A program made the translations under genes and the position numbers. Positions 1 to 64,000 of a stretch of DNA of 64,000 nucleotides are shown here, piece by piece (the first letter of the stretch is position 1; every line of letters begins with the position of its first letter). The notes under the pieces are model-generated. The model worked only from the letters and a program-made list of their open reading frames with translations. It did not search any database and had not been told where the DNA came from. Source of the stretch: Thermogemmatispora tikiterensis. Lineage in GTDB: Bacteria > Chloroflexota > Ktedonobacteria > Ktedonobacterales > Ktedonobacteraceae. The stretch lies in assembly GCF_003268475.1 (NCBI RefSeq), contig NZ_MCIF01000002.1, forward strand, positions 73,607-137,606. Direction: 5' to 3'.

Positions 1-1369
1 GGGGCAAAGGGTCCTGCTGGGCAAATTTGCCATCGGAGATGAGCAGCAGCAAGGTCCGAGTGGGAGGCGCTGAGCGTTGCTGCTGCTCTGCCTGAAACCG
101 CCGGATCAGTTCCTCAAACAGCTCGCTGGAAGGCGTCGCCCCAAAGACCAGCTCTTTGAGGGCCGTCAAATCAATGCGCCAACGTGCAGGCACATCAATG
201 AGATCGAGCGCCTCATCTAAGGAAAGTGTTGTGTCCCCAAGTGCCTCTGCCCTGGCCAGAATCGTCGACCGTCTGGCTCTGATCATCTCCTTGATCGCTC
301 TGTATTCGCCAATCCGATTGATCACCCGTTGGCCTTTACTGAGCAGGTCACCCAGGTCGAGACTCTTCAGCAAGGCACCTGTCTCAGCATAACCGCTCAG
401 CTGGCGCCGCCAGCTCTGTTTTTTGGCCGCCGCGGCATCCTCGATCTCGGCCTGGGGAAGCTGTTCCCGAATGGCCTTCAGCAGGCTGAAGAGGTCACAC
501 ACGGGTACCGAGCGCAAGCCGAAGCCATAGGCGAGGAGATCAATGGAGGAGTCCAGAGAGCGGGCCCGGCTCTCCCGCAGGCTGTTCCTGGCTTCTAACA
601 GCAGCTCGCGCCAGGCTAGCTCAACGCTCTGGAGACGGTTCAGCTCCTTCTCACCTTCAGAACGGATACTGGCTTGCATCGAGCCAGAGAGATCAAAGGC
701 ACAGCCGATGAGGTAGTGGCCAGGCCGGATATAGGGACGCTCGCGTCGGGCGCTGATCTCCTGCTTGCTCTCTTCGCGCTGCTCTTCGTTCATGGGGGCC
801 ACACACTGGCCATACCTGAGTAGGTGCGGCAGCGTTGCTTCATGCGGCCTTGTCAGAGCAAGAGCAATACAGCCCTGCTCGTAAGCCTCCTCATAGGACA
901 TTCCTGCCCCCAATCCATCATAGAAGCCGCGGGCAAACTCGATAGCAGCCTCGTCAGAGATCTCCTGGTCCATGGCGATCGTGAAAGGGACCGAGGCCAA
1001 CGCTGCTCCCTGGGCCAGGGAATAGCAGATGTTGAGTACGACGCAGTCCAGGGCAGGATGTCCTTGGAAAAGTCGCGCCAGGCCAGTCGGAGGAACCAGG
1101 TGACAGCCGTGGCGCTCATCTGCCAGAAAAATTCCCTCTCGTATCCCATGACCAGCCAGGTGCACAATCTGATACGACCCTTCTATCAACGCCCGCTGTA
1201 GATCCGCTGTCGTGGCTGCCTGACGCGATACAAGCTTAATGCGCTCTCTATAGATGCAGCGCTCAATCGCTTGTCTGATCTGGCGCTCTTCCCGGTCGAG
1301 TTCAAGGCGCTGCCCGGGCAGGGGATTGGCAAAGACCAGGAGAACCTTGATCTGTTGAGCACGCACCAT
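1..1369 (-). CDS. CHAT-domain caspase-like protease fused to a vWA domain (3' end outside window)
   Basis: A continuous minus-strand frame runs from an ATG at 1369 (upstream GGACGGGAG ribosome site) to the window edge without a stop; 456 residues are visible. The N-terminal ~190 residues look like a CHAT (caspase HetF-associated with TPRs) protease: the VHLAGHG motif supplies the catalytic His74 and LNICYS the catalytic Cys115. From about residue 215 a von Willebrand A domain begins, with the metal-binding DLSGS motif at 226-230 and a later LLLLISDGK strand just before the edge. CHAT proteins are effector proteases in several bacterial immune and cell-death systems, and vWA domains usually bind partner proteins. 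The gene is divergent from the MauE-like relic. The 3' partners lie off the left edge, so the real operon is unknown. The family call is confident; the immune role is inference. Confidence 0.88.
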   Translation of the reverse strand, partial: MVRAQQIKVLLVFANPLPGQRLELDREERQIRQAIERCIYRERIKLVSRQAATTADLQRALIEGSYQIVHLAGHGIREGIFLADERHGCHLVPPTGLARLFQGHPALDCVVLNICYSLAQGAALASVPFTIAMDQEISDEAAIEFARGFYDGLGAGMSYEEAYEQGCIALALTRPHEATLPHLLRYGQCVAPMNEEQREESKQEISARRERPYIRPGHYLIGCAFDLSGSMQASIRSEGEKELNRLQSVELAWRELLLEARNSLRESRARSLDSSIDLLAYGFGLRSVPVCDLFSLLKAIREQLPQAEIEDAAAAKKQSWRRQLSGYAETGALLKSLDLGDLLSKGQRVINRIGEYRAIKEMIRARRSTILARAEALGDTTLSLDEALDLIDVPARWRIDLTALKELVFGATPSSELFEELIRRFQAEQQQRSAPPTRTLLLLISDGKFAQQDPLP

Positions 1370-1426
1370 CGCTCCCGTCCTTTCACGAATGAAAGGCCAG
1401 CCGATACAGAACACTGCTACTCTCTT

Positions 1427-1455
1427 AGAGTAACATAACTAATGATAAATATCAA
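1427..1455 (-). promoter_or_regulatory. Candidate sigma70 promoter of the CHAT-vWA gene
   Basis: On the minus strand TTGATA (1455-1450) and TACTCT (1432-1427) are separated by 17 bases, about 60 bases upstream of the CHAT-vWA start, in the only AT-rich stretch nearby. The -35 box is a good match; the -10 box is weak. Confidence 0.35.
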
Positions 1456-1507
1456 CAGAAAATCTCTGCAGAAATTTGATTGATTTTTAGTGAAAAACTG
1501 AAAAGAA

Positions 1508-2206
1508 TTGGTCGCTCCTGCCAGACTGCGAACGGTAGCGGGACTACAGGAGCGCTTCTCCGCTACCATTGTGGCCTTTCAGCTTGTGCCGAAGTCTTTC
1601 GCTCACCAGTTGGCGCGACTTTTGCCAGCAGTCGAGATAGGCTGCGCCCTGGCCTTGCTGCTCGGAATAGCAGCCCGCTGGATGGCTTCCGCTTTGCTTA
1701 TCTTACTCCTAGTGTTTTCTGCCGCCTTGGCTAGCGCTTGGTGGCGCCACCTTCCTCTGACTTGTCATTGTTTTGGAGAAGCTGACCCGGGGAAGGTTAG
1801 CTCTTTCCCCCGCTCCTTATTGCGCAATGCTGGCTTAGGGGTGGTGGCTTTGAGCACAGGACTGGCTCCAGCCCCGGCCCTCCGTGGGCTGTTTCCAGCC
1901 TTGCTGATCGATCCATCTTATCAGCTCGGGTTCCTCTGCGCCTTGATAGCCCTGGCACTTCTGCTGACCGTCACCGCGGTGTGGACAGTCTTTGCCAGTG
2001 CGAGGAAGCAACATGTTTTTATACCTGGGCAAACACGGCGGTTTCATCCAGATCCTGGAGCCTCCGCAGCAGAGCGCGGAGCTCGCCGCCGGCACCTTCC
2101 TGTTGCTGACCACTCCACGTCAGGAGACGGTTCCGTTTCAGGGAACGCTGCAGGTGCTCGACGACTGCGGGCCGAGGTTGACGTTTGCTCGGGCCAACAT
2201 CTATAG
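1508..2206 (+). pseudogene. MauE-like membrane protein, N-terminally truncated relic
   Basis: The first ~165 residues of this frame resemble the MauE (methylamine utilisation) family: three or four hydrophobic helices and a short conserved CHCFGE segment after the second. MauE proteins work with a thioredoxin-like partner in disulfide or cofactor maturation at the membrane. The usual first transmembrane helix is absent, and the bases upstream (1400-1507) encode no hydrophobic segment. No convincing ribosome site precedes the first ATG. The last ~65 residues are low-complexity Arg/Ala-rich sequence that overlaps the next open frame out of phase, as expected after a lost stop or frameshift. I read it as a decayed MauE gene followed by remnants of its redoxin partner. 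The loss of function is inferred. Confidence 0.5.
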
Positions 2207-2414
2207 TGATGAGCACATTGTGCTGAAGCGTGAGTGCGTGCTATGTCACGTGGTACTCCCTTACCAGTGCTGGTATCGGCCCTGCCATCCTTATGATCTG
2301 AGTGCATACGGGCAGAGGTGCAATCCTGGCACAGCGCCGTTCTCCGTCCCGTCCAGAGAAGAGGCTCTGCTCACGAACGCGCACATCTTCACCTGGAAGG
2401 AGGGCGCATACTGA
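2013..2414 (+). pseudogene. Possible redoxin (MauD/TlpA-like) partner fragment
   Basis: This frame overlaps the end of the MauE-like relic in another phase and would start at the ATG at 2013. It encodes about 133 residues with a hydrophobic N-terminus and a CVLC motif near residue 70 followed by hydrophobic residues and a proline (VVLP). That is where a thioredoxin-fold protein of the MauD/TlpA type carries its CxxC site. The part after the CxxC does not resemble the thioredoxin fold and the protein is shorter than usual. Position directly after a MauE-like gene supports the guess. An unrelated spurious frame remains possible. Confidence 0.3.
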
Positions 2415-2599
2415 CAACCTATCACCTGCTGGGGACCATGCGCGTTGAGTCGCCGCTGGAGCTGGGAGACTCGCCAGGCATGGCGCTACGCGGGTTGCTG
2501 TCTACAGCGGCCTGGCGCCGTTTCTGCACCAACAAGCAGGCGCGTACTTGTTTGGAACATCCCCTGCTGTAGATTGGCCCTGTCAGTGCTCTCCTGGCA

Positions 2600-3450
2600 C
2601 CAGCTGACGACCCAAGAACGCCGGCGCTGCAGCGTCTCAATACCCCTTGATACGTTGCCCAGATGTTGGTACTGCCACCGCTATTACGGTGACAGACCCA
2701 CTGGCACCGAGGACACTGGAATAACTGCCCTTGTACCGCACTCTTGCCTCGCTGTCCACACGCTGGGCTCGTCGTGCCCGTGTATCTTTCTTCTTGCAAG
2801 ACGGCGCTCATTGCAAGCCTCTCAGCCTGATATGTAAGCATATGGCGCGTCCTGCCATCCAACCACTGATGGATGTTTTGCTTCTTCGCAGAGCGAATAT
2901 CATTGTTCTGCCTGATGTCTTGCATATCATCGATGATCAGCGTCCGCACGCCTGTCTGAGGCAGTGTGGTGATGAGTCGCGTGGTCTACTTGGGTTCAAC
3001 CTCTTTTGATTTGGTGGTTGAGTTTCCTGAGTTGCTTCTGCTTTGATCTTTCAAGCTTCTGAGGGCGGCGTGACTCTTCCTTCTTCATATCGATGTTCGC
3101 TTGCGGGATAGCGTTGAGCTTGTTTGAATATGGCCAGTTCGACCTGAGTAGTCGCCCATTCAGGAGAAGAACTTGTTCTCCATCAAAGGCCACGGCCTGG
3201 TGGGTTTCTCCTCAATCACTGCTTGCTATCTTCTCCCCAATGGGTTCGGCTGGTGTCTCAACCTGATAGGGAGCAATGGCTTCCATATTCGTTGCCTGTC
3301 CAGGGGAAGACTTCTGGTTGAGGCAGTTCCCAAGGCCGATCCCAGACAAGAGGTGCCTTGTCACGCCCGTTCGAGCATCGCAGCGACCCAGTGGGGAGGT
3401 TCATGGCAGAACGTTTCTCCTCACTACGAGGGTACCAGACTCTCTTGCGC
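2600..3450 (-). pseudogene. tnpB: TnpB (IS200/IS605-family RuvC nuclease) relic
   Basis: Three minus-strand frames together spell a TnpB protein. An N-terminal piece lies around 3450-3260. A RuvC-I region lies around 3225-3000 (HQAVAFDGEQ, then NGRLLRS and a Lys/Arg-rich SKQKQLRKL helix). A C-terminal piece lies around 2949-2600 (IIDDMQDIRQNN, VLQEERYTG, CPRC, HRNSGGSTNI). TnpB is the RNA-guided nuclease of IS200/IS605-type transposons. It is clearly dead: a TGA interrupts the RuvC-I motif directly after its Asp, the phase shifts between 3000 and 2950, one zinc-ribbon cysteine is lost (TSPAC) and the RuvC-III Asp is Asn (HRN for HRD, codon at 2685-2683). No TnpA partner and no clear element ends were found. 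Confidence 0.75.
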
Positions 3451-4285
3451 GGGGTTGGGCCGTGGATGGGATCGCCCGCTTTCTTGCGTTCTCTCCCTGA
3501 GAGAGGCAAAGAAAGCTTATAGGCAGGAGCCAGCAGCGCATAAATAAAGTCAACGCTCATGTTCAGACCCTGTTGGGAGCGCCGCTGCGCGGCATCATGG
3601 ATCACCAGATCGCTAGTGTTCCGACTACTGAAGCGGCCTCGCCTGCGAGTGACCCAACAACCTGGCCGGCCAGCGTGATCTCAAGGGGGACCCCAGCAAT
3701 AGCAATAGTAAAGATGATCAAGACCGCGGGAGACCAGACCCCCGTTCCGTCTGAGGACGGCCTCCTTCTCCCAGAAACCAGAAATAGGAGAGAGCCATCC
3801 CTCGACAGTCCCTCCCTCCAGTCATCTTTTGTCCAAGGTATTCCCCACTGGCAGGATTCTCCCTACTCGGAGTGTCTGAGCCTTTTTTGTGTATTTTTGG
3901 GAGAGGGAGTGCGCGATGCAGGGAGGGGGCGACAGTACGGGCTCCGCTCCCACTCATGAGAAGTGCCGTTGCTGTGGGGCCATCACTCGCTCGAAGGGCC
4001 ACCGTTGTGATCACTCCCTGCTACCTGTCCCTTTCTCGCTTCTCACTCCGCCTGGCCCGTCCGGTTATTCTGGTAATTCTATCTCCGGGCCAACGCCCCC
4101 ACCAGACAGCATGCGGGCGGAAGCAGCCGGTGAAGCGGGGCTTGCTCGACTCTTCCACGCTCCACTAGTGCCCAGCAGCAGCGCTCTGGGCGGTGCCCTT
4201 ATGATGCGTTCCCACCGCGGGAGGCGTCCCTGCTGACCGGATATCTGGTCAGAGCTGACCACTCCCCTCGAAGAAAACACGATCG
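3451..4285. other. No recognisable gene
   Basis: Several short open frames occur on both strands but none has a convincing ribosome site together with family resemblance. One plus-strand frame (3889-4236) has a Cys-rich KCRCCG start but then turns into Pro/Ser/Gly-rich sequence. Probably decayed DNA between the TnpB relic and the methyltransferase relic. Confidence 0.5.
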
Positions 4286-4831
4286 CTACCCTTCCGGGGC
4301 GTGCCCCCAGACGGTGAGCAGCGTCCAGAGGGCGCAGAAGTCCTCCTGTTGCATCTCAGCCACCGCCTGCTGAGACAGGGTCGTCAACTCCGCCCGCGTG
4401 GCCAGCCCCTGGCGTTCCAGGAAGGGCTGGACCAGCTCCAGCCCGATGAGCGCGTCCTTGAAGACCGGATAGTGCTGCTCGGTGCCCATCGACCACTCGA
4501 TGGTGGTGGCCCGCAGGCGCACATCGACCAGGCCGGCCTGCCGCACCAGCCGGGGCAGCACGGGCGTAATCCCCAGATGCTGCCCGGTGGGGGAGAGGCT
4601 CTGGCCCGCCCGCGTGAGCGCCTGACAGCCCAGGGCCATGAGCCGTTCGAAGGCGGGACTGGTCGTCAGCGGCTCCTCCATCTCGGTCAGGCGCAGGAAG
4701 CCACCGGGTGTAAGCAGGTGCCGGCACTCGGCGAGCAGCTGCGACCAGGACGCTGGGAGCATGAAGCCCCACAAGACGATGAGCAGGCCCAGGCTGGTAG
4801 CGAAGCGGGCGCAATGCACTCGCAAGGGCAC
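4286..4831 (-). pseudogene. Class I SAM-dependent methyltransferase, C-terminal fragment
   Basis: The visible ~180 residues match the second half of a class I methyltransferase: a beta-4 strand (LLIVLWGF), the segment MLPASW, the helix and strand AECRHLLTPGGFLRLTE, and the C-terminal part with hydrophobic turns ending in WGHAPEG. The SAM-binding first half with the D/E-x-GxGxG region is missing upstream, where no continuing frame is found. The MLPA(S/T)W segment and RLTE strand closely resemble the broken methyltransferase at 62365-62984, so the two are probably paralogues from one family. This copy lacks the cofactor site and should be inactive. Confidence 0.65.
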
Positions 4832-5758
4832 GGCCGTTCTCTTCTCTGTCTAGAGCAGCCGAGGCAGTGCTCTTCCACCAATTCACTACTGTTATGGTAG
4901 CTGCCTGACTGATGGGTATGACCTGGAGGCCGGAGGGGTGAGCAAGACCTGCCAGGCCCCCTCGACTGGTAACAGATCGCTGGCTTTTGACCATTGCTTG
5001 ACAATGGAATGGCTATACCGCCTGGCCCCTCCTGGTTGCAGAGCGTACCCGATCGATCTCACGCAGGGGTTACAGGGGCATCTGCCTCCTTCACAAACGG
5101 CCCTCTTGATTGAGGGTAACGGGATCACCGAGAGCCGTTGTCCCAGTGACAGCAGGGCAATCTCTGCTGAGTATGCTGTAATCAGGCGTGAAGATGAGGC
5201 GTTCCTGAGCAGGGCTGTGCTGCCCCTAGCGCTCCGGCTCCTGACCAGTTCTCCCTTGAGTCCCTTGGCTGCCCACCAGCAGAAAGCAGGCCAAGAACAA
5301 GGGATCAAGAGCCAGAATGGTCGATCACATAAAAGCCTACACCAGCATGCTAAGCTTGATCTCAACCGCTGGCGGCAATCCCTTCTTGATGAAGAAAGAT
5401 GGAGATCAGCCGAGTGAGGACCCCAGGACGAGTAGCTCCTCGTCAATATTCACCAGGTAAACCCGCTTTCCGATGAAAGCTTAACCAAGAGGAAAAGATG
5501 TGACTCATGCCAGATACTTCCTCGTGGCAGCTGACGACCTCGCTATAGGCCAGGCCGAGTGACCAGCAAAGCCGCGGTCAGCGCGGCTGTGACCGCTGAT
5601 CGAATAGCTCTGTCCTTGCCTGCCCACGTGCAGGGCCTGGAGTTTCGTTACCCTGGGTCCCATCACTGTAATGGGATGGCCTTCCCGTTGGAAGAGCACG
5701 ATCTCCCCTGCTCATCAGTCTCTGCACAAGCGAACAAGCAGCTCTGCCTGGCCACAGG
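4832..5758. other. No recognisable gene
   Basis: Open frames here are short or compositionally odd and none matches a family I recognise. A minus-strand stretch around 5340-5470 reads like a fragment of a conserved protein but contains several stops. Likely decayed or non-coding. Confidence 0.45.
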
Positions 5759-7687
5759 CTAATCTTCCTCTTCCTCCTCTGCTTCGTCTTCGTGAACCGC
5801 TGCCTTCTCTGCCTCTTCTGGACCTTCAATGGTGGCCCAGAGACCTTCTTGAGGGAATATGCTCTCGACATGGGACGCTATCTGGAGATTGTTGGCCTGC
5901 AGGAAGTCCGTCAGGTTCGTAAAGGCCCGCAGGAAGAGTGGCGTCCCTGCGAACGAGAGGGGAGAGACCGGGCCAAGCGTCATAAAAGCATATTCTCTCA
6001 AGGCCGGGTCAAAGGCAGATTGGGGGTCGTGAAACTGCTGGTACAGGTGCAAGCTTTCTCTGTCGCCAACGATCTCGCGCAGACGCTGGTACTCGGTGCC
6101 CATGCTCAGGCCAAAGCCCAGGAAGAGAACCCGTAGCTGCTGCACCACCTCGCTGTCAAGGCTCGACAAGGTCTGGCTGAGGAACATCCAGCCCAGTCCG
6201 TACTTGCGCGTGGTGCGCACCGCGTCGACAATACGACGTTTCACGCGTTCTAGCCGCTCTTCCGAAGGCTTGTTGTGAGGGATGAAGCGATGAGCCTCAT
6301 CGAAGAGGACAAGCGCGTTTAAGCTGTGGTTTTGCTGGTAGTATTCCTCCGCGTTTCTGATCAGCTCACTGATGAAGCGATTCAGGATGAGGGGTTTGAT
6401 CTTGTTATCCCAGTCGCTCTGACTGATACCCTCGGGGCGCTGGGAGGAGAGGTCGATTACAACCAGCGGGCGTTTGCCGGTGGAACCTCCTCGGAGGCCT
6501 TCCTGAATGATCTGCGTGGGCGTGCGTCGACCGGGGTCTGTCGCCTGGAAGAGCGCGGTGATGCGGTTCCAGATCCGCAGAGGAGTTGGCTGACTGAGAA
6601 AGTCGTTGGCCTTCGCAGCGTCGATCTCGCGCAGCGTTCTCTGAATAGTATCCTTCACCCGCTTGATACCAGCTTCTTGCGCGTAGATGTTACCAATCTG
6701 CTCAGACAGATACTTGAGCGCTGCTTTGAGTACCTCTTCATTGAGGCGCTTAAGCCTGTATTTCCGCTTTCCATCTGGCCCTCGCTGTCCGAAGAACGTC
6801 TCCAATTGCTCCCTGGCGACCTCCTGATAATTGGCGGACTTAATACCAAGCTGGGAGAAGAACTCGGCTTCTGTCAGGAGTTCAAAGAAGGTCTCCCAGG
6901 TGTCGAGACGGATGGACTGGAGCGTATAGACGCGAGGAAAGCGCTGCAGGGGCTGGAGCACGGCAGGGCAGAGCACCTGGCCCATCTGGGTAGGGGCCTG
7001 AGTCAATTGCATATCCCTTGAGAACTCCCCCTGGGGATCGAAGATCATCAAGCCCATTGAAGGATGGCGAGCATAGGCCAGCATGATCATCTTGGCCAGC
7101 ACAGACTTGCCAGAGCCTGTCTTACCGAAAATGCCAATGTGATAGGCCTCTCCTGCCCCATCCTCGCTGCTACCGAAGTGTTTAAACCAGAGCGGCAGCC
7201 GCGGTGTTGAGCCGTAGACCGTTCCCAAGTAGAACAGGAGCGGCTGATAACGCGCCAGCAGCGCTTTCAGAATCGCATCATCGGCGATATAGATGGGGGT
7301 CCCGGTAGGGGGCACAGTGCCCATGATCGCTTCCTGGTAGCGCTCGCCCCGATCGGCGAAAACAGCGCTAATGGTCATCTCCCCCTGATGTGTATCCTGG
7401 CGCTCGCTGATCGGCTCGACCTTTCCACGCTGGCGGATCAGACTGCGCATCGTTGGATCTTCATGCCAGATATTGCGCATCTTGACCTCGGTGATCTGGC
7501 CAAAGGCGTAGTGATCGCGATTCTCTTGCCGATAGTGGAAGAAGGCCAGTTCACCGACCAATTTTTTGGTAGCCGCGCTGCCTAGAATCTCAAGCGAGAG
7601 CTGACTCGTGGAAGAAGGGGAGCCGATCACCCCGATGCGCTCGGCCTGGCTTAAAAGCTCTAGGAGTCTCTTCAGAGAAGGTGGCAT
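5759..7687 (-). CDS. herA: HerA-family DNA-translocating ATPase (third gene of druA-nurA-herA operon)
   Basis: A 642-residue hexameric-type ATPase of the HerA/FtsK clade (DUF87). The start at 7687 is chosen over an upstream in-frame ATG because AGGGAGATAGG lies directly before it and it begins 4 bases after the nurA stop. An N-terminal HAS-barrel-like region (residues 1-160) precedes the Walker A motif GKTGSGKS at 188-195, and the Walker B VLFDEAHRF sits near residue 463. The C-terminus is a short acidic tail rich in Glu/Asp. In archaea HerA pumps DNA for the NurA nuclease during end resection; in bacteria HerA proteins are often paired with effector nucleases in phage defence. Here it follows NurA and DruA, so a DNA-processing defence complex is the best reading. 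Confidence 0.9.
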   Translation of the reverse strand: MPPSLKRLLELLSQAERIGVIGSPSSTSQLSLEILGSAATKKLVGELAFFHYRQENRDHYAFGQITEVKMRNIWHEDPTMRSLIRQRGKVEPISERQDTHQGEMTISAVFADRGERYQEAIMGTVPPTGTPIYIADDAILKALLARYQPLLFYLGTVYGSTPRLPLWFKHFGSSEDGAGEAYHIGIFGKTGSGKSVLAKMIMLAYARHPSMGLMIFDPQGEFSRDMQLTQAPTQMGQVLCPAVLQPLQRFPRVYTLQSIRLDTWETFFELLTEAEFFSQLGIKSANYQEVAREQLETFFGQRGPDGKRKYRLKRLNEEVLKAALKYLSEQIGNIYAQEAGIKRVKDTIQRTLREIDAAKANDFLSQPTPLRIWNRITALFQATDPGRRTPTQIIQEGLRGGSTGKRPLVVIDLSSQRPEGISQSDWDNKIKPLILNRFISELIRNAEEYYQQNHSLNALVLFDEAHRFIPHNKPSEERLERVKRRIVDAVRTTRKYGLGWMFLSQTLSSLDSEVVQQLRVLFLGFGLSMGTEYQRLREIVGDRESLHLYQQFHDPQSAFDPALREYAFMTLGPVSPLSFAGTPLFLRAFTNLTDFLQANNLQIASHVESIFPQEGLWATIEGPEEAEKAAVHEDEAEEEEED

Positions 7688-7691
7688 CGTC

Positions 7692-8859
7692 CTATCTCCC
7701 TGTATCTGTACGATACCCATGAAGCGCCAAGAAGATCTCAGAGAGCATTTCGCCTTGGGACTGTTCAGCGATCTGTTGGCTGGTGAGTTGGCGGAAAGCG
7801 GCAATGCCGCTCGCCAGCGACTTGACCATGCGATCGGCCAGATAGAGTGGGTACGGCTCAAGAATCGAGGGCGTCCCGCATTGATGGCGAAGGGCCTGGA
7901 TCACCAGTGCCAGGCGTTCAGGACTGCTGGCAATCGAGGTACTCACCTCGATACGCAGCGCTGGCAGCCAGGCAAAGGGCCGATAGTAAACCACGGAGAT
8001 CTGTTGGAGAGCCGCCATCACTGCCTCATAAAGGCGCTGGGCATGCTCCTTGAGAGCCGATGGGAGCGCATGCAGATTCAAGTGCCACTTCTGCTCGGGT
8101 GGTTGCAGGGGTTGGGGAAGGGTCAGCTCACCTGGAAGGAGGATCGTCGTCAGCATGCCACGATCGTCATAGGCCACTGGCCAATCGAGCAAGCGACCGA
8201 TCTCACGTCGGGTCGTATACTTTGGGGCCGCCACCCAGTGCTTATCACTGCGCTCGGAGCGCAGAATCTGCTGATAGCAGTCAAGAGCAGGCTCAATCTG
8301 CCCCAGCAGATGGCTGCTCAGTGCTAGAGGAGGGAGGCCACGGGCAAGCGCAGTGAGCGCCTCGTTCAAGGAGATCAGCGGGGTGGTCAAGGAGCCATCC
8401 AGAAACACCACCTCGTGGGGCGCGCGCACAGCCAGGGAGAGTTCCATCGCCATCATACAAGCCCGGACCAGCAATTGGCTCTCAGCCGAGTGAGGCTCTG
8501 CCTCAATGATGACCTGATGCTGAGGCTGCTCCCAATAGCGCTGCTCTGGAAGGGGGGGATAACCCTTCAACGGCCACAGCAGCGGCGGCAACCAGATCCG
8601 TGGCCAGCAGGCGTTCGATGGCATAGGCGCCATCCACTCCGCAGGTTGTCGGAATCGGCGCATAGGGCACCTCGCCATCACGCTGGATCAGCCCGCGCTC
8701 TTGCAGCTGCTGCCGGTAGGTCTCGCGCTGCGAGCGGATACGCTGGAGGGCTTCCGAGACCTGCTGGCCCACCTGGTGCGTCCGGGCCAGTGCCTCTTCA
8801 ACAAGCGCTGCAGGTAGATCCTGAAACATTCTTTCAGATGGGTGAATCGGCTGTTCCAT
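7692..8859 (-). pseudogene. nurA: NurA-domain nuclease, disrupted by one frameshift at a G7 run
   Basis: Two overlapping minus-strand frames make one NurA protein of about 388 residues. The start at 8859 follows AGAGGAG. The first frame gives the N-terminal helices and the first metal motif, GVDGAYAIERLLATD, then leaves phase at a run of seven G (plus strand 8552-8558). The second frame carries the rest, with the second acidic motif FLDGSLTTP and the C-terminal YPLYLAD region, down to a stop at 7692. Removing one G joins the frames cleanly. NurA is a Mn-dependent 5'-3' nuclease and endonuclease that works inside a HerA hexamer. Its start overlaps the druA end by 26 bases and herA follows after 4 bases, so coupling is preserved. 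Whether this is a real null, a slippery phase-variable site or a sequencing error cannot be told here. Confidence 0.8.
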
Positions 8860-9973
8860 GCTTCGCACTCCTCTCAACCGTCGTCAGCATGGCCAGGATC
8901 TCTTGACGGTTCCACCTGTGCCAGCCGTCCACGCGAGCGGCCCGCCCAAGCAGCCAGCGCTCGCGCCACCAGGCTGCGAGTTCTGCAAAGGGGCGCTGAT
9001 AGTAGTGCGGCTCCGAGTCCTGGCCTTCAAAATACGCCTGCAGGTTGCTGATCAGTGGAAACAGGAAGGCTTCCCGCTTGATCCCATGCCTGAGCAACTG
9101 TCTTGGAAGGCCGAGCGCATCCAGAGCGCGCGTCACGTTCTGCCAGGTGATCCGTGGCCCCGTACCGAAGCCACCGGAGTGATAGCGTCCCTGCTCTTCC
9201 AGGAAAGCGCACAAGGTGGGATACAGGGGAGCAAAGTGGAAGCTGCCATACCCTTCGGTGTAGCCAATGGAATAGGCAATGACCTGACCGCGATAGGAGA
9301 GACGATTGTAGAGGCTGCTCCGGCCAAAGGCACTGGTTGTGGTCAGGGCTACCAGCCGCGCCGGCAACGCGCGTTGCTCCAGTTGCGTGAGGCGTCCTGT
9401 GTACTTGCGCTCGTAGGCCAAGCGGACCTCATCTGAAACCGCTGCCAGAGCTACCAACTTGCCGCCAAGCAGACGATTGTAGGGAGGAAGAGCGCCGAGG
9501 GTGAAGATGTCCATCGTCTGATTGACCAGCTCCACTTTGCGGCCAGGGGCATAGGCGAAGAGACGATCTCGTACAGGAAAATCCAACGGCGGCGATTGCA
9601 GTGCCAGGATGCCGATGAGCTTCTCGTTAGAAGCGTCCATGATCAGGAAGCGCAGACGCCGCCCATACCCGCGCGTAAAGGGGAGCGACCAGGTGAGACG
9701 GGCCAGGCGAAAGAGGTCAGCCTGCCATTCCTCCACGACTTCCAGAAGGATGGGACGGATGCTCTGAGGAGAGAGATCGCTGCCATTGGCGAAGAAGTGC
9801 TCATATTTCGGATAGGTGGCCCTGATCCAGTACTGCTGCCTGGCTAATTCACGCTGGACCGCCTGGGCGTGCCAGGAGCGGTACGTCTCTTTGGGATTCT
9901 GTGCTTCCAGGGCTTGGAGCCGTTCGATTTCCGCCAGCACCTGGCGGCGTAATGCATCACGTTGCTGTTCCAT
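8834..9973 (-). CDS. druA: DruA-like protein (DUF4338), first gene of druA-nurA-herA operon
   Basis: A 379-residue protein that matches the Druantia protein DruA (DUF4338) along its length: the segments WSLPFTRGYGRRLRFLI, IGILALQSPP, NQTMDIFTLGALPPYN, LLGGKLVAL, TTTSAFGRSSLYNRL and YTEGYGSFHF occur in the expected order. The start at 9973 is chosen because similarity begins just after it; the frame stays open further upstream to 10222 but that part is unlike the family. The ribosome site is weak (GGAAC). DruA is a component of Druantia anti-phage systems, where its biochemical role is not settled. The hallmark Druantia helicase DruE is absent from this window; instead NurA and HerA follow with overlap. 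That makes this a different three-gene arrangement. Confidence 0.85.
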   Translation of the reverse strand: MEQQRDALRRQVLAEIERLQALEAQNPKETYRSWHAQAVQRELARQQYWIRATYPKYEHFFANGSDLSPQSIRPILLEVVEEWQADLFRLARLTWSLPFTRGYGRRLRFLIMDASNEKLIGILALQSPPLDFPVRDRLFAYAPGRKVELVNQTMDIFTLGALPPYNRLLGGKLVALAAVSDEVRLAYERKYTGRLTQLEQRALPARLVALTTTSAFGRSSLYNRLSYRGQVIAYSIGYTEGYGSFHFAPLYPTLCAFLEEQGRYHSGGFGTGPRITWQNVTRALDALGLPRQLLRHGIKREAFLFPLISNLQAYFEGQDSEPHYYQRPFAELAAWWRERWLLGRAARVDGWHRWNRQEILAMLTTVERSAKHGTADSPI

Positions 9974-10430
9974 GCGGTCTGTTCCGAGAGCACTGGCCCT
10001 ATCCCAGGCAGTGATCTTATGTGAAAGTATACTCAAGAGTTTTCCCTGCTGCAACAAAAAGGGAAAGGTCTTGTTTGACTCCTCGTGCCGAATGGGAGGC
10101 CCTCTCCATAAGAAAGCTGCTTCTTCCGACCTGCTGAAGCCGTGGCGCTGCTCAAAAAAGCAGAGACAGGCTGTTCGCGCCAACAGTCTCCCTCTCAGCC
10201 CGCTGGCAGTGGCATTCTCCACCCTCTCTGCAAGAGACGGCCCAGCCTCCTTATTCCCCGATCCTTGACAGCCATTCCTACCATGCCTATAATTCCTTAA
10301 TAAAAGATGTAGATCAGTCTTGATGAAAAGTTCGGGCGTAATGGAAGAGCAATGTGTTTAACTATGTTCCATTGGTAATCTCTGTGTATAGACTGATGAA
10401 TTGGGGTACTCTCATAAAACGAGGTGAGCG
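9974..10430. other. Divergent intergenic region between druA operon and membrane protein gene
   Basis: The minus-strand frame upstream of druA stays open here but is Cys/Arg/Ser-rich and has no family resemblance. The 10260-10420 part is AT-rich and probably carries the two divergent promoters, although no box pair is convincing enough to mark. Confidence 0.5.
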
Positions 10431-11183
10431 ATGTCCGCGGATGATCCGACGATGCTGCCCCAGGAAACGGCCCAGTCTCCCATGAGCAATGATCTCTCCG
10501 AAGCGACAGCTGTTGCCGGTCCATATCCGTATGATGAAACATGGGAGCTTCCACCACTACCTCCGCCACCTCCTGCTTCGGGGCACACGAGAATGCGTTT
10601 CATGACTCTGCTTCTCCTGTTCTGTCTGGTGCTCGTCTCCGCCAGTGCCGGGGCGCTGGCGGCAACGCTGTACTGGCGAAGTCTGGGGAGGACGTTCACC
10701 GCCCCTTCCACGGCTGTCAGCGAGGCGTCATCGTCGAGTACCACTGCTGCTGCAACGATCCTGCCGAACCCGTTGCCTACCCCGACATCGGACCTGAGCT
10801 ACACAGCCGAGGACATTCTGCGAGACTTTATCGCCGCCGGTGCTCATCCCTTCTTCATCCAACACGATATCACGATCTCTGCATGGACTGGCGGTGCCTT
10901 CTCCGTCTCGGTCCCGGCGACCAGCTCGGTGACATTTGGCGACACCTCCGACTGTAACGGCCCTTGTGAGCCTCGCAATATGGGCCTGTGGGTCTACCAG
11001 GATAATACGACGGCGGATCAGGCCTACAATGAGGTTAGTGAGGAGAACAATCAGGCCTTGATGCATCCTCCCCAGGGACTCTCGGTCGTCCCGACGACCA
11101 TCTTTATCCATGCCCGCTGCCTGTTGTTAGGAGCTGATACCTTTTCAATCTATATCCGGGTAGTCAAGCAATACTGTACATGA
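10431..11183 (+). CDS. Single-pass membrane protein of unknown function, Pro/Ser-rich
   Basis: A 250-residue protein starting at an ATG after GAGGTGA. Residues 1-53 are cytoplasmic and contain a proline run (PPLPPPPP). Residues ~57-78 form one transmembrane helix. A Ser/Thr/Pro linker follows, and then an extracellular domain of ~140 residues with paired cysteines (DCNGPC and two later Cys) that could form disulfides. Proteins of this build, a cytoplasmic low-complexity tail, one helix and an outside domain, are common in Ktedonobacteria. I do not recognise the outer domain. It is divergent from the druA operon and upstream of the OLD nuclease gene, separated by ~660 bases, so a link to defence is only positional. 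Confidence 0.75.
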   Translation: MSADDPTMLPQETAQSPMSNDLSEATAVAGPYPYDETWELPPLPPPPPASGHTRMRFMTLLLLFCLVLVSASAGALAATLYWRSLGRTFTAPSTAVSEASSSSTTAAATILPNPLPTPTSDLSYTAEDILRDFIAAGAHPFFIQHDITISAWTGGAFSVSVPATSSVTFGDTSDCNGPCEPRNMGLWVYQDNTTADQAYNEVSEENNQALMHPPQGLSVVPTTIFIHARCLLLGADTFSIYIRVVKQYCT

Positions 11184-11841
11184 GCAGCCCAAGGAAGAGG
11201 GAGACACTGGTGCGTGAGGGGTGTGCCTCACTCTCGTGGAGACAGGCGTTGACCACTCTTCTCTTCGACCTCTCTGCATGACCGTGCCTGTGCAGCGTGA
11301 TGGGGGAAGCCAGGTGGCCAGGAGTCCTGTTCCCCGTCACCGACTGGAAAAAGGCATTGGGGATCCCCTGCATGTGATGCCAGAGGAAGATCAGGTACCT
11401 GCGGAAGCGAGATCTTCTCTCTCCAGGGACAGGGGAGATCCAGACGGACGGGTGGTCTGCTTGGTCAAATAAACCGCGTCTGCTGAGTAGATGCCATGAC
11501 TTGCCGTTGCAGTCCACTAGGTGAGGACGCTCGGCAATCCTCTGACACCTGGAGGCTTGCACCATGATAGGAGACCTATCTGGATATCTGCGTGCTTTTC
11601 ATGATAAATTTCATGTATAATAATGAAGAATGGTGATGTGAACTGAAAATGTCACGGAAGAGACTTCAACGGAGTAAAGGGATACTCTTGGACTCTTCGT
11701 CCAGATAGCCCCCCGTGCGGGAGTACGATCTCACTGCTTCCCCTCAAGAGGAACCGGTGAGCGCGGAGCACAGATAGAAGTATTTCTCTGCCTGAGAGCA
11801 GCAAGCAGCTCAATCGCATCCCCTTCAGGAAGGGACAATCG
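11184..11841. other. Intergenic region upstream of the OLD nuclease gene
   Basis: No gene recognised. Minus-strand frames (11164-11565) show no family features. An AT-rich patch holds a TATAAT box at 11616-11621, about 220 bases before the OLD start, without a good -35 box. It may be the promoter of the OLD gene. Confidence 0.45.
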
Positions 11842-13914
11842 ATGATTATTCGTGCGATTTCTGTGAAAAACTTTCTTTCTTTTGCCTCTTTCTCATGGCC
11901 GGATCTTGATCCTCGGCTGAACGTGCTTGTAGGCCCGAACGGTGCTGGCAAGACGAATGTCTTTCGTGCCCTCAAGTGCGTGCAAGGTGCTCTGGCCCTG
12001 GACCAATCTCAGGCTGCTACAAGGTGGGAACATGCAGGGTATCAAGGCGCTGAGGCGCAAACGATCGAGATCACCCTGGAGATTGAACTCAATACCGTCC
12101 AAGAACAGGATTGGTGTGTGCGCTTCTTCGCAGCGGTTCTCTGTGACCAGTCGTCTATCGATGAGGCTCTGAAGGCCCAGCAACGTTCTGCTACTCCTGC
12201 TGGCCTCAAGCGATTCGATGCCTGGGTTCAGCAACAGCTTTCCCGCAATTGGCTGACCTGGTTCTATCGAGGACGGCTTGTGCTCACCTACGATGGACAG
12301 TGGGGATGGCGCTGTCGCTATGAGGCGCCTCGCCAGGGAGCACTCTCCTTCCGCCTTGATCTCAGTCAGGGAGGGATTCTCTACGGGGGAGCTTCGCCGA
12401 CCTCAACGCCCGTAGCGTCGTTGTTTACTGCCTGGGTTACTCAGCTCGAATCGGCAGAGCAGGAAGAGCTGTTGACGATGCTCTCCGGCACAGGAGGGGG
12501 CGAATCCTTTCCTGAACTCCATTCCTTTGACGTTCCTGCCTGGATCCCTGCTAATCAAGGCATTCTCCTTCAGGTGGGGGACTATTCAACGATTGTCCCC
12601 CCCTCAGAGCTTGCCACTCATCGGGCGCTCCGTAAATCGCTGGCGATACCTGCCGACTCACGACAGTTGACGAATGCACATCTACTTTTCCAACGCCTGG
12701 CGCAGCAATCCTTCCTGGCGCTCGATGAACTTCGCCTCCCTGCCGTCCATTCCCAGCTGGGTGCAGCGACAGATAGCTCCTTGTCAAGTGTAAACACGAG
12801 TGAACACCTGGCACTTTTGCTGTTTCGCAAGAAGAATGGCTTACCAAATCAAAGAAAACAATATCAAGACATACAGAATGTTTTTAACTATTTGACAGGT
12901 GAAAAATGCGAGGTACGGCTGGTTTCAGGAGTGAGTCAGTCTGCGTCGTCAGGCCAGGAGGTGGAAATAGTCGTGCCCAACCGCTGGGGGGATCTTCCTC
13001 TCCACTTCAGTGGAGCAGGCAAAGTCGAGGCACTGTTGCTCGCTACCATGCTTGTAGAAGGGCCTGGTCGAGTACTACTGCTAGACGAGCCAGCCTTGCA
13101 CCTGCATCCCTCAATTCAGGCTCGCTTTCTCGCCTTGCTGGAGCAGGACGAAGAGCATGGACAGTATGATCTCTCTCTTCCAGCGAATCAGGTGCTCTTG
13201 ATCACTCATAGCCCCTACCTCGTGCCGAATGACAGGCTCACTCGTGTGAGCCGTTTCTCTGTTGGAGGCGAAGCGAAAGGGACAGTTCGCTCGACGTTCA
13301 GTGGCAGCCTGCTTCCAGAGCCTAAATTGAACCGGTTCCTCAATGAGAATCCCCCAGCCAAAGCACTCCTTTTTAGCCAGGCCGTGATACTGGTTGAAGG
13401 AGAAACTGAGCGAGAGGCCTTGCCAGTATGGTACCCAGACCTGCTGAACCGGGACGTTTTTGTTCTCTCAGTGGACGGCAAGACGAATTTTGTGCTATGG
13501 GTTGCCCTTCTCCAGCAGCTGTTCATCCCCTGGGCTATCCTTGGCGATGGGGATTTGCTCTGGAACAACTCAAAGGACCCGGTTTCCCAGATGCGTAAGA
13601 TCCTGGAAGTGGCTGGTCGGACCTTGCCTGCTCCTCCTGAGGGAGTGGGAAAGGATCCCCAGGCTTTCCAGAGCTGGAGTCAGCAACTCGAATCTTTCGG
13701 GGTGTTCACCCTGGCCAGACAGGCTGACCAGGGATTTGAAAAGGCCCTGAGTGATGATATTCCAATGAACATACGTACTGAAGCCGCGCAGTTTTCAAGC
13801 AAGGTGGCCCGGGGAAGGTTCCTCGCCAAAAACAGTAAATGCCCAGAAATTGTGCAGCAGGTGCTAGAAAGGATTATGAAATATTTCGAAACGTGGAGTG
13901 CGTGCAAGTCTTGA
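11842..13914 (+). CDS. OLD-family ATPase/TOPRIM nuclease
   Basis: A 690-residue protein of the overcoming-lysogenisation-defect family. The start follows AGGAAGGGACA. The N-terminal ABC-type ATPase begins IRAISVKNFLSF and has Walker A GPNGAGKTN at residues 31-39. The signature-like region is near 390, Walker B LLLDEPALHLHP near 412, and the H-loop ITHSPY follows at ~453. A TOPRIM nuclease domain follows, with VEGETE near residue 518, SVDGKTNF, and the metal-binding GDGD near 567. OLD proteins are ATP-regulated nucleases in phage defence; paired with a UvrD helicase they form Gabija. No helicase follows here, so it is a solitary (class 1-like) OLD. It lies next to the DruA-NurA-HerA operon, supporting a defence island. 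Confidence 0.9.
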   Translation: MIIRAISVKNFLSFASFSWPDLDPRLNVLVGPNGAGKTNVFRALKCVQGALALDQSQAATRWEHAGYQGAEAQTIEITLEIELNTVQEQDWCVRFFAAVLCDQSSIDEALKAQQRSATPAGLKRFDAWVQQQLSRNWLTWFYRGRLVLTYDGQWGWRCRYEAPRQGALSFRLDLSQGGILYGGASPTSTPVASLFTAWVTQLESAEQEELLTMLSGTGGGESFPELHSFDVPAWIPANQGILLQVGDYSTIVPPSELATHRALRKSLAIPADSRQLTNAHLLFQRLAQQSFLALDELRLPAVHSQLGAATDSSLSSVNTSEHLALLLFRKKNGLPNQRKQYQDIQNVFNYLTGEKCEVRLVSGVSQSASSGQEVEIVVPNRWGDLPLHFSGAGKVEALLLATMLVEGPGRVLLLDEPALHLHPSIQARFLALLEQDEEHGQYDLSLPANQVLLITHSPYLVPNDRLTRVSRFSVGGEAKGTVRSTFSGSLLPEPKLNRFLNENPPAKALLFSQAVILVEGETEREALPVWYPDLLNRDVFVLSVDGKTNFVLWVALLQQLFIPWAILGDGDLLWNNSKDPVSQMRKILEVAGRTLPAPPEGVGKDPQAFQSWSQQLESFGVFTLARQADQGFEKALSDDIPMNIRTEAAQFSSKVARGRFLAKNSKCPEIVQQVLERIMKYFETWSACKS

Positions 13915-14530
13915 GGCAGGGTGTCCCCTTGTTCTTCCGCCTGGCGACCGTCTCGTGCTGATGCGAGAACAGCAGGTCTTGGTCTGACTCAAAGACCTGG
14001 CCGTTGGGTATGGTATTGTTCACCTTGGTGAAGGACTGGAGCGGTTGCAACGCCAGACGAGTGCTGCATACCTCACATCGGAAACCGCCAGGGAATAGAG
14101 GCTACGCCTGGGGCGTTGCCCCTTGACTGGCCGCAGTGCTGGGTCTGACCTCCAACCCCAATCGAGAGTGGTGGTCTGACGCCGACCGACTGGTCTCCTG
14201 CCACAGCTCGGCTAGCAACTCCCTGTTGGACTTCCTTGCTATGCACCCAGCCCTGTTCTTCCTTCTTCCTCCCAGACGCTTCCCGCCTGGCTCCCAGGAG
14301 ATTCCCAGGCTGCTCCCGTTGCCCTCGGGGCCCAGTGCGCTAGACTGCTTCCGTGAGTGCAGCTGGCCCTCCACGGCCCAGGCTCATCGATGAGACGGAG
14401 GAGGGGAAGGCTGCGCTTGTGGAGGAGGAAGCTGACCACGGTAAGGAGTCTGCCTTGGCTCTTCTAACGGGCAGACTGGAAAGCCCCTCCTCTGCTGTCA
14501 GGCACGTCAGCAAGAAAGGAGAACCCTCCA
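13915..14530. other. No recognisable gene; one short inverted repeat
   Basis: Frames on both strands are compositionally biased and match nothing known. AGGTCTT (13974-13980) and AAGACCT (13992-13998) form a 7-bp inverted repeat with an 11-base loop, 60 bases after the OLD stop, without a T run. It could contribute to termination. Confidence 0.45.
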
Positions 14531-15754
14531 ATGACAGGCGAACCACCTGGCACTTCTGAAGCGCAGGCTTCCGGCCCGTTGCTCCAGGCTGATCACCAGA
14601 GGGAGCGACCCCTGTCGCCAACCCCCGCTGCGAGCGCGCGCTCTATCGATACCCGTGATGGGCATGAGCCAGCTGCTGGGAGCGATTCTGATGACCCGTT
14701 CTCCTCCTTCGTCCTCCAGGAGGGGGCTTCTCCCGATCTGGAGACAGAGGTGGACCATGCAAGCTGGAACGATGCCTTTCCACTCCCGTTTCAACTCTCT
14801 GAACCGCTGCCCGCCCTGGCCTCGGAGCAGAGAGCTCCGACAGGGACATCAGGGGCGGGAAGAACGCCGTCGTCCTCTCTACCAGGAAGTCCATTGCCAG
14901 GAGGTGCGCGCCGGCGGATGTGGCTCAAGCCTGGTCTGATCAGCGTTGTCGTCGTCCTGACGGTGGGTTTTCTGGGGCTTGCTCTGCTGGCTCCAGCCGT
15001 TTCGCCCCATTCAACGGCGACGCAGGCAACAACGGTTGCGCAGCAGCGCTCTACTCCTGGAGCCACACCTCGGACCCGTCGTGCCTTGTCACCGGTGGCT
15101 ACAGCTCCTCCGTCCCGGCACCCTCCTCAGGCGCTCTCGCCAACCGCGACAGGTGCCAGTGACTTGGGCAACTGGGTACCTGTTTCCCTCCCCGCGGGGT
15201 GGACCGGTGCGGGGCTGACGCTGGGGGATGCGCTGTTTGCTGAACGGACGGCTGTCACGTTTACGGATCGCGAGATGAGCCTGGATTATCGCGCTGTCGG
15301 AACTCGCGCCCAGCATGGAGGAACGCTGACAGCAGCAGTGTTTCTGCTCACTCCCGCTGCTCGTGAGCGGTTTCGGCAGCAGGATGTCCGGGTGACGACG
15401 AATCAGCTCTACGATCTTGTGGTGGGAGAACGCCTGATTCAGGCGGTCATCGATCCACAGCCTCGCCTGCGTGCCTTTGCCATCCAGGGGCAGCAGCAGT
15501 TTGCGTGGGTAGAGGTCACGTTTACGCTGTGGCAGTCCCTGACTGATCCCCAGACAGGCCAGTCCCAGCAGGGGCTGATGAAGGACCCGACCAGCCAGCA
15601 ACCGCGTGTCCATCGGATGGGAGTACTGCTCGTGCGTGTACCACCTGCCAGCCAGGGAGCCAATGCGCCGATGGGGGGCACAGGCTGGCTGGTCTCCAAT
15701 TACGTGCTGGATTCCCCTGGGGGGACATTGCCCCCGATCGTTCAACCCGCATAG
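14531..15754 (+). CDS. Large single-pass membrane protein of unknown function
   Basis: A 407-residue protein whose ATG follows AAAGGAG with 9-base spacing. Residues 1-125 are low complexity and acidic (Ser, Pro, Asp, Glu). A basic GARRRMWLK stretch precedes one transmembrane helix (about 132-155). A Thr/Pro/Ala-rich linker follows to about 205. The outer domain (about 210-400) is rich in beta-strand-like segments. The outer part faintly recalls NTF2-fold VirB8/TcpC-type conjugation proteins, but I cannot confirm this. It precedes the glycosyltransferase-carrier gene by 180 bases with a strong hairpin between them, so it may be co-regulated. Confidence 0.75.
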   Translation: MTGEPPGTSEAQASGPLLQADHQRERPLSPTPAASARSIDTRDGHEPAAGSDSDDPFSSFVLQEGASPDLETEVDHASWNDAFPLPFQLSEPLPALASEQRAPTGTSGAGRTPSSSLPGSPLPGGARRRMWLKPGLISVVVVLTVGFLGLALLAPAVSPHSTATQATTVAQQRSTPGATPRTRRALSPVATAPPSRHPPQALSPTATGASDLGNWVPVSLPAGWTGAGLTLGDALFAERTAVTFTDREMSLDYRAVGTRAQHGGTLTAAVFLLTPAARERFRQQDVRVTTNQLYDLVVGERLIQAVIDPQPRLRAFAIQGQQQFAWVEVTFTLWQSLTDPQTGQSQQGLMKDPTSQQPRVHRMGVLLVRVPPASQGANAPMGGTGWLVSNYVLDSPGGTLPPIVQPA

Positions 15755-15801
15755 GGGAGCGTGGCCAGGCTGGACATGCGGGCTGTTGACAATGGCCTGC
15801 A

Positions 15802-15824
15802 GAGGCAGCCTGTCAGGCTGCCTC
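15802..15824 (+). terminator. Perfect hairpin between membrane protein and glycosyltransferase genes
   Basis: GAGGCAGCCT and AGGCTGCCTC form a perfect 10-bp stem with a GTC loop, 48 bases after the stop at 15754. No T run follows, so it is either a weak or factor-dependent terminator, an attenuator, or an RNA processing/stability element. Confidence 0.5.
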
Positions 15825-15934
15825 ATTGATCCATCTCTCAGCAAGAGATGTGGGAACCTGCCTACAGGGCGAATCAGCCAGGGAGCCGTGGGCAGGTCAC
15901 CTGCAGCAGCAAGATAAAGGGGAGTCCGATAGCC

Positions 15935-18331
15935 ATGCCTTCCTGGATCGAGCCGTACTTATTGGCTACCACCCTTGCTGTCCTCGTGACCATGCTGGGC
16001 GTGATGCCCCGCTTCGTGAGGGAATCACGGACGAATGGAGTCATTCTCCTGGCCCTGGTCGCCTTAGCAGGCGGCAGTGCCGCGGAGTGGTTTCATCAAC
16101 CCTGGTTGCCGGGTGCCGTGCTGCTGCTGCCTGTACTGCTCTGGCTCTGGGGAAGAAGAGGGGCCTGGAACGCCTGGGCCCTCATCGCTGGGGCCTGCCT
16201 TTTGCTGCAGACGGTTGCCAGTCTGTTGCCGCTGGGGGTAACCTTTCTCCAATCGTCAGGGATCTCCCGGGCGGTCGGCGCTCTGATGGGAGGAACCCAG
16301 ATGCTCTCTGTGGTGGCGACCGCTCCTGTTATCTTTGATCTGCTCAACGTGCCTGGCAGAGGTCATTTTCCTGAGCGCGATCGCATGCTCGCGGCGCCAG
16401 AACCGTCGCACTGGCCGGGCTGCTGCGTGCAGGTCCCTACCCATAACGAGCCGCCCGAACTGGTGGCCCGTGTCATTCTGCAACTGCTGCGGCAGCAGTA
16501 TCCCGGGCCGTGGATGATCCAGGTCATTGATAACCATACTCCTGACCCAGCTACCTGGAAACCAATAGCGCGTCTCTGTCAACGCTATCACCAGCGCATC
16601 CAGTTTCTCCATCTGGAGCAGTGGCCAGGTTTCAAAACGGGCGCGCTCAATGAGGGGACCAGGCGCCTGCCAGCGTGGGGAGAACTGATCGCGGTCGTTG
16701 ACGCTGACGATCTGGTCCATCCCCAGTTCCTGCGAGCGACAGTACGGCACTTTGTCGATCCGAGCGTGGCCTTTGTCCAAACGCCTCAACACTATCGAGC
16801 CTGGCAGGGCCATCCCTATTTTGATGGATTGAACTATATGTATGCTGCCTTCTTCGCCACGTACCTGGCCAGTCGGCGTGAACCCCATAGCATCATGTGC
16901 ACGGGCACGATGGGACTCGTGCGACGCAGTAGCCTGGAGGAGGTGGGCCTCTGGGATGAGACCTGTGTGACAGAAGATGCCGAGCTCTCGATCCGCTTGC
17001 TTGGCAAGGGCTGGAAGGGCGTCGACGATCACCGTCCCTATGGAGCTGGACTCATGCCCTTTGAATTCGACGCGCTCAAGAAGCAGCGGTTTCGCTGGGC
17101 GTTTGGGACCATGCAGTTACTCAAGAAGCACTGGCGCCCCCTGCTGGGACTCTCTTCCCCTGGACGGTATCACTTGACGCTGACACAGCGGCTCTGTTAC
17201 CTGGGCATCGGCTTCCAATACCTAACCGAGGCTCTGACATTCTGCTCGACTCTCCTGTTGGGGGGGGCTGTCGGTGTTTCTACACTGATGGGGCATCACA
17301 TGCTCTTGCCGCTCCCTCCCATCTGGCTGATCCCAGTGCTTCTGCTGCTGACCACGGGCATTCGAACGGTATGGGGCTTGCGAGAGGCAACTGGCTGTAA
17401 GCCTGGTCAGGCGATCGGAGCGCTCCTCTTCTTCTACGCGCTTTCCTGGGTCACCTGCCAGGCCTGTCTGACAGCTCTGTTCCGCCAGAAAGGGGTGTTT
17501 TTGCGGACTCCCAAGATCCGCCCCCAGCATCGGAGATGGCAACGAGCCTTGCTGATCACGGCTCAGGAGACGCTGCTCTCAGCCGTCTTGGTGGGAGGGG
17601 CGCTCGGCATGAGTCTCCTACAGCCTGCCAGCGTCCTGGCTATTGTCCTGTTCCTGTTGCAGGGATTGATCTATGGGATGGCTCCCGTCTGTGCCCTGGC
17701 AGCCGAAGGGATCTGGCTCATTCCTCGCCGGCTGCCGGGCACGAATGGCTCCCCTTTCTCAACGCGTCGCCTTGCACCCCCGCCCCCTTCGCTGCTGCAG
17801 GAGAGTGCATGGTCAGCATCTCAACACCGCGGCCATTCTGCTGGATGCCACAGTCATTCGCTTGTGGCTGGTTCCGGTAACGATGCAGCTCATGGGAAGA
17901 CTGAACTGGTGGTTCCCCAGGTTGGCGTTCTCAGGTTCCATGCCTTGGGGCCATCGGTTTCGCTCCATCTCCCGTCCGACGCCAATCAGGCCCTGAGAGG
18001 ACCCACTGAGTGGACCACTGATCGGCTGTTCTCAGCTCAACAGAACCCCTCGTTGCAGGTCCTTGTCGAGCGGATACTCATGCAGCTCTTCGCTCAGGTC
18101 CTGGATCGACCGGCGGTGTGCATCAAAGGAACCTCGCATTTCTTTGAGAGCGGCAGGGACGCACAAACTCTCTCGGCCCTGCTGTGCGCGATAGAGGAAC
18201 GACTCCAGATTCGCCTCAGTCCGGAGGAGATCATTGAGCACCCTATCCTGTTTCGACTGGCGGCGATCGTCGTGCAGCGGCAGGCCGCTATGGTACCACT
18301 GTCCACCCAACAGCCGGGAAGGATGCGATGA
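15935..18331 (+). CDS. Family 2 glycosyltransferase (cellulose synthase-like) fused to a degenerate carrier domain
   Basis: A 798-residue membrane enzyme. The start at 15935 is chosen because AAAGGGGAG precedes it and the hydrophobic N-terminus begins there. The GT2 core shows the processive-synthase motifs: DADD at 256-259, TED at 346-348 and QRFRW at 384-388. Hydrophobic helices lie on both sides (about 8-145 and 410-610). Such enzymes polymerise sugars and push the chain through the membrane. After a Ser/Pro/His-rich linker (~615-690) comes an acyl/peptidyl carrier-like domain (~705-785). In its FFESGRDA motif the usual GGDS serine is Ala743, so no phosphopantetheine arm can attach. A GT2-carrier fusion is unusual. 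It precedes a P450-carrier gene and a type II thioesterase, so it may act as a docking version of a carrier in the same pathway. Confidence 0.85.
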   Translation: MPSWIEPYLLATTLAVLVTMLGVMPRFVRESRTNGVILLALVALAGGSAAEWFHQPWLPGAVLLLPVLLWLWGRRGAWNAWALIAGACLLLQTVASLLPLGVTFLQSSGISRAVGALMGGTQMLSVVATAPVIFDLLNVPGRGHFPERDRMLAAPEPSHWPGCCVQVPTHNEPPELVARVILQLLRQQYPGPWMIQVIDNHTPDPATWKPIARLCQRYHQRIQFLHLEQWPGFKTGALNEGTRRLPAWGELIAVVDADDLVHPQFLRATVRHFVDPSVAFVQTPQHYRAWQGHPYFDGLNYMYAAFFATYLASRREPHSIMCTGTMGLVRRSSLEEVGLWDETCVTEDAELSIRLLGKGWKGVDDHRPYGAGLMPFEFDALKKQRFRWAFGTMQLLKKHWRPLLGLSSPGRYHLTLTQRLCYLGIGFQYLTEALTFCSTLLLGGAVGVSTLMGHHMLLPLPPIWLIPVLLLLTTGIRTVWGLREATGCKPGQAIGALLFFYALSWVTCQACLTALFRQKGVFLRTPKIRPQHRRWQRALLITAQETLLSAVLVGGALGMSLLQPASVLAIVLFLLQGLIYGMAPVCALAAEGIWLIPRRLPGTNGSPFSTRRLAPPPPSLLQESAWSASQHRGHSAGCHSHSLVAGSGNDAAHGKTELVVPQVGVLRFHALGPSVSLHLPSDANQALRGPTEWTTDRLFSAQQNPSLQVLVERILMQLFAQVLDRPAVCIKGTSHFFESGRDAQTLSALLCAIEERLQIRLSPEEIIEHPILFRLAAIVVQRQAAMVPLSTQQPGRMR

Positions 18332-18845
18332 TCCGAGTCATCGTCGTTCCGGTTCACCTTCTTGTCAGAGAAGTGAATCGATGGCCTTCATCAGGACCAT
18401 TTCTGTCCGAACGTTGCTCGCAAGGCTGCTTGCCCGGTATGTACTACAAAGGTATGACATTCTTCTATCATATGCTGTCGTCTTATCAACGAGTGTATTC
18501 CTTGACATAACTGGGAAGCCTGTGCTACAGTAAGAAGATCGCTTGTCGTGATACAACAGGTGCCAACGTTCTCTTATCCTCCTCGCTTCGATTCGGGACG
18601 GGAAGGGGAGAGAGGGACCGGTCGTGTCCCTCCCTGGAGTGTTCCCACCCGCTTGCGAGATCCGCCTTCCTCGGAAGTGCGCGTATTGCCACGCAGGCCA
18701 TCCCAGGCGAAGGGCAGGATGCGAAGCAGCGCTGCCTCAATGTCGTGCCTGAAGAGCGCGAAGCATGTTTTACTCCTGTCTCTCTACATGCTCTTTGGGT
18801 CAATGATTCGTAGGCTGTTCATCTATAGCATCCAGGAGTCTCTCT
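18332..18845. other. Leader region upstream of the P450-carrier gene
   Basis: No credible gene: a plus-strand frame at 18548-18898 is Ser/Arg-rich and overlaps the P450 start. The stretch contains a strong promoter at 18502-18531 and therefore probably a ~300-base untranslated leader. Confidence 0.55.
18502..18531 (+). promoter_or_regulatory. Sigma70-type promoter for the P450-carrier / thioesterase operon
   Basis: A perfect TTGACA (18502-18507) is followed after 18 bases by TACAGT (18526-18531). It lies 315 bases upstream of the P450 GTG start, implying a long leader that could hold regulation. Confidence 0.6.
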
Positions 18846-20798
18846 GTGAAAACGCTTGCCCGAAAGACGATCGATGCCTGCCTTCGTCAGCTGGATGATC
18901 CATCGATCGTTGCCAATCCTTTTCCCTGCTATGCCTCCCTTCGACGCTTCGGGTCGCTGGTCTTTGATCCACACGGGCAACGCTGGATCTGTACCGGATA
19001 TCAGGAGGCCAGGGCGATTCTCAGTGACAGGCGAGGGCGCTTTGGTGCACGATTGGCGTATCTGCCAGCCGGAACTAACGGGCGCTCTTCTCAACAACTG
19101 TGGGCCTTGGATCATGTGCTCAGGCTGGCCTTACCGTTCCTGGCTGGCCCACTGCATCTGCAGCTCCGCAGAGCGCTGCAGCCGCACTGCAGCCCGCAGA
19201 TGGCCGAGCGACGGGCGATGGCGTTGCAAGAGCTGGTCGATGAGCAGGTCATTGCTCTGGCGCATGTCCCCCATGAGGCTGGCATCGATCTCCTCTCGGA
19301 CTTTGCAGAGCCACTCGCACTTGCGGCTCTGGCACGCTTCCTGACCCTGCCGTCCGACTCGCTGGCATCTCTCTCCCGCTGGTCTGACGCCTCTCAGGCG
19401 GCTCTCTCTGGGTGGGCTGGCTGCTCAACAGCTCAGGTAGAGCAACTGTCTGGATGGTTGACAGAGGCGCTGGAGTATTTCGCTCATCTGGTGAAGGAAC
19501 GAAGGCTCCATCCTCAGCGCGACCTGGTTAGCTACCTGCTGCAGGTCCTGGGAAGGAATCGAGGTGCCCCACACTCAGGAGAGCAAGAAGCCTGCTCTGG
19601 CGCGATTGTGGCGGCCACGCTGCTGGCCATGCTGGCTGCAGGCTCTCGCGGTGTGGCTCACCTGATCGCCATGACGCTGCTATGGCTCTGGCGAGAGCCA
19701 GCTCTTCACGAGCAGCTTGAGCACGCGCCGGCACTCTGGCCCCCGTTCCTCAAAGAGGTTGCGCGGCTTGACGGTCCGCAGCACGTCCTTGCTCGTCAGG
19801 CTCTGCAGGAGGTCGTCATGAGCAATAAACGCATCCGGCGGGGGCAGATCGTGCTGCTCGTGCTGGCAGCAGCCAATCGTGATCGGTTGGTGTACGCTCC
19901 AGAGCCAGATGCCTGTAGGCTTGATCGCGACCAGAGCCATCCGCCACTCGCTTTCGGTTGGGGGCAACATACCTGCCTGGGAGAGCACCACACGTTGCGT
20001 CTGGTCCAGGTGGCCACCTCGTCATTCCTCCGGCAGTTCCCGACAGCTCGCCTGGCCGTCTCAGAACAGGCGCTGTGCTGGAAGAACTGGGGGGGCCTCC
20101 GCCTGTTGCAGCAGCTGCCAGTCGCTCTCAGCGCAGGTACCCAGGGCCAGGACCACCTCTGGGCCAGCACGAGGCACGGCGAGAGACGAGAGGGTCTGAG
20201 GAAGCAATCGCCAATCCGGCGGCCCTATGTGCTTGATCTGGCCCCCGATGGGGCGACGGCAGTTCTCTCACTTGATCTGGCCTGCTGCGAGCACCGCCCG
20301 TTGCGCATTGAGGTGCAGCCAGAGCGAGTTGTGGTGACTCCTGAGGGGGCTGACCGACAGGAACAGGTGATCGTGGCTCGGCCCAGTCAGCAGGGATCTA
20401 CGCCGATGCGAGAGGTCGGGCCGACCCACTGTGATCACGCGAAGCAGAGGAACGCTCGGCACGATGGCCTGCAGCACAGGAAACACTGCGAGCAGGAAAA
20501 GGGCAGGGATGAGAAAGATCTGGAGGCACGCCTGCGCCATCTGTTTGCTGATATTCTCCAACTCGACCCAGGTCAGGTCGATGGCCAGACCGACTTTTTT
20601 GAGGCTGGCGGTGACTCTCTCGACGTGGCGACCCTCCTGACCAGCCTCCATCAACAGTTTCAGATCGATCTTGATCCGTTTGTAGTCTTCGATCATCCTG
20701 TCCTGGGAGAGCTCCTATCCATCATTGAGGCGCTGATCGTGGCCCTGCCGTCGAATGAGCCTGGCTGCAGGGGCCAGGCCGAGGGGGAGTCTGTATGA
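18846..20798 (+). CDS. Cytochrome P450 fused to a C-terminal carrier domain
   Basis: A 650-residue protein with a GTG start 7 bases after CAGGAG. Residues 1-430 are a bacterial CYP: ExxR is E304-V-A-R307, and the haem loop FGWGQHTCLGE places the ligand at Cys377. The I-helix reads AGSRGVAHL, without the usual acid-Thr pair used for oxygen activation. A ~110-residue linker with a beta-rich stretch leads to an acyl/peptidyl carrier domain (about 565-640) with an intact FFEAGGDSL motif, so Ser591 can carry phosphopantetheine. P450s that hydroxylate carrier-bound amino acids are known from antibiotic pathways, usually with a separate carrier and an adenylation enzyme. Here the carrier is on the same chain, and no adenylation domain or phosphopantetheinyl transferase is in the window. 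The downstream thioesterase overlaps it by 4 bases. Confidence 0.88.
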   Translation: MKTLARKTIDACLRQLDDPSIVANPFPCYASLRRFGSLVFDPHGQRWICTGYQEARAILSDRRGRFGARLAYLPAGTNGRSSQQLWALDHVLRLALPFLAGPLHLQLRRALQPHCSPQMAERRAMALQELVDEQVIALAHVPHEAGIDLLSDFAEPLALAALARFLTLPSDSLASLSRWSDASQAALSGWAGCSTAQVEQLSGWLTEALEYFAHLVKERRLHPQRDLVSYLLQVLGRNRGAPHSGEQEACSGAIVAATLLAMLAAGSRGVAHLIAMTLLWLWREPALHEQLEHAPALWPPFLKEVARLDGPQHVLARQALQEVVMSNKRIRRGQIVLLVLAAANRDRLVYAPEPDACRLDRDQSHPPLAFGWGQHTCLGEHHTLRLVQVATSSFLRQFPTARLAVSEQALCWKNWGGLRLLQQLPVALSAGTQGQDHLWASTRHGERREGLRKQSPIRRPYVLDLAPDGATAVLSLDLACCEHRPLRIEVQPERVVVTPEGADRQEQVIVARPSQQGSTPMREVGPTHCDHAKQRNARHDGLQHRKHCEQEKGRDEKDLEARLRHLFADILQLDPGQVDGQTDFFEAGGDSLDVATLLTSLHQQFQIDLDPFVVFDHPVLGELLSIIEALIVALPSNEPGCRGQAEGESV

Positions 20799-21643
20799 TC
20801 TCTCTAGATCCTGCACAGTGGGTGCGTCGTCCGCGGCGCCTTAGCCAGCCCGCGCTGCGGTTGTTCTGCCTTCCCTATGCCGGTGGCGATCATACCCTGT
20901 TTCAGCGCTGGCCTGATCTCTTACCAGAGGCGGTGCGTGATCACCTGGAAATTTGCCCGATCCAGCTACCTGGTCGTGCGCATCGGATTCGAGAATACCC
21001 CCTATTCACCTCTATGCCCATGCTCATTAACACGCTTGTCCCGCCAACTCTGGCTGCTTCTCCGCTCGCTCCCTGGCTGGATCGGCCATTTGCCTTCTTT
21101 GGAGCAAGCCTCGGAGGGCTGATCGCCTTTGAACTGGCGCGAGCGCTCTCTACGCGGCATCAGTTGTCACCAGTGGCGCTCTGTGTTGCTGCCTGTCGCG
21201 CACCGCATCTTCCAGGCCCCCACCCACTTGAGGGGATGGAGCACTTCTCCGATGAAGAGGTCATCGAGCACGTGCGCGCTCTGGGTGGAACTCCTGAATA
21301 TGTTCTGGCCGATGCACGTCTCCTGCCGGTTATCCTCCCCAAGCTGCGGGCCGACGCGCTGCTGGAAGCAACCTATGCCTATGTCCCGGACGTTGCACTC
21401 GATTGCCCGATCACGGTCTGTGGTGGGGAACAGGATGTGTTCGTGGGCCTCCCCGAACTGGTAGCCTGGCAAGCGCATACGTACAGCACGTTTCGGCTCC
21501 AGCAATTTCCAGGAGATCATTTCTTTGTACGTGATGCGCCCGCAAGAGATCGTACTCTCCTGCTGGAGCAGATTGTTAGAGCTTGTTGCAAGACGTGCGA
21601 ACAGATATCTGCCGATGCACGCCCTGCCCCCGTGCAGCGATGA
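20795..21643 (+). CDS. Type II thioesterase (alpha/beta hydrolase)
   Basis: A 282-residue enzyme of the GrsT/TesA type that clears wrong acyl groups from carrier domains or releases products. The ATG overlaps the P450 stop (ATGA), and GGGGGAG serves as ribosome site. The N-terminal LFCLPYAGGDHTLF region forms the oxyanion area. The nucleophile elbow is FGASLGG with Ser105 (Ala replaces the more usual His before Ser), the acid is Asp214 in GEQDVF and the base is His242 in GDHFF. The length is typical plus a ~30-residue tail. Its coupling to a carrier-fused P450 shows that the P450 carrier is really loaded in the cell. Confidence 0.92.
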   Translation: MISLDPAQWVRRPRRLSQPALRLFCLPYAGGDHTLFQRWPDLLPEAVRDHLEICPIQLPGRAHRIREYPLFTSMPMLINTLVPPTLAASPLAPWLDRPFAFFGASLGGLIAFELARALSTRHQLSPVALCVAACRAPHLPGPHPLEGMEHFSDEEVIEHVRALGGTPEYVLADARLLPVILPKLRADALLEATYAYVPDVALDCPITVCGGEQDVFVGLPELVAWQAHTYSTFRLQQFPGDHFFVRDAPARDRTLLLEQIVRACCKTCEQISADARPAPVQR

Positions 21644-21713
21644 GGAGAGCATCGTTCGATCTGCTTGGTGACTTTCTTGAGAGGTGTGCAGTAGAAGAAA
21701 GAGAGCAGTACAT

Positions 21714-23546
21714 ATGCAGATAGATGATGTGCACGCGCTGTTGACAGAGAGCGCACACGCACAGCAGGACCTGGTACACCTGGCGACCATGATTGCGCCA
21801 AGAGCATTGACTCTGCTCCAGGTTGAACCGGAGGATTCCTTCGAGATCATCCGGGCGGGAATCGCCCAGCAATCACAGCCGATGATCCTCGCACTCCCCG
21901 AGCATGGTCCCGCCCTGAGCTGTAATGAGCATTTCGCGCGTCTTGCTGAAGTCTCGGCACCACCCATTGTCGGGATCGTTGTACCGGACAGCCGCTTGGA
22001 GGCGCTGGCTCCCCTTGCTTATCAGTATGGAATGCAGCTCTTCCCTTCGCTGGAACTGGTACTGAGGACTGACGCTGCGCTGCGGTCGAGGGCCATTTTA
22101 CCAGATGGAGCATCGCAAAGCCAGAGCACGTCTGGCGTCAGGTTGACCAGGGCCTCGTCTCCTGTCGCCTCCGACTCAGACGCTGGAGCAATCAGTTCCG
22201 GGCAATCCCCGTCTTTTCAGAATCAGGAACCAGTGTCTGGTCACATGCCAGGTGTTCTCGACCCGGCGGATGCCAGCTGGCTTCTCTCGGGGGAGACACC
22301 GCTGCCGGAAACGATCCTGCCGCCGCCTTCAGCTCCCGGGCAGACGCAGAAGCGACGTCTGCCCGGCCTGGGCCCTCGTACAAAACTGGCGCTGCTCGCG
22401 CTTGTTGGCATGATCATCCTGGTGCTCTTCGCACTCCTCTGCTCGGTGCTGGTCGCTTCTCCATCAGCCACGCTGGTGGAACCTCCAACGGCTATGTTCG
22501 TAGGGACTCTGGCATTTGGCAGTAGTGGTCAACTCGATCCATTGGGTACGCGAGGTCTCAACGATGTGATCACCCTCACGCTCCACCAGCTCCCCGCTGT
22601 GCCGGTTGCCAAAGCCGAGTATGCCTGGCTCCTTCCTGACCGGTCAGATGATCAGACACCTCCGCTGCTACTGGGCACGCTCTCGTCAACGAGGGGCAGA
22701 GCCGTCCTGCTGACCTATCGCAGCCCTTCTCACCAGGATCTGCTCGCTCAGTACAGCCGTTTCCTGGTGACTGAGGAGGATGCAGCTCATCCTCCGATCG
22801 CGCCCTCTCTCGACTCGACCACCTGGCGTTTTCTTGGAGCGATTTCCGACACGCCCACTCCGGGGGACGAGCAGCACTATAGTCTCCTGTCGCACCTGCG
22901 GCACCTGCTGGCCAGTGATCCTGAGCTTCAACACATTGGTCTCTCTGGAGGTCTGGCCCTCTGGCTCTATCGCAATACGGAAAAGCTCCTGGAGTGGTCA
23001 AGTGCGGCGAGGGATGACTGGGCCTCCGGGACTCATACGGGGCTGCTGCGTCGGCAGGTGATCCGCATCCTGGACTACCTTGATGGCACTGCCTACGTTG
23101 GGCGTGATACTCCCACTGGTACCCCGATCCTGGTCGATCCGAAGGCAGGTCGCATCGGTCTCCTGCAGGTTGACCCCAACCAGGCGCTTCCCAGTTATCT
23201 TGCCCACATCAACCTGCACTTGAGTGGTCTCATCAATGCTCCTGGCCATATAGCTTCCCAGCAGCAGATTGCCACGAACGTAGACAGGCAGTTAGAGGCC
23301 ATTGCTATCCTGATGCAACGCATCCGCCAGGACGCGGTCCAGCTTGTCACCATGAGCGATGCTCAACTGCAGCAGGCAAAGGCACTCTCATTACTGGACG
23401 AGATGCTTACCAGTGCGAATACAGCCTACGTCGGGCAGCAAGATCCAACGACTGGTCTGGTGCAGGGGGGGGTGATCGGGATTCAGGGACAGCTCCAGCG
23501 GCTGGCTGTTGTTCCCATCAGGGCAGTCACTCCTCCACAGCACTGA
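21714..23546 (+). CDS. Large membrane-anchored protein of unknown function
   Basis: A 610-residue protein, taken to start at the ATG at 21714 with only a weak GAAAGAGAG site. Residues 1-120 form a cytoplasmic alpha/beta-looking domain. A Ser/Gln-rich acidic linker runs to ~215. A transmembrane helix follows a basic RLPGLGPRTK segment (about 225-258). The outer part begins with a beta-rich region including KAEYAWLLPD and GRAVLLTYRSP, a pattern that recalls anti-sigma-K/RskA-type outer domains. A helical region with HYSLLSHLRHLLASDPEL and LWLYRNTEKLLEW follows. I recognise similar proteins only as Ktedonobacterial hypotheticals. It sits 70 bases after the thioesterase and probably belongs to the same transcript. 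Confidence 0.75.
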   Translation: MQIDDVHALLTESAHAQQDLVHLATMIAPRALTLLQVEPEDSFEIIRAGIAQQSQPMILALPEHGPALSCNEHFARLAEVSAPPIVGIVVPDSRLEALAPLAYQYGMQLFPSLELVLRTDAALRSRAILPDGASQSQSTSGVRLTRASSPVASDSDAGAISSGQSPSFQNQEPVSGHMPGVLDPADASWLLSGETPLPETILPPPSAPGQTQKRRLPGLGPRTKLALLALVGMIILVLFALLCSVLVASPSATLVEPPTAMFVGTLAFGSSGQLDPLGTRGLNDVITLTLHQLPAVPVAKAEYAWLLPDRSDDQTPPLLLGTLSSTRGRAVLLTYRSPSHQDLLAQYSRFLVTEEDAAHPPIAPSLDSTTWRFLGAISDTPTPGDEQHYSLLSHLRHLLASDPELQHIGLSGGLALWLYRNTEKLLEWSSAARDDWASGTHTGLLRRQVIRILDYLDGTAYVGRDTPTGTPILVDPKAGRIGLLQVDPNQALPSYLAHINLHLSGLINAPGHIASQQQIATNVDRQLEAIAILMQRIRQDAVQLVTMSDAQLQQAKALSLLDEMLTSANTAYVGQQDPTTGLVQGGVIGIQGQLQRLAVVPIRAVTPPQH

Positions 23547-23813
23547 TCAGGGCCGTGAGGCGGATGGCAACTCCGATGAACAAGGCTGGCGTCCATGTGC
23601 AGGTGATTGCTGTTTCCTCAGAGAGAGTGGGAGCTTCAGAACCCTACGAGGGATGGAGTGCTATGGTGCGGCAGGCAGGTTGACAGACTGTACTGTCCAG
23701 ACAGACAGATCATACTGGAAAGAAATGAAACGAGTGAGAGCAATCGATAAACGTGTGTGAGGATGATCGGTGACTATAGGGAAGAATGGTGCGGAAGCAG
23801 CCGTCTCCTGCTC

Positions 23814-25316
23814 TCACTGGCGACGGAGGCGCACGGCTGCAGGACGGTAGGACGGATGCAGGCAATAGCGCCGGCGTGATCCCGCCACACGAAGCACATA
23901 GCCCTGCCGTTCCAGGGCCTCTGCCAGATGACGTGCCTGGGGATACGAGCAGCGTATCACCTGCTGGATGATACGAAGGTCTACATCAGTGCCCCGTGGA
24001 AGAAGGGCCAGATAGTTGAGCAGTGCACGCGAGCGTCTCCCTGGGGGCCCAGATTCTTTCCGAGCGGGGTATGGGGCGGGACCCGACCTCCGAAGCGCAG
24101 GAGTCTCCGCGCGGGGACATTCTGCTTGCGCGGGCGTCTGGTCTGGCGCTTTTCCGAGCACAAGGGGCAGCACAGCAACACTGGTCAGCAAACCACACAG
24201 CCACCAGAATCTGGGCGCGTCCCAGGAAAACGCCAGGGTCCCCAACGGCGGCCCGACCGTCTGAGCAAGGTTCCAGGTGACATCCCAGGCACCCTGGTAG
24301 CGGCCACGCAAGTGCGCTGGCGCCAAATCGGCGACGTAGGCTGCAGAGGCGGGGTGATGGAGGATCTCGCCCACACTCCAGAGCACCACTGTCAAGGCCA
24401 GGGACACGAGATTGGAGGCAAAGGCGACCAGCCCAAATCCCAGAGCTGTGAGCAGCCAGCCTATGGCAATCAGTGGCAGCAGTGGGCACTTTCTGGTGAC
24501 CTGGCTGAGAGGCAGCTCTAACACGATTACCACCAGGCCATTGAGCGAAAGCAGCGCTCCATAGGCAGCGTTGGACAGACCCAGGCTGTGCACCTGCAGA
24601 ACAAGAGTGGACTGATGCTGGAAGTACACTATGGCCACTGCCAGGGAACCGAGCAGGAAGAGCAGAAAACGAGGATCGTGATGGAGCGCTTCCACGAATC
24701 CAGCTGCTGTCGGTGGCTGCTCCTGAGCTGCGCCACCGCTCCCAGCGGGCAGAGCGACCAGGGCCAGCACGCCGAAGACGACGGATGAGAGTGCATCTGT
24801 CAGGAAGATCAAGAAGAAGGAGTGGCTGGCAAAGAAGCCAGCCAGGAGAGGACCAGCGGTAAAGCCGACATTAAGGGCAAACCGGTACCAGGCGAAGGCG
24901 GGCAGGCGCTGCTCTCTCGGTACCAGCTCGGTCAACAAGGCACTGGCCGCCGGACGATAGAGGGCAGCACAGAGGCCAGCCAGGGTCGCCAGGCCCACCA
25001 GCGCCGGCAAGGCACGTGCCTGTGATAAGGCCAGAGTAGCTGCGGCGGAAGAGAACATGGCGACCACGATAGTCCACCGTCTTCCCCGGCGGTCTGCCAG
25101 AGTGCCGCCGAGGAGAGCAGCGGCCATGCTGCCCAGTCCATAGGCTCCCGCAGCTATGCCTGCCTGCGCTGGGGAGTAGCCTTGAGCCGTCAGATACACC
25201 AGGAGAAAGACCCCGACAAAGCTGCCGAACCGGTTCACGAAGATACCGCTTAATAGAATCCAGAAGGGAAGGGGGAACAGCGCTCCTGGTGCCAGGATGC
25301 CTCTTCGTCGTTGCAT
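23814..25316 (-). CDS. MFS transporter with a C-terminal winged-helix-like extension
   Basis: A 500-residue major facilitator superfamily permease. The start at 25316 follows GGAAAGGAG with 12-base spacing. Twelve hydrophobic helices occupy residues ~12-400, with the MFS motif GGTLADRRGRR between helices 2 and 3 and a second-half LRGRYQGAWD loop. This pattern fits the drug/H+ antiporter MdtH/YajR-like group. Beyond helix 12 a Pro/Arg-rich linker leads to ~65 residues (LLNYLALLPRGTDVDLRII, then RHLAEALERQGYVLRV and RRRYCLHP). These look like a winged helix with a recognition helix and wing. Such an extension is not standard for MFS proteins. The gene converges on the carrier cluster, so it could export that product, but no shared regulation is visible. 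Confidence 0.88.
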   Translation of the reverse strand: MQRRRGILAPGALFPLPFWILLSGIFVNRFGSFVGVFLLVYLTAQGYSPAQAGIAAGAYGLGSMAAALLGGTLADRRGRRWTIVVAMFSSAAATLALSQARALPALVGLATLAGLCAALYRPAASALLTELVPREQRLPAFAWYRFALNVGFTAGPLLAGFFASHSFFLIFLTDALSSVVFGVLALVALPAGSGGAAQEQPPTAAGFVEALHHDPRFLLFLLGSLAVAIVYFQHQSTLVLQVHSLGLSNAAYGALLSLNGLVVIVLELPLSQVTRKCPLLPLIAIGWLLTALGFGLVAFASNLVSLALTVVLWSVGEILHHPASAAYVADLAPAHLRGRYQGAWDVTWNLAQTVGPPLGTLAFSWDAPRFWWLCGLLTSVAVLPLVLGKAPDQTPAQAECPRAETPALRRSGPAPYPARKESGPPGRRSRALLNYLALLPRGTDVDLRIIQQVIRCSYPQARHLAEALERQGYVLRVAGSRRRYCLHPSYRPAAVRLRRQ

Positions 25317-26540
25317 GGTGGTGATCGCTCCTTTCCTGTATGGAGGAGTATGCTATGGCCTGGCTCTGCGGTGGGATAAGCAGAGGCAAAACTGCTGGCT
25401 GGCTCCTCCTTGGGTAGCAGAAGCCACCAGCTCTCCATCTGCTGCGAAGAACATGGCCCGTACTGACGTGTCTTGCCCCCTGAATGGAGATCGCGCAGCC
25501 TGATCGAACGCCGCTTCCCAGGTGACCTATTTGCCTGTGGACGAGACAGGAGGCGACAGCTATCGAAAGCATGAGCGACCCCAGGCCGCGGCTGAAGCCG
25601 GCGCCGTGGGCGAATGCGTCGAGCAGGTCAGCATGGGGCTGATGGCAGAAACCCAGAACGTGACCTGACAAGCTCTTCCTGAGACCAGCCGTACAGCACC
25701 GGGAGATCCTGGCCAGGGTCGTGAAGGGAGTGGAGTGAAGCAGAAGCGTTTGCCCTCTTCCCTTCCTGATCCACACCGGCGTCCGATCATCGGCCCTCAC
25801 CCCAAGAGAAGCCCGCGCCAGGAGTGGCAGTTCGATAAACCGGGGCAGGACTGGCATCCGATAGACTCCTTCTGCGGTTTGGTGGGGGAGGGGGAGGCCC
25901 TTCCTGGCCACGTTGCTCATCCTAGGTGATCTCGGTGCACTCGACGGAGAATGAGCGTACACGACGGCGGTGGGAAACGTCTGGGAAGGAAGCGGGAGCG
26001 TAGCGGGAAGAGAGTGGGAGAGTGAGGGACTGGCAGTGGGTGCGCAACGGGAGCCGCCAGGGAAGGCAGCAGGTGGAGACCTTTGTCGTTGTTCAGTTCC
26101 GGCAGATCTCGGAAGAGGTTCAAAGACAACAGGGCCATGTCCTGTGATGCTCGTTGCTCTGGCTGCAGGCGCTGATTGGCTCTTTGTCAGAGTGGCGCTG
26201 GAGTGAGGTATGAGTGTGGAGCTGGTCATTCCCTGCGCCAATATGAGAGGAGGTTCTCTGAGACGGACCGGGAGAATCTTTCTCTGTGCTTGATCTGGTG
26301 CAGCGGGTGGGGAGATGGACTTCTGGGGGAGGCCCCTGGATCAACACCTGTGGACGCGCACTGCTTGCAAGGCTATACGGGGGGCAGTCAAACGAGAGTC
26401 TTTGCTCTTGCTTGAAGGAAGCTCTCAGGATATACTCTTTTCAGAGGATCTGCCTTGGAAGGCAGCTTTCTGTCTATGTATCCCTGCCTCTTTTCTTTTC
26501 ATGATGTAGATGAGTTGTATGAACTGGCTTCTAGAGCCGA
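25317..26540. other. 1.2 kb without a recognisable gene
   Basis: A long minus-strand frame remains open across 24871-26241, but its first part is Ser/Pro/Thr-rich with no family features and its second part is the out-of-phase shadow of the MFS gene. Other frames are short. The stretch ends at a tRNA relic and may be decayed insertion-site DNA. Confidence 0.5.
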
Positions 26541-26555
26541 TTGGGGACGTTGATT

Positions 26556-26618
26556 GCTCTTCTTGAGAGTACCTGCCTTCCAAGCAGGCTGTCGCGGGTT
26601 CGAGTCCCGTCTCCCGCT
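26556..26618 (+). tRNA. tRNA-Gly(TCC) relic: intact 3' part, no matching 5' acceptor
   Basis: The anticodon arm is perfect (CCTGC at 26572-26576, loop CTTCCAA with anticodon TCC at 26579-26581, GCAGG at 26584-26588). So is the T arm (GCGGG/TTCGAGT/CCCGT, 26594-26610). The 3' acceptor strand CTCCCGC (26611-26617) and discriminator T follow. A D stem GCTC/GAGT (26556-26570) can form, but its loop lacks the conserved GG. The 5' acceptor strand GCGGGAG is absent; the nearest candidate, TTGGGGA at 26541-26547, pairs poorly. It therefore looks like a 3' tRNA fragment, as left at the far end of an integrated element, or a decayed tRNA gene. A functional tRNA is unlikely. Confidence 0.6.
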
Positions 26619-26640
26619 CCCTCTTCCCGAGTCACGTGGC

Positions 26641-26664
26641 CGGCTCCCTACTACAGGGGAGCCG
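26641..26664 (+). terminator. Hairpin after the tRNA relic
   Basis: CGGCTCCC and GGGAGCCG form an 8-bp stem with an 8-base loop, followed by CCCTTTG. It lies about 20 bases after the tRNA-like 3' end, a typical place for a terminator. Confidence 0.5.
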
Positions 26665-26695
26665 CCCTTTGTCCTCAAGACAGCTTAAGTGACAG

Positions 26696-26941
26696 CTATT
26701 TGTTCTGCTCTCCCCTCAACAGCTCTTCCATTTTCCGCGGCAGGCCAAACGCTTGAGCCTCCTCGCTGGTCAGATCAGCCAGTCCTGGCGCATGGCGCAA
26801 CGGCTCGATCATCGGCTCTCCCAGAGAGACAGACCCATCAGGACCCGGGACCAGGTGCATGACCTGCACCAGCTCATCCTGGCAGATGAACCTCCCAGGA
26901 AGCGCAATATCGCCTTGTACCTTCTGACAGATGAAACACAT
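26696..26941 (-). pseudogene. HIT-family protein, 3'-truncated
   Basis: The 81-residue product begins MCFICQKVQGDIALPG after a clear GGAAGGA ribosome site. It then reads like the first two thirds of a HIT-domain nucleotide hydrolase: the Cys pair, the strand with the opening acidic loop, MIEPLRHAPGLADLTSEEAQA and a following helix. The C-terminal strand with the catalytic His-x-His-x-His motif is missing, and the frame stops 30 bases from the terminator hairpin beside the tRNA relic. It is probably a gene cut during rearrangement at this junction, and it should not be catalytic. A short regulatory relative that never had the motif is less likely. Confidence 0.5.
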
Positions 26942-27038
26942 TGACGGTCCTTCCGTCAGATGCTCCTCCTTGCCCGCTGTGGACAGTGCCTTCAGGCCCG
27001 GCTGGTGCGAGTGGGTTTTCTCCGCGGGCCTGGTTCGT

Positions 27039-27157
27039 GTTTCTTTCAACCCCGACGGGCGACTTGGCTGATTCTGACTGGCATGCCAGGCGCTCATAGC
27101 TGGCGCTATGGGATGTTTCAAACCCGGGCCGGCGCTTTCGCTGATTCTGGCGGCATG
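27039..27157 (+). repeat. Two degenerate ~36-45-base repeats, CRISPR-array-like relic
   Basis: Two related segments (27039-27085 and 27115-27157) share TTTCAA, a C/G-rich middle, CTGATTCTG and GGCATG in the same order. CTGATTCTG recurs at 27068 and 27141, a 73-base period, and TTTCAA at 27044 and 27116. About 29 unrelated bases lie between. Length, period and the GTTTC start resemble Chloroflexota CRISPR repeats, but there are only two imperfect copies and no cas gene. It may be an array relic or chance duplication. Confidence 0.3.
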
Positions 27158-27328
27158 ACTGCTTATTCAGGCAGCAGCTGCCTGGAGCAGGACCTAGACC
27201 GTCCGAGACAGGACCTCACTGCTGACTGCCGGCTAGAACGATCTCGTCTGGCAACAGCGACTAATAAAGACAAAAGGGCTAGCTGATCCTGGCTTCTGAT
27301 GCGCCTGGGTATAATTACTTTTATATCC

Positions 27329-27365
27329 ATAAAACAGACCGTTTTATCTGTGAAACTCCGCGGAG
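27329..27365 (+). promoter_or_regulatory. Tandem inverted repeats upstream of the sigma-NurA-HerA-Mre11-Rad50-Wadjet operon
   Basis: ATAAAAC (27329-27335) and GTTTTAT (27341-27347) form a perfect 7-bp inverted repeat with a 5-base spacer. CTCCGCGGAG (27356-27365) is a perfect 10-bp palindrome 8 bases later. Both lie 118-154 bases before the first gene, within an AT-rich control region of about 200 bases. They are good operator candidates for the 15.7-kb operon. The regulator is not identified. Confidence 0.5.
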
Positions 27366-27482
27366 CACCAGAGGGTCCGCCTCAGGAACTGGTATTTTTG
27401 TTCTAGTGTAACATTCGATGGGTCTTAACTCATTTTAGAGTAGAACCCTCGGAGAAACGCTGATGTAGAAAAGAGGGGACGC

Positions 27483-28136
27483 ATGGATGAACAACATAGG
27501 GAATCCCTGCTGATCTCTGGTTCAAATCTCCACACGGAACTGGCCCAGTATCTGCAGGATGCAAACAACTATCGCCTGTTATATGGTATCCTGCGCCAGC
27601 TAGTCGCTCGATCGGGTCTGATAGCTGCTGGCAACGACGCTGAGCTTCAGGAACAAACCGATGAGCTGTTCCAGAGCGTCATCCAGCGAGCGTTTGAGCT
27701 GGCAAATAAGCAGCCTGGTCATAAAGTCAATCTCCAGGGATGGCTCTTAAGAATTGCCCACAACATCCTCAAGGAGTTCCGCCGTCAACATCAGCAGGAG
27801 AAGCGGCGAACCCTGCCGCTGAAGCAGATCACTTCGGGGGAATATGAGGATGATGAGGCATTCTTCACCCTATTTAGCCAGCGACTGACCACTGCTGACC
27901 CAACGCTAGAGCTGGAGCAGCGTGAAGGGCTTCGAGAAGCCTTCAGCAATCTCTCGGAGGCTGATCGTCAGATTCTCAGCCTCTTCCTTCACTATGGCTT
28001 CCAGCATAACGAAATTGCGCACCTCTTGAAGATCAGTCCAGGGGCGACTCGCGTGCGCTTTTGTCGCGCCCTCGGGCGCCTGCAAGCCATTCTCGAAGCG
28101 CAAGAAAAGCAGAGACGAGGTGAACGTCATGGCTAA
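27483..28136 (+). CDS. ECF-type RNA polymerase sigma factor, first gene of the Wadjet super-operon
   Basis: A 217-residue sigma factor; AGAGGGGAC precedes its ATG. Region 2 includes the core-binding and -10-reading helices (LQGWLLRIAHNILKEFRRQ, about residues 80-100). Region 4 carries the -35-reading helix-turn-helix (LSEADRQILSLFLHYGF then IAHLLKISPGATRVRFCRAL, about 150-195). Region 3 is missing, as in ECF factors. Its stop lies 8 bases inside the next gene, so it is the promoter-proximal cistron of a defence operon. An autoregulated switch, perhaps held down by the next protein and released by the ImmA-like peptidase, is an attractive inference. I saw no duplicated target promoter in the window. 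Confidence 0.88.
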   Translation: MDEQHRESLLISGSNLHTELAQYLQDANNYRLLYGILRQLVARSGLIAAGNDAELQEQTDELFQSVIQRAFELANKQPGHKVNLQGWLLRIAHNILKEFRRQHQQEKRRTLPLKQITSGEYEDDEAFFTLFSQRLTTADPTLELEQREGLREAFSNLSEADRQILSLFLHYGFQHNEIAHLLKISPGATRVRFCRALGRLQAILEAQEKQRRGERHG

Positions 28137-28749
28137 CGAACGACGGCCCATTTCTCGCGAGCAGCTGGCGCGTGAGAAGGCCCTCTATATCTACCTGCGC
28201 GCCTTCGAGCGAGGCGACTTTGATACCATGGACAGAATCTTACAAGAGGCGATGGGAGACTCTGAGCTGGAACAGATGATTATAGATGTTCATAGATATT
28301 ACCTCGAAGAAGAGCAATTCTTTCTGCAGGAAGAAGAGTTAGAAAAACTACGCCAGATCGTCTGGCAGTATCTCCCATCAGCCGTCAGAGATGAAGGCGA
28401 AGAGGTGCAGATTCCTCCTCTGACTTGCCGCGACGTACTCATCCGCATGCAGGAGAACGTTCTCAGCCGAGGGGCAATCAAGCAAGAGCTGCAGAGACTT
28501 CTCCAGCAGCTGCCCGGCTCTACGCCAGCGCTACCAGATGATCTCAGTCTTCAGAATATCAGGCGCCTCTTTGAGCGGCTCGGGTTACAGCCAACCCTTC
28601 CTTTCCTCAAGCACTTTCGCGAGCAGGCTATCATGCTGGCCATGCAACGCAGGCAGGGTCAGGCTGGTCTGGCAGCAGCTCGTCAGCAGCGAGCAGCCTG
28701 GCAGCGCAGACAAGAGGAACAGCGCACGCATAGGAAGCCGGAGGCTTAG
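28129..28749 (+). CDS. Small helical protein between sigma factor and ImmA peptidase; candidate anti-sigma factor
   Basis: A 206-residue, mostly helical, charged protein with no transmembrane segment. The ATG at 28129 is preferred over the GTG at 28120 because GAGGTGA is correctly spaced for it; it overlaps the sigma gene by 8 bases. The N-terminal ~70 residues (ALYIYLRAFERGDFDTMDRI, DSELEQMI) resemble the helical N-terminal segment of zinc-less anti-sigma factors in Ktedonobacterial sigma operons. The centre is Leu/Gln-rich with a likely coiled coil, and the C-terminus is Gln/Arg-rich (RQQRAAWQRRQEEQR). I do not recognise a defined domain. Position next to an ECF factor and before a peptidase suggests an anti-sigma or substrate role. 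This is inference. Confidence 0.75.
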   Translation: MANERRPISREQLAREKALYIYLRAFERGDFDTMDRILQEAMGDSELEQMIIDVHRYYLEEEQFFLQEEELEKLRQIVWQYLPSAVRDEGEEVQIPPLTCRDVLIRMQENVLSRGAIKQELQRLLQQLPGSTPALPDDLSLQNIRRLFERLGLQPTLPFLKHFREQAIMLAMQRRQGQAGLAAARQQRAAWQRRQEEQRTHRKPEA

Positions 28750-28751
28750 GT

Positions 28752-29474
28752 ATGCAAGACTTCTGTACTGAGCGCGTCATGCAGCTCATTGATGAACTCT
28801 ATGCCAGCTCTCAGGTGGAACCCCCCACCCTACGCTACCCTATTGCCCCACTGGGCGAAATCATTGACGCCTCGAATCTCCTCTGTATTGAGCTGGCTGA
28901 TCTCACGCGCACCACGGCACTGCGCTACCTCTTCACTCAGGGGGGGCTGTTGGAGGTACCTGTTGACGAGGATCAGGAGCCGCTGGCAGGCTTCATCCAT
29001 GCCGGCAGCCGCTATGGCTGTATCTTTGTCGAGCGTCGGGATCTGCTGGTCCGTCGACGCTTCTCGGCTGCGCACGAGCTTGGGCACTATCTCCTTCACT
29101 TCCGTCCCGCGTTGCAAGAGGCTGAGCGACGGCACCACCATGTCGAGATCAGCGAAAGACTGCCTCTGGCAGGCAGTGAGACCTCCGCGACTATAAGCGT
29201 TCTGGCAGGAGATATAAACGATCTCGCGCCGCTTCCACCCCGTTGGCAAATGGAGCGAGAGGCCAACATTTTTGCCACCTTGCTGCTCATGCCTGAAGAG
29301 ATCGTCCGGGGCCTGGCGGCCCGCCTCCCCCTCTGGAGCAGCGAAGCTGACTTCGTCTCGGCTCTTGCAACCTGCCTGCTGGTCAGTGATCAGGCCATGC
29401 AGCTGCGTCTGAAAGAGCTGCAGCTGCTTCCCTTGCCACGCAGAGTAGCCAAGGGATTCACTACCACATCTTAG
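28752..29474 (+). CDS. ImmA/IrrE-family metallopeptidase
   Basis: A 240-residue zinc peptidase (DUF955) starting 2 bases after the previous stop, with GGAGG as ribosome site. The active-site helix reads AAHELGHYLLH (HExxH-type), and the third ligand segment is EREANIFATLLLMPEE, as in ImmA and IrrE. An N-terminal helical part and a beta-rich FIHAGSRYGCIFVERR segment precede it. Members cut repressors or regulators on DNA damage (ImmA with ImmR, IrrE/PprI with DdrO). Some work as switches of mobile elements and defence systems. Here it lies between a sigma/anti-sigma-like pair and DNA-end processing genes, so a damage-triggered release of the operon is plausible. No separate HTH repressor is encoded nearby. 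Confidence 0.9.
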   Translation: MQDFCTERVMQLIDELYASSQVEPPTLRYPIAPLGEIIDASNLLCIELADLTRTTALRYLFTQGGLLEVPVDEDQEPLAGFIHAGSRYGCIFVERRDLLVRRRFSAAHELGHYLLHFRPALQEAERRHHHVEISERLPLAGSETSATISVLAGDINDLAPLPPRWQMEREANIFATLLLMPEEIVRGLAARLPLWSSEADFVSALATCLLVSDQAMQLRLKELQLLPLPRRVAKGFTTTS

Positions 29475-29493
29475 AGAGGGAGGAGGCAGCGGC

Positions 29494-30540
29494 ATGACAC
29501 GGATCGGAGGTTTGGATTTTTTAAAGAATAATGGGGCGCGGCGTGTCCGCAACGACCAGCCACGGCCCTGGCTAATCGAAGAGGGGAACGAGGTCATTGT
29601 TGAGGAGGTGCGAGAAGAGCTTCTCAACTACGAGCGCTCGCGAGAGCATTGGGCAGGGATCGATGTCCTATCCGCTCGCCCGCCTGTTGACTGGCCCTGG
29701 TGGCCCAGGCGCTTCGTTGATGGCAAGAACGTTGGCCGCACCGTCGCCTGGCTGCAGACACGCGAGGGTTTTCCCGTACCCGTGCGTCTGGCTGAAATCG
29801 GTGCGGCTGCACTCATCGATCAGGCAGGTCTACTGCGGCGCGAGTACGAGGCCGTTGAACGTGTGGTCTCGCTGGCCGTCGAAGGCTTTCCCTGGGACGA
29901 AGTCGAAAGCTTCGCCGCCGCTCTAGGAGAACACGATCTGCGTCTCCTACCTTGCCATCCCTCGCCGATGAGCTACTCCTTCGAGCAGATGCGTCGCGCT
30001 GTGCAAAACCGCATGCAGGAAGAGATGGACTTGTTGATGCGCCGCGCTTTGGCCTGCAATCTGCAGCTACCCACCCTGGTCGATGGGCGGCTGGAGCCGT
30101 GTGTTGGGGCCTTCGACCAGGACAGCGCGCCCATTGTCGGCCTGATCAAAACGCATGCGCGCGTCTATCTCCCCTCGCGTGAGCTGCCCCTGCTCTACGA
30201 ACTGGAGCCGGGCCAGCGTACGCCGGCTTTCTGCATCGGCGGCAAGCTACCCCTGGTCACCTGGTACCTCCGACTGAACCCGCTAGGGAGCGAGTTGCCC
30301 TACTGGGGCCTGGTACGCCTGGAAATCTCCCGCTCCTTTTATGAAGGCTTCATCGGAGGTGATCCACGCTATATCGATTATCTCTCGCACATCATCTACA
30401 GCTACCGCTGCAAAAACCATAGCTACGGGCGCGCCGCCATCTCGATCTATCCCATTCAGCGGGTTGAAGAAACCCTGGAAGCACTCTTTACTCCCAATGA
30501 AATGCTTGTGCAGCGCTTTTACCGTTACACCAATATATAA
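29494..30540 (+). CDS. nurA: NurA-domain nuclease
   Basis: A 348-residue NurA-like nuclease; the ATG follows AGAGGGAGGAGG. The RNase H-like metal sites are visible: RRFVDGKNVGRT with Asp76, TLVDGRLEP with Asp197, and PIVGLIKTH with the conserved Lys219. A C-terminal SYGRAAISIYPIQRVEE closes the fold. NurA degrades 5' strands and cuts single-stranded DNA inside a HerA ring. The next gene is herA, 48 bases away, and Mre11 and Rad50 homologues follow, reproducing the archaeal resection gene set. It is only distantly similar to the NurA at 7692-8859, which is a different subfamily. Unlike that copy, this one is intact. Confidence 0.85.
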   Translation: MTRIGGLDFLKNNGARRVRNDQPRPWLIEEGNEVIVEEVREELLNYERSREHWAGIDVLSARPPVDWPWWPRRFVDGKNVGRTVAWLQTREGFPVPVRLAEIGAAALIDQAGLLRREYEAVERVVSLAVEGFPWDEVESFAAALGEHDLRLLPCHPSPMSYSFEQMRRAVQNRMQEEMDLLMRRALACNLQLPTLVDGRLEPCVGAFDQDSAPIVGLIKTHARVYLPSRELPLLYELEPGQRTPAFCIGGKLPLVTWYLRLNPLGSELPYWGLVRLEISRSFYEGFIGGDPRYIDYLSHIIYSYRCKNHSYGRAAISIYPIQRVEETLEALFTPNEMLVQRFYRYTNI

Positions 30541-30588
30541 ATCATCGCTCTTCCAGGTAATACATGCGTCAGGAGGTGACGGAAGAAG

Positions 30589-32424
30589 ATGCAAACCATC
30601 GATCATGAAGCCCATCAGACTGCGGATGAGCAATACGACCTGCTGGAAGAACCCCACTGCCTGGGTCTTGTCGGCTCCCCTCAGGGCCAGGAGGCCACCA
30701 GCCGTCGCTTCTTCTTCTGGGTCAAACGGGATGCGCTAGTAGAGGAGACGCAGTTAGTCTACTGCGACAGCGTGATTGCCAATCGCCGCTATCGTTTCTA
30801 CGGCATTGTCGAGGAAGTCGTGAGGCGCAGTCGCAAGCGCAGCATGGATGACGAGATTGACCAGGCTGACGGCGACATCGATTACGATCCGCCTTTCGAG
30901 AGCGACGGCTACACCTATGCGCGCGTCAGCATCCTGGCCGTTGAGCCGCGAGTCCTGACGCCGCCGCGTGAGCGTAGCAAGGTGTACCTGGCGGGTGAGA
31001 GGGAGGCAGCTATTGCTTACGCCGCCGGTGAGATTCGCCCTGGGCGGGAGCTGCCGATTGGCCTGATCAAGAACGGCGGCGAGCCACTGGCTGGAGCAGG
31101 CTTGCTGGATCTCGACTATCTGCTCGGCCTCAACGGCGGCCACCTCAACGTCACTGGGTCGACCGGGCGTGGGACCAAATCCAGCTTCCTCCTCTTTGTC
31201 GTCTGGATGCTCCTGCACTACTGCCGTGAACTGGAGCGCCTGGCACCCTCACAGCCAGATCGCACGCGCGTCGTGCCCGTGATCTTCAACGTCAAAAACT
31301 ACGACCTCTTCTTCATCGATCGCCAATGCAAGCACTTTGGTCCCGAGCATCAAGCTGACTGGCTCCGTCTGGGTGTGAGTGATCCTCGCCCTTTCCGCAA
31401 CGTGACCTTCTATGCGCCAGCCAGCAAGGAGAGTGGTCTGCCCGTCTACACGCGACGCAGTGAGGGGGTCATTCCCTACAGCTGGGGGCTGCAGGACATC
31501 ATTGAGAGCGCTCTCTTCCGCTACCTCTTTGCCGAGGAAGACGCCAGCGACCCCAACTTCGGCGCCCTGGTGCTCGATGTCGAGGCCTTCTTAACGCGGG
31601 AGCAGCGGCGCGCAGATGGCTCCCTCGTTCGCACTCTGAGTCCTTCTGGCCCTCAGACCTTCCAGGAGCTGCTGGAGTGGGTGAACAGGCGATCCAATAA
31701 ACGGGCAGATGGAGATAACGAGAGTGAAGGTAAAGAGGGGACGCAGCTCAGCCAGAACCACCATCTCCAAACCTGGAAGAAGCTCTATCGGCGCCTCTTC
31801 CTGCTGGTCTCCGAGAGCAGCGGCGTCCTGCGCCGCCATGAGCGTCAGGGCAGGCCGCTCGACGTCGTGCGTGCCGACACCAGCGATCCGCTGGTCATCG
31901 ATCTCTTCTCGCTGGCTGGTATGCCCGAGATGCAGCGCTTCGTCGTTGCCACCATCTTCCGTCAACTTGTCGAGGCGCGCAGCGGCTCCGGGGTCGTTAG
32001 CGGCCTGGTCTACATCGTCATGCTTGACGAGCTTAATCGCTTCGCTCCCCGCGGCGCCCGTGATCCCATCACGCAGCTTATCGAAACGGTTGCCGCCGAA
32101 ATGCGCTCGCAAGGGATCATCCTGCTCGGTGCCCAGCAGCAGGCTTCCAGGGTCTCCGAGAAAGTCATCGAGAACGCTGCCATCAAGGTTCTTGGGCGAA
32201 CTGGCTCCCTGGAGCTGGGCACCCCTGTCTGGCGCTTTCTCAGCGAGAGCGCCCGCGAGCGCGCTCTGAACCTGCGCATCAACGAGAAGCTGATCATTCA
32301 GGATGCCTTTCGCGAGCCCATGCTCGTGCGTGTCCCTTTCCCAGTCTGGGCCATGAATGCCGAAGAAGCGCTCTCATCCTTGAGTGCGACCAGCGACGGC
32401 CAGGATGACCTCATCGAGCGCTGA
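30589..32424 (+). CDS. herA: HerA-like DNA-pumping ATPase with unusual Walker A
   Basis: A 611-residue HerA/FtsK-clade ATPase starting after a perfect AGGAGGTGA. An N-terminal HAS barrel (FFFWVKRDALVEE, YRFYGIVEEVVRR, about residues 25-130) leads into the ATPase. Its P loop reads GSTGRGTKS (190-198), with a Thr inserted before the Lys relative to the classical GxxxxGK[ST]. The Walker B is IVMLDELNRFAPRG near residue 478, followed by GIILLGAQQQASRV (sensor/arginine-finger region). The large middle insertion includes a polar Asn/Glu-rich loop around 375. HerA feeds DNA to NurA. The GxKS-type change recurs, as I recall, in a bacterial HerA subgroup, so it may be functional. The partner NurA is directly upstream, Mre11 downstream. 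Confidence 0.87.
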   Translation: MQTIDHEAHQTADEQYDLLEEPHCLGLVGSPQGQEATSRRFFFWVKRDALVEETQLVYCDSVIANRRYRFYGIVEEVVRRSRKRSMDDEIDQADGDIDYDPPFESDGYTYARVSILAVEPRVLTPPRERSKVYLAGEREAAIAYAAGEIRPGRELPIGLIKNGGEPLAGAGLLDLDYLLGLNGGHLNVTGSTGRGTKSSFLLFVVWMLLHYCRELERLAPSQPDRTRVVPVIFNVKNYDLFFIDRQCKHFGPEHQADWLRLGVSDPRPFRNVTFYAPASKESGLPVYTRRSEGVIPYSWGLQDIIESALFRYLFAEEDASDPNFGALVLDVEAFLTREQRRADGSLVRTLSPSGPQTFQELLEWVNRRSNKRADGDNESEGKEGTQLSQNHHLQTWKKLYRRLFLLVSESSGVLRRHERQGRPLDVVRADTSDPLVIDLFSLAGMPEMQRFVVATIFRQLVEARSGSGVVSGLVYIVMLDELNRFAPRGARDPITQLIETVAAEMRSQGIILLGAQQQASRVSEKVIENAAIKVLGRTGSLELGTPVWRFLSESARERALNLRINEKLIIQDAFREPMLVRVPFPVWAMNAEEALSSLSATSDGQDDLIER

Positions 32425-32448
32425 ACTGGCGAGCAGGAGGAAAGTAGC

Positions 32449-33684
32449 ATGAGAATATTGCATACCGCTGACTGGCATCTCAATAGCCGCCTGGGGCGGC
32501 AGCAGCGCAACCCCGATCTTGTGCGTGCCCTCAACCGCGTCGCTCTTTACCTGGAAGAGGAGCGGGTCGATGTCATGCTCGTCGCCGGGGACCTCTTCCG
32601 CGAGCGCAGCCATGCTGAGCAGCTACAGGCGGGTGTCGAGATCATCAAGATCGCTTTCAAGCCTTTCATCGAGCGCGGTGGCACCATCGTTGCCATCTGC
32701 GGCAATCACGACAGTGAGGTCTTCTTTACCACGCTGCGCGATGCCCTCGATCTGGTGATGCCTGCCAGCCAGCACGGCGATGAGCTTCACAGCAGCGGAC
32801 GGCTTTACCTGGTGCCCAGAGCCAGAGTGCTCAGGCTGAGCGATCGCGACGGGCAGGTGGTCCAGTTCGTGCTGATGCCCTATCCGAGCAGCTCCTATCT
32901 CCGCGGCGAGGCCGGACAGCGCTTTGAGACGCTGGCCCAACGCAATCGCGCCATCGCGGAGCAATTCCGCTCCGTCCTCACCCGGCTGCAGCAGGGGCTA
33001 GAGTCGCGCTGGCCCTCTGTCCTCGTGAGTCACATTCTCACCAGAGGGATGTTGGCCCCGTCCGGCCACTATCTGGAGGAAAGCGATGAGGTGCGCCTGG
33101 AAGCGAGCGACCTCTCCTTTCCCTGGAGCTACGTGGCGCTGGGCCACGTGCACTGTCCCCAGGCGGCACTGCCCAATGCCGTCCATATGCGCTATGCAGG
33201 CAGTATCGAGCGTCTGGACTATGGCGAGCGGGATGATCAGAAAAGCGTCGTGCTGCTGGAGATCAAAGATGGGCGCCTTGTGGAGCCGCCGCGCCTCCTG
33301 CCTCTGGAGAGCGCCCCCTTTTATGAGGTGGAGGTTCGCAATCCCGCCCAGGAGCTTCCTACCCTCCCCGCACTCTATCCCGACCACGAGCGGGCCCTGG
33401 TGCGCTATATTCTGCACTGGGACTCATCGACGATGAGCGTCGGCGAGCGCGAGCGCCTCTGTCAGGCCATAGAAGGGCTGTTCCCACGCTGGTACGAGCG
33501 CGAGATTAGAGATGTGCGCAGCGGCACCGTGACGAGCAGTGCTTTGACCTTCCAGCAGAGCCGCGATGTGCTGGCCACGGTGCGTCACTACCTCGATCTG
33601 TGCCTGAAAGATGACCCTGAGCCTGAACGCGAGGCCATGTTGCAGCTCGCCGAGCAGCTCTTTATGGAGGTAGAAGAGCGATGA
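32449..33684 (+). CDS. sbcD: SbcD/Mre11-family DNA double-strand-break nuclease
   Basis: A 411-residue calcineurin-like phosphoesterase starting after AGGAGG. All metal motifs are in place: HTADWHL (residues 5-11), VAGDLF (~45), CGNHDS (~85), a VSHIL segment (~190) and LGHVH (~230). The C-terminal cap extends to the stop, which overlaps the next ATG (ATGA). Mre11/SbcD with Rad50/SbcC cuts blocked, hairpin or protein-bound DNA ends. The motif set is complete, so catalysis should be intact. Its place between HerA and Rad50 copies the archaeal herA-mre11-rad50-nurA organisation. In this operon it probably processes DNA opened by the Wadjet nuclease. Confidence 0.95.
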   Translation: MRILHTADWHLNSRLGRQQRNPDLVRALNRVALYLEEERVDVMLVAGDLFRERSHAEQLQAGVEIIKIAFKPFIERGGTIVAICGNHDSEVFFTTLRDALDLVMPASQHGDELHSSGRLYLVPRARVLRLSDRDGQVVQFVLMPYPSSSYLRGEAGQRFETLAQRNRAIAEQFRSVLTRLQQGLESRWPSVLVSHILTRGMLAPSGHYLEESDEVRLEASDLSFPWSYVALGHVHCPQAALPNAVHMRYAGSIERLDYGERDDQKSVVLLEIKDGRLVEPPRLLPLESAPFYEVEVRNPAQELPTLPALYPDHERALVRYILHWDSSTMSVGERERLCQAIEGLFPRWYEREIRDVRSGTVTSSALTFQQSRDVLATVRHYLDLCLKDDPEPEREAMLQLAEQLFMEVEER

Positions 33685-36419
33685 GACCCCACCGTCTGCG
33701 CCTCAAAGGCTTCATGTCCTACCGTGATGATACCGTGATCTCCTTCGATGGCTCTACCATTTGGGCGATCTGCGGCCCTAACGGGACCGGCAAGTCCACC
33801 ATCTTTGACGCGATCTGCTTTGCTCTCTATGGCGAATCGCGCCTGGGCAAGCAGCACCAACAGGAGTTGATCTATCACCAGGTCAACGAACTACTGGTCG
33901 AATTCGACTTTGCCGTCGGCTCCCAGGAGTACCGTGTCCGGCGCACCGTCCAGCGCCGTGGCCAGAAGACCCAACAGGCCTATCGCCTTGCTGGAGGGGG
34001 GAGTTGGCAACCCATTCCTGGTACCGATAAGAAGGATAATTTGGCAACCTGGACGCAGCAGCTCCTTGGCCTCGATTGCCAGAGCTTCACCTTCTCGGTC
34101 CTGCTGCGCCAGGGCAAGACTGATGCGCTTCTGACTGCAGATGCTCCGCAGCGGCACGCGCTGCTGAGCCAGATCATCGATCTCACACCTTACGAGAGGC
34201 TCCATAAGAGGGCCTGCGACTACCAGAGACAGTATGAAGGGGAGATCGGAGCCTTGAAAAGCCAGCTGCAGGGCCTGCCTGCCATTCAGGAGGAAACGCT
34301 TCGCCAATTAGAGGAGCAGCTCCTAGCAAGCGAGCGCCTTTGCAATGAGCTGAATAGGCGGCAGCTTGAACTCGCACGACTCCAGGCCCTCGCTCAGCAG
34401 TGGGAGCGTCTGCTGCAAGAGCAGGAGCGACTCCAGGAGGCACTGGCCAGCTATGAGCACCTGCTTCGCCAGGCCCATCAGATTGAACAGGACGCCATCC
34501 GGTTGGAAGAATTGGAGCGGGTGCTCCCTCCCCTACAAAGCATCCAGAAGCTGCTTCATATGCAAAAGAATTTAGAGAAGAAAAAATATCAATTAGAGAT
34601 GAAAAGATCTCTGTATGAAGAATATGATTGCAGCATCGATACGCTGATGAAACTGGACCAGGCCCGTGTGGCCTTGCAGGCCTTCGCTCGCGAGCGAGTG
34701 CGATGGAGACAGGCGGCACGTCGCCTGGCAGAATTGGAGCGCGAGCGGGAGCAGGACGCCACGGCCCTGGCCCGTTTGCAGGAGCAAGAGGGTCTGCTGC
34801 GTGCTCAGTGCGAAGCCGCTGACACAAGGCTCCTCGCCGCAAGCGAGGAGCGCGCACGCTGTCAAACTCTGCTGGCCGAGAGCCAGAAGCGTCTGCGACG
34901 CTTCAACGAAGTCGATGGGACCCAGGTCTGTCGCTACTGCGGTCAGCCGCTTACCCCAGAGCACCTTGAGCGCGAGCGCGCACGCCTCAACGCCGAACTG
35001 TTACAGGTCAGGCAGGAGTATGAGCAGGCAGCGTTGAAAGAAAAAGAAGCTAAAAATGTGTATAATCATCAATGTAATCAAATGCATCAAATAGAATCTG
35101 ATATACAGAGTATTCGCGATCGTGCGTTCCGCCACGAGCAGGAGCGACAGCAACTTTGTAGTGAGCAGGCTGTAGCAGCGGACCATGCGCTCACTATCTC
35201 TGCTCAGCTGGCTCCCAGCTACCTTGAGCGCATTGTCGGCGCTCCTAATCTGCCTTTTGACCCGAGGCGCCATCTCTCGGCTGGCAGCTATCCAACGCCA
35301 GAGGACCTGAACGCTCTACAGAGATGCTGCCAGAGCGAGCAGGAGCGCCTCCAGCAGCTGCAGCAAGAGCTTGGCAGGCGGACAGATAGCCTTACCCATC
35401 TGGAGACGCTGCGCCGGACTATCCAGGCCGAGAGCGTGCAGCTACGGGATCAGCTCGTTGCTACCGGGCGCGATCTCACCCATTGCCAGCAGCGCATCTG
35501 TGACGAGCAGGCTATGCTGCCAGCGGACTGGCGCAGTCGGGCGCTTGACCTTGCTCCCGAGCACGTGGCCGACTGGGAAGATGAGAGGCAGGGCTTGCAG
35601 GGGGCCAGAGAGCGCCTGCAGGAGCTGGCTCGGGCGCGCTACCAACACGAACAGGACCGGCAGCGTTTGCAGGACATCAAGCGACAGTTTGAGCAGATAC
35701 CGCCAGCGGCTCGGCGGGCTGCAGCTGAGGTGGTGCAAGAGCAGGAGCAGATCCATCTGTGCTATGAAGAGCAGGTCAGGCAGCAGCAAGCCCAGGGTCA
35801 GCAGCTTGCCTTGCAACGCGAACAGTTTCAAAGGCGCCAGCAACTGGAGAGAGAGCTGCAGAAGGCGGAAACCCGACATCGTCGCTATAAGCGCCTTGCC
35901 GTGCTGCTTGGCCGTGAGCACCTACAGCATTATTTGATCCAGCAGGCTGAGCGGGGTATCATCTATCACGCGAACGATATACTCATGCACATCTCGAATG
36001 GTAGCCTGCAGCTGCTTCTACCTCAAAACGAGGGGCCAGCAGAGATGGCAGGCCGGGACGCCTCAGAAAGCAAGGCACTGGAGCTGCGAGTGATCAATAG
36101 CGCCGTGGATGCTCAACGCCCCCAGTCAGTCAAGCTGCTCGGCGGTGGTCAACAGTTTCGCATAGCCGTGAGTCTGGCGCTGGCGATTGGGCGCTATGCC
36201 GGCAGCCTGCATCAGCGCGTCGAGTCTGTCATGATCGACGAAGGCTTTGGCAGCCTCGATGAGCAAGGGAGGGCAGAGATTATTCAGGCCCTGCGCGATT
36301 TTGAGGGCCTTCTCAAGCGCATCATCGTGATCTCGCATCAACGCGAATTCTTTGATGAGTTTGAGCACAAGTACTATGTCGATCTCCAAGATGGCAGCAG
36401 TAGGGTTTCTGTCAGGTAA
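33681..36419 (+). CDS. sbcC: SbcC/Rad50-family SMC-like ATPase
   Basis: A 912-residue Rad50-type protein. Walker A (GPNGTGKST) lies at about 35-43 and is preceded by the typical LKGFMSYRDDTVISF. Two long heptad-rich coiled coils flank the zinc hook VCRYCGQPL (Cys417, Cys420). The C-terminal half carries the signature LLGGGQQFRIAVSLALAIG and the Walker B SVMIDEGFGSLDEQG, then a final ISHQREFFDEF. The length is close to archaeal Rad50, shorter than E. coli SbcC. It overlaps sbcD by 4 bases, so the two are coupled. Two patches in the coiled-coil region (about 34560-34620 and 35030-35110) are markedly AT-rich compared with the rest of the gene. Confidence 0.95.
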   Translation: MRPHRLRLKGFMSYRDDTVISFDGSTIWAICGPNGTGKSTIFDAICFALYGESRLGKQHQQELIYHQVNELLVEFDFAVGSQEYRVRRTVQRRGQKTQQAYRLAGGGSWQPIPGTDKKDNLATWTQQLLGLDCQSFTFSVLLRQGKTDALLTADAPQRHALLSQIIDLTPYERLHKRACDYQRQYEGEIGALKSQLQGLPAIQEETLRQLEEQLLASERLCNELNRRQLELARLQALAQQWERLLQEQERLQEALASYEHLLRQAHQIEQDAIRLEELERVLPPLQSIQKLLHMQKNLEKKKYQLEMKRSLYEEYDCSIDTLMKLDQARVALQAFARERVRWRQAARRLAELEREREQDATALARLQEQEGLLRAQCEAADTRLLAASEERARCQTLLAESQKRLRRFNEVDGTQVCRYCGQPLTPEHLERERARLNAELLQVRQEYEQAALKEKEAKNVYNHQCNQMHQIESDIQSIRDRAFRHEQERQQLCSEQAVAADHALTISAQLAPSYLERIVGAPNLPFDPRRHLSAGSYPTPEDLNALQRCCQSEQERLQQLQQELGRRTDSLTHLETLRRTIQAESVQLRDQLVATGRDLTHCQQRICDEQAMLPADWRSRALDLAPEHVADWEDERQGLQGARERLQELARARYQHEQDRQRLQDIKRQFEQIPPAARRAAAEVVQEQEQIHLCYEEQVRQQQAQGQQLALQREQFQRRQQLERELQKAETRHRRYKRLAVLLGREHLQHYLIQQAERGIIYHANDILMHISNGSLQLLLPQNEGPAEMAGRDASESKALELRVINSAVDAQRPQSVKLLGGGQQFRIAVSLALAIGRYAGSLHQRVESVMIDEGFGSLDEQGRAEIIQALRDFEGLLKRIIVISHQREFFDEFEHKYYVDLQDGSSRVSVR

Positions 36420-36463
36420 CACTAGGCAGGCGCTGATTTCTGGTAGCTCAGGAGAGAGAAGAG

Positions 36464-37948
36464 ATGCAAGATTTTACACAATATGACTATCTTGAGTGTA
36501 TCCTGCAGGAATCCCCTGGCATTCGGCTGCTCAAGGCGACAAACGCCTCCATGATTATCAGTTTTTTCTTTAGCATCTTTAGGAAAGATATGTGCTCTTC
36601 TGTTCCACTTAGCGTCTTTCTGGAGAGGCTTGAAGCCCATCTACAGGAGCTGAACGCGCGGAGGCCGGGTAGCTACACACGGTCTGCGCAGGCCTATCTG
36701 AACGAGTGGTGCGACGAGGAACATCGTTTTCTGCAGGTGCGACGTGGGGATGGCAAAGGAGAGCATCGAGTGGAGCTGACGGCGGAGACAGAACGCACCC
36801 TGAGCTGGCTGGAGACCCTAGAGGAGCTGCCTTTTATCGGCACTGAGTCGCGTTTCCTGCAGATCATCCGCTTGCTTCGTGAGATGGATGAGCAGAGCAT
36901 GACTGACCCGCAGGCACGCATTGCTCGACTTGAAGAGCAGCGCAGAGAGATCGAGCAGCAGATTGCCAGGATCAGTCAGAGCGGCAGTGTGCCGGTCTTA
37001 GATGATTGGCAGATCGTTGAGCGCTTCCTGGAAGTCAGGCGCATGGCTCGTGAGCTGCTGCATGACTTTCGCCGCGTTGAGGAAGTTTTTCGCAAGCTGG
37101 CCGACTCCATCACGCAGGCCAGCCTGGAGCAAGAGGTGCACAAAGGACAACTCATTCACCATGTCCTGGATGCAGATCAGGCTCTTAAGTCATCGGAGCA
37201 GGGGCAGAGTTTCTACTCGTTTTGGGGCTTCATCAGTCAGCCCTGGTGGTATAAGGAACTCTACAGGCTTATTGAGCGTATGCTCTCGCTTGAAGCGGTT
37301 ACACCTCGGTGCAGAGAGGATCACTTGCTGCGTCGCCTCCCGATGGCGCTCTTTGAGGCAGGCTGGAGCATTGTCCTCTCGAACTACCAGCTGGCCGAAT
37401 CTCTGCGCCGGCTACTCGATGAGCAGATCAGAGAGGAACAGCGTCGCCTGGAAGAGCTGCTGATTGCTATCAAGCGCCAGACCCTTGTACTGAAGGATAG
37501 TTTGCCGCTTGACGAGCCCCTGCTAGAGCTAGAAGGCTCGCCCCAGGTTTATCTCCCCCTGGAAAGGGGGTTCTGGCAGCCAGCCGAGGAGCCACTACTC
37601 TGCGCCGGGTCCCTGGCGGTTGAGGGCCATGAGCCAGATGCAGCAGATCTGAATGCCCTTTTCAGCGGAGTCCACGTCGACGAGAGCCTGCTACGCGGGC
37701 GTCTCAGGAAGATTCTGCAGGAGGTGCCGGCGATTACGCTGGCTGAGCTGCTGGTCCGCTACCCTCCCGAGGCGGGCCTGGCCGAACTGCTAGTCTATCT
37801 GGCCATTGCTGCCTCTGAGCCTGCTCATCTGATCGATCCTACGAGCTATGATCTCATTGTGCTGCCGTCCCCCTGTGCGGGACTAGCATGCGGGGCCTCG
37901 CGCTGCTGGCTGGTCCCGCGCGTCCTCTACCAGCGAGCAGAAGGGTGA
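36464..37948 (+). CDS. jetA: JetA, kleisin subunit of type I Wadjet (DUF3375)
   Basis: A 494-residue protein after an AGGAGAGAG site. It matches DUF3375: an N-terminal helical region (LECILQESPGIRLLKATNAS), the LNEWCDEEHRFLQVRRG segment, ELTAETERTLSWLETLEEL, EELPFIGTESRFLQIIRLL, then coiled coil (residues ~145-175) and QGQSFYSFWGFISQP. JetA is the kleisin-like bridge of the JetABC SMC complex that extrudes DNA loops and restricts plasmids. It starts 44 bases after sbcC and is followed after 2 bases by jetB. Type I is assigned from the DUF3375-DUF4194 combination. Nothing in it appears truncated; length is near the family norm. Confidence 0.88.
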   Translation: MQDFTQYDYLECILQESPGIRLLKATNASMIISFFFSIFRKDMCSSVPLSVFLERLEAHLQELNARRPGSYTRSAQAYLNEWCDEEHRFLQVRRGDGKGEHRVELTAETERTLSWLETLEELPFIGTESRFLQIIRLLREMDEQSMTDPQARIARLEEQRREIEQQIARISQSGSVPVLDDWQIVERFLEVRRMARELLHDFRRVEEVFRKLADSITQASLEQEVHKGQLIHHVLDADQALKSSEQGQSFYSFWGFISQPWWYKELYRLIERMLSLEAVTPRCREDHLLRRLPMALFEAGWSIVLSNYQLAESLRRLLDEQIREEQRRLEELLIAIKRQTLVLKDSLPLDEPLLELEGSPQVYLPLERGFWQPAEEPLLCAGSLAVEGHEPDAADLNALFSGVHVDESLLRGRLRKILQEVPAITLAELLVRYPPEAGLAELLVYLAIAASEPAHLIDPTSYDLIVLPSPCAGLACGASRCWLVPRVLYQRAEG

Positions 37949-37950
37949 CC

Positions 37951-38565
37951 ATGAAAGGCGGCCGTGTCCTTCCCTATGCGTCGGTGATCCTTAGACTCCT
38001 GCAAGGGGCTGTCTTTAGCGACGATCATGACATCTGGAGCGACCTTCTCCAGCACCAGCCGAAGATCGAGGCCTACTTTGAACAGATCGGCCTGGAACTG
38101 CGCGTTGACGAGAACAGCGGCCTGGCTTACTTGCTTCAGCCAGAAATAGAGGACGATGAAGGCCGTTCATTGCGGCTCCCTCGCCTGACTCGCCGCGATC
38201 GCCTCTCCTATATAGCAACGCTGCTCTGTGTCGTTTTGCGAGACAGGCTGCTCTGTAGTGAGCGGGATAGCTTCATGCTGGAGCCGCTGCTCTGCTCGTA
38301 TCAGCAGCTAGTCGATTGGTGCAAACCGTATCTGCCTGAGCGGCATGATGAGCGCAAGACGGAGCAGCAGATCGAGAAGGCCATCGAGCGTTTGATTGAG
38401 CTAAACTTTCTGCGGGCGCATGGGCAGGGTCAGGATGCCATGTATGAGGTACGTCCCCTGCTCAAAGCCAAATTGGATGTCGAGACCCTTGAGCAGCTCA
38501 AAGAAAGGCTAAGGCAATATGGCAAACAAAGAGTGGATGGAGCAGACGCAGCGGAAGAACTCTGA
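37951..38565 (+). CDS. jetB: JetB, KITE-type subunit of Wadjet (DUF4194)
   Basis: A 204-residue protein. The ATG at 37951, 2 bases after the jetA stop and after AAGGGTGA, is preferred over an upstream GTG/ATG lying inside jetA. It resembles DUF4194 (KITE/MukE-like winged-helix dimers): ASVILRLLQGAVF at the start, GLELRVDENSGLAYL, LPRLTRRDRLSYIATLLCVVLRDRL and a C-terminal winged helix with IEKAIERLIELNFLRAH. JetB dimers bind the kleisin JetA and the SMC coiled coils. Its 3' end overlaps the jetC start by 47 bases, which makes translation coupling certain to be tight. Confidence 0.87.
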   Translation: MKGGRVLPYASVILRLLQGAVFSDDHDIWSDLLQHQPKIEAYFEQIGLELRVDENSGLAYLLQPEIEDDEGRSLRLPRLTRRDRLSYIATLLCVVLRDRLLCSERDSFMLEPLLCSYQQLVDWCKPYLPERHDERKTEQQIEKAIERLIELNFLRAHGQGQDAMYEVRPLLKAKLDVETLEQLKERLRQYGKQRVDGADAAEEL

Positions 38566-41500
38566 GAGCAGAGAGCCAGAAGGTTGGAATGGGACAGCCC
38601 AGCCAATCCCCGCTTCGGCCTCTCCTGCCGCACAGCCAGCAGCAGGTATGGGGGGCTTCCGTCTTCATGTGCTGGAGGTCTATAACTGGGGCACTTTTAA
38701 TGGCCTGGCGCGCCTGGAGCCGCTCGGAGGCTCTGCCCTGCTCACCGGGGCTAACGCGGCGGGCAAGACAACCCTGGTCGACGCCCTCTTGACGCTCATG
38801 GTTCCCCCTGGTAAACGCCTCTATAACCAGGCGGCAGGTGGTCACAAGGCCGAGGAGCGTAACGAACGAACCTATATCCGCGGGGCCTGGAAAAAGCTGC
38901 AGGATGTCGATTCCTCTAGCTCTCGCAACATCTATCTGCGCGGCACCAACAGCCATAGTGTGCTGCTAGCAATTTTCCGTCGGCTGATCCCCGAGCAAGC
39001 GCCAGAAGAGATCACGCTGGCTCAACTCTTCTGGTGGGAAGGGGGAGACACCCTCCGACGCCTCTATATTGTGGCCCGCACTGCGCTCTCTATTGCTGAG
39101 CATTTTTCTCCTCAGCAGCCGCTCAAGCTTTCTGAGCTGCGAAAGCAGCTCAAAAGCGCAGGAGTCGAACTGTTCGAGCACTTTTCCCCCTACAGTCGCC
39201 GCTTCCAGCACCTCTTCCATCTGCGTTCAGAGAAGGCGATGGATCTGTTCAACCAGATCACGGTCGTCAAGGACATCGGTCCACTCAACCAGTTTATTCG
39301 CAATCATATGCTGGAAAAGTATGATATACATGAAGATCTAAAAGAACTTTACAATAATTATGTCAATCTGACGCGTGCCTACGCAGCCATTGAGCGGGCA
39401 GAGCGGCAGCTGGCTATTCTGACTCCACTGATCGCTCAGGCTGACAGTTACGAGGACCTGCAACGGCGTATTCAAGAAACCGAGGAGGCACGCGAATTTC
39501 TGGAATATTACTTCTTAGGCTACCGAAAGCATTTGTTGGAGCAAGCTCTTGTCGAACAGCAGCGGCGCTATGAGCAGCTGGCGGCCAGCAAGGCCGCGCT
39601 GACGGAGATGCTGGTGCCGCTGCGTGATCAAGAGAGAGAGATCTATGCCCAGATCCGGAGCGATGAAGTTGAGCGGCAGCTGAGCACGCTGAGCGAGCGT
39701 CTGCAGCGTCTTCAAGAGGAGCGAGAGCGGCGCCGGCGAGAGGCTCAGCGCTATACGGCGCTAGCTCAGGCGCTTGGTCTGGTCGGCTTTAGCGATGAGC
39801 CAACATTTCAGCGCACGCGGGAACAGGCGCTGCACCTGCAAGCAAAGATAGAGGAGCATCAGCGCAGGCTCATTGCCAGACGCGATGAGCTGGTCACAGC
39901 CAAAGCAAGACTGAGTGAGCACTGCCAGCAACTGCGGCAAGCGATTGCCTCCCTGCAACAGCGCGGAAGTCAGTTGCCGGAGAGCGACCTTCTGCTACGC
40001 AGCCGCCTGGCTGCCGCGTTGCAGCGCTCCACAGAGGAGCTGCCCTTTGTCGGCGAGCTGCTGCGCGTTCGAGAAACAGACCGCGCCTGGGAACCGGCTA
40101 TTCAGCGTCTGCTGCGCGGTTTCGGGCGCCATCTATTAGTGCTCGGGGAGTATTATCAGGAAGTCAGCCGCTATGTTGAGCAGACCGATCTCAAAGGGCA
40201 TCTGATCTACCGCTGTGTTCAGCCCGGCCAGGGTCCGGGCCGTCGTGGTGAGCTGACCGCCCAATCGCTCTATCACAAGCTAGAGATTCGCCAGCACGCC
40301 AATCCTATCTTTGCCACCTGGCTTGAAACGGAATTGATTGATTTCTACAATTATCGTTGCTGTGAGAGCCTGGAGGAGTTCCGGAGTGCCCCGCGCGCTT
40401 TGACACGCCAGGGCCAGATCAAACACAACCGTAGTCGCCATGAAAAGGATGATCGTACCCCCTTGGGTGATCCCCGTAACTACGTTCTGGGCTGGGATAA
40501 TAGTTCGAAACAGCGTGCTCTCATCGAGGAGCTGGAGACGAGCCAGCGACAATTGGACCACTGCACTGCCGAGAAGGAGGCTCTTGAAAGAGAGCAGCAG
40601 GACCGGCAGCAGCAACGTGATCAACTGCGCCGTTTACTGGATGTCGAGACGTTTGCACGCCTTGACTGGTATGCAGTTGATCGAGAATGTCAGCGGCTGG
40701 TGAGAGAGCTGGAACAACTGCGTGGTCGCTCCGAGTACCTCAATCAGTTAAAAAGCCAGCGAGCTGCTTTACAAGAAGCTATTAAGGAGAAAGAAGAGAC
40801 GCTTCGTCAGAAAGAGCAGCAGCTTGGGATGCTGCGAGGGTATCTGGAGCGCGATCAGGCTGAGCTGGCTGCCTGCCAGCGGCTGCTTGGCCAAACGCCA
40901 CCGCTGACGGCGGAGGGGCGCGAACGGGCCAGAGTCCGCATTGAGCGCGATCTCAAAAACGAGAGAGCGCTGAGTCTAGATACGCTTGGTGAGATCAAGC
41001 AGAGGCTGGCAAGGACCTATCAGCAAAGCCTGAGTCCATTGAAGGGGAACAGTGAGAAGATGGCAGAGGAGATTCGCGAGCGGATGCGGGCGTTCCTGGA
41101 GACTGATCCTGCCCTCAGGCAGCAGCTAGATGACAGCCTGGCCGCGTTGCCAGACTACCGGCGTTGCTACGAGCGTATTCAAAAGGATGATCTGCCGCGC
41201 CATCGTGCCGGTTTTAAAGCCTTGCTCAACGAGAAGGTGGTGACCAGTATCACCGGCTTTCAGGCCACGCTGTACCAGCACGAGCAAGCGATCCGCGAAA
41301 GCCTGGAGACGCTCAACGCTGCGCTAGCAGCGGTTCCCTACAGTGCCAGTACCTATCTGCAGCTTTGTGCTGATCTGACCCGCAACCAGGAGATTGTGGA
41401 GTTCCGTCGCGCCCTCAAAGCCTGTATTCCCGATGTAGGCCAGCTGACCCCGGAGAGTTACCACTCCTGCTTTGAACGCATTCAGGGCCTGCTCAAGCGC

Positions 41501-41998
41501 TTGCAGTCCGAGGAAGCCTGGGCTCAGCGCGTCACCGATGTGCGCAACTGGCTTGAATTCAGAGCGGAGGAGCGTCAGCGTGGGCAGCCGCAGCCCATCG
41601 TCGCCAACTCTTACTCCGACTCAGCGGGCCTGAATGGCGGCCAGAAAGCCAGGCTGGCAACAAGCATTCTGGCCTCGGCCACCGCCTATCAATATCAGCT
41701 TGATCGGCCAGAGGTAAGGGATGCCGCTTTGCGTCTAGTTGTGCTTGATGAAGCCTTTGGCCGCTCTGATCAGGCTAACACTCTCCTGGCCCTAGAACTC
41801 TTCCGCAGCCTTGGTTTTCAGTTGATCGTGGTGACGCCTCTTGAGAAAATCGCTGTTATTGAGCCATTCATTTCCTCTTGTCATCTGATCGTGAGAAAAA
41901 GTGAAGAGAGCTGTCCTTTCGTCTACAACATGAGCGATGTTCAGTTGCGACAGTATCGCGAGCGTTATTCACAGCAGAAGGAGCTGTCCCCATCATGA
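38519..41998 (+). CDS. jetC: JetC, SMC/MukB-like ATPase of Wadjet
   Basis: A 1159-residue SMC-family motor. A ~45-residue Ser/Pro/Ala-rich start precedes LHVLEVYNWGTFNGL, the hallmark N-terminal strand of JetC. Walker A is GANAAGKT at 77-84. Long coiled coils fill roughly 330-480 and 670-830, with a hinge-like globular region between (~510-640). The signature SAGLNGGQKARLATSI occurs near 1040 and the Walker B LVVLDEAFGRSD holds Asp1077-Glu1078, followed by LIVVTPLEKI. JetC powers loop extrusion used to measure and select small circular DNA for cleavage by JetD. It ends in an ATGA overlap with jetD. An AT-rich patch occurs at about 39305-39365. Confidence 0.93.
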   Translation: MANKEWMEQTQRKNSESREPEGWNGTAQPIPASASPAAQPAAGMGGFRLHVLEVYNWGTFNGLARLEPLGGSALLTGANAAGKTTLVDALLTLMVPPGKRLYNQAAGGHKAEERNERTYIRGAWKKLQDVDSSSSRNIYLRGTNSHSVLLAIFRRLIPEQAPEEITLAQLFWWEGGDTLRRLYIVARTALSIAEHFSPQQPLKLSELRKQLKSAGVELFEHFSPYSRRFQHLFHLRSEKAMDLFNQITVVKDIGPLNQFIRNHMLEKYDIHEDLKELYNNYVNLTRAYAAIERAERQLAILTPLIAQADSYEDLQRRIQETEEAREFLEYYFLGYRKHLLEQALVEQQRRYEQLAASKAALTEMLVPLRDQEREIYAQIRSDEVERQLSTLSERLQRLQEERERRRREAQRYTALAQALGLVGFSDEPTFQRTREQALHLQAKIEEHQRRLIARRDELVTAKARLSEHCQQLRQAIASLQQRGSQLPESDLLLRSRLAAALQRSTEELPFVGELLRVRETDRAWEPAIQRLLRGFGRHLLVLGEYYQEVSRYVEQTDLKGHLIYRCVQPGQGPGRRGELTAQSLYHKLEIRQHANPIFATWLETELIDFYNYRCCESLEEFRSAPRALTRQGQIKHNRSRHEKDDRTPLGDPRNYVLGWDNSSKQRALIEELETSQRQLDHCTAEKEALEREQQDRQQQRDQLRRLLDVETFARLDWYAVDRECQRLVRELEQLRGRSEYLNQLKSQRAALQEAIKEKEETLRQKEQQLGMLRGYLERDQAELAACQRLLGQTPPLTAEGRERARVRIERDLKNERALSLDTLGEIKQRLARTYQQSLSPLKGNSEKMAEEIRERMRAFLETDPALRQQLDDSLAALPDYRRCYERIQKDDLPRHRAGFKALLNEKVVTSITGFQATLYQHEQAIRESLETLNAALAAVPYSASTYLQLCADLTRNQEIVEFRRALKACIPDVGQLTPESYHSCFERIQGLLKRLQSEEAWAQRVTDVRNWLEFRAEERQRGQPQPIVANSYSDSAGLNGGQKARLATSILASATAYQYQLDRPEVRDAALRLVVLDEAFGRSDQANTLLALELFRSLGFQLIVVTPLEKIAVIEPFISSCHLIVRKSEESCPFVYNMSDVQLRQYRERYSQQKELSPS

Positions 41999-43149
41999 TC
42001 AACTATGCTCTCGTCCAGGAGAGAGCGCACCGGCTCTACCGAGATTTTCTCAGCGCTTGGGTGGAGGACAAGCCCTTCTTCCCACAGAGCTTTTCTGCAG
42101 GGCTGCCTTCCCAGGATTACCATGAGCTATTGCATGCTACTCAAGAGCTTATCACTCATTCGCGTGAGGTCCAGGGACAGGGCTATCGTCTTGAGATGCG
42201 CACTGTACGGCTGCGGCATCTAGGCACGCAGACTATCCCAACCAGGATCATCATTGAGCGTGCCGATGATTTGCTCTGGCTTACAGGCAAACGCGAGGAA
42301 TTCGAGCAGTTTTGTGCGGATGTGGCGCTCATTCGGGCCGAAGTGCCTGCACTGGAGGCCTGGCTGCGCGCTCAGCCGCAGCAGGTGATCCGCTATCATG
42401 GTCTCTGGCCTCAGCTATTGCTGGTGTGTCGCTGCTTTCTGGAGCATCCCCGGCCTCAACTCTATGCGCGTGCTCTCAGTGTGCCAGTCGACACCAAATT
42501 TATTGAGCGGCATACCGGTATTCTTACCCGGCTGTTGCGCCAGATCCTCCCTCCGCTAGCCATTCGTGAGGACGGTCGGACCTTTGCTCAGCGCTTTGGC
42601 CTGCGCGAGAGCGAAACGCTGATCAGAATCCGTCTGCTGGATGACCAGTTTTTCAAGCGCTATGGGTTGCCCCTGACTGATCTCAGTCTCCCTCTCTCCG
42701 AACTGGCTCGCCTGGAGGTGCTGCGGGGCCAGCGTTGTCTGATTGTCGAAAACCTGCTCACCTTCCAGGCGCTGCCTTCTTCGTTCCCCGAGACGATTGT
42801 CATCTTCGGTGGTGGCTTTCAGGTCACGCTGTTAGAGGCAGTGACGTGGCTGAAGGAGAGCCCACTTTTCTACTGGGGCGATCTTGATGCGCAGGGCTTT
42901 CAGATTCTCTCTGCTCTGCGCTCCAGTTTCCCCAAGGTGACCGCGGTTATGATGGATGAGGAAACGCTGGCCAGATTCGCTGCATTTCAGGTGCAGGGTA
43001 CTCCGTGTTCAGTACGCCAGCTGCCCGCGCTGAGCGCTGCAGAGCAGGCCCTCTTGACAAAGCTTGCCGAGGAGAATATCCGCTTAGAGCAAGAGCGTAT
43101 CGATTGGACATATGCCTGTCAGCGGTTGCAGGAGCAGTTGCGGCCCTAG
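41995..43149 (+). CDS. jetD: JetD, TOPRIM nuclease of Wadjet (DUF3322-DUF2220)
   Basis: A 384-residue nuclease whose ATG overlaps the jetC stop. The N-terminal arm (DUF3322-like, to ~170) includes KFIERHTGILTRLLRQIL. The TOPRIM domain (DUF2220) has Glu252 in CLIVENLLTF, FGGGFQ, and the metal-binding pair Asp296/Asp298 in FYWGDLDAQGF. JetD is related to the topoisomerase VI/Spo11 nuclease core and cuts the plasmid once JetABC has trapped it. All catalytic residues seem present. It is the last gene of the operon: after its stop, 190 bases separate it from a convergent reductase gene. A clear terminator was not found. Confidence 0.93.
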   Translation: MINYALVQERAHRLYRDFLSAWVEDKPFFPQSFSAGLPSQDYHELLHATQELITHSREVQGQGYRLEMRTVRLRHLGTQTIPTRIIIERADDLLWLTGKREEFEQFCADVALIRAEVPALEAWLRAQPQQVIRYHGLWPQLLLVCRCFLEHPRPQLYARALSVPVDTKFIERHTGILTRLLRQILPPLAIREDGRTFAQRFGLRESETLIRIRLLDDQFFKRYGLPLTDLSLPLSELARLEVLRGQRCLIVENLLTFQALPSSFPETIVIFGGGFQVTLLEAVTWLKESPLFYWGDLDAQGFQILSALRSSFPKVTAVMMDEETLARFAAFQVQGTPCSVRQLPALSAAEQALLTKLAEENIRLEQERIDWTYACQRLQEQLRP

Positions 43150-43343
43150 TGCTGTGCTGTTCGAGTGGCGAATCGAGGTCCCAGCATTGCCAGGCCACAG
43201 GCAGGAGTGCCGTAGAGGCCAGAGAAGAGGAGGGTTGGTGCAGCTCCTCATCGTTCTCTGAAGGATCCCGCTGGCGATCGCTCGGGACCCATGACTGCAG
43301 AGATGGCAGAGGGTCAAGTGGACGGCCTCTAGCTTCGTTCCGG

Positions 43344-43886
43344 TTAGGACCGGTCTGGTCGGTAGGTGAGGACAACAACCCCGGAACTGAAGGCCCGGTT
43401 CTCGATCAGCTTCAGCGTCTTCATCTCGCTTTCCTCTGGAAAGAGGCGCTTACCCCTGCCCACCACAATAGGGAAGACCATCAGCCGATATTCATCGATC
43501 AGATCCAGAGACATCAGACTATGGACCAGTTCTCCGCTTCCGAAAATCAACACATCCTGCTCTGCTTGCTGCTTAATTTGGGAGACCGCTTCGGTGAGAT
43601 CACCTGTGAGCAAGCTGGCATTCCACTCCATTTTCGAGAGCGTGGTAGAGACCACAAACTTAGGCAGACTATTCATGCGCTCCCCATACGCCCCGGTTCC
43701 CTGCATGCTTGGCCAGCTGGCTGCAAATCCCTGGTAGGTCTTGCGTCCCAGCAGGAGGGCAGAGCACCGAAAAAGTTCATCAAATTTATATTTTTGTGAT
43801 TCTTCACATGTAAATCGAAAAGTCCAGCCAGGATTTTCAATAACGCCATCCAGAGATACGAACATCGAAACAACAATTTTTGACAT
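43344..43886 (-). CDS. Dihydrofolate reductase-fold protein (RibD C-terminal type)
   Basis: A 180-residue NADPH-binding reductase-like protein. The second of two close ATGs (43886) is chosen because GAGAGG is then 7 bases away; the first ATG would have no spacing. Motifs: KIVVSMFVSLDGVIE at the start, LLLGRKTYQGFA, a dinucleotide loop LIFGSGELVHSLM, and DEYRLMVFPIVVGRGKRLF. These are typical of the YyaP/YwjB-like stand-alone RibD-C family, whose physiological substrates are usually unknown. It converges on jetD and has no partner in its own direction. A true folate enzyme is not implied. Confidence 0.9.
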   Translation of the reverse strand: MSKIVVSMFVSLDGVIENPGWTFRFTCEESQKYKFDELFRCSALLLGRKTYQGFAASWPSMQGTGAYGERMNSLPKFVVSTTLSKMEWNASLLTGDLTEAVSQIKQQAEQDVLIFGSGELVHSLMSLDLIDEYRLMVFPIVVGRGKRLFPEESEMKTLKLIENRAFSSGVVVLTYRPDRS

Positions 43887-44641
43887 GTTCATCCTCTCTT
43901 GATTACTAGGTCAGCAAGCCCCATGTGTTCGTAACCTCTACTTTTGCCCTATCAACCCTAAAGCAACACCTGCGCTCTCTACCACTACGAGTAGGAGGGC
44001 CGGAGCTGTCTTTTATCGCACTGCCACAGCTGCGCTCGGGGACTCCCTCAGGTTACCACATGTGCCTGTGAGCATCAAGGCTCAAGCATACCCGGCGGGG
44101 ATACGAAACTGCTCACTCAGCCGGGCCCCGATCAGTGGAGAGAAAGGAGAGGCATCGCTGCCGTTGGAAGATAAGCGGGGTGATCACCGTGGCCAAAGTG
44201 GCAGACGCCAAGGCCAGGGCGGGGCCTTCTGGAGAACCGGCTCTTCATCTCCGACTCAGGCCCACAGGGGGGGGACAGGCAGGTCAGGTCATCCGCAACA
44301 GCTAGTATTGCTCGAGCCTGCCCATAGGATAACACGCTAATCAGCCTGGCGAAGCGGTGGGATGCTGATCTGGACCGGCATGGGCGCATGTAGTGAGACC
44401 AGCGCTGGCAGGTCTTTCCAATCCAGCACCAGCAATCTGAACAAGGCCAGCTTCGTTTCCCCGTGGTCACGGCCTCGACAGTGGACGCAGTCAGTCGAAC
44501 ACCCCCAGACCTACACGCAATGCCGGGCGGCGCCAGAAAAGATGGCCCCCGATTTCCTGCTTCCTCCTGGCCTGGAGACCAATCGCGGCTGATGAAGCTG
44601 GAGAAGCTTTTATCCGATCAGTGCATCCCCCCGCTGCAGCA
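43887..44641. other. No recognisable gene
   Basis: Frames are short and interrupted. A minus-strand piece near 44350-44470 (VLDWKDLPALVSLHAPMPV) reads like conserved coding sequence but has stops on both sides and no known family. Probably decayed DNA. Confidence 0.45.
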
Positions 44642-45130
44642 TTACTCTGGCCCTACAGGAGGGCCGACGATCTCAAAGTGATATTTGGCGGCAAGGGCCT
44701 GCATCTTCGCAAGATCAGGCGGGGTGGGTGCAGGAAGCGTCAACGATTGGGCCGGCTCGCCCATTTCGGCGTGAAACTGTTCGAAGCCGGCTGGAACGGT
44801 GAACTGTAAGAGCCTGGCTGGCTGACTCCCCTCGACCAGGAAGCCATGAGCGATATCTCTGGGCAGGAAAATGAAAGCTCCAGCCTCAGCATGCCAGCGC
44901 TGTTCTCCACAGACAAATGTGAGTTCCCCTTCGAGGATATAGAAAGCCTCATCTTCGGCATGATGCACATGCAGAGGTGGAGCAAAGCCCGGCGGCAAGG
45001 TCTGTTCGATCAGGCTGAAGGTCTGAGTGGTCTCCTGCCCGGTCGCTTTGAACAGCATGAGCGTGCCGAGAAACCAGACAGCCTGGCCTTCCTCACGAGT
45101 GAGGATGTAGGGTGCATTGCTTGAGGTCAT
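44642..45130 (-). CDS. Cupin-domain protein (quercetin 2,3-dioxygenase-like)
   Basis: A 162-residue single cupin. The start at 45130 follows GGAGAA; similarity does not extend into the longer upstream frame. The metal motif is PPLHVHHAEDEAFYILEG (two His, Glu and Gly of cupin motif 1), and motif 2 is FLPRDIAHGF with the third His. Proteins of this type resemble the YxaG-like quercetinase group but are often annotated by fold only. The gene is divergent from a broken MarR gene and shares a palindrome-bearing control region with it, which suggests it was the regulated target. With that regulator dead it may now be constitutive. Confidence 0.87.
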   Translation of the reverse strand: MTSSNAPYILTREEGQAVWFLGTLMLFKATGQETTQTFSLIEQTLPPGFAPPLHVHHAEDEAFYILEGELTFVCGEQRWHAEAGAFIFLPRDIAHGFLVEGSQPARLLQFTVPAGFEQFHAEMGEPAQSLTLPAPTPPDLAKMQALAAKYHFEIVGPPVGPE

Positions 45131-45240
45131 AGGATGGTTCTCCTTCCGGAAGCGAGCGGGTGATCTGGCTGCGCCCTCTCGCCTCCACGGATCAGCCAGC
45201 AGGCCAAAGTCTGAATGTGAGAGGGCCATCCGGCAAACTA

Positions 45241-45255
45241 GTAAGCTAAACTTAC
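45241..45255 (+). promoter_or_regulatory. Palindrome between cupin and MarR genes, likely MarR operator
   Basis: GTAAG-CTAAA-CTTAC is a perfect 5-bp inverted repeat with a 5-base spacer, 23 bases before the MarR start and 110 bases before the cupin start. Size and divergent position fit a MarR-family operator. Confidence 0.55.
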
Positions 45256-45277
45256 CAGAAATGCAAGAGGGAAGACA

Positions 45278-45741
45278 ATGGAGAGCGTTCAGCCCTTACC
45301 TCGGATGATTGGCGCTTTGCTACGCATCCCATTTCAGCAGACAGTGGCGCGAGTCTATCAGCGCCTCATGGAAGCAGGATATACCGACCTCCGTCCCACT
45401 CACTTTGTCTTGTTACAGCAGCTGCGCCGGAGGGCATGCGAGTGACCGAATTGGCGAGCCTGGCCCAGATGACCAAGCAATCGATGGGAGCAATTGTAGA
45501 CTACGTTGAGGAACGAGGGTATATTGAGCGGATTCCTGATCCAAGAGACGGACGAGCACGGCTCGTTCGCTTGACGCCGCGTGGTCGTGAAGTGGAGCGA
45601 GTCGCCTGTGCTGCCATCGCGGAACTGGAAAGCGAGTGGGCCCAGTACCTGGGCCACGAGCGGTTTGCAGCGTTACGCAGCGCCTTGCGAGACCTCGTCA
45701 CGTTCATCGAGTCCCAGGGTGAGGACGCCAGACTCCCCTGA
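45278..45741 (+). pseudogene. MarR-family transcriptional regulator, frameshifted
   Basis: The ATG at 45278 follows GAGGGAAG. The first frame gives the N-terminal dimer helices (ALLRIPFQQTVARVYQRLME, TDLRPTHFVLLQQL) and then runs to a stop. From about 45432 the family sequence continues in another phase: the winged helix RVTELASLAQMTKQSMGAIV, the wing DPRDGRARLVRLTPRGREV, and the C-terminal helix. Adding one base near 45432 restores a ~154-residue MarR protein. The regulator would control the divergent cupin gene. Only a single lesion is seen, so decay is recent or an assembly error is possible. Confidence 0.8.
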
Positions 45742-45933
45742 CTGACATTACGCACACCTTGGCCGTGGCCAGAGCAGAGCTGGTTCGGGAAGTTGGAGGT
45801 CACTATCCAGGCCCGGCGCCAGCTCTTACCGCCGAGCGAGTTGATGACCCTTCTCCCTTGGCAATTACTATCTATGTTTCATATACCCTATTTCGGATAG
45901 TTGATAGCGAATATTTGGAAGAGAAAGGGAGCA

Positions 45934-46573
45934 ATGGCAAAGCGGAAAATCTCAAATCTGTTGGCTCTGGCCGTTCTCTCCCTTTTGAACGAGCGGCTTA
46001 TGCACCCATACGAGATATCATCGGTGATGCGCCAACGCGAACTGGCTACCGTGATCACGTTGAATTACTGTGCTCGGTGATTAAGGCGCTGCAGCGCGAG
46101 GGGCTGATTAAGTCGGTGGGCACACAGCGTGAAGGGCGCTACCCTGAACGTACCGTGTATGCGACGACCGCTGCGGGGCGAAGCGCGCTCTCCCTCAGAC
46201 TGGCTTGGTGTGCTGCTTAGTACGCCGGCCACAGAATACAGCCAGTTTGCAGCAGCGCTGGCGTTTCTAGGCCATCTTCCCCCAGCAGAAGTCGCCGCGC
46301 GGCTTGAGAAACAGGTGCAGCATCTCCAGGAGCAGATCAGTAACGCGCGCTCGGCGGATTGAGCGAGGTGAGCAGCCTGGCATGGATCGTCTCTTTCTCA
46401 CTGAGGACCTGTATACCCTGGCCTTGCTCGAAACGAAGCTCACCTTTGTACGCCAGCTCATTCAGGAGATCAACGATGGAACGTTAACGGAAGGTGAGCG
46501 AGGGGAGACGGATCTGGAAAATGACTCGCCCCGAACTTGCTTTGCCAGGAAGCGAAACAGGGCAAGAGCCTGA
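45934..46573 (+). pseudogene. PadR-family transcriptional regulator, multiply frameshifted
   Basis: Four consecutive frames together read as a PadR regulator. MAKRKISNLLALAVLSLLNE and HPYEISSVMRQRE form the winged-helix start. After a small deletion near 46070 the sequence continues SVIKALQREGLIKSVGTQRE and PERTVYATTAAGR (the wing). A shift near 46195 leads to DWLGVLLSTPATEYSQFAAA and LGHLPPAEVAARLEKQVQHL. A shift near 46360 leads to LFLTEDLYTLALLETKLTFV, the C-terminal coiled helix. PadR factors usually repress a nearby transporter or oxidoreductase; the broken FAD monooxygenase follows directly. With at least three lesions this gene is clearly dead. Confidence 0.75.
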
Positions 46574-46658
46574 GCATACCAGCGATCGCTCGAACCGTCA
46601 AGGCTCAATTGATTAATCACTCAAGAAATGAATAGAAATCGTTTGAAAGGAGACAGTG

Positions 46659-47864
46659 ATGCATAAGCAGCTCGACAAAGCTCTCATTATCGGAGCCGGG
46701 ATTGGAAGAGCTGCTCTAGTCCTGTTTCTCAATAGTGCAGGTATTGAGTCAGAGGTCTATGAGGCCAGGGAGCTGCCTGAAGGATTCTCATTGATCCTGG
46801 CGAGCAGCGGTGTGGCTCTGCTCAGAGAGCTCGGACGTGATCACGCGGTCCTGGCGCCAGGGTCTGCGGTGAGCCATGCGATGATCTTGACTGGAAAGAA
46901 CAAGCGACTGGGAGAGGCTACTAGAGCAGACGGAAGGCTTCAAGAGTGTTTTCCTGAAGGTGTTCCCCTGGTCAGGGTCCTCTGGGAGGGAGCCGAGCGC
47001 TAGGGGGTAAAAATCACACGTGGCAAGCGGCTTCAGCATATTGAAGTGACTGGCCAGGACGTGGTGGCGACCTTCCAGGATAGCACTAGCGCCAGCGGTA
47101 ATCTCCTGATTGGCAGCGATGGGGTCCACTCGTGCGCTCGTCAATTCGTTGATCCAGTCTTCCCTGAAGAGGTCTATACCGGACTGATCAATAGTGGCGG
47201 CTACACCTCTGGCATGAAGCTGCCCTCTGCGCCGGAGACCGTTCAGTTTGTTTTCGGCAGACGAGCCTTTTTCGGCTATCATCTCAATCCAGCCACTGGC
47301 TATGTCTACTGGTTTACCAACTGGCTGCACAAGCAAGAAACTAATAGAGAAGCTTTTGTTGATATGACAGACACTCGACGGCGGCAAGAGATGCTCACCA
47401 AGTATGCGGGTGAACTGCCCATCATCAAGGAAATTATTGAGAAAGCGGATGAGACCTTCCCGTACTTCCTCTCCTACACGCTGCCCAAACAGCCGAGAGT
47501 CTGGCACAGGGGTCCAGTGGTATTGCTGGATGACGCCGCTCATGCCATCTCGCCCAGTTCTGGACAGGGCGCATCGATGGCTTTGGAGGATGCTGCGATC
47601 CTGGCCAAATGCTTGCGCGATGTTCCTGATCTGGAGCAGGCCTTTACCTCTTATGAGCACCTGCGCCGGGAGCGCACCACCAAGATGTATCAAATGGATG
47701 TGAACGGCGATCGGGGCAAACATCAGGTCAAACCCCTAGAGGTGTGGCTCCGGGACCTGACCATGCCCACCTTTCTGAAGCTGTTCGCCAGTCCCAAAGC
47801 GTCCGACTGGATCTATTCCTATCGAGTCGATTGGAGCACGCCAGTCGTCACACAAGACCCGTAG
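46659..47864 (+). pseudogene. FAD-dependent monooxygenase interrupted by an in-frame TAG
   Basis: The ATG at 46659 follows AAAGGAG at 7 bases. The frame encodes a ~401-residue flavoprotein hydroxylase: KALIIGAGIGRAALVLFLNS (FAD-binding fold), LLIGSDGVHSCAR (DG motif), and VVLLDDAAHAISPSSGQGAS (the GD motif, here DD). A TAG at 47001-47003 breaks it in the same phase, between WEGAER and GVKITRGKRL; the family normally has a residue there, often Leu or Gln. No other lesion was seen. The third Gly of GxGxxG and the Gly of the GD motif are also changed, suggesting relaxed selection before or after the stop. Unless TAG is read through, no full enzyme is made. Confidence 0.8.
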
Positions 47865-48637
47865 CTGATAAGCGCCAGAACGTAGCACGCTCCATCTAAG
47901 ATGGCTGCCTGCTTCCGATCCCACTCGCCTGCTCTCGTCTGATTACATGATTCCACTATTTCAATCAAACAAGCAAGCTACGTAAATCGAGGTAGACTCA
48001 GGATTCATAGAGTAATCAATCGATTACTACGAGTAATTTCTCATCTATGCTGATCTTACCTCTCTCCTTTCCATTCGCACGAGCCATAATCGTATCTGAC
48101 CACACTGAGCAAAGAACCAAGGACGGCAGATTATTGAACTGGCTACCCAACCAGGTCACGTGCATCTCAACGCACTATCTCATTCCCGCTGTCCTGCTCG
48201 GTCTCGCCGTCCTTACTATAGCGCTGCTACGACGAGCAGCGCGGCGTCTGTTAGCCTGGCACAGACCCGAGGCAGAGCGGTCAGCTAGGGCCCCCCTCGC
48301 CTTGGGTCGTCCTGCTGAGGGAGAGGGAATCAGCGGCTTTACCTGGCACATCTAGCAGTGGCATATCGCTTTGGTCCCTCTCGTGCGAAAAGTTCATCCG
48401 GCTGGCTGCTGTCTATCGTAGCACCCCTTCCTCAAGAAGCACTCAGCAATTCCTCAGTGTATCCTCAACGCCGCCGGGATCTGATCTCCCTGAGGCAATC
48501 CTGATCTCTGGCTCTGGTGTCAGGCATTCCCGGCTACATGATCGCCAGCGATCTAGAACTTACGAAGCAGGAGTACGAGCTCTGACCTCGCTGGAATACT
48601 ATACGACGCTGACGAGCACCCGGCGACGTTGCTATTC
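47865..48637. other. No recognisable gene
   Basis: A plus-strand frame at 48047-48355 has one hydrophobic segment but no ribosome site and no family match. The 47940-48030 part is AT-rich. Nothing else is supported. Confidence 0.5.
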
Positions 48638-48750
48638 CGTGGTCTGCTGGACCTGGTTCAGCGCCAGGTTGATCGTCGGAGCAGTGGGATCGAGGCGCAG
48701 GGCCTCATTGAGGTCGGCGAGGACATGGGAGAGGTCACCTTGCTGCATGC
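48638..48750 (-). pseudogene. C-terminal end of a TPR protein
   Basis: The minus strand reads QQGDLSHVLADLNEALRLDP followed by about 17 residues and a stop. The ADLNEALRLDP core is the second helix of a tetratricopeptide repeat, very like the repeats at the end of the kinase-TPR relic at 51286-52445. The upstream part is missing, so this is a stray tail of a second copy. Confidence 0.6.
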
Positions 48751-48929
48751 AATGGGGAGCATGACATCAGCGCGTCCCCTCTTGCTCGTCTGTCGGAAGC
48801 CTGGCTGACAGTGGAACTATTCCGCCTCCTCATCCTGGCTGGCGAGCTCGTTCCACTCCCTGGCAACCTTCCTTTCCCTAGAGCAAGGGAGCCCGGCGAT
48901 GGCAGCAGGTACAAACGGATTTGTCTCAG

Positions 48930-49113
48930 CAAGGAGAAGTCATGTGCGACCACCTCTTGCGGCGCCGCCCTGCTGGAATATGTGCACGTCCCAGGCCTGG
49001 CGCTGATCGCTGTCACCGATCATGATCGGTCAGACACCATCCCTCTGCTGTAGCGGCAGGCGGCAGCACAGCAGGTGGCCGTGTTGCCTGCCGTAGAGAT
49101 CAGTGCCACGATC
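48930..49113 (+). pseudogene. PHP-domain phosphoesterase fragment
   Basis: The frame reads LLEYVHVPGLALIAVTDHDR, then SDTIPLL, a TAG stop at 49051-49053, and in the same phase RQAAAQQVAVLPAVEISATI. TDHD and LPAVEIS are the central metal-binding segments of PHP-family phosphoesterases. The N-terminal HxHTxxS motif and everything after ISATI are missing. The fragment joins a DHA2 transporter fragment exactly at the shared bases GATCGC around 49110. Confidence 0.65.
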
Positions 49114-49857
49114 GCCTGGGCACCAAACGCTTCTACATGCTGACGCTCGCCATCTTTACCGCCGGCTCGGCTCTCTGCGGCCTGGCCTGGAGCCTGCCCA
49201 TCCTCATCCTTTTTCGCGTTGCGCAGGGGATCGGAGGAGCTGCTCTTTTCCCACTGGCCATGACGCTCCTGTACCGCGAGTTCCCTCCCCACCAGAGAGG
49301 GCTGGCCAGTGGCCTGCTGGGCATTGCCACATTGCTGGCACCCGCCGTCGGCCCGACGCTTGGTGGTTACTTTGTCACCTACGTGGACTGGCGCTTGATC
49401 TTCTTTGTCAACGTTCCCATCGGCATCATTGGGCTTCTGCTGGCCGCTCTGTTCCTGCGCGAAGTGCGGGCAGAGACACGAACACCGTTTGACGTCCCGG
49501 GCTTCGTGCTGGCCTCCACCGGTCTGGCGGCTGTGCTCTACGCCCTCTCGGATGCCAGCATTGACGGCTGGGGATCAGGAAAAGTGCTCGGCTTTCTTCT
49601 CGGTGGGCTTTTTGCTCGGCTGCTTTTTGCTCGTCGAGCTGGACCGTTCAAGGCGCAACAAGCAGTCGTTGCTGGACCTGCATCTCTTCGCCAATGGGCC
49701 ATTCCTGTCAAAGAATATCGTCAATGTCCTGATCACGTTCGCCTTCTTCGGAGGACTCTTCCTCTTTCCGGTCTACCTGCAAAATCTGCGTGGCCTGAAT
49801 GCCTTCAATGCCGGTCTGCTCCTTTGTTTTTGCTGGCCGCCGGTGACAACCCGCTGA
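49110..49857 (+). pseudogene. DHA2-type MFS drug transporter fragment, truncated and frameshifted
   Basis: The frame starts mid-protein with DRLGTKRFYMLTLAIFTAGS, the loop and third helix of a 14-helix DHA2 exporter. It continues through FRVAQGIGGAALFPLAMTLL (motif C-like) and VGPTLGGYFVTYVDWRLIFF to about 49640. There it shifts phase and continues LDLHLFANGPFLSKNIVNVL and FAFFGGLFLFPVYLQNLRG, before losing similarity near 49830. Helices 1-2 and the last ~5 helices are absent. The 5' side is fused to a PHP fragment. It cannot make a working pump. Confidence 0.75.
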
Positions 49858-50086
49858 CGGTGGGTAGCAGTCTGCCGCTCTATACTGCTGGAGGGACGCG
49901 GCCACCCGGATACAGCTTTCAGCTCAGCCATGTGCTGAGCTGACTCAGCCGGCCCCGGGCAGGTGTGGCGAGAGGTTGCAGGAGGCGCGACCTTTGAGCC
50001 GCGAGGCCGGAGCTCCACGCTGCTAAAGATGGTATAATGCCTGACAGCAAGTCAACAATAGGCAGGAACGCCTGCGGAGAGGTGTC

Positions 50087-51010
50087 GTGACTCGCTCACC
50101 AGTTCAGATCGATTGGACTTTCGACGGACTCTGGCCGTATCAACCGCGCTACTTTACCACGCCAGAGGGACGCTGTGCCTACATCGACGAGGGACCCAGG
50201 TCGACTCACGCGGTATTGCTGCTCCACGGTAACCCGACCTGGTCGTTTCTCTGGCGGCATGCCATTGCCGCCCTGATCAGCGCAGGGCAGCGGGTGATCG
50301 CCCCCGATCTGCTGGGATTCGGGCGCTCTGACAAGCCGAACAGGCTGGACGCCTATACGCTTGAGCGCCATGTCGCTCGTCTGCTGGCGCTCTGGCAGGC
50401 GCTGGGCGCTCAGCAGGTGTCGCTGGTCGTCCATGACTGGGGAGGGCCGCTTGGTCTGTGGTGGCTCTCAGCTTCGCATGTCTCGCTACGACGACTGGTG
50501 GTCTGCAACACCTTTAGCCCGGTACTCCCAGGCCGGCTGGGTCAGACCCCTGCGCTCAAGCTGGCTCGCTTTGTCAGTCGCTCCCGCTTCGTGGCGGACT
50601 ACCTGTACCGGCGGCGCCATCTAATGCTGCGCGACTTCCTCTTTGGTGGCGGAACGGCCCATCATACGGCCCTGACCGCGCAGGTGCGCACCGCCTACCG
50701 GGCCCCTCATCTGCATGCCGAAGATCGGGCCGGCGTACTCGCCTTCCCGCTGCAAATACCACGCACGACCAGCGAGCCGATCGCTCAGCAGAGTGCAGAC
50801 GTGGCCAGGGAACTGCGCGAGACACTGGATGCCGTCCCGTCCCTGCTGCTCTGGGGGATGAAGGATTACCTGTTTGATGCCACGACCCTGGACTCCTGGA
50901 TCGAGTTCCTGCCGCGAGCCAGCGTGGTGCGGATCGCAAACGCCAGCCACTATGTGCAAGAAGATGCCCCGCAAAAGGTCGCATTCGTCATTGCCGAGGC
51001 GATTCTCTAG
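50087..51010 (+). CDS. Haloalkane dehalogenase-like alpha/beta hydrolase
   Basis: A 307-residue hydrolase with a GTG start after GGAGAGG. Family features: VLLLHGNPTWSFLWR (oxyanion region with the Asn-Pro-Thr-Trp of dehalogenases), nucleophile elbow VVHDWGGPLG with Asp117 and the adjacent Trp that binds halide, an acid in the LLWGMKDYLFD loop (~260), and the base His288 in NASHYVQED. The cap domain lies about 135-225. Haloalkane dehalogenases cleave carbon-halogen bonds, but many genomic members have unknown natural substrates and the LLHGNPTWS/HDWGG pattern also occurs in a few related hydrolases. It is intact amid many broken genes and shows no operon partner. Confidence 0.87.
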   Translation: MTRSPVQIDWTFDGLWPYQPRYFTTPEGRCAYIDEGPRSTHAVLLLHGNPTWSFLWRHAIAALISAGQRVIAPDLLGFGRSDKPNRLDAYTLERHVARLLALWQALGAQQVSLVVHDWGGPLGLWWLSASHVSLRRLVVCNTFSPVLPGRLGQTPALKLARFVSRSRFVADYLYRRRHLMLRDFLFGGGTAHHTALTAQVRTAYRAPHLHAEDRAGVLAFPLQIPRTTSEPIAQQSADVARELRETLDAVPSLLLWGMKDYLFDATTLDSWIEFLPRASVVRIANASHYVQEDAPQKVAFVIAEAIL

Positions 51011-51285
51011 CGCCTCGGCCCAGCCACAGGGAGAACGCGCCGAGATCGCGGCTCCTGCAGATAAAGATCTTGATCAGATGTGCTACAAGCACAGCCGTCC
51101 TGACTGCTCAAGGAGCATGTGCTATGCTCGTATTCCTGACAAATGTCTGACTCTCTTATCCATGTCTTGCAGACTGTTTTAACCGCTCTGCACTATACTG
51201 CTTCCATTATGTCGATACCGCAGTCTGCGACTCGCTTACTCATTCAAACAATACGGCCTCTGTTGCTGGAAAGGAGTGCTGCCTG

Positions 51286-52445
51286 ATGCTCCCAGATCTC
51301 TCCGGTCAGCCTCTCGATCGCTATCAGCTCGTCCATCTGCTCGGCGCCAGTCCTCTTCTGCCCCCGTGGCCCTCAAGCTCCTCACCTCCTGCCAGTTCTC
51401 CCCGGACGATCTGCAGGCCTTCCTCAACGAGGCCCGCACCCTGCTACGCCTGCGCCATGCTCACATCCTGCCCTTACTCGATCTCGGTTTTGAGCGCGAG
51501 CGTTCGCTTCCTTTCCTGGTGATGGCCTACGCCCCCGGCGGCTCCCTGTGCCACCACCTTCCCCGCGGCTCGCGTCTACTCTTGTCCACCGTCCTGCGCG
51601 CCGTCAGCCAGCTCGCCTCTGCGCTGCAGTACGCTCACGACGCTGGGGTCATCCACTGTGATCTCAAGCCCGACAATGTCTTGCTCGATGCGGTGGGCCG
51701 CCTCCTGCTCAGCGACTTCGGCATTGGGCTGCTGACCACCAGCTTCGCCACCGCCCTCACGCCCGACGCGGGAGCAGAAGGCAGCGCCGTCTACATGGCG
51801 CCAGAACAGTTTGTAGGGCAGCCGCAGCGTGCCAGCGATCAGTATGCGCTGGCCGTCATGGTCTAGGAATGGCTCTGTGGGGCTCCTCCCTTCCGCGGGA
51901 CCTACCCCGAGCTGGCTGTCCAACATCAGCACACGCCGTCGCCGCCGCGCGAGCGCGCCCCGGAGGTGCCCCAGCGGTGGAAGCGGTCATCTTGCGCGCT
52001 CTGGCTAAGCAGCCTGCGGAGCGTTTTCCCTCCGTCGAGGCCTTTGCTGCCGCCCTCAAGCAGGCCGCCGCTCGCCTGCAGAGCCTTGACCTGTCACAGG
52101 CCATTTCTGCCTCTGATGCCGTCGCCTATCGCCACCATGGCGCTCTTTACGAGCAGCAGGGCGACGTCGAACAGGCCCCAGCCGACTTCAACGAGGCCCT
52201 GCGCCTCGATTCCGCCTATGCCGTTGCTTATGTCAGCCGCGCCGACCTCGGCGTCAAGCAAGGTAGCTTTGAGCGTGCCCTGGCTGACTATACTGAAGCC
52301 ATCCGTCTCGATTCCAGCCTGGCCGTCGCCTATACCAACCGCGGTCTGGCCCAATTACTACCTGGGCAAGTTTGAGCAGGCCCTCGCCGACTAGAATGAG
52401 GCCCTGCGCCTCGATCCTACCAATCCGAGGCTCCAACAGGCGCTG
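51286..52445 (+). pseudogene. Serine/threonine protein kinase with C-terminal TPRs, multiply disrupted
   Basis: AAAGGAG precedes the ATG at 51286. The start (LSGQPLDRYQLVHLLGAS) is the usual entry to a PknB-like kinase, but the Gly-rich loop is deleted and the phase changes near 51360. VALKLL (the Lys strand), HILPLLDLGFERE, GVIHCDLKPDNVLL (catalytic loop), LSDFGIGLL (DFG) and YMAPEQF then follow in one frame. A TAG at 51864-51866 breaks EWLCGAPPFRG. A shift near 51970 leads to VEAVILRALAKQPAERFPSV and two or three TPRs (VEQAPADFNEALRLD, FERALADYTEAIRLD), with another shift near 52355. It is a dead sensory kinase of the type abundant in Ktedonobacteria. Confidence 0.8.
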
Positions 52446-52550
52446 AACGGGAAGACCAGCGGCTTCAACGTCGCCATGAAGGCCTCGGGATCGTGCACTG
52501 GCTGCATCTGGAGATCCGCTCCACCATTCGTAGACCGACCGCTCAGGCTG

Positions 52551-52730
52551 TCAGGTGAGGACGCAGAGCAGCTCGATATCCGAAGAAATGGCCATCATCA
52601 CCGCGTGCCAGGGAGCCATAGAGGCCGATGGCCTTGACTTGCTCACCGTAGCGCGCCAGCAGGCGATCGCGCAGCTGCTCTACGATTAGCAGGCGCTGCT
52701 CATGGCTCAAAGGGTCTGATTCACCATCAT
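52551..52730 (-). pseudogene. MNT-like (kanamycin nucleotidyltransferase-type) nucleotidyltransferase, N-terminal fragment
   Basis: From an ATG at 52730 (after AAGGAG) and one phase change near 52715, the minus strand reads PLSHEQRLLIVEQLRDRLLA, YGEQVKAIGLYGSLARGDDG, then after another shift near 52580 SDIELLCVLT and a stop. GLYGSLARG and SDIELL are the GS..RG and DxE/D motifs of minimal nucleotidyltransferases. The rest of the ~250-residue enzyme is missing. Confidence 0.65.
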
Positions 52731-53718
52731 CTGTTCACTCCTTGATTGCATTCATGGTCCTTCTGACCGCCGTTGCTCCCCTCAGGCTGCGTGCCGCGAT
52801 CGCAGCGGCGCATCGCGGGCGGCAGCAGGGCCAGTCAGAGGCCAGATGAGAGAAAGGCTCATGCAGCTCCCCTTCACTCAATTAGAAGGAGGAGGAGACA
52901 ACGCCACAGATCTCGCTGCCCCATCCAGGCGTCCAAGGAGCAGAGGGAACGGCGCACCTCTCTTGCCTCCCGCCTCGACTGTCAGCCAGAGATGTCGCAG
53001 GGATCTCGTCGGGCACCATCCGCCTGCTTTCTTTAAGAGACATCTCTTGACAGAAAAGTCAGGTGTAGCTATACTTATCATGCATACCTGTTTTTTCTTA
53101 GATGATGCTACACGCGGGGACAGGCTGGCGGTCGACCAGCCCCTGCCCCGGCTCAGGCTCAGGTGTTCTCCTGATGCCAGGCGCTCGTCTGGCTGGAGCA
53201 CAGGCAAATGACCGACTCACCTCTGTCACCTCTGGTGAACGATTCCTCACGATTCTCCCTTTCCTTCCTGCTCCACTCCCTGGAGCCAGTGAGCGACCGG
53301 GATGATGACCTCTCCGTTTCCGAAACGTCTATCAGAGCGGCCACGCTGAGCCGCCCCAAGCACCCTACACCGACGTTCTGGATACAGGGAGGTAAGTATG
53401 CCACAGTATCTGAGGCACACGATTGCTTCGTCGAGCAAGGCGAGGAGCATCCCCTATTGCGGGCAGTGGCCGACCGGGTGGGCAGGGCGCGAGCTGAACC
53501 AGAGGATGCTCCGGAAACGAGGCCCCCTGTCCAGCTTCAGCCGGCACAGCGCGATCAGAGGTACTCAGGCGCCTCTCGTTGCCGTTTCCCCAGGAGGGGA
53601 AACGCTTCCACATTGGCCCGGCATAGCTAAAGACCAGTCCACCTTGCGGCGTCTCCAGGCCCGAGGCGGAAACGAGAACAGCCGCTGTTTGCCTTGCTGC
53701 ATGTGGAGGTCGCGCATC
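52731..53718. other. Nearly 1 kb without a recognisable gene
   Basis: Plus-strand frames (52846-53211, 53208-53630) are Arg/Ser/Pro-rich and lack family resemblance. The last 300 bases form an open extension in phase with the next gene, but the protein's similarity and its ribosome site place the real start at 53719. Confidence 0.5.
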
Positions 53719-54678
53719 ATGTCTCAAGATGCTTCCGCTCTGGTAACGCGCTACCAGCTGGGCCCCATCCTCCGCGAGTATAGGACTCGCTCGTTCCCCC
53801 AGCTGGTCGGACGCGCCTGGTTTGGCACCCTCAGCTGCCTGATGCTGGGTGGACTCTCTCTCGGAGGAATGTTTGCGATCGTACTACTGGGTGTCTTCCT
53901 CGTGACCGGGGCCTGGGAGCGAGTCCGCGAGGAATGGCTGGGATGGCTCTACTTCGCGTTGATCCTGGGAGGAAGTGCCCTTCTGGGAATTGCTTTCCTG
54001 TTGCTCCCCCTCCTGATCTTGATGGCTCTAATCATCAAGGGAAGGATTCATTCGTGGCGAATCTATGTCTGCACTGAGGGACTGCTCGTCAAGAAAGGCC
54101 GAGTCAACGCCTTTCGTTGGGAGCAGATCGATGCGCTCTGGCAGAAGCCTGCAGAGCACGACCTCTTACGGCATGGCATCCTCGTCCTCTGGCAGCGACC
54201 GGATACCTGTGACGTGCACATCCGGGGAGCCGGTGGAAGACAGGTGGTCTTGGAGCCTCACCTGTGGAGCCATTTCGGGGAGCTCTTCGCGTTCCTGGAT
54301 CGCCAGATCAGCGCCCGTCTCCTGCCTCGCGCGCTCAACGCACTCAACGCGGGCGAAACCCTGGATTTCGGCGACCTCCAGGTGAATCAGAACGGTGTGA
54401 GCCTCCTGAGGCCGGAGCTGGGCGGCAAGGCTTCAGCCACGGTGCCGTGGTCAGATATAGGCGATCTCAAGATCAAGATCAGGAGAGGCGGTCTTGGACT
54501 CCCTACTTTTGTGGATGATCCGCTGGCTCCCAGACCGACCGACCACTATTGCGTCGTGGTAGAAAAACGTGACCAGACGCGCATGCGCTGGGATGTGCCT
54601 ACTGTGACCAATGTCAGTGTACTGCTGGCAATCAAGGAGATCCAGCTGGGGAAGCCGCCCGACCAGGCTGCTCCCTAG
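53719..54678 (+). CDS. Two-helix membrane protein with PH-like domain (DUF6585-like)
   Basis: A 319-residue protein; the ATG at 53719 follows GGAGGT at 10 bases. An N-terminal YQLGPILREYRTRSFPQL is followed by two long hydrophobic helices (about 35-60 and 75-105). After them comes a bacterial PH-like fold (IYVCTEGLLVKKGRVNAFRW, QIDALWQK) and a second similar beta unit (FGDLQVNQNGVSLL, TVPWSDIGDLKIKIRRG). I associate this pattern with DUF6585 of Chloroflexota and actinobacteria. No function is established. It stands alone, with a remnant transporter in the opposite orientation downstream. Confidence 0.8.
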   Translation: MSQDASALVTRYQLGPILREYRTRSFPQLVGRAWFGTLSCLMLGGLSLGGMFAIVLLGVFLVTGAWERVREEWLGWLYFALILGGSALLGIAFLLLPLLILMALIIKGRIHSWRIYVCTEGLLVKKGRVNAFRWEQIDALWQKPAEHDLLRHGILVLWQRPDTCDVHIRGAGGRQVVLEPHLWSHFGELFAFLDRQISARLLPRALNALNAGETLDFGDLQVNQNGVSLLRPELGGKASATVPWSDIGDLKIKIRRGGLGLPTFVDDPLAPRPTDHYCVVVEKRDQTRMRWDVPTVTNVSVLLAIKEIQLGKPPDQAAP

Positions 54679-55005
54679 CCGCCAGCAGCATCAGTGCTCC
54701 TGCCAGCGGGACGATGCGATAGCGCCTGAGCTTGGAGACCAGCAGGCAATCGGCGATCGAGCCCACGGTCGCCTCCAACAAGAGCGAGATGAGTGAGGCA
54801 GCACTAGAGCTGAGGGAGGCCTGACCAGGCATAGCTTGGCTTGCATAAAGAGCAGGGCCGTGGCCATTAGCAGCTCTGCCACCTGAACAGAGGCCCAGGG
54901 GCAGGTCTCTCCTCCCCAGCTTAGTCCGAGCAAGAGGCAGATTGCCGCCGCGGCGGCAATGAGGAAGCCTGGCGGGTCGAGCAGCCTGAGCAGGCGTCGA
55001 GGACA
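54679..55005 (-). pseudogene. DHA2-type MFS transporter fragments
   Basis: Minus-strand frames hold two separated pieces of a 14-helix exporter. The first is LLDPPGFLIAAAAAICLLLG then LSWGGETCPWASVQVAELLM (middle helices). The second, in another phase, is SLISLLLEATVGSIADCLLV and RRYRIVPLAGALMLL (late helices). Everything else is missing. It is separate from the DHA2 fragment at 49110-49857. Confidence 0.55.
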
Positions 55006-55025
55006 GAAAGAGGCGTCAGGAGCGT

Positions 55026-55832
55026 TTATCCAAAAGAGTACCGCTCTTCACGACGATAGGCCCAGACTGCCAGACTCAAGAAGATCACGCTGTAAAGAAC
55101 AAGCAGCCATACAGTATTGCCGATCGTGCCGATGTGCACACCGACCGCATTCCAGGCCAGAAGGGCCAGGAGATAGAATGGTGAGTAGGGGGCTATGTTT
55201 TGTAGGGCGGCGGGAAGCTGCGTTAGCGGGACAAACACCCCCGAGGCAAACGCCAGGATGAAAAATGATAGGTTGATAATGGGGGTCGCTCCCGCCGGGT
55301 TGACAAGATTGCCAATGGCAAAGCCGAGCAGGATAAAGGGCAACACACCCAGCAGCAGAGAAGCGATCAATGTGACCCACGAGATAGCACTGAGCTGCAC
55401 ACCACCTACCATCAGAGCAAAGCCACAGAGGACAAGTAAGATGATCAGAGCAGAGAGCAGAGCTGTCACCACTTTGGCCAGCAGGTAGATCGAAGCTGGC
55501 AAAGGAGTAGCTCGCATCAGGAGGTTCAAGCGCTGTCCTCGCTCATTGGCAATGCTCACCCCAAAGGAATAGAGCACCACATTGATGATACTATAGGTGG
55601 CAACAGAGGCAAGAGCATAGGCGTGCCGACTGATCCCGCCCTCCAGGCTGTTTGCTTTGCCCAATCCTCCCAGCAGGCTGTAGAGGACGAGCGGAAGCAG
55701 CAAGCCGGGTACCAGAAAACTGGGGGTGCGCCACAGGCGCAATCCCTCCGCCTGCACCTGCGGCCAGAGCATTGCCCTCCAAGGCGCAACGAGTCTGCGG
55801 GTAGAGGACCCTGGCGTTACTCTGGCGGGCAT
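55026..55832 (-). CDS. ABC-2 type transporter permease
   Basis: A 268-residue permease with six hydrophobic helices. Before the first helix is LRLWRTPSFLVPGLLLPLVL; between helices 2 and 3 is the typical SIANERGQRLNLLMRATPLP cytosolic coupling loop. After helix 4 the FASGVFVPLTQLPAALQNIA and APYSPFYLLALLAWNAVG amphipathic region is characteristic of drug/antibiotic-type ABC-2 exporters. It lies 3 bases after the ATPase gene and is the last gene of a small TetR-controlled operon. The substrate is unknown; drug or lipid export is the usual role. Confidence 0.93.
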   Translation of the reverse strand: MPARVTPGSSTRRLVAPWRAMLWPQVQAEGLRLWRTPSFLVPGLLLPLVLYSLLGGLGKANSLEGGISRHAYALASVATYSIINVVLYSFGVSIANERGQRLNLLMRATPLPASIYLLAKVVTALLSALIILLVLCGFALMVGGVQLSAISWVTLIASLLLGVLPFILLGFAIGNLVNPAGATPIINLSFFILAFASGVFVPLTQLPAALQNIAPYSPFYLLALLAWNAVGVHIGTIGNTVWLLVLYSVIFLSLAVWAYRREERYSFG

Positions 55833-55835
55833 ACT

Positions 55836-56786
55836 TCAACCTCCTTTCGCTTCAGATTCAGCACGAGTGAGCTGGAGAAAAGCCTCCTCCAGGCTGGCCT
55901 CAGTGATCGTGAGATTTGTGATTTCACCAGGCTGGGTGAGTAGAGCTCGCAGCACCGTTTCCAGCTGCGGCGTCAGCAAACTCACACGATGCCCCTGTAT
56001 TTCAAGTTGGGAGACCGGGAGCTGGTCAAAGAAGCCGGCTGGCAGCGGCTCGTTCACCTCGAAAGCGATACGCCTGTTCGTAACCTGCGCTTTCAGGAGA
56101 GCTGGAGGGGCATCGGCACGCACCCGGCCATGATCAAGAAGAATGATACGGTCGGCCAGGGTATCGGCTTCTTCCAGGTAGTGAGTGGTCAGCACGATGG
56201 TCTTCCCCAGCTGACGAAAGGCGCGCAGCTGCTCCCAGAAATGGCGGCGGGCCTCTACATCCAGCCCAGTTGTGGGTTCATCTAGAAAAAAGACATCAGG
56301 ATCACCGCAGATAGCCAGTGCGAAGTAGAGCCGCTGGCGCTGCCCGCCAGATAATGATCCCACGTGAGTCATGGCCTTCTTCTGTAGACCAGCCATTTCA
56401 AGCACCTGAGCCAGAGGCAAAGGATGGGGATAATAGCTGCGAAAAAGCGTAATGATTTCGCGCACCGTGAGGTTGAGTGGCACGCCAGATTCCTGCAACA
56501 TGCACCCGCAGCGACTCCGTGCCCGGCGGTCGCGGGGATCAAGGCCAAACAAGCGCACCTGACCGTGAGAGGGGCGACGCAGGCCAAGCATCAGGCCGAT
56601 GGCAGTGGTCTTTCCTGCACCGTTAGGCCCAAGTAGCGCCACAGCCTGGCCCTCAGGAATGGCAAAGCTGACGTGTTGCAACGCTTCCACCGTGCCGAAA
56701 GACCGTGAGACATCTTCCAGCTCAATAGCTGGCCTCTGGGAGACCTCTTCGACTGTTTGCGCTCTATGAGTGGCTGAAGTGAACAT
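55836..56786 (-). CDS. ABC transporter ATP-binding protein
   Basis: A 316-residue ATPase of the DRA/CcmA-like drug-export group, started after GAGAGGT. Walker A is LLGPNGAGKTTAIG, the Q loop MLQESG, the signature LSGGQRQRLYFALA, Walker B VFFLDEPTTGLD and the H loop LTTHYLEEAD. After ~215 residues a C-terminal ~95-residue regulatory domain follows, ending TEASLEEAFLQLTR. It pairs with the permease 3 bases downstream; a small membrane protein precedes it. Operator sequences upstream of the operon suggest repression by the neighbouring TetR. Confidence 0.95.
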   Translation of the reverse strand: MFTSATHRAQTVEEVSQRPAIELEDVSRSFGTVEALQHVSFAIPEGQAVALLGPNGAGKTTAIGLMLGLRRPSHGQVRLFGLDPRDRRARSRCGCMLQESGVPLNLTVREIITLFRSYYPHPLPLAQVLEMAGLQKKAMTHVGSLSGGQRQRLYFALAICGDPDVFFLDEPTTGLDVEARRHFWEQLRAFRQLGKTIVLTTHYLEEADTLADRIILLDHGRVRADAPPALLKAQVTNRRIAFEVNEPLPAGFFDQLPVSQLEIQGHRVSLLTPQLETVLRALLTQPGEITNLTITEASLEEAFLQLTRAESEAKGG

Positions 56787-56823
56787 AGTGAGTACCTCTC
56801 AGGTGCCTCTTTGTAAGCTCAGG

Positions 56824-57024
56824 TTAGTCATTGCTCTCGCTCTCATTTCCTCGACTCCTCAGCCTGAAGAGAAGGCGCACGAAGATGAAGGCCAGAAGAG
56901 CGAGCAAGATGATCGTCAGTGGTTGAAGTGTGCCAGCATGCACAAGGCGATACACCAGGTAAGCCGCAAGGGCTACGATTATGCCCATTGAGAGCAGTGG
57001 AGGTAAGCGTAGGAGGCCTGTCAT
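56824..57024 (-). CDS. Small two-helix membrane protein
   Basis: A 66-residue protein with GAGGTAC before the ATG. Two hydrophobic helices (about 5-27 and 34-53) are followed by a charged tail LFRLRSRGNESESND. It lies first in the ABC operon, 37 bases before the ATPase gene, just downstream of the TetR-type operator. No family is recognised. It may be an accessory subunit of the exporter. Confidence 0.7.
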   Translation of the reverse strand: MTGLLRLPPLLSMGIIVALAAYLVYRLVHAGTLQPLTIILLALLAFIFVRLLFRLRSRGNESESND

Positions 57025-57042
57025 GCAGAGTGTACCTCTTAA

Positions 57043-57062
57043 TTAGTTATTTAGCTAACTAA
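57043..57062 (+). promoter_or_regulatory. TetR-type operator upstream of the ABC operon
   Basis: TTAGTTA-TTTAGC-TAACTAA is a perfect 7-bp inverted repeat with a 6-base spacer, 19 bases before the small membrane protein start. A near copy lies before the tetR gene at 57790, so both are probably bound by that regulator. Confidence 0.7.
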
Positions 57063-57104
57063 TACTGGGCAAAAATATGCATCCATCTGGACTGCCACAG
57101 CCTT

Positions 57105-57764
57105 TCAGGTACTACTCCGGCCAGGTGTGTTTTGGCGAGGCAGCAGGCCATAGACGTAGAGCCCGACCAGCGCTTCGGCTAAGCCCTCCAGGCTGGACGA
57201 CGGCGTATTACCGGGTCCACGCATGCTGACTGTCGCGATCAGGGTGCGCGTCAGAATATACGATACGAGCGCAGGATTGATAGTATTCATCTGCCTCTGC
57301 GCTATTTGCCTCTCCAGGTATTCACGAAATCGCTGTGCCAGGTGTCTGGCCAGGCCGCTAACGGCTCGCCGCTCCTCCTCATTGCTCAACTCCCCATCAG
57401 GGATGCGACTGCCGGCGACTTGATACATGACGCGGAGTAGATGGCTGGCAGGAGGGGTCGACAAAAGTCGCACAGTCTCTTTCAGTAGCTGAGTCAGGCC
57501 ACTGGCCAAGTCAGCTTCATCTACCTGCGCAAAAATAGCATCAAGCTGAGCGATCACCTGGTCAGTATAATAGGCGGCAGTGGCAAAGTAGACATCGGCC
57601 TTACTGGCAAAGTAGAAGTAGATCAACCCCTGATTTACACCGGCGCGTTCGGCAATGGCCTTATTAGTCGCCGCCTCAAATCCTTGCTCGGCGAAAATCT
57701 CCAGGGCCGCCTCCAGGATCTTCTGACGCCGATCAATCCCCGGCATTGCTGGCTTGCGCGGCAT
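57105..57764 (-). CDS. TetR/AcrR-family transcriptional regulator
   Basis: A 219-residue repressor. The N-terminal helix-turn-helix is QKILEAALEIFAEQGFEAAT and AIAERAGVNQGLIYFYFASK (about residues 13-58), the standard TetR DNA-binding segment. The C-terminal ligand domain contains an Arg/Glu-rich helix region (LAQRFREYLERQIAQRQMNT). It lies directly upstream of the ABC export operon in the same direction. Matched operators sit before both this gene and the operon, so it most likely represses itself and the exporter, and is released by the exporter's substrate. The operator match is seen; the ligand is unknown. Confidence 0.93.
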   Translation of the reverse strand: MPRKPAMPGIDRRQKILEAALEIFAEQGFEAATNKAIAERAGVNQGLIYFYFASKADVYFATAAYYTDQVIAQLDAIFAQVDEADLASGLTQLLKETVRLLSTPPASHLLRVMYQVAGSRIPDGELSNEEERRAVSGLARHLAQRFREYLERQIAQRQMNTINPALVSYILTRTLIATVSMRGPGNTPSSSLEGLAEALVGLYVYGLLPRQNTPGRSST

Positions 57765-57789
57765 GGCCCATCGCCTTCCTCACACTTTA

Positions 57790-57809
57790 TTAGTTATCTG
57801 ATTAAATAA
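57790..57809 (+). promoter_or_regulatory. Second TetR-type operator, upstream of the tetR gene
   Basis: TTAGTTA-TCTGAT-TAAATAA has the same left half, the same spacer length and one mismatch in the right half compared with the operator at 57043-57062. It lies 26 bases before the tetR start, fitting autoregulation. Confidence 0.65.
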
Positions 57810-58113
57810 TAATTGCTGGCATGCACTTTGTCAAGGCCGGCTCAGTGAAAGATCACCTCTACGGGGTGAAGTTCCTTCCCAGACGGGTCCTCTGTGCGAG
57901 ACTTTGCCTTTACGCACAGTCTGCCCTGTTCGAGGCGGCAGGGTTACAATTGTGAAGAGGGGCAAAGCCTGAGCAGTACTGGCGGTGATTGGTACACCTG
58001 CATTCCCGGCTACGGGTGCTAACCCCTTTTCTGGTCGACCTGTTGATGCCTTCAGGCATGTCTGACTCTTCCGGATCGAGAGCAGAGAGACAGAGAAAGG
58101 TGAGGTAATACGC
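57810..58113. other. Intergenic region, nothing recognised
   Basis: This stretch separates the tetR gene from the divergent secreted-protein gene. No gene is supported on either strand. Confidence 0.5.
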
Positions 58114-58646
58114 ATGCGACCTGTGCGACCGTTCTGGCTGGGCTTGGCCCTGGTTCTCTGTTGCCTTTTTCTAGGAGGCATCGCTGCTTCCACAGGCAAG
58201 CAGGCGACAGCAATGTCCGTTCAGACTCCGCTGGCCAGTAGCACACCATCTCGGAGGCCCCTCGGTCTTCCTGCTATCCACCCATTGCTTCCTCTGCCTG
58301 CCTCCAACCCGTCGGCGCCCCGGTTCACGATCGCTGATGTGCGAGCATACCTGGCAACCCATCTGTTCTTGGGGGCAAAGTCGTATCAGGGGCCACTGCA
58401 AGCATTGTGACTATGCAGTTTATGACCAGTGAGCAGGCGAGTGCCCTGATGCATGGTGCAGACACCGGGCTTCCTGCAACAGCTCCTGTGTGCTATGTCA
58501 AGCTGCGCGGACCCTTTACTCTGGAAGGGTTGCCCGTCCCACCGGGAGCCAGGCAAGTGCCCATCGTCCCCTATGAGGTGGAAATCTTCGATGGCCAGAC
58601 TGGAAACTTGCTCAAGGTATGGACTCCTGCGACTCAGGGGAGCTGA
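58114..58646 (+). pseudogene. Secreted protein of unknown function, frameshifted
   Basis: AGGTGAGG precedes the ATG. A signal peptide (RPFWLGLALVLCCLFLGGIA) and a Pro/Ser-rich linker lead to RFTIADVRAYLATHLFLGAK in the first frame, which then stops at 58410. The protein continues in another phase from about 58385: ATASIVTMQFMTSEQASALM, PVCYVKLRGPFTLEGLPV, and VEIFDGQTGNLLKVWTP. Joined, it is a ~177-residue secreted protein of a type I recall from other Ktedonobacteria without known function. One single-base lesion near CAGGGGCC explains the break. Confidence 0.65.
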
Positions 58647-58764
58647 GCATGGCAGGACTCTGGTGGCTCTCACGGAACTGACGGCAGGCAGAGTGCGTCA
58701 ATATTTAGGCAAAGCATGACTTGTTTGACCTGCTCACCCCAGAGTATGCAAACAGGAGAGAGAG

Positions 58765-59657
58765 ATGAGCACCAGCGGTCACAGCCAGGCGCTTGCTCCT
58801 GCAGGTTCCCTTCATAGCGAGCCAGTGCCTCTTGAGCAAGAGGAGCACAAGAGCAGCCATCTTCCTGCTGGTCAAAGGCTACAAAGACAGGCCTCTTTCC
58901 AGCCGCCGGATGCCTATAGCCCTGCTCTGCTCGCCCGAAAGCGAGCACGGACCAGCTATCTCGCTCTGGGGGTCGCTTTCTGCTGTCTCCTCCTGATCGG
59001 AAGTCTCATCATTGTGCTACGGGGTACCCCATCATCACGCGGAAAACAGCCCTCAATCCCACCGGCTCCAGCAGTATGGCAGGTGCAGCCCCCCTGCTCG
59101 TGCACAAGAGCGCCGGCGTCTTTGCCCTCAAAGAGATCGAGATCACCACCGGCAGGGAGTTTCGCTTCTATTATGCGTTCCAGGCAGCCCAGCAGGGAGC
59201 GCTCTCTGTCACTGCGGTCTCGTCGCTGCAGACGAAGCAGGGGCAATCATGGCTCCCACTTGCAACCACCGTGATGCCGTTGGGAACGATTGATGGCATC
59301 AGCGTCGGGCTGATTCGCGTGCAGTTCCTGGATCGGGGTGGGCAAACCATTACGCTGCGGGTGACCTCTTCGGCAGAAAGCGGTGTGCTGTGGCAGCTCA
59401 CGCCACTCAGACAGCTGGTAGCCGAGCCTTATCCTGAGGGGGGAGGTTTCTACCGGCTGCCAGTCGATCAAGAGCTGTTTCCAGTGATCATCTGGTCTGG
59501 GCCATACTCGAAGCCCGGGGTACAGCCCATGGTTCCCCTCTTGAGGGACACCACGGGCGCGCACGCCATTTTCCTGGAAGTAGACTATACGGGCAAAGTG
59601 GCGGTGATCACCAGAGAGCAATGTCTGCGGATGGCGAACGCGCAGATCTGTCAGTAA
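58765..59657 (+). pseudogene. Single-pass membrane protein of unknown function, frameshifted
   Basis: GGAGAGAGAG precedes the ATG. The first frame gives a polar ~70-residue N-terminus, a basic stretch and one transmembrane helix (YLALGVAFCCLLLIGSLIIV). The extracellular domain continues in another phase from about 59070: VHKSAGVFALKEIEITTGRE, FYYAFQAAQQGALSVTAVSS, then a beta-rich domain ending ITREQCLRMANAQICQ. A one-base lesion between 59040 and 59075 separates the two. The phase offset is the same as in the preceding gene. The function is unknown; it may pair with the secreted protein before it. Confidence 0.65.
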
Positions 59658-60251
59658 AAGATGAAAGGCTGGGCCAGCACTGAGCTGCGATGGCCCTGGC
59701 AGGTCCGGAGTGGGCTTATATGCGGCGCATCGATCAGCGGAACGGGGGCCTGAGGGGAAGCTGCACCCAGGTCTGAGCAGGACTCGGAAGGGCCGACGGG
59801 CTCAAGCTGAGGGTGCGCCGCGATATTCCACTCTGCTCAACAAGAAGGGCGGAGGGCGTTTCCATGCACCCCGCTCATCTTTCATGAATGTATCACGCAG
59901 CGAAATGTCAATCAAGCATTCGGCAGCCCTGGATCACAGGTGTCCTTCCGCGCAGCCAGCGCGCTAGCTTCTGCGGCTGATGGTCGTCCAGGCCGTGCGT
60001 CTTTTGCAGCTTATGCTGTTGACTTCAAGGATCTCGGCTGCCGGGTCTTCACGCAGCGATCCTCGAATGGCTCTCCAGGTGGCACAAAGCCCTCTCTTCG
60101 CGCTGGGATCGTTCCCAAACAGGGCCTTCAGCAGCCTTTTTTGGGAGATGCTCGCCTCCGCTTGACGGAGGCTGCCTGAGATGCTATCGTAGAAGAGGTA
60201 CCGTTGGAAGCCGAAGGAGAGCCCGCCTGGGCTTGAAACGGCAGCAGCGCA
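59658..60251. other. No recognisable gene
   Basis: A minus-strand frame (59964-60494) continues into the AraC gene but lacks a start and family features. The rest is interrupted on both strands. Confidence 0.45.
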
Positions 60252-61112
60252 ATGAACAAACCACGGGATGAGAGACAGCGCCTGAGAGAAACTGCCAGCT
60301 TCTGGAGAGACACCGATCTGGGTGATCTCGAGGTGCTGCACGCCAGCTATCTGACCCATGCTTTTGCCCCCCATCGCCACGCTTCGTTTGCGCTGAGCGT
60401 CATCGATCAGGGAGCAGGAGCCCTCTGGTACCGTGGCGCCACCCATCTTGCGCCCGCCGGCAGTCAGGTCTGGCTCAATCCCGATGAGATCCACACCGGT
60501 CAGGTCGCTGGAACGCAGGGGTGGGTCTACCGCGCCATCTATCCAGGCACGGAACTGGTCGCTGAGCTGGCTGCGACCATTGCCGGGCGTTCCTGGCGCG
60601 CCTATTTTTCGCCGACGCCCATTCTCTTTGACCAGACACTGGCAGACCTCCTGAGGCGCTTGCAGACAGCGCTGGCCGAGAACAGGCCCTTACTCGAGCG
60701 TGAGTCCTGGCTCCTGCACACCTATGCCTATTTGCTCACCCGCCACGCAGAGCGACCGCTGACGATCCCACCTCTCCGCACAGAACCGCGAGCCATCCGT
60801 GTGGCCAGAGAGTACCTGGAAGCGCACTTTCCCCAAAATATATCGCTGACGCACCTGGCCGGAGTGACCGGTCTCTCGCCGTTCCATCTGGCACGCACCT
60901 TCCATCAAGTGATGGGGTTGCCGCCCCATGCGTACCTGAATCAGCTTCGTCTGGAGCATGCCAAGCGGCTCTTACTGGCAGGGCATCCCATCGCCACAGT
61001 GGCTTACACCGTTGGCTTCGCCGATCAAAGCCACCTGACCAGACAGTTCAAACGTGTCTATGGCGTGACCCCGGGGCAGGTGTTGCCCCACCGCAAGAAT
61101 AGACAAGACTGA
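60252..61112 (+). CDS. AraC-family transcriptional regulator
   Basis: A 286-residue regulator. The N-terminal half is a cupin ligand-sensing domain of the AraC type 2 kind (FAPHRHASFALSVIDQGAG, GSQVWLNPDEIHTG). The C-terminal ~100 residues hold two helix-turn-helix units: ISLTHLAGVTGLSPFHLART and IATVAYTVGFADQSHLTRQF, ending with the GVTPGQV motif. The ribosome site is weak. It lies 63 bases before an EamA exporter in the same direction; AraC-EamA pairs of this type often control amino-acid or metabolite export. The inducer is unknown. Confidence 0.93.
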   Translation: MNKPRDERQRLRETASFWRDTDLGDLEVLHASYLTHAFAPHRHASFALSVIDQGAGALWYRGATHLAPAGSQVWLNPDEIHTGQVAGTQGWVYRAIYPGTELVAELAATIAGRSWRAYFSPTPILFDQTLADLLRRLQTALAENRPLLERESWLLHTYAYLLTRHAERPLTIPPLRTEPRAIRVAREYLEAHFPQNISLTHLAGVTGLSPFHLARTFHQVMGLPPHAYLNQLRLEHAKRLLLAGHPIATVAYTVGFADQSHLTRQFKRVYGVTPGQVLPHRKNRQD

Positions 61113-61175
61113 GCCTCTTGCCCGTCGGTATGCTGTGTCATAGCATCTGCTCTCCTACTACAGACAGGAGGTCCT

Positions 61176-62117
61176 ATGACACAGAAAGGCTGGTTCCTCT
61201 TTCTGGCAATGGCCCTCTTCTGGGGGATTCCCTACTTCTTTATCAAGCTAGCGGTGAGGGAACTTGATCCCCTGGTGGTCGTCTTTGCCCGTGTGGCCAT
61301 TGCGACCGCAGTGCTGTTGCCAGTAGCAGCCCACCAACACATCTTGAGAGCGGTGGGCAAGAGATGGTACCTTCTTCCTCTCCTTTCCTTGATCCAGATC
61401 GTCGGACCATTTCTCTTCGTCAGTTATGGGGAGCAGCACCTTGCATCCTCACTGACGAGCTTACTGATCGCGGCTGAACCGCTGCTGGTCGTCCTGCTCG
61501 CGCTCCGCTTCGAGCGGAGCGAAAGGGTCAGCTGGCTGCGCCTGGTTGGATTACTCACAGGCATGGGAGGTGTCGTCCTGCTAGTGGGTTTAGATATGGG
61601 GGGCGATGGGCAATCGCTGCTGGGAGCCGGGCTGGTACTGCTGGCGACCACAGGCTATGCTGCTGGGGCCTTACTCGTCAAACAACCCGTCATCACTTCG
61701 CTTCCTCGCCTGAGTGTAGTCACCAGCGAATGCACTCTTGCGACCCTCGTACTGGCCCCGTTCGCGATCATACGCTGGCCTGGCAGGCTTCCCAGCCTCG
61801 AGGTGATCGCCAGCCTGCTGGTGCTGGGACTGGTCTGTACGGCGCTGGCCTGGTTAACATTTTTCGCTCTCGTGGCCGAAGTGGGGGCCAGCCGTGGCAC
61901 CGTTTTCACCTATGCCAACCCTGCCGTTTCCGTGCTCCTGGGCGTCGCATTCTTGCATGAGGCGCTCACCGTGGCCACGATAGCCGGTTTCCTGCTCATT
62001 CTGATCGGCTCCTGGCTCTCGACGACGGGCACCGTGCCGCTGGGAAAGCGTTTCCTTCGGAGCGACCGCCGCGCTCCTCAAGCGGGTGCCGACACTCTGC
62101 GACAGGAGCGTTCTTGA
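61176..62117 (+). CDS. EamA-family (DMT) transporter
   Basis: A 313-residue exporter with AGGAGG before its ATG. About ten hydrophobic helices form two EamA repeats: WFLFLAMALFWGIPYFFIKL starts the first and LVLLATTGYAAGALLVKQPV the second. A GEQHLASSLTSLLIAAEPLL segment in helix 3-4 and the final SRGTVFTYANPAVSVLLGVA are typical. The C-terminus is a short basic tail. Members export amino acids, nucleosides or drugs. The AraC gene immediately upstream is its likely regulator. Confidence 0.93.
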   Translation: MTQKGWFLFLAMALFWGIPYFFIKLAVRELDPLVVVFARVAIATAVLLPVAAHQHILRAVGKRWYLLPLLSLIQIVGPFLFVSYGEQHLASSLTSLLIAAEPLLVVLLALRFERSERVSWLRLVGLLTGMGGVVLLVGLDMGGDGQSLLGAGLVLLATTGYAAGALLVKQPVITSLPRLSVVTSECTLATLVLAPFAIIRWPGRLPSLEVIASLLVLGLVCTALAWLTFFALVAEVGASRGTVFTYANPAVSVLLGVAFLHEALTVATIAGFLLILIGSWLSTTGTVPLGKRFLRSDRRAPQAGADTLRQERS

Positions 62118-62364
62118 TCTGGCAGCTCCCTGGTTCGGTGGTGATCTCCCTCGATCTCCCTCCTCGCGCCTGGCCGCAGCCTGCCATCAGCTGTTCGGGC
62201 ACACTGCCACTTTCCAGGCCAGGCCGGTCTCTGATGCACCGGAGGAAGCAGGCTGTATCAGCTGATACTAGCCTGAAGCAGCGTGTACAATGGGTATCCC
62301 GGCCCTATCGTCTGACAACGCCCCGACGCGGGGCACTCTCCCAGATCAGAAAGGAAGCGAGGAG

Positions 62365-62984
62365 ATGGCGGATCCTGAGAACACCTATGTGATCGACTCT
62401 GGGAATGTGGCCGAATTGGCGCGCCTGGTGCAACAGGACCGGCTGCTCACCGGGGGCATGGGCGGTCTCTTCCCCGAGTTTCCCGACAGGCCGCCCATGC
62501 CGAAGGGCGCGCGCGTGCTTGATCTGGCTTGTGCGGTCCAGGTGGCTGGGCGATGGAGGTGGCTTTCCACTTTCCCAGGGTCGAGATCGTCGGCATTGAC
62601 ATCAGCCAGCAGGTCATCGAATACGCGCACGCGCAAGCCCGGTCGCGCGCCCTCGAGAACGTCCACTTCCAGCTGATGAACGTGATGGAGCCGCTGGCCT
62701 TTCCCGATGCCTCTTTTGCGCCGATCAACGGACGAGGCTTGAGCGGTTGCATGCTACCGGCGACTTGGCCCAGGTTTCTTCAGGAGTGCTTCCGCCTGCT
62801 CATCCCCGGCGGCGTCATCCGCCTGACAGAGCACAACGCCGCTTTCTTTCCGGCGGACGAAAATGGCTATCCCAATCGGGGGCCTGGCTGTCAGGGACCG
62901 CATGGGTATGCGAGCAATAGAGCGCAACTTGTTCAAGGGGCGTCTGCATGGCTGCAGCACCAGCTACCTGCAGCCGCCCGCTGA
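62365..62984 (+). pseudogene. Class I SAM-dependent methyltransferase with a 2-base insertion
   Basis: The ATG at 62365 follows AAAGGAAGCGAGGAG. The first frame encodes a leader (DSGNVAELARLVQQDRLLTG, GGLFPEFPD) and the SAM-site strand GARVLDLAC. The family then expects Gly-Pro-Gly-Gly-Trp, but TGTGC replaces TGC (extra TG near 62531), putting CGPGGWAMEVAFHFPRVEIV, GIDISQQVIEYAHAQARSRA, NVHFQLMNVMEPLAFPDASF, MLPATWPRFLQECFRLLIPG and GGVIRLTEHNAAFF in another phase. The last ~35 residues no longer match the family, so the C-terminal end may also be replaced. Related to the fragment at 4286-4831. Confidence 0.75.
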
Positions 62985-63245
62985 TCTCTCTTGCCAGGCC
63001 AGCGTTGTCAGTAGCCGGCAGCGCCACCGGCCCGGAAGGCCCGCGCCGATCAGCGAGCATCAGAGCCTTGAGCCGGAAGGGATCGTGAATGTCTTGCCCA
63101 GGCGAGGAACGATGGCAGCTGACAAAGACCATCGGACCCGGTATTGCACCACGTTCGCAGAAGCAGCCGGCTGGGCAGCGCAGTCAGCCAGGAAAAGGGT
63201 GATCATGAGCAGCACACTAAGCGGCGGTTTGGCTGCCGCTTTCTT

Positions 63246-63557
63246 TCAGCGCCTGCGGATATTTCGAGCGAAGAACTCCAGCATTTGAGACCGCTTAGCA
63301 GGATCTTTCACGATCTCTTCCAGCGTAGTCACTTCCTTTGCGGAGGTTGCCGACGACATAATCCATTGACCTGTACGCGTCCACACATCTACGAAAACGT
63401 TGCCATCGATGAGGACACTGCCATTGGGGAGACAACGGATGGGGACCAGGGCAGGATGTCGATCTTGCACAAGAGGGAACCGCAGTCGCATCTCATCCAT
63501 CAAAAATTGCAATACCGCCTGGGATGGTTCTTTCTGAGACGATGAGTCGTGAGTCAT
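63246..63557 (-). CDS. Small hypothetical protein
   Basis: A 103-residue protein with AAGGCGGTGA before its ATG. It has no signal peptide or transmembrane helix. A helical start (SQAVLQFLMDEMRLRFPLVQ) is followed by a beta-rich middle (LVPIRCLPNGSVLIDGNVFV, WTRTGQWIMSS) and a C-terminal charged helix (DPAKRSQMLEFFARNIRRR). Composition looks like a real protein, but no family is recognised. Neighbours offer no hint; it converges on the methyltransferase relic. Confidence 0.6.
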   Translation of the reverse strand: MTHDSSSQKEPSQAVLQFLMDEMRLRFPLVQDRHPALVPIRCLPNGSVLIDGNVFVDVWTRTGQWIMSSATSAKEVTTLEEIVKDPAKRSQMLEFFARNIRRR

Positions 63558-64000
63558 CAGAAAATCACCGCCTTCGCTGCATCAATGGTCAGAATATCAC
63601 CTTTTCCACAGCGCATCAACCTGGCCTTCGCTGGAGGCGGCCAGGCTCAATAGCATGCCTACCTCTCTTTAGGGAGCTTCTGTCTCCACCTCCTCCAGGA
63701 GATTCTCGCGTCCCTGGTTCCGGGCAAAATCCTTCAGCTCCATCCAGCACGACTTGGCTATTTTGATACGCTTTTTTTACTCACATTTTACATAAATTTT
63801 GTGAATAGCTCTAGGAATATGTGCTGCTTCCTTCACTATTCTCGCTCCATAAAGGGTATCGTTTGCTCCAGTGCGCTCTGACGACGGATTCCCTCATCGA
63901 GAGGAAATGTGAGCAGTTTCTTCATGACTACTCCGGTTTTCGTTCTACTGGTTGGCCAGCTGCTGCCAGCAAAGACTTGCACTGGCTGGCTGCGCTGTGC
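63558..64000. other. Window end: no firm gene, one possible short minus-strand coding tail
   Basis: The 63760-63800 part is AT-rich. On the minus strand a frame entering from the right edge contains an ATG after CCGGAGTAG at about 63926 and reads MKKLLTFPLDEGIRRQSALE plus nine residues before a stop near 63841. It could be the end of a gene outside the window or a tiny protein; evidence is too thin for a separate entry. Confidence 0.3.

What the first reader, a model, noticed from the sequence alone, without database searches (positions are those of the whole stretch)
27483..43149. Eleven-gene operon joining sigma/ImmA control, HerA-NurA, Mre11-Rad50 and a complete type I Wadjet system
Seen directly: eleven plus-strand genes with gaps of 2-48 bases or overlaps of 4-47 bases. 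They encode an ECF sigma factor, a helical protein, an ImmA/IrrE peptidase, NurA, HerA, SbcD, SbcC, JetA, JetB, JetC and JetD, all with intact key motifs. Known: JetABCD is an SMC-like complex that extrudes DNA and cuts small circular plasmids; HerA-NurA with Mre11-Rad50 resects DNA ends in archaea. Inference: the two are one extended system in which JetD opens invading circles and Mre11-Rad50/HerA-NurA destroys the linear product. The front genes switch the system on when DNA is damaged or invaded. I know of no description of this combined operon.
Basis: partly seen in the sequence, partly recalled or inferred. Interest (0 to 1): 0.95.

Follow-up and report, generated by a model that had tools for sequence, protein, structure and literature searches.

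The report
Mobile switch-driven DNA-end-processing cassette beside Wadjet
Seven bacterial genes that look like a damage-triggered switch wired to a DNA-end-destroying machine recur together in five bacterial phyla and on two plasmids; in this one genome they are followed directly by a known plasmid-cutting system, Wadjet, a pairing found in no other genome examined here.

Summary
In detail: eleven co-directional genes at 27483-43149, identities confirmed. The reading as one extended Wadjet system is not borne out by relatives. The first seven genes (sigma, a helical protein, ImmA, NurA, HerA, SbcD, SbcC) form a conserved cassette, complete in 15 distinct loci of 5 phyla, two of them plasmids. 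JetABCD follows it only here: 0 of 39 HerA loci with at least 1.5 kb held beyond SbcC, 0 of 36 HerA-bearing genomes with JetA, and 4 of 4 other Chloroflexota type I Wadjet loci without the cassette. Yet in this lineage the eleven genes fill one 16-kb block missing from relatives, and only 44 nt separate SbcC from JetA, so shared transcription here is plausible. The helical protein shares its N-terminal domain with proteins encoded just downstream of sigma genes, so it is probably an anti-sigma factor. Best reading: a mobile accessory cassette in which an ImmA protease frees a sigma factor that drives a HerA-NurA/Mre11-Rad50 end-processing machine, more likely for defence than repair; Wadjet is a local add-on. 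On a cyanobacterial plasmid the HerA-SbcD-SbcC block was swapped as a unit behind near-identical helP, ImmA and NurA. My literature searches found no description. Function is untested.

The parts
27407..27441 (+). candidate promoter of the cassette: TGTAAC 76 nt upstream of the sigma start
   Evidence: the only plus-strand match to TGTAA[CG]A[AT]T in the 64-kb window; same offset in the Caldilineaceae locus L062; tandem copies in cyanobacteria; strict pattern in 7 of 14 cassettes scanned. Pattern was defined after looking
27483..28136 (+). ECF-like sigma factor
   Evidence: Pfam Sigma70_r4_2 3.9e-6, Sigma70_r2 2.9e-5
28120..28749 (+). helP: all-helical protein, probable soluble anti-sigma factor
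   Evidence: no Pfam or PADLOC match; conserved in place in cassettes; N-terminal domain shared with proteins encoded just downstream of sigma genes in 6 of 9 inspected loci; AlphaFold model all helix, pLDDT 76.6, pTM 0.45
28752..29474 (+). ImmA/IrrE (M78) metallopeptidase, CapP-like, HEXXH intact
   Evidence: Pfam PF06114 7.9e-13; PADLOC capP 8.2e-16; HELGH at residue 108
29494..30540 (+). NurA nuclease
   Evidence: profile vs 7f6d NurA 2.7e-12; Foldseek 7f6d_G 3.7e-14, 1zup 3.2e-12, 2ygk 7.4e-7; D76, K219, R313 invariant in 17 of 17
30589..32424 (+). HerA ATPase/translocase
   Evidence: 7f6d HerA 4.3e-50 over residues 34-594
32449..33684 (+). SbcD (Mre11-type nuclease)
   Evidence: Pfam Metallophos 8.6e-11; motifs
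33681..36419 (+). SbcC (Rad50-type ATPase, CxxC hook)
   Evidence: Pfam SMC_N 5.3e-18, AAA_23 5.2e-14, SbcC_Walker_B 1.3e-6; motifs
36464..37948 (+). JetA (Wadjet type I); local add-on to the cassette
   Evidence: DUF3375 2.1e-96; JetA1 2.2e-124
37888..38565 (+). JetB (true start perhaps 37951)
   Evidence: DUF4194 2.1e-33; JetB1 1.3e-49
38519..41998 (+). JetC (true start perhaps 38648)
   Evidence: JetC1 E 0, 1063 bits
41995..43149 (+). JetD
   Evidence: JetD_C 9.6e-45, DUF3322 2.4e-40; JetD1 1.8e-120
26994..43330 (.). block that differs from relatives: holds exactly the eleven genes
   Evidence: in same-genus genome G003 the flanks 26740-26993 and 43331-43893 lie 3.1 kb apart in the same orientation

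Best explanation
Genes 1-7 are an accessory, horizontally moving cassette: a three-protein switch (ECF sigma; helP as anti-sigma; ImmA/CapP-like protease) placed in front of a DNA-end-processing machine (NurA nuclease, HerA translocase, Mre11-Rad50 = SbcD-SbcC). Proposed cycle: damaged or invading DNA exposes single strands or ends; the ImmA protein, like its kin PprI and CapP, becomes active and cuts helP; the freed sigma reads its own promoter (TGTAAC box 76 nt upstream) and raises the whole operon; Mre11-Rad50 and HerA-NurA then chew DNA from its ends. The likeliest purpose is destruction of foreign DNA, with repair as the main alternative. In this genome JetABCD, an independent type I Wadjet, has joined the 3' end, so its circle-cutting activity probably falls under the same switch and delivers linear ends to the resection machine. 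Shown by computation: gene identities, conservation and order, intact catalytic residues, helP's shared domain with sigma-linked proteins, plasmid carriage, block swapping, absence of Jet elsewhere. Inferred: cleavage of helP, autoregulation, co-transcription with Jet, target DNA.
For: Seven-gene order in 15 distinct loci of five phyla (window). sigma/helP/ImmA go with one HerA branch: of 27 loci of that branch with at least 3.5 kb upstream 14/16/22 have them, of 23 other HerA loci 0/0/0; all 15 labelled rows fall in one 25-row set, SH-aLRT 96, in a quick tree of 53 rows. helP N-terminal domain in proteins directly downstream of sigma genes in 6 of 9 inspected places (sigma confirmed by Pfam in the 4 tested). 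ImmA nearest to capP in PADLOC; PprI and CapP are ssDNA-activated proteases in passages of PMC10904395 and PMC13373217. Catalytic residues of NurA kept in 17 of 17. Carried on two complete plasmids. Block swap on the Aulosira plasmid. Absent from 5 of 5 same-genus genomes. Known or candidate defence genes near four cassettes. nurA/herA deletion in D. radiodurans raised UV and mitomycin C survival about tenfold (passage of PMC9960219), which argues against a simple repair role.
Against: No experiment. Several cyanobacterial cassettes sit among genes that do not match PADLOC: nearest large neighbours matched in only 3 of 10 downstream and 4 of 10 upstream, several weakly or by generic domains, and one downstream row (L033) is antisense to an annotated transposase. 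The helP model has no significant structural match, so the anti-sigma reading rests on gene context. The promoter pattern was chosen after inspection and is missing in 7 of 14 cassettes. A sigma-70-like match at 35934-35962 inside sbcC could serve JetA separately; such matches are barely above shuffles (9 against 4.9, sd 2.4). Plasmid carriage sits oddly with a purely anti-plasmid role.
Confidence: 0.6

Rival explanations
1. One reading: the eleven genes are one evolved system in which JetD opens invading circles and Mre11-Rad50/HerA-NurA destroys the linear product.
For: All eleven co-directional with 44 nt between SbcC and JetA; one block gained or lost together here; Wadjet cuts circles and spares linear DNA while Rad50 complexes act on ends (passages of PMC10586767).
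Against: 0 of 74 HerA loci have Jet in the DNA held, 39 of them with at least 1.5 kb beyond SbcC; 0 of 36 genomes with JetA; 4 of 4 other Chloroflexota Jet loci without the cassette; JetA above cut-off in 5 of 400 and HerA in 38 of 400 genomes of the phylum, only this one in both.
Confidence: 0.15
2. The seven genes are a DNA-repair cassette, induced by damage as PprI-DdrO is in Deinococcus, with no immune role; Wadjet is a chance neighbour.
For: HerA-NurA and Mre11-Rad50 resect breaks in archaea (passages of PMC9960219); the switch proteins resemble a damage response; most cyanobacterial neighbours do not match PADLOC.
Against: Sporadic and plasmid-borne; the HerA-SbcD-SbcC block swapped between very different versions; defence genes near several cassettes; deletion of nurA/herA in D. 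radiodurans increased UV and mitomycin C survival (passage).
Confidence: 0.22
3. The seven genes help their carrier replicon (competition or maintenance by degrading rivals' ends), a plasmid or island trait rather than host defence.
For: Two complete plasmids carry it, one of 40 kb with a relaxase; absent from the genus otherwise.
Against: 12 of the 15 complete loci are on contigs not shown to be plasmids, and the window copy is on a 5.96-Mb contig.
Confidence: 0.1

Closest known systems
Bacterial HerA-NurA (Deinococcus radiodurans, PDB 7f6d)
   Same: HerA 4.3e-50; NurA fold and the three residues D53, K201, R309 named in PMC9960219 correspond to D76, K219, R313 (a 20-residue tag offset in the chain is inferred)
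   Different: here joined to SbcD-SbcC and to a sigma/helP/ImmA front end. PMC9960219 says bacterial NurA-HerA occur only in a few bacteria such as Deinococcus-Thermus (passage); here relatives occur in many phyla
Archaeal herA-mre11-rad50-nurA gene cluster (Constantinesco 2004; seen only as a reference title)
   Same: same four functions in one cluster
   Different: the switch genes are not part of the cluster as named there
PprI-DdrO and CapP-CapH ssDNA-triggered protease/repressor switches
   Same: ImmA-family protease next to the genes it would control; PADLOC best match capP
   Different: the partner here is not a DNA-binding repressor but a sigma factor with a probable anti-sigma factor
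CapK-CapS regulators upstream of immune operons (PMC13373217)
   Same: small regulatory module in front of immune operons, DNA-damage induced, parts resembling sigma regulation
   Different: kinase and STAS repressor there; protease, anti-sigma and sigma here
Wadjet type I (JetABCD)
   Same: all four genes, in order, best PADLOC type JetA1-JetD1
   Different: ordinary in content; only its position behind the cassette is unusual

Membership tests
Wadjet type I | jetA, jetB, jetC, jetD contiguous, with DUF3375, DUF4194, MukB-like ATPase and DUF3322/JetD_C | tested here: met
Wadjet type I | restriction of small circular plasmids | not testable with these tools
   needs a plasmid assay
Bacterial HerA-NurA | HerA with P-loop and DE, NurA with RNase H-like fold and catalytic Asp | tested here: met
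Mre11-Rad50 (SbcCD) | phosphodiesterase motifs in SbcD; Walker A/B and CxxC hook in SbcC | tested here: met
ImmA/IrrE/CapP peptidases | M78 domain with HEXXH | tested here: met
PprI-DdrO / CapP-CapH switch | protease beside an HTH repressor that it cleaves | tested here: not met
   no HTH repressor among the eleven genes; helP has no Pfam match at 0.01 and no significant fold match. It may work like this switch but is not a member
sigma/anti-sigma pair | ECF-like sigma with regions 2 and 4 | tested here: met
sigma/anti-sigma pair | partner with an anti-sigma domain | tested here: inconclusive
   shared N-terminal domain in sigma-linked proteins; no known anti-sigma family or fold match

The most novel reading that the evidence does not exclude
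The seven genes are a new kind of mobile anti-invader system: an ssDNA-sensing ImmA protease frees a sigma factor by cutting an anti-sigma factor, which fires a swappable HerA-Mre11-Rad50 DNA shredder; the 3' end of the cassette is a slot that takes up partner DNA-marking or DNA-cutting genes (Wadjet here, a TGT/DpdA-like gene with an upstream DUF6884 gene in Calothrix and on the Aulosira plasmid).
Probability: 0.33. Interest if true: 0.85.

Novelty: new variant of a known kind. Interest (0 to 1): 0.68.

Why it matters
If right, it shows a sigma-factor version of the protease-triggered immune switches, gives bacterial HerA-NurA a plausible role other than repair (which would fit the puzzling gain of UV and mitomycin C survival when D. 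radiodurans loses them), and names a portable DNA-end-degrading module with cultivable carriers (Calothrix sp. PCC 7103, Chlorogloeopsis fritschii PCC 6912, Zavarzinella formosa, the Aulosira plasmid) in which it can be tested. The window's genome would be a natural experiment in which such a module has captured Wadjet.

Tried and rejected
One extended Jet-resection system: rejected as a conserved unit, kept as a rival for this genome. The tRNA-Gly(TCC) 3' fragment at 26566-26620 as the operon's own attachment site: the fragment also lies at the same place in G002 and G003, which lack the operon, and no second copy within 3 mismatches occurs in the window, so not supported. Separate origin of cassette and Jet by composition: GC3 of 0.58-0.76 and 0.63-0.65 against 0.56-0.73 for 14 neighbours decides nothing. 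Fold of helP: no Foldseek match at E 0.001 or better. Defence-island enrichment: first seen in 10 proteins picked by eye; the less biased check of nearest large neighbours is mixed, so I claim neighbourhood only for the four named loci. Housekeeping SbcD elsewhere in the genome: only a weak partial match, residues 3-92, E 4.7e-4, in all six genus genomes, so no firm statement. PF12705 search for AddAB-type nucleases: matches in 6 of 6 genus genomes, family too broad to conclude. Careful HerA tree: not finished in the time given; the quick tree is reported. Its rows left out L085 (NurA and HerA read as one 967-aa ORF), L095, L074, L086, L091, L128, L072, L087, L134, L125, L129, L131, L092 and any row under 500 or over 900 aa or under 120 bits. 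In one search the intended 1e-20 cut-off for profile hits was not applied because of operator order in the script; the sigma, helP and ImmA hits listed are all at 6e-28 or better, so the counts stand.
Full report
Observation. Eleven plus-strand ORFs lie at 27483-43149 with gaps of 2-48 nt or overlaps. Pfam, PADLOC and solved structures confirm the identities. NurA is not seen by Pfam, but its 17-row profile matches D. radiodurans NurA, and the residues whose mutation kills that enzyme (D53, K201, R309 in passages of PMC9960219) fall on D76, K219 and R313, invariant in all 17 rows (the chain numbers differ from the paper's by a constant 20, taken to be a tag). The predicted NurA model (pLDDT 86.6) has 7f6d NurA, TM1739 and Sulfolobus NurA as its only Foldseek matches at E 0.001 or better.

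Which genes belong together. HerA relatives were drawn from 84,980 species genomes (74 loci) and searched for the eleven proteins. NurA-HerA-SbcD-SbcC is a common core. On one HerA branch the core is preceded by sigma, helP and ImmA: 27 loci of that branch have at least 3.5 kb upstream, and 14, 16 and 22 of them show sigma, helP and ImmA; among 23 loci of the other branch none shows any. The branch was defined by HerA identity of 39% or more in the best segment (38 of 74 loci; one of them, L122, is near the other branch over its whole length). All seven genes are present in 13 loci, one of which (L095) looks like a second copy of L063 from the same strain, so 12 distinct. With the window, the Candidatus Chlorohelix plasmid and the Aulosira laxa plasmid this makes 15: four Chloroflexota, six Cyanobacteriota, two Planctomycetota, one Armatimonadota, two Acidobacteriota, by record titles. 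In a quick HerA tree the 15 rows labelled as having the front genes lie in one 25-row set with SH-aLRT 96.

Jet is not part of it elsewhere. No Jet gene is found in any of the 74 loci (tblastn) or among 1002 ORFs of 78 loci; 39 loci hold at least 1.5 kb beyond SbcC, so adjacency could have been seen. JetA is absent from 36 of 36 genomes reached through 35 of these loci and G295. In 400 genomes of the phylum, HerA matches in 38 and JetA above its cut-off in 5, with this genome the only one in both lists. The other four Jet loci (G021, G028, G241, G271) show only jetABCD in the 20 kb read. Two plasmid Wadjet loci, of 18 plasmid records matched by JetC, were read: no cassette beside them.

But here it is one block. 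HerA is absent from 5 of 5 same-genus genomes, and so is JetA. In G003 the sequences matching 26740-26993 and 43331-43893 lie 3.1 kb apart in the same orientation, where the window has 16.3 kb holding exactly the eleven genes; in G001, 99.3-99.6% identical over 22543-26470, the region is also free of them. The site lies next to a 3' fragment of tRNA-Gly(TCC) and is rearranged between relatives. So all eleven genes came or went together here, and 44 nt between SbcC and JetA, with no strong promoter-like match in between, make read-through plausible.

The switch. helP matches no family. In 301 genomes of the phylum its N-terminal part (about residues 8-90) also matches proteins with other C-termini. 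Of 13 such places outside the cassettes I inspected nine: in six the gene lies directly downstream of, or overlaps, a sigma gene; two are decayed fragments and in one I saw no sigma. Pfam confirmed sigma in the four tested. Hence the anti-sigma reading. The ImmA protein is nearest to CapP in PADLOC. PprI and CapP are ssDNA-activated proteases that cut repressors (passages of PMC10904395, and PMC13373217). A TGTAA[CG]A[AT]T box occurs once on the plus strand of the window, 76 nt before sigma; it stands at the same distance in L062 and in tandem in several cyanobacteria; seven of 14 cassettes scanned have the strict pattern, seven do not. The pattern was chosen after inspection.

Mobility and swapping. 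Of 72,556 plasmid records, 8 match HerA and 2 over at least 80% of its length; both carry the full cassette. The Aulosira plasmid and the Chlorogloeopsis contig L067 are 95.9% identical over 9.9 kb, through DUF6884, sigma, helP, ImmA and NurA (proteins 99.6, 79.8, 98.2, 99.6 and 99.1%), and then fall to 45, 30 and 24% for HerA, SbcD and SbcC; the drop is at the NurA/HerA border. Aulosira HerA and SbcD are nearest to the acidobacterial loci L085 (59 and 49%) and L109 among the loci held. Calothrix PCC 7103 and the Aulosira plasmid both have a TGT/DpdA-like gene directly after SbcC and a DUF6884 gene before sigma.

Neighbours. Proteins picked by eye near four cassettes are Hma (Chlorohelix), type I restriction and HEC-05 (L070), PDC-S37 (L075) and CRISPR I-G Cas3/Cas8 (L085). 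The nearest large neighbour on each side in ten loci matches PADLOC in 3 of 10 downstream and 4 of 10 upstream, some weakly; one downstream row is an antisense frame of a transposase.

Literature. Searches of the open PMC library for HerA/NurA with Wadjet, SbcCD, defence terms, antiphage, sigma factor and IrrE listed no paper on such a cassette or on the combination; subscription papers and preprints are not covered. PMC9960219, PMC10586767, PMC13373217 and PMC10904395 were seen as passages only; everything else as listings.

Verdict. The eleven-gene operon is real, but the discovery is the seven-gene cassette; the Wadjet junction is a local event. Function (defence or repair) and the switch mechanism are inferred.

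Noticed in passing
L183:7102-16947 and L067:7-9859: Aulosira laxa plasmid and Chlorogloeopsis fritschii contig 95.9% identical through NurA, then HerA-SbcD-SbcC replaced by an acidobacterial-like version. A shorter drop to 75% lies inside sigma.
   Followed up: partly
L183:12734-13510 and 23149-24210; L065:5634-6437 and 16216-17241: DUF6884 gene before and TGT/DpdA-like gene after the cyanobacterial cassette; possible DNA-modification partner.
   Followed up: partly
26566-26620: 3' fragment of tRNA-Gly(TCC) in a rearranged site; fragment also in G002 and G003 without the operon.
   Followed up: partly
43344-43892: RibD_C-like gene whose orientation relative to the left flank is inverted in G001 and G003.
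   Followed up: no
11842-13914 (+) and 8834-10222 (-): OLD-family ATPase/TOPRIM protein and a DruA-family protein upstream in the same window.
   Followed up: no
14531-23546: carrier-protein, P450, thioesterase and glycosyltransferase domains, perhaps a small biosynthetic cluster.
   Followed up: no
L137, L138 (G005, G002): decayed helP-like fragments, about 64-67% identical, in same-genus genomes that lack the cassette.
   Followed up: no
L068:7960-8735: ImmA of Brasilonema bromeliae is split over two frames.
   Followed up: no
L113: HerA locus in a record titled Klebsiella pneumoniae MAG groups with Binatota-type HerA; the bin label is doubtful.
   Followed up: no
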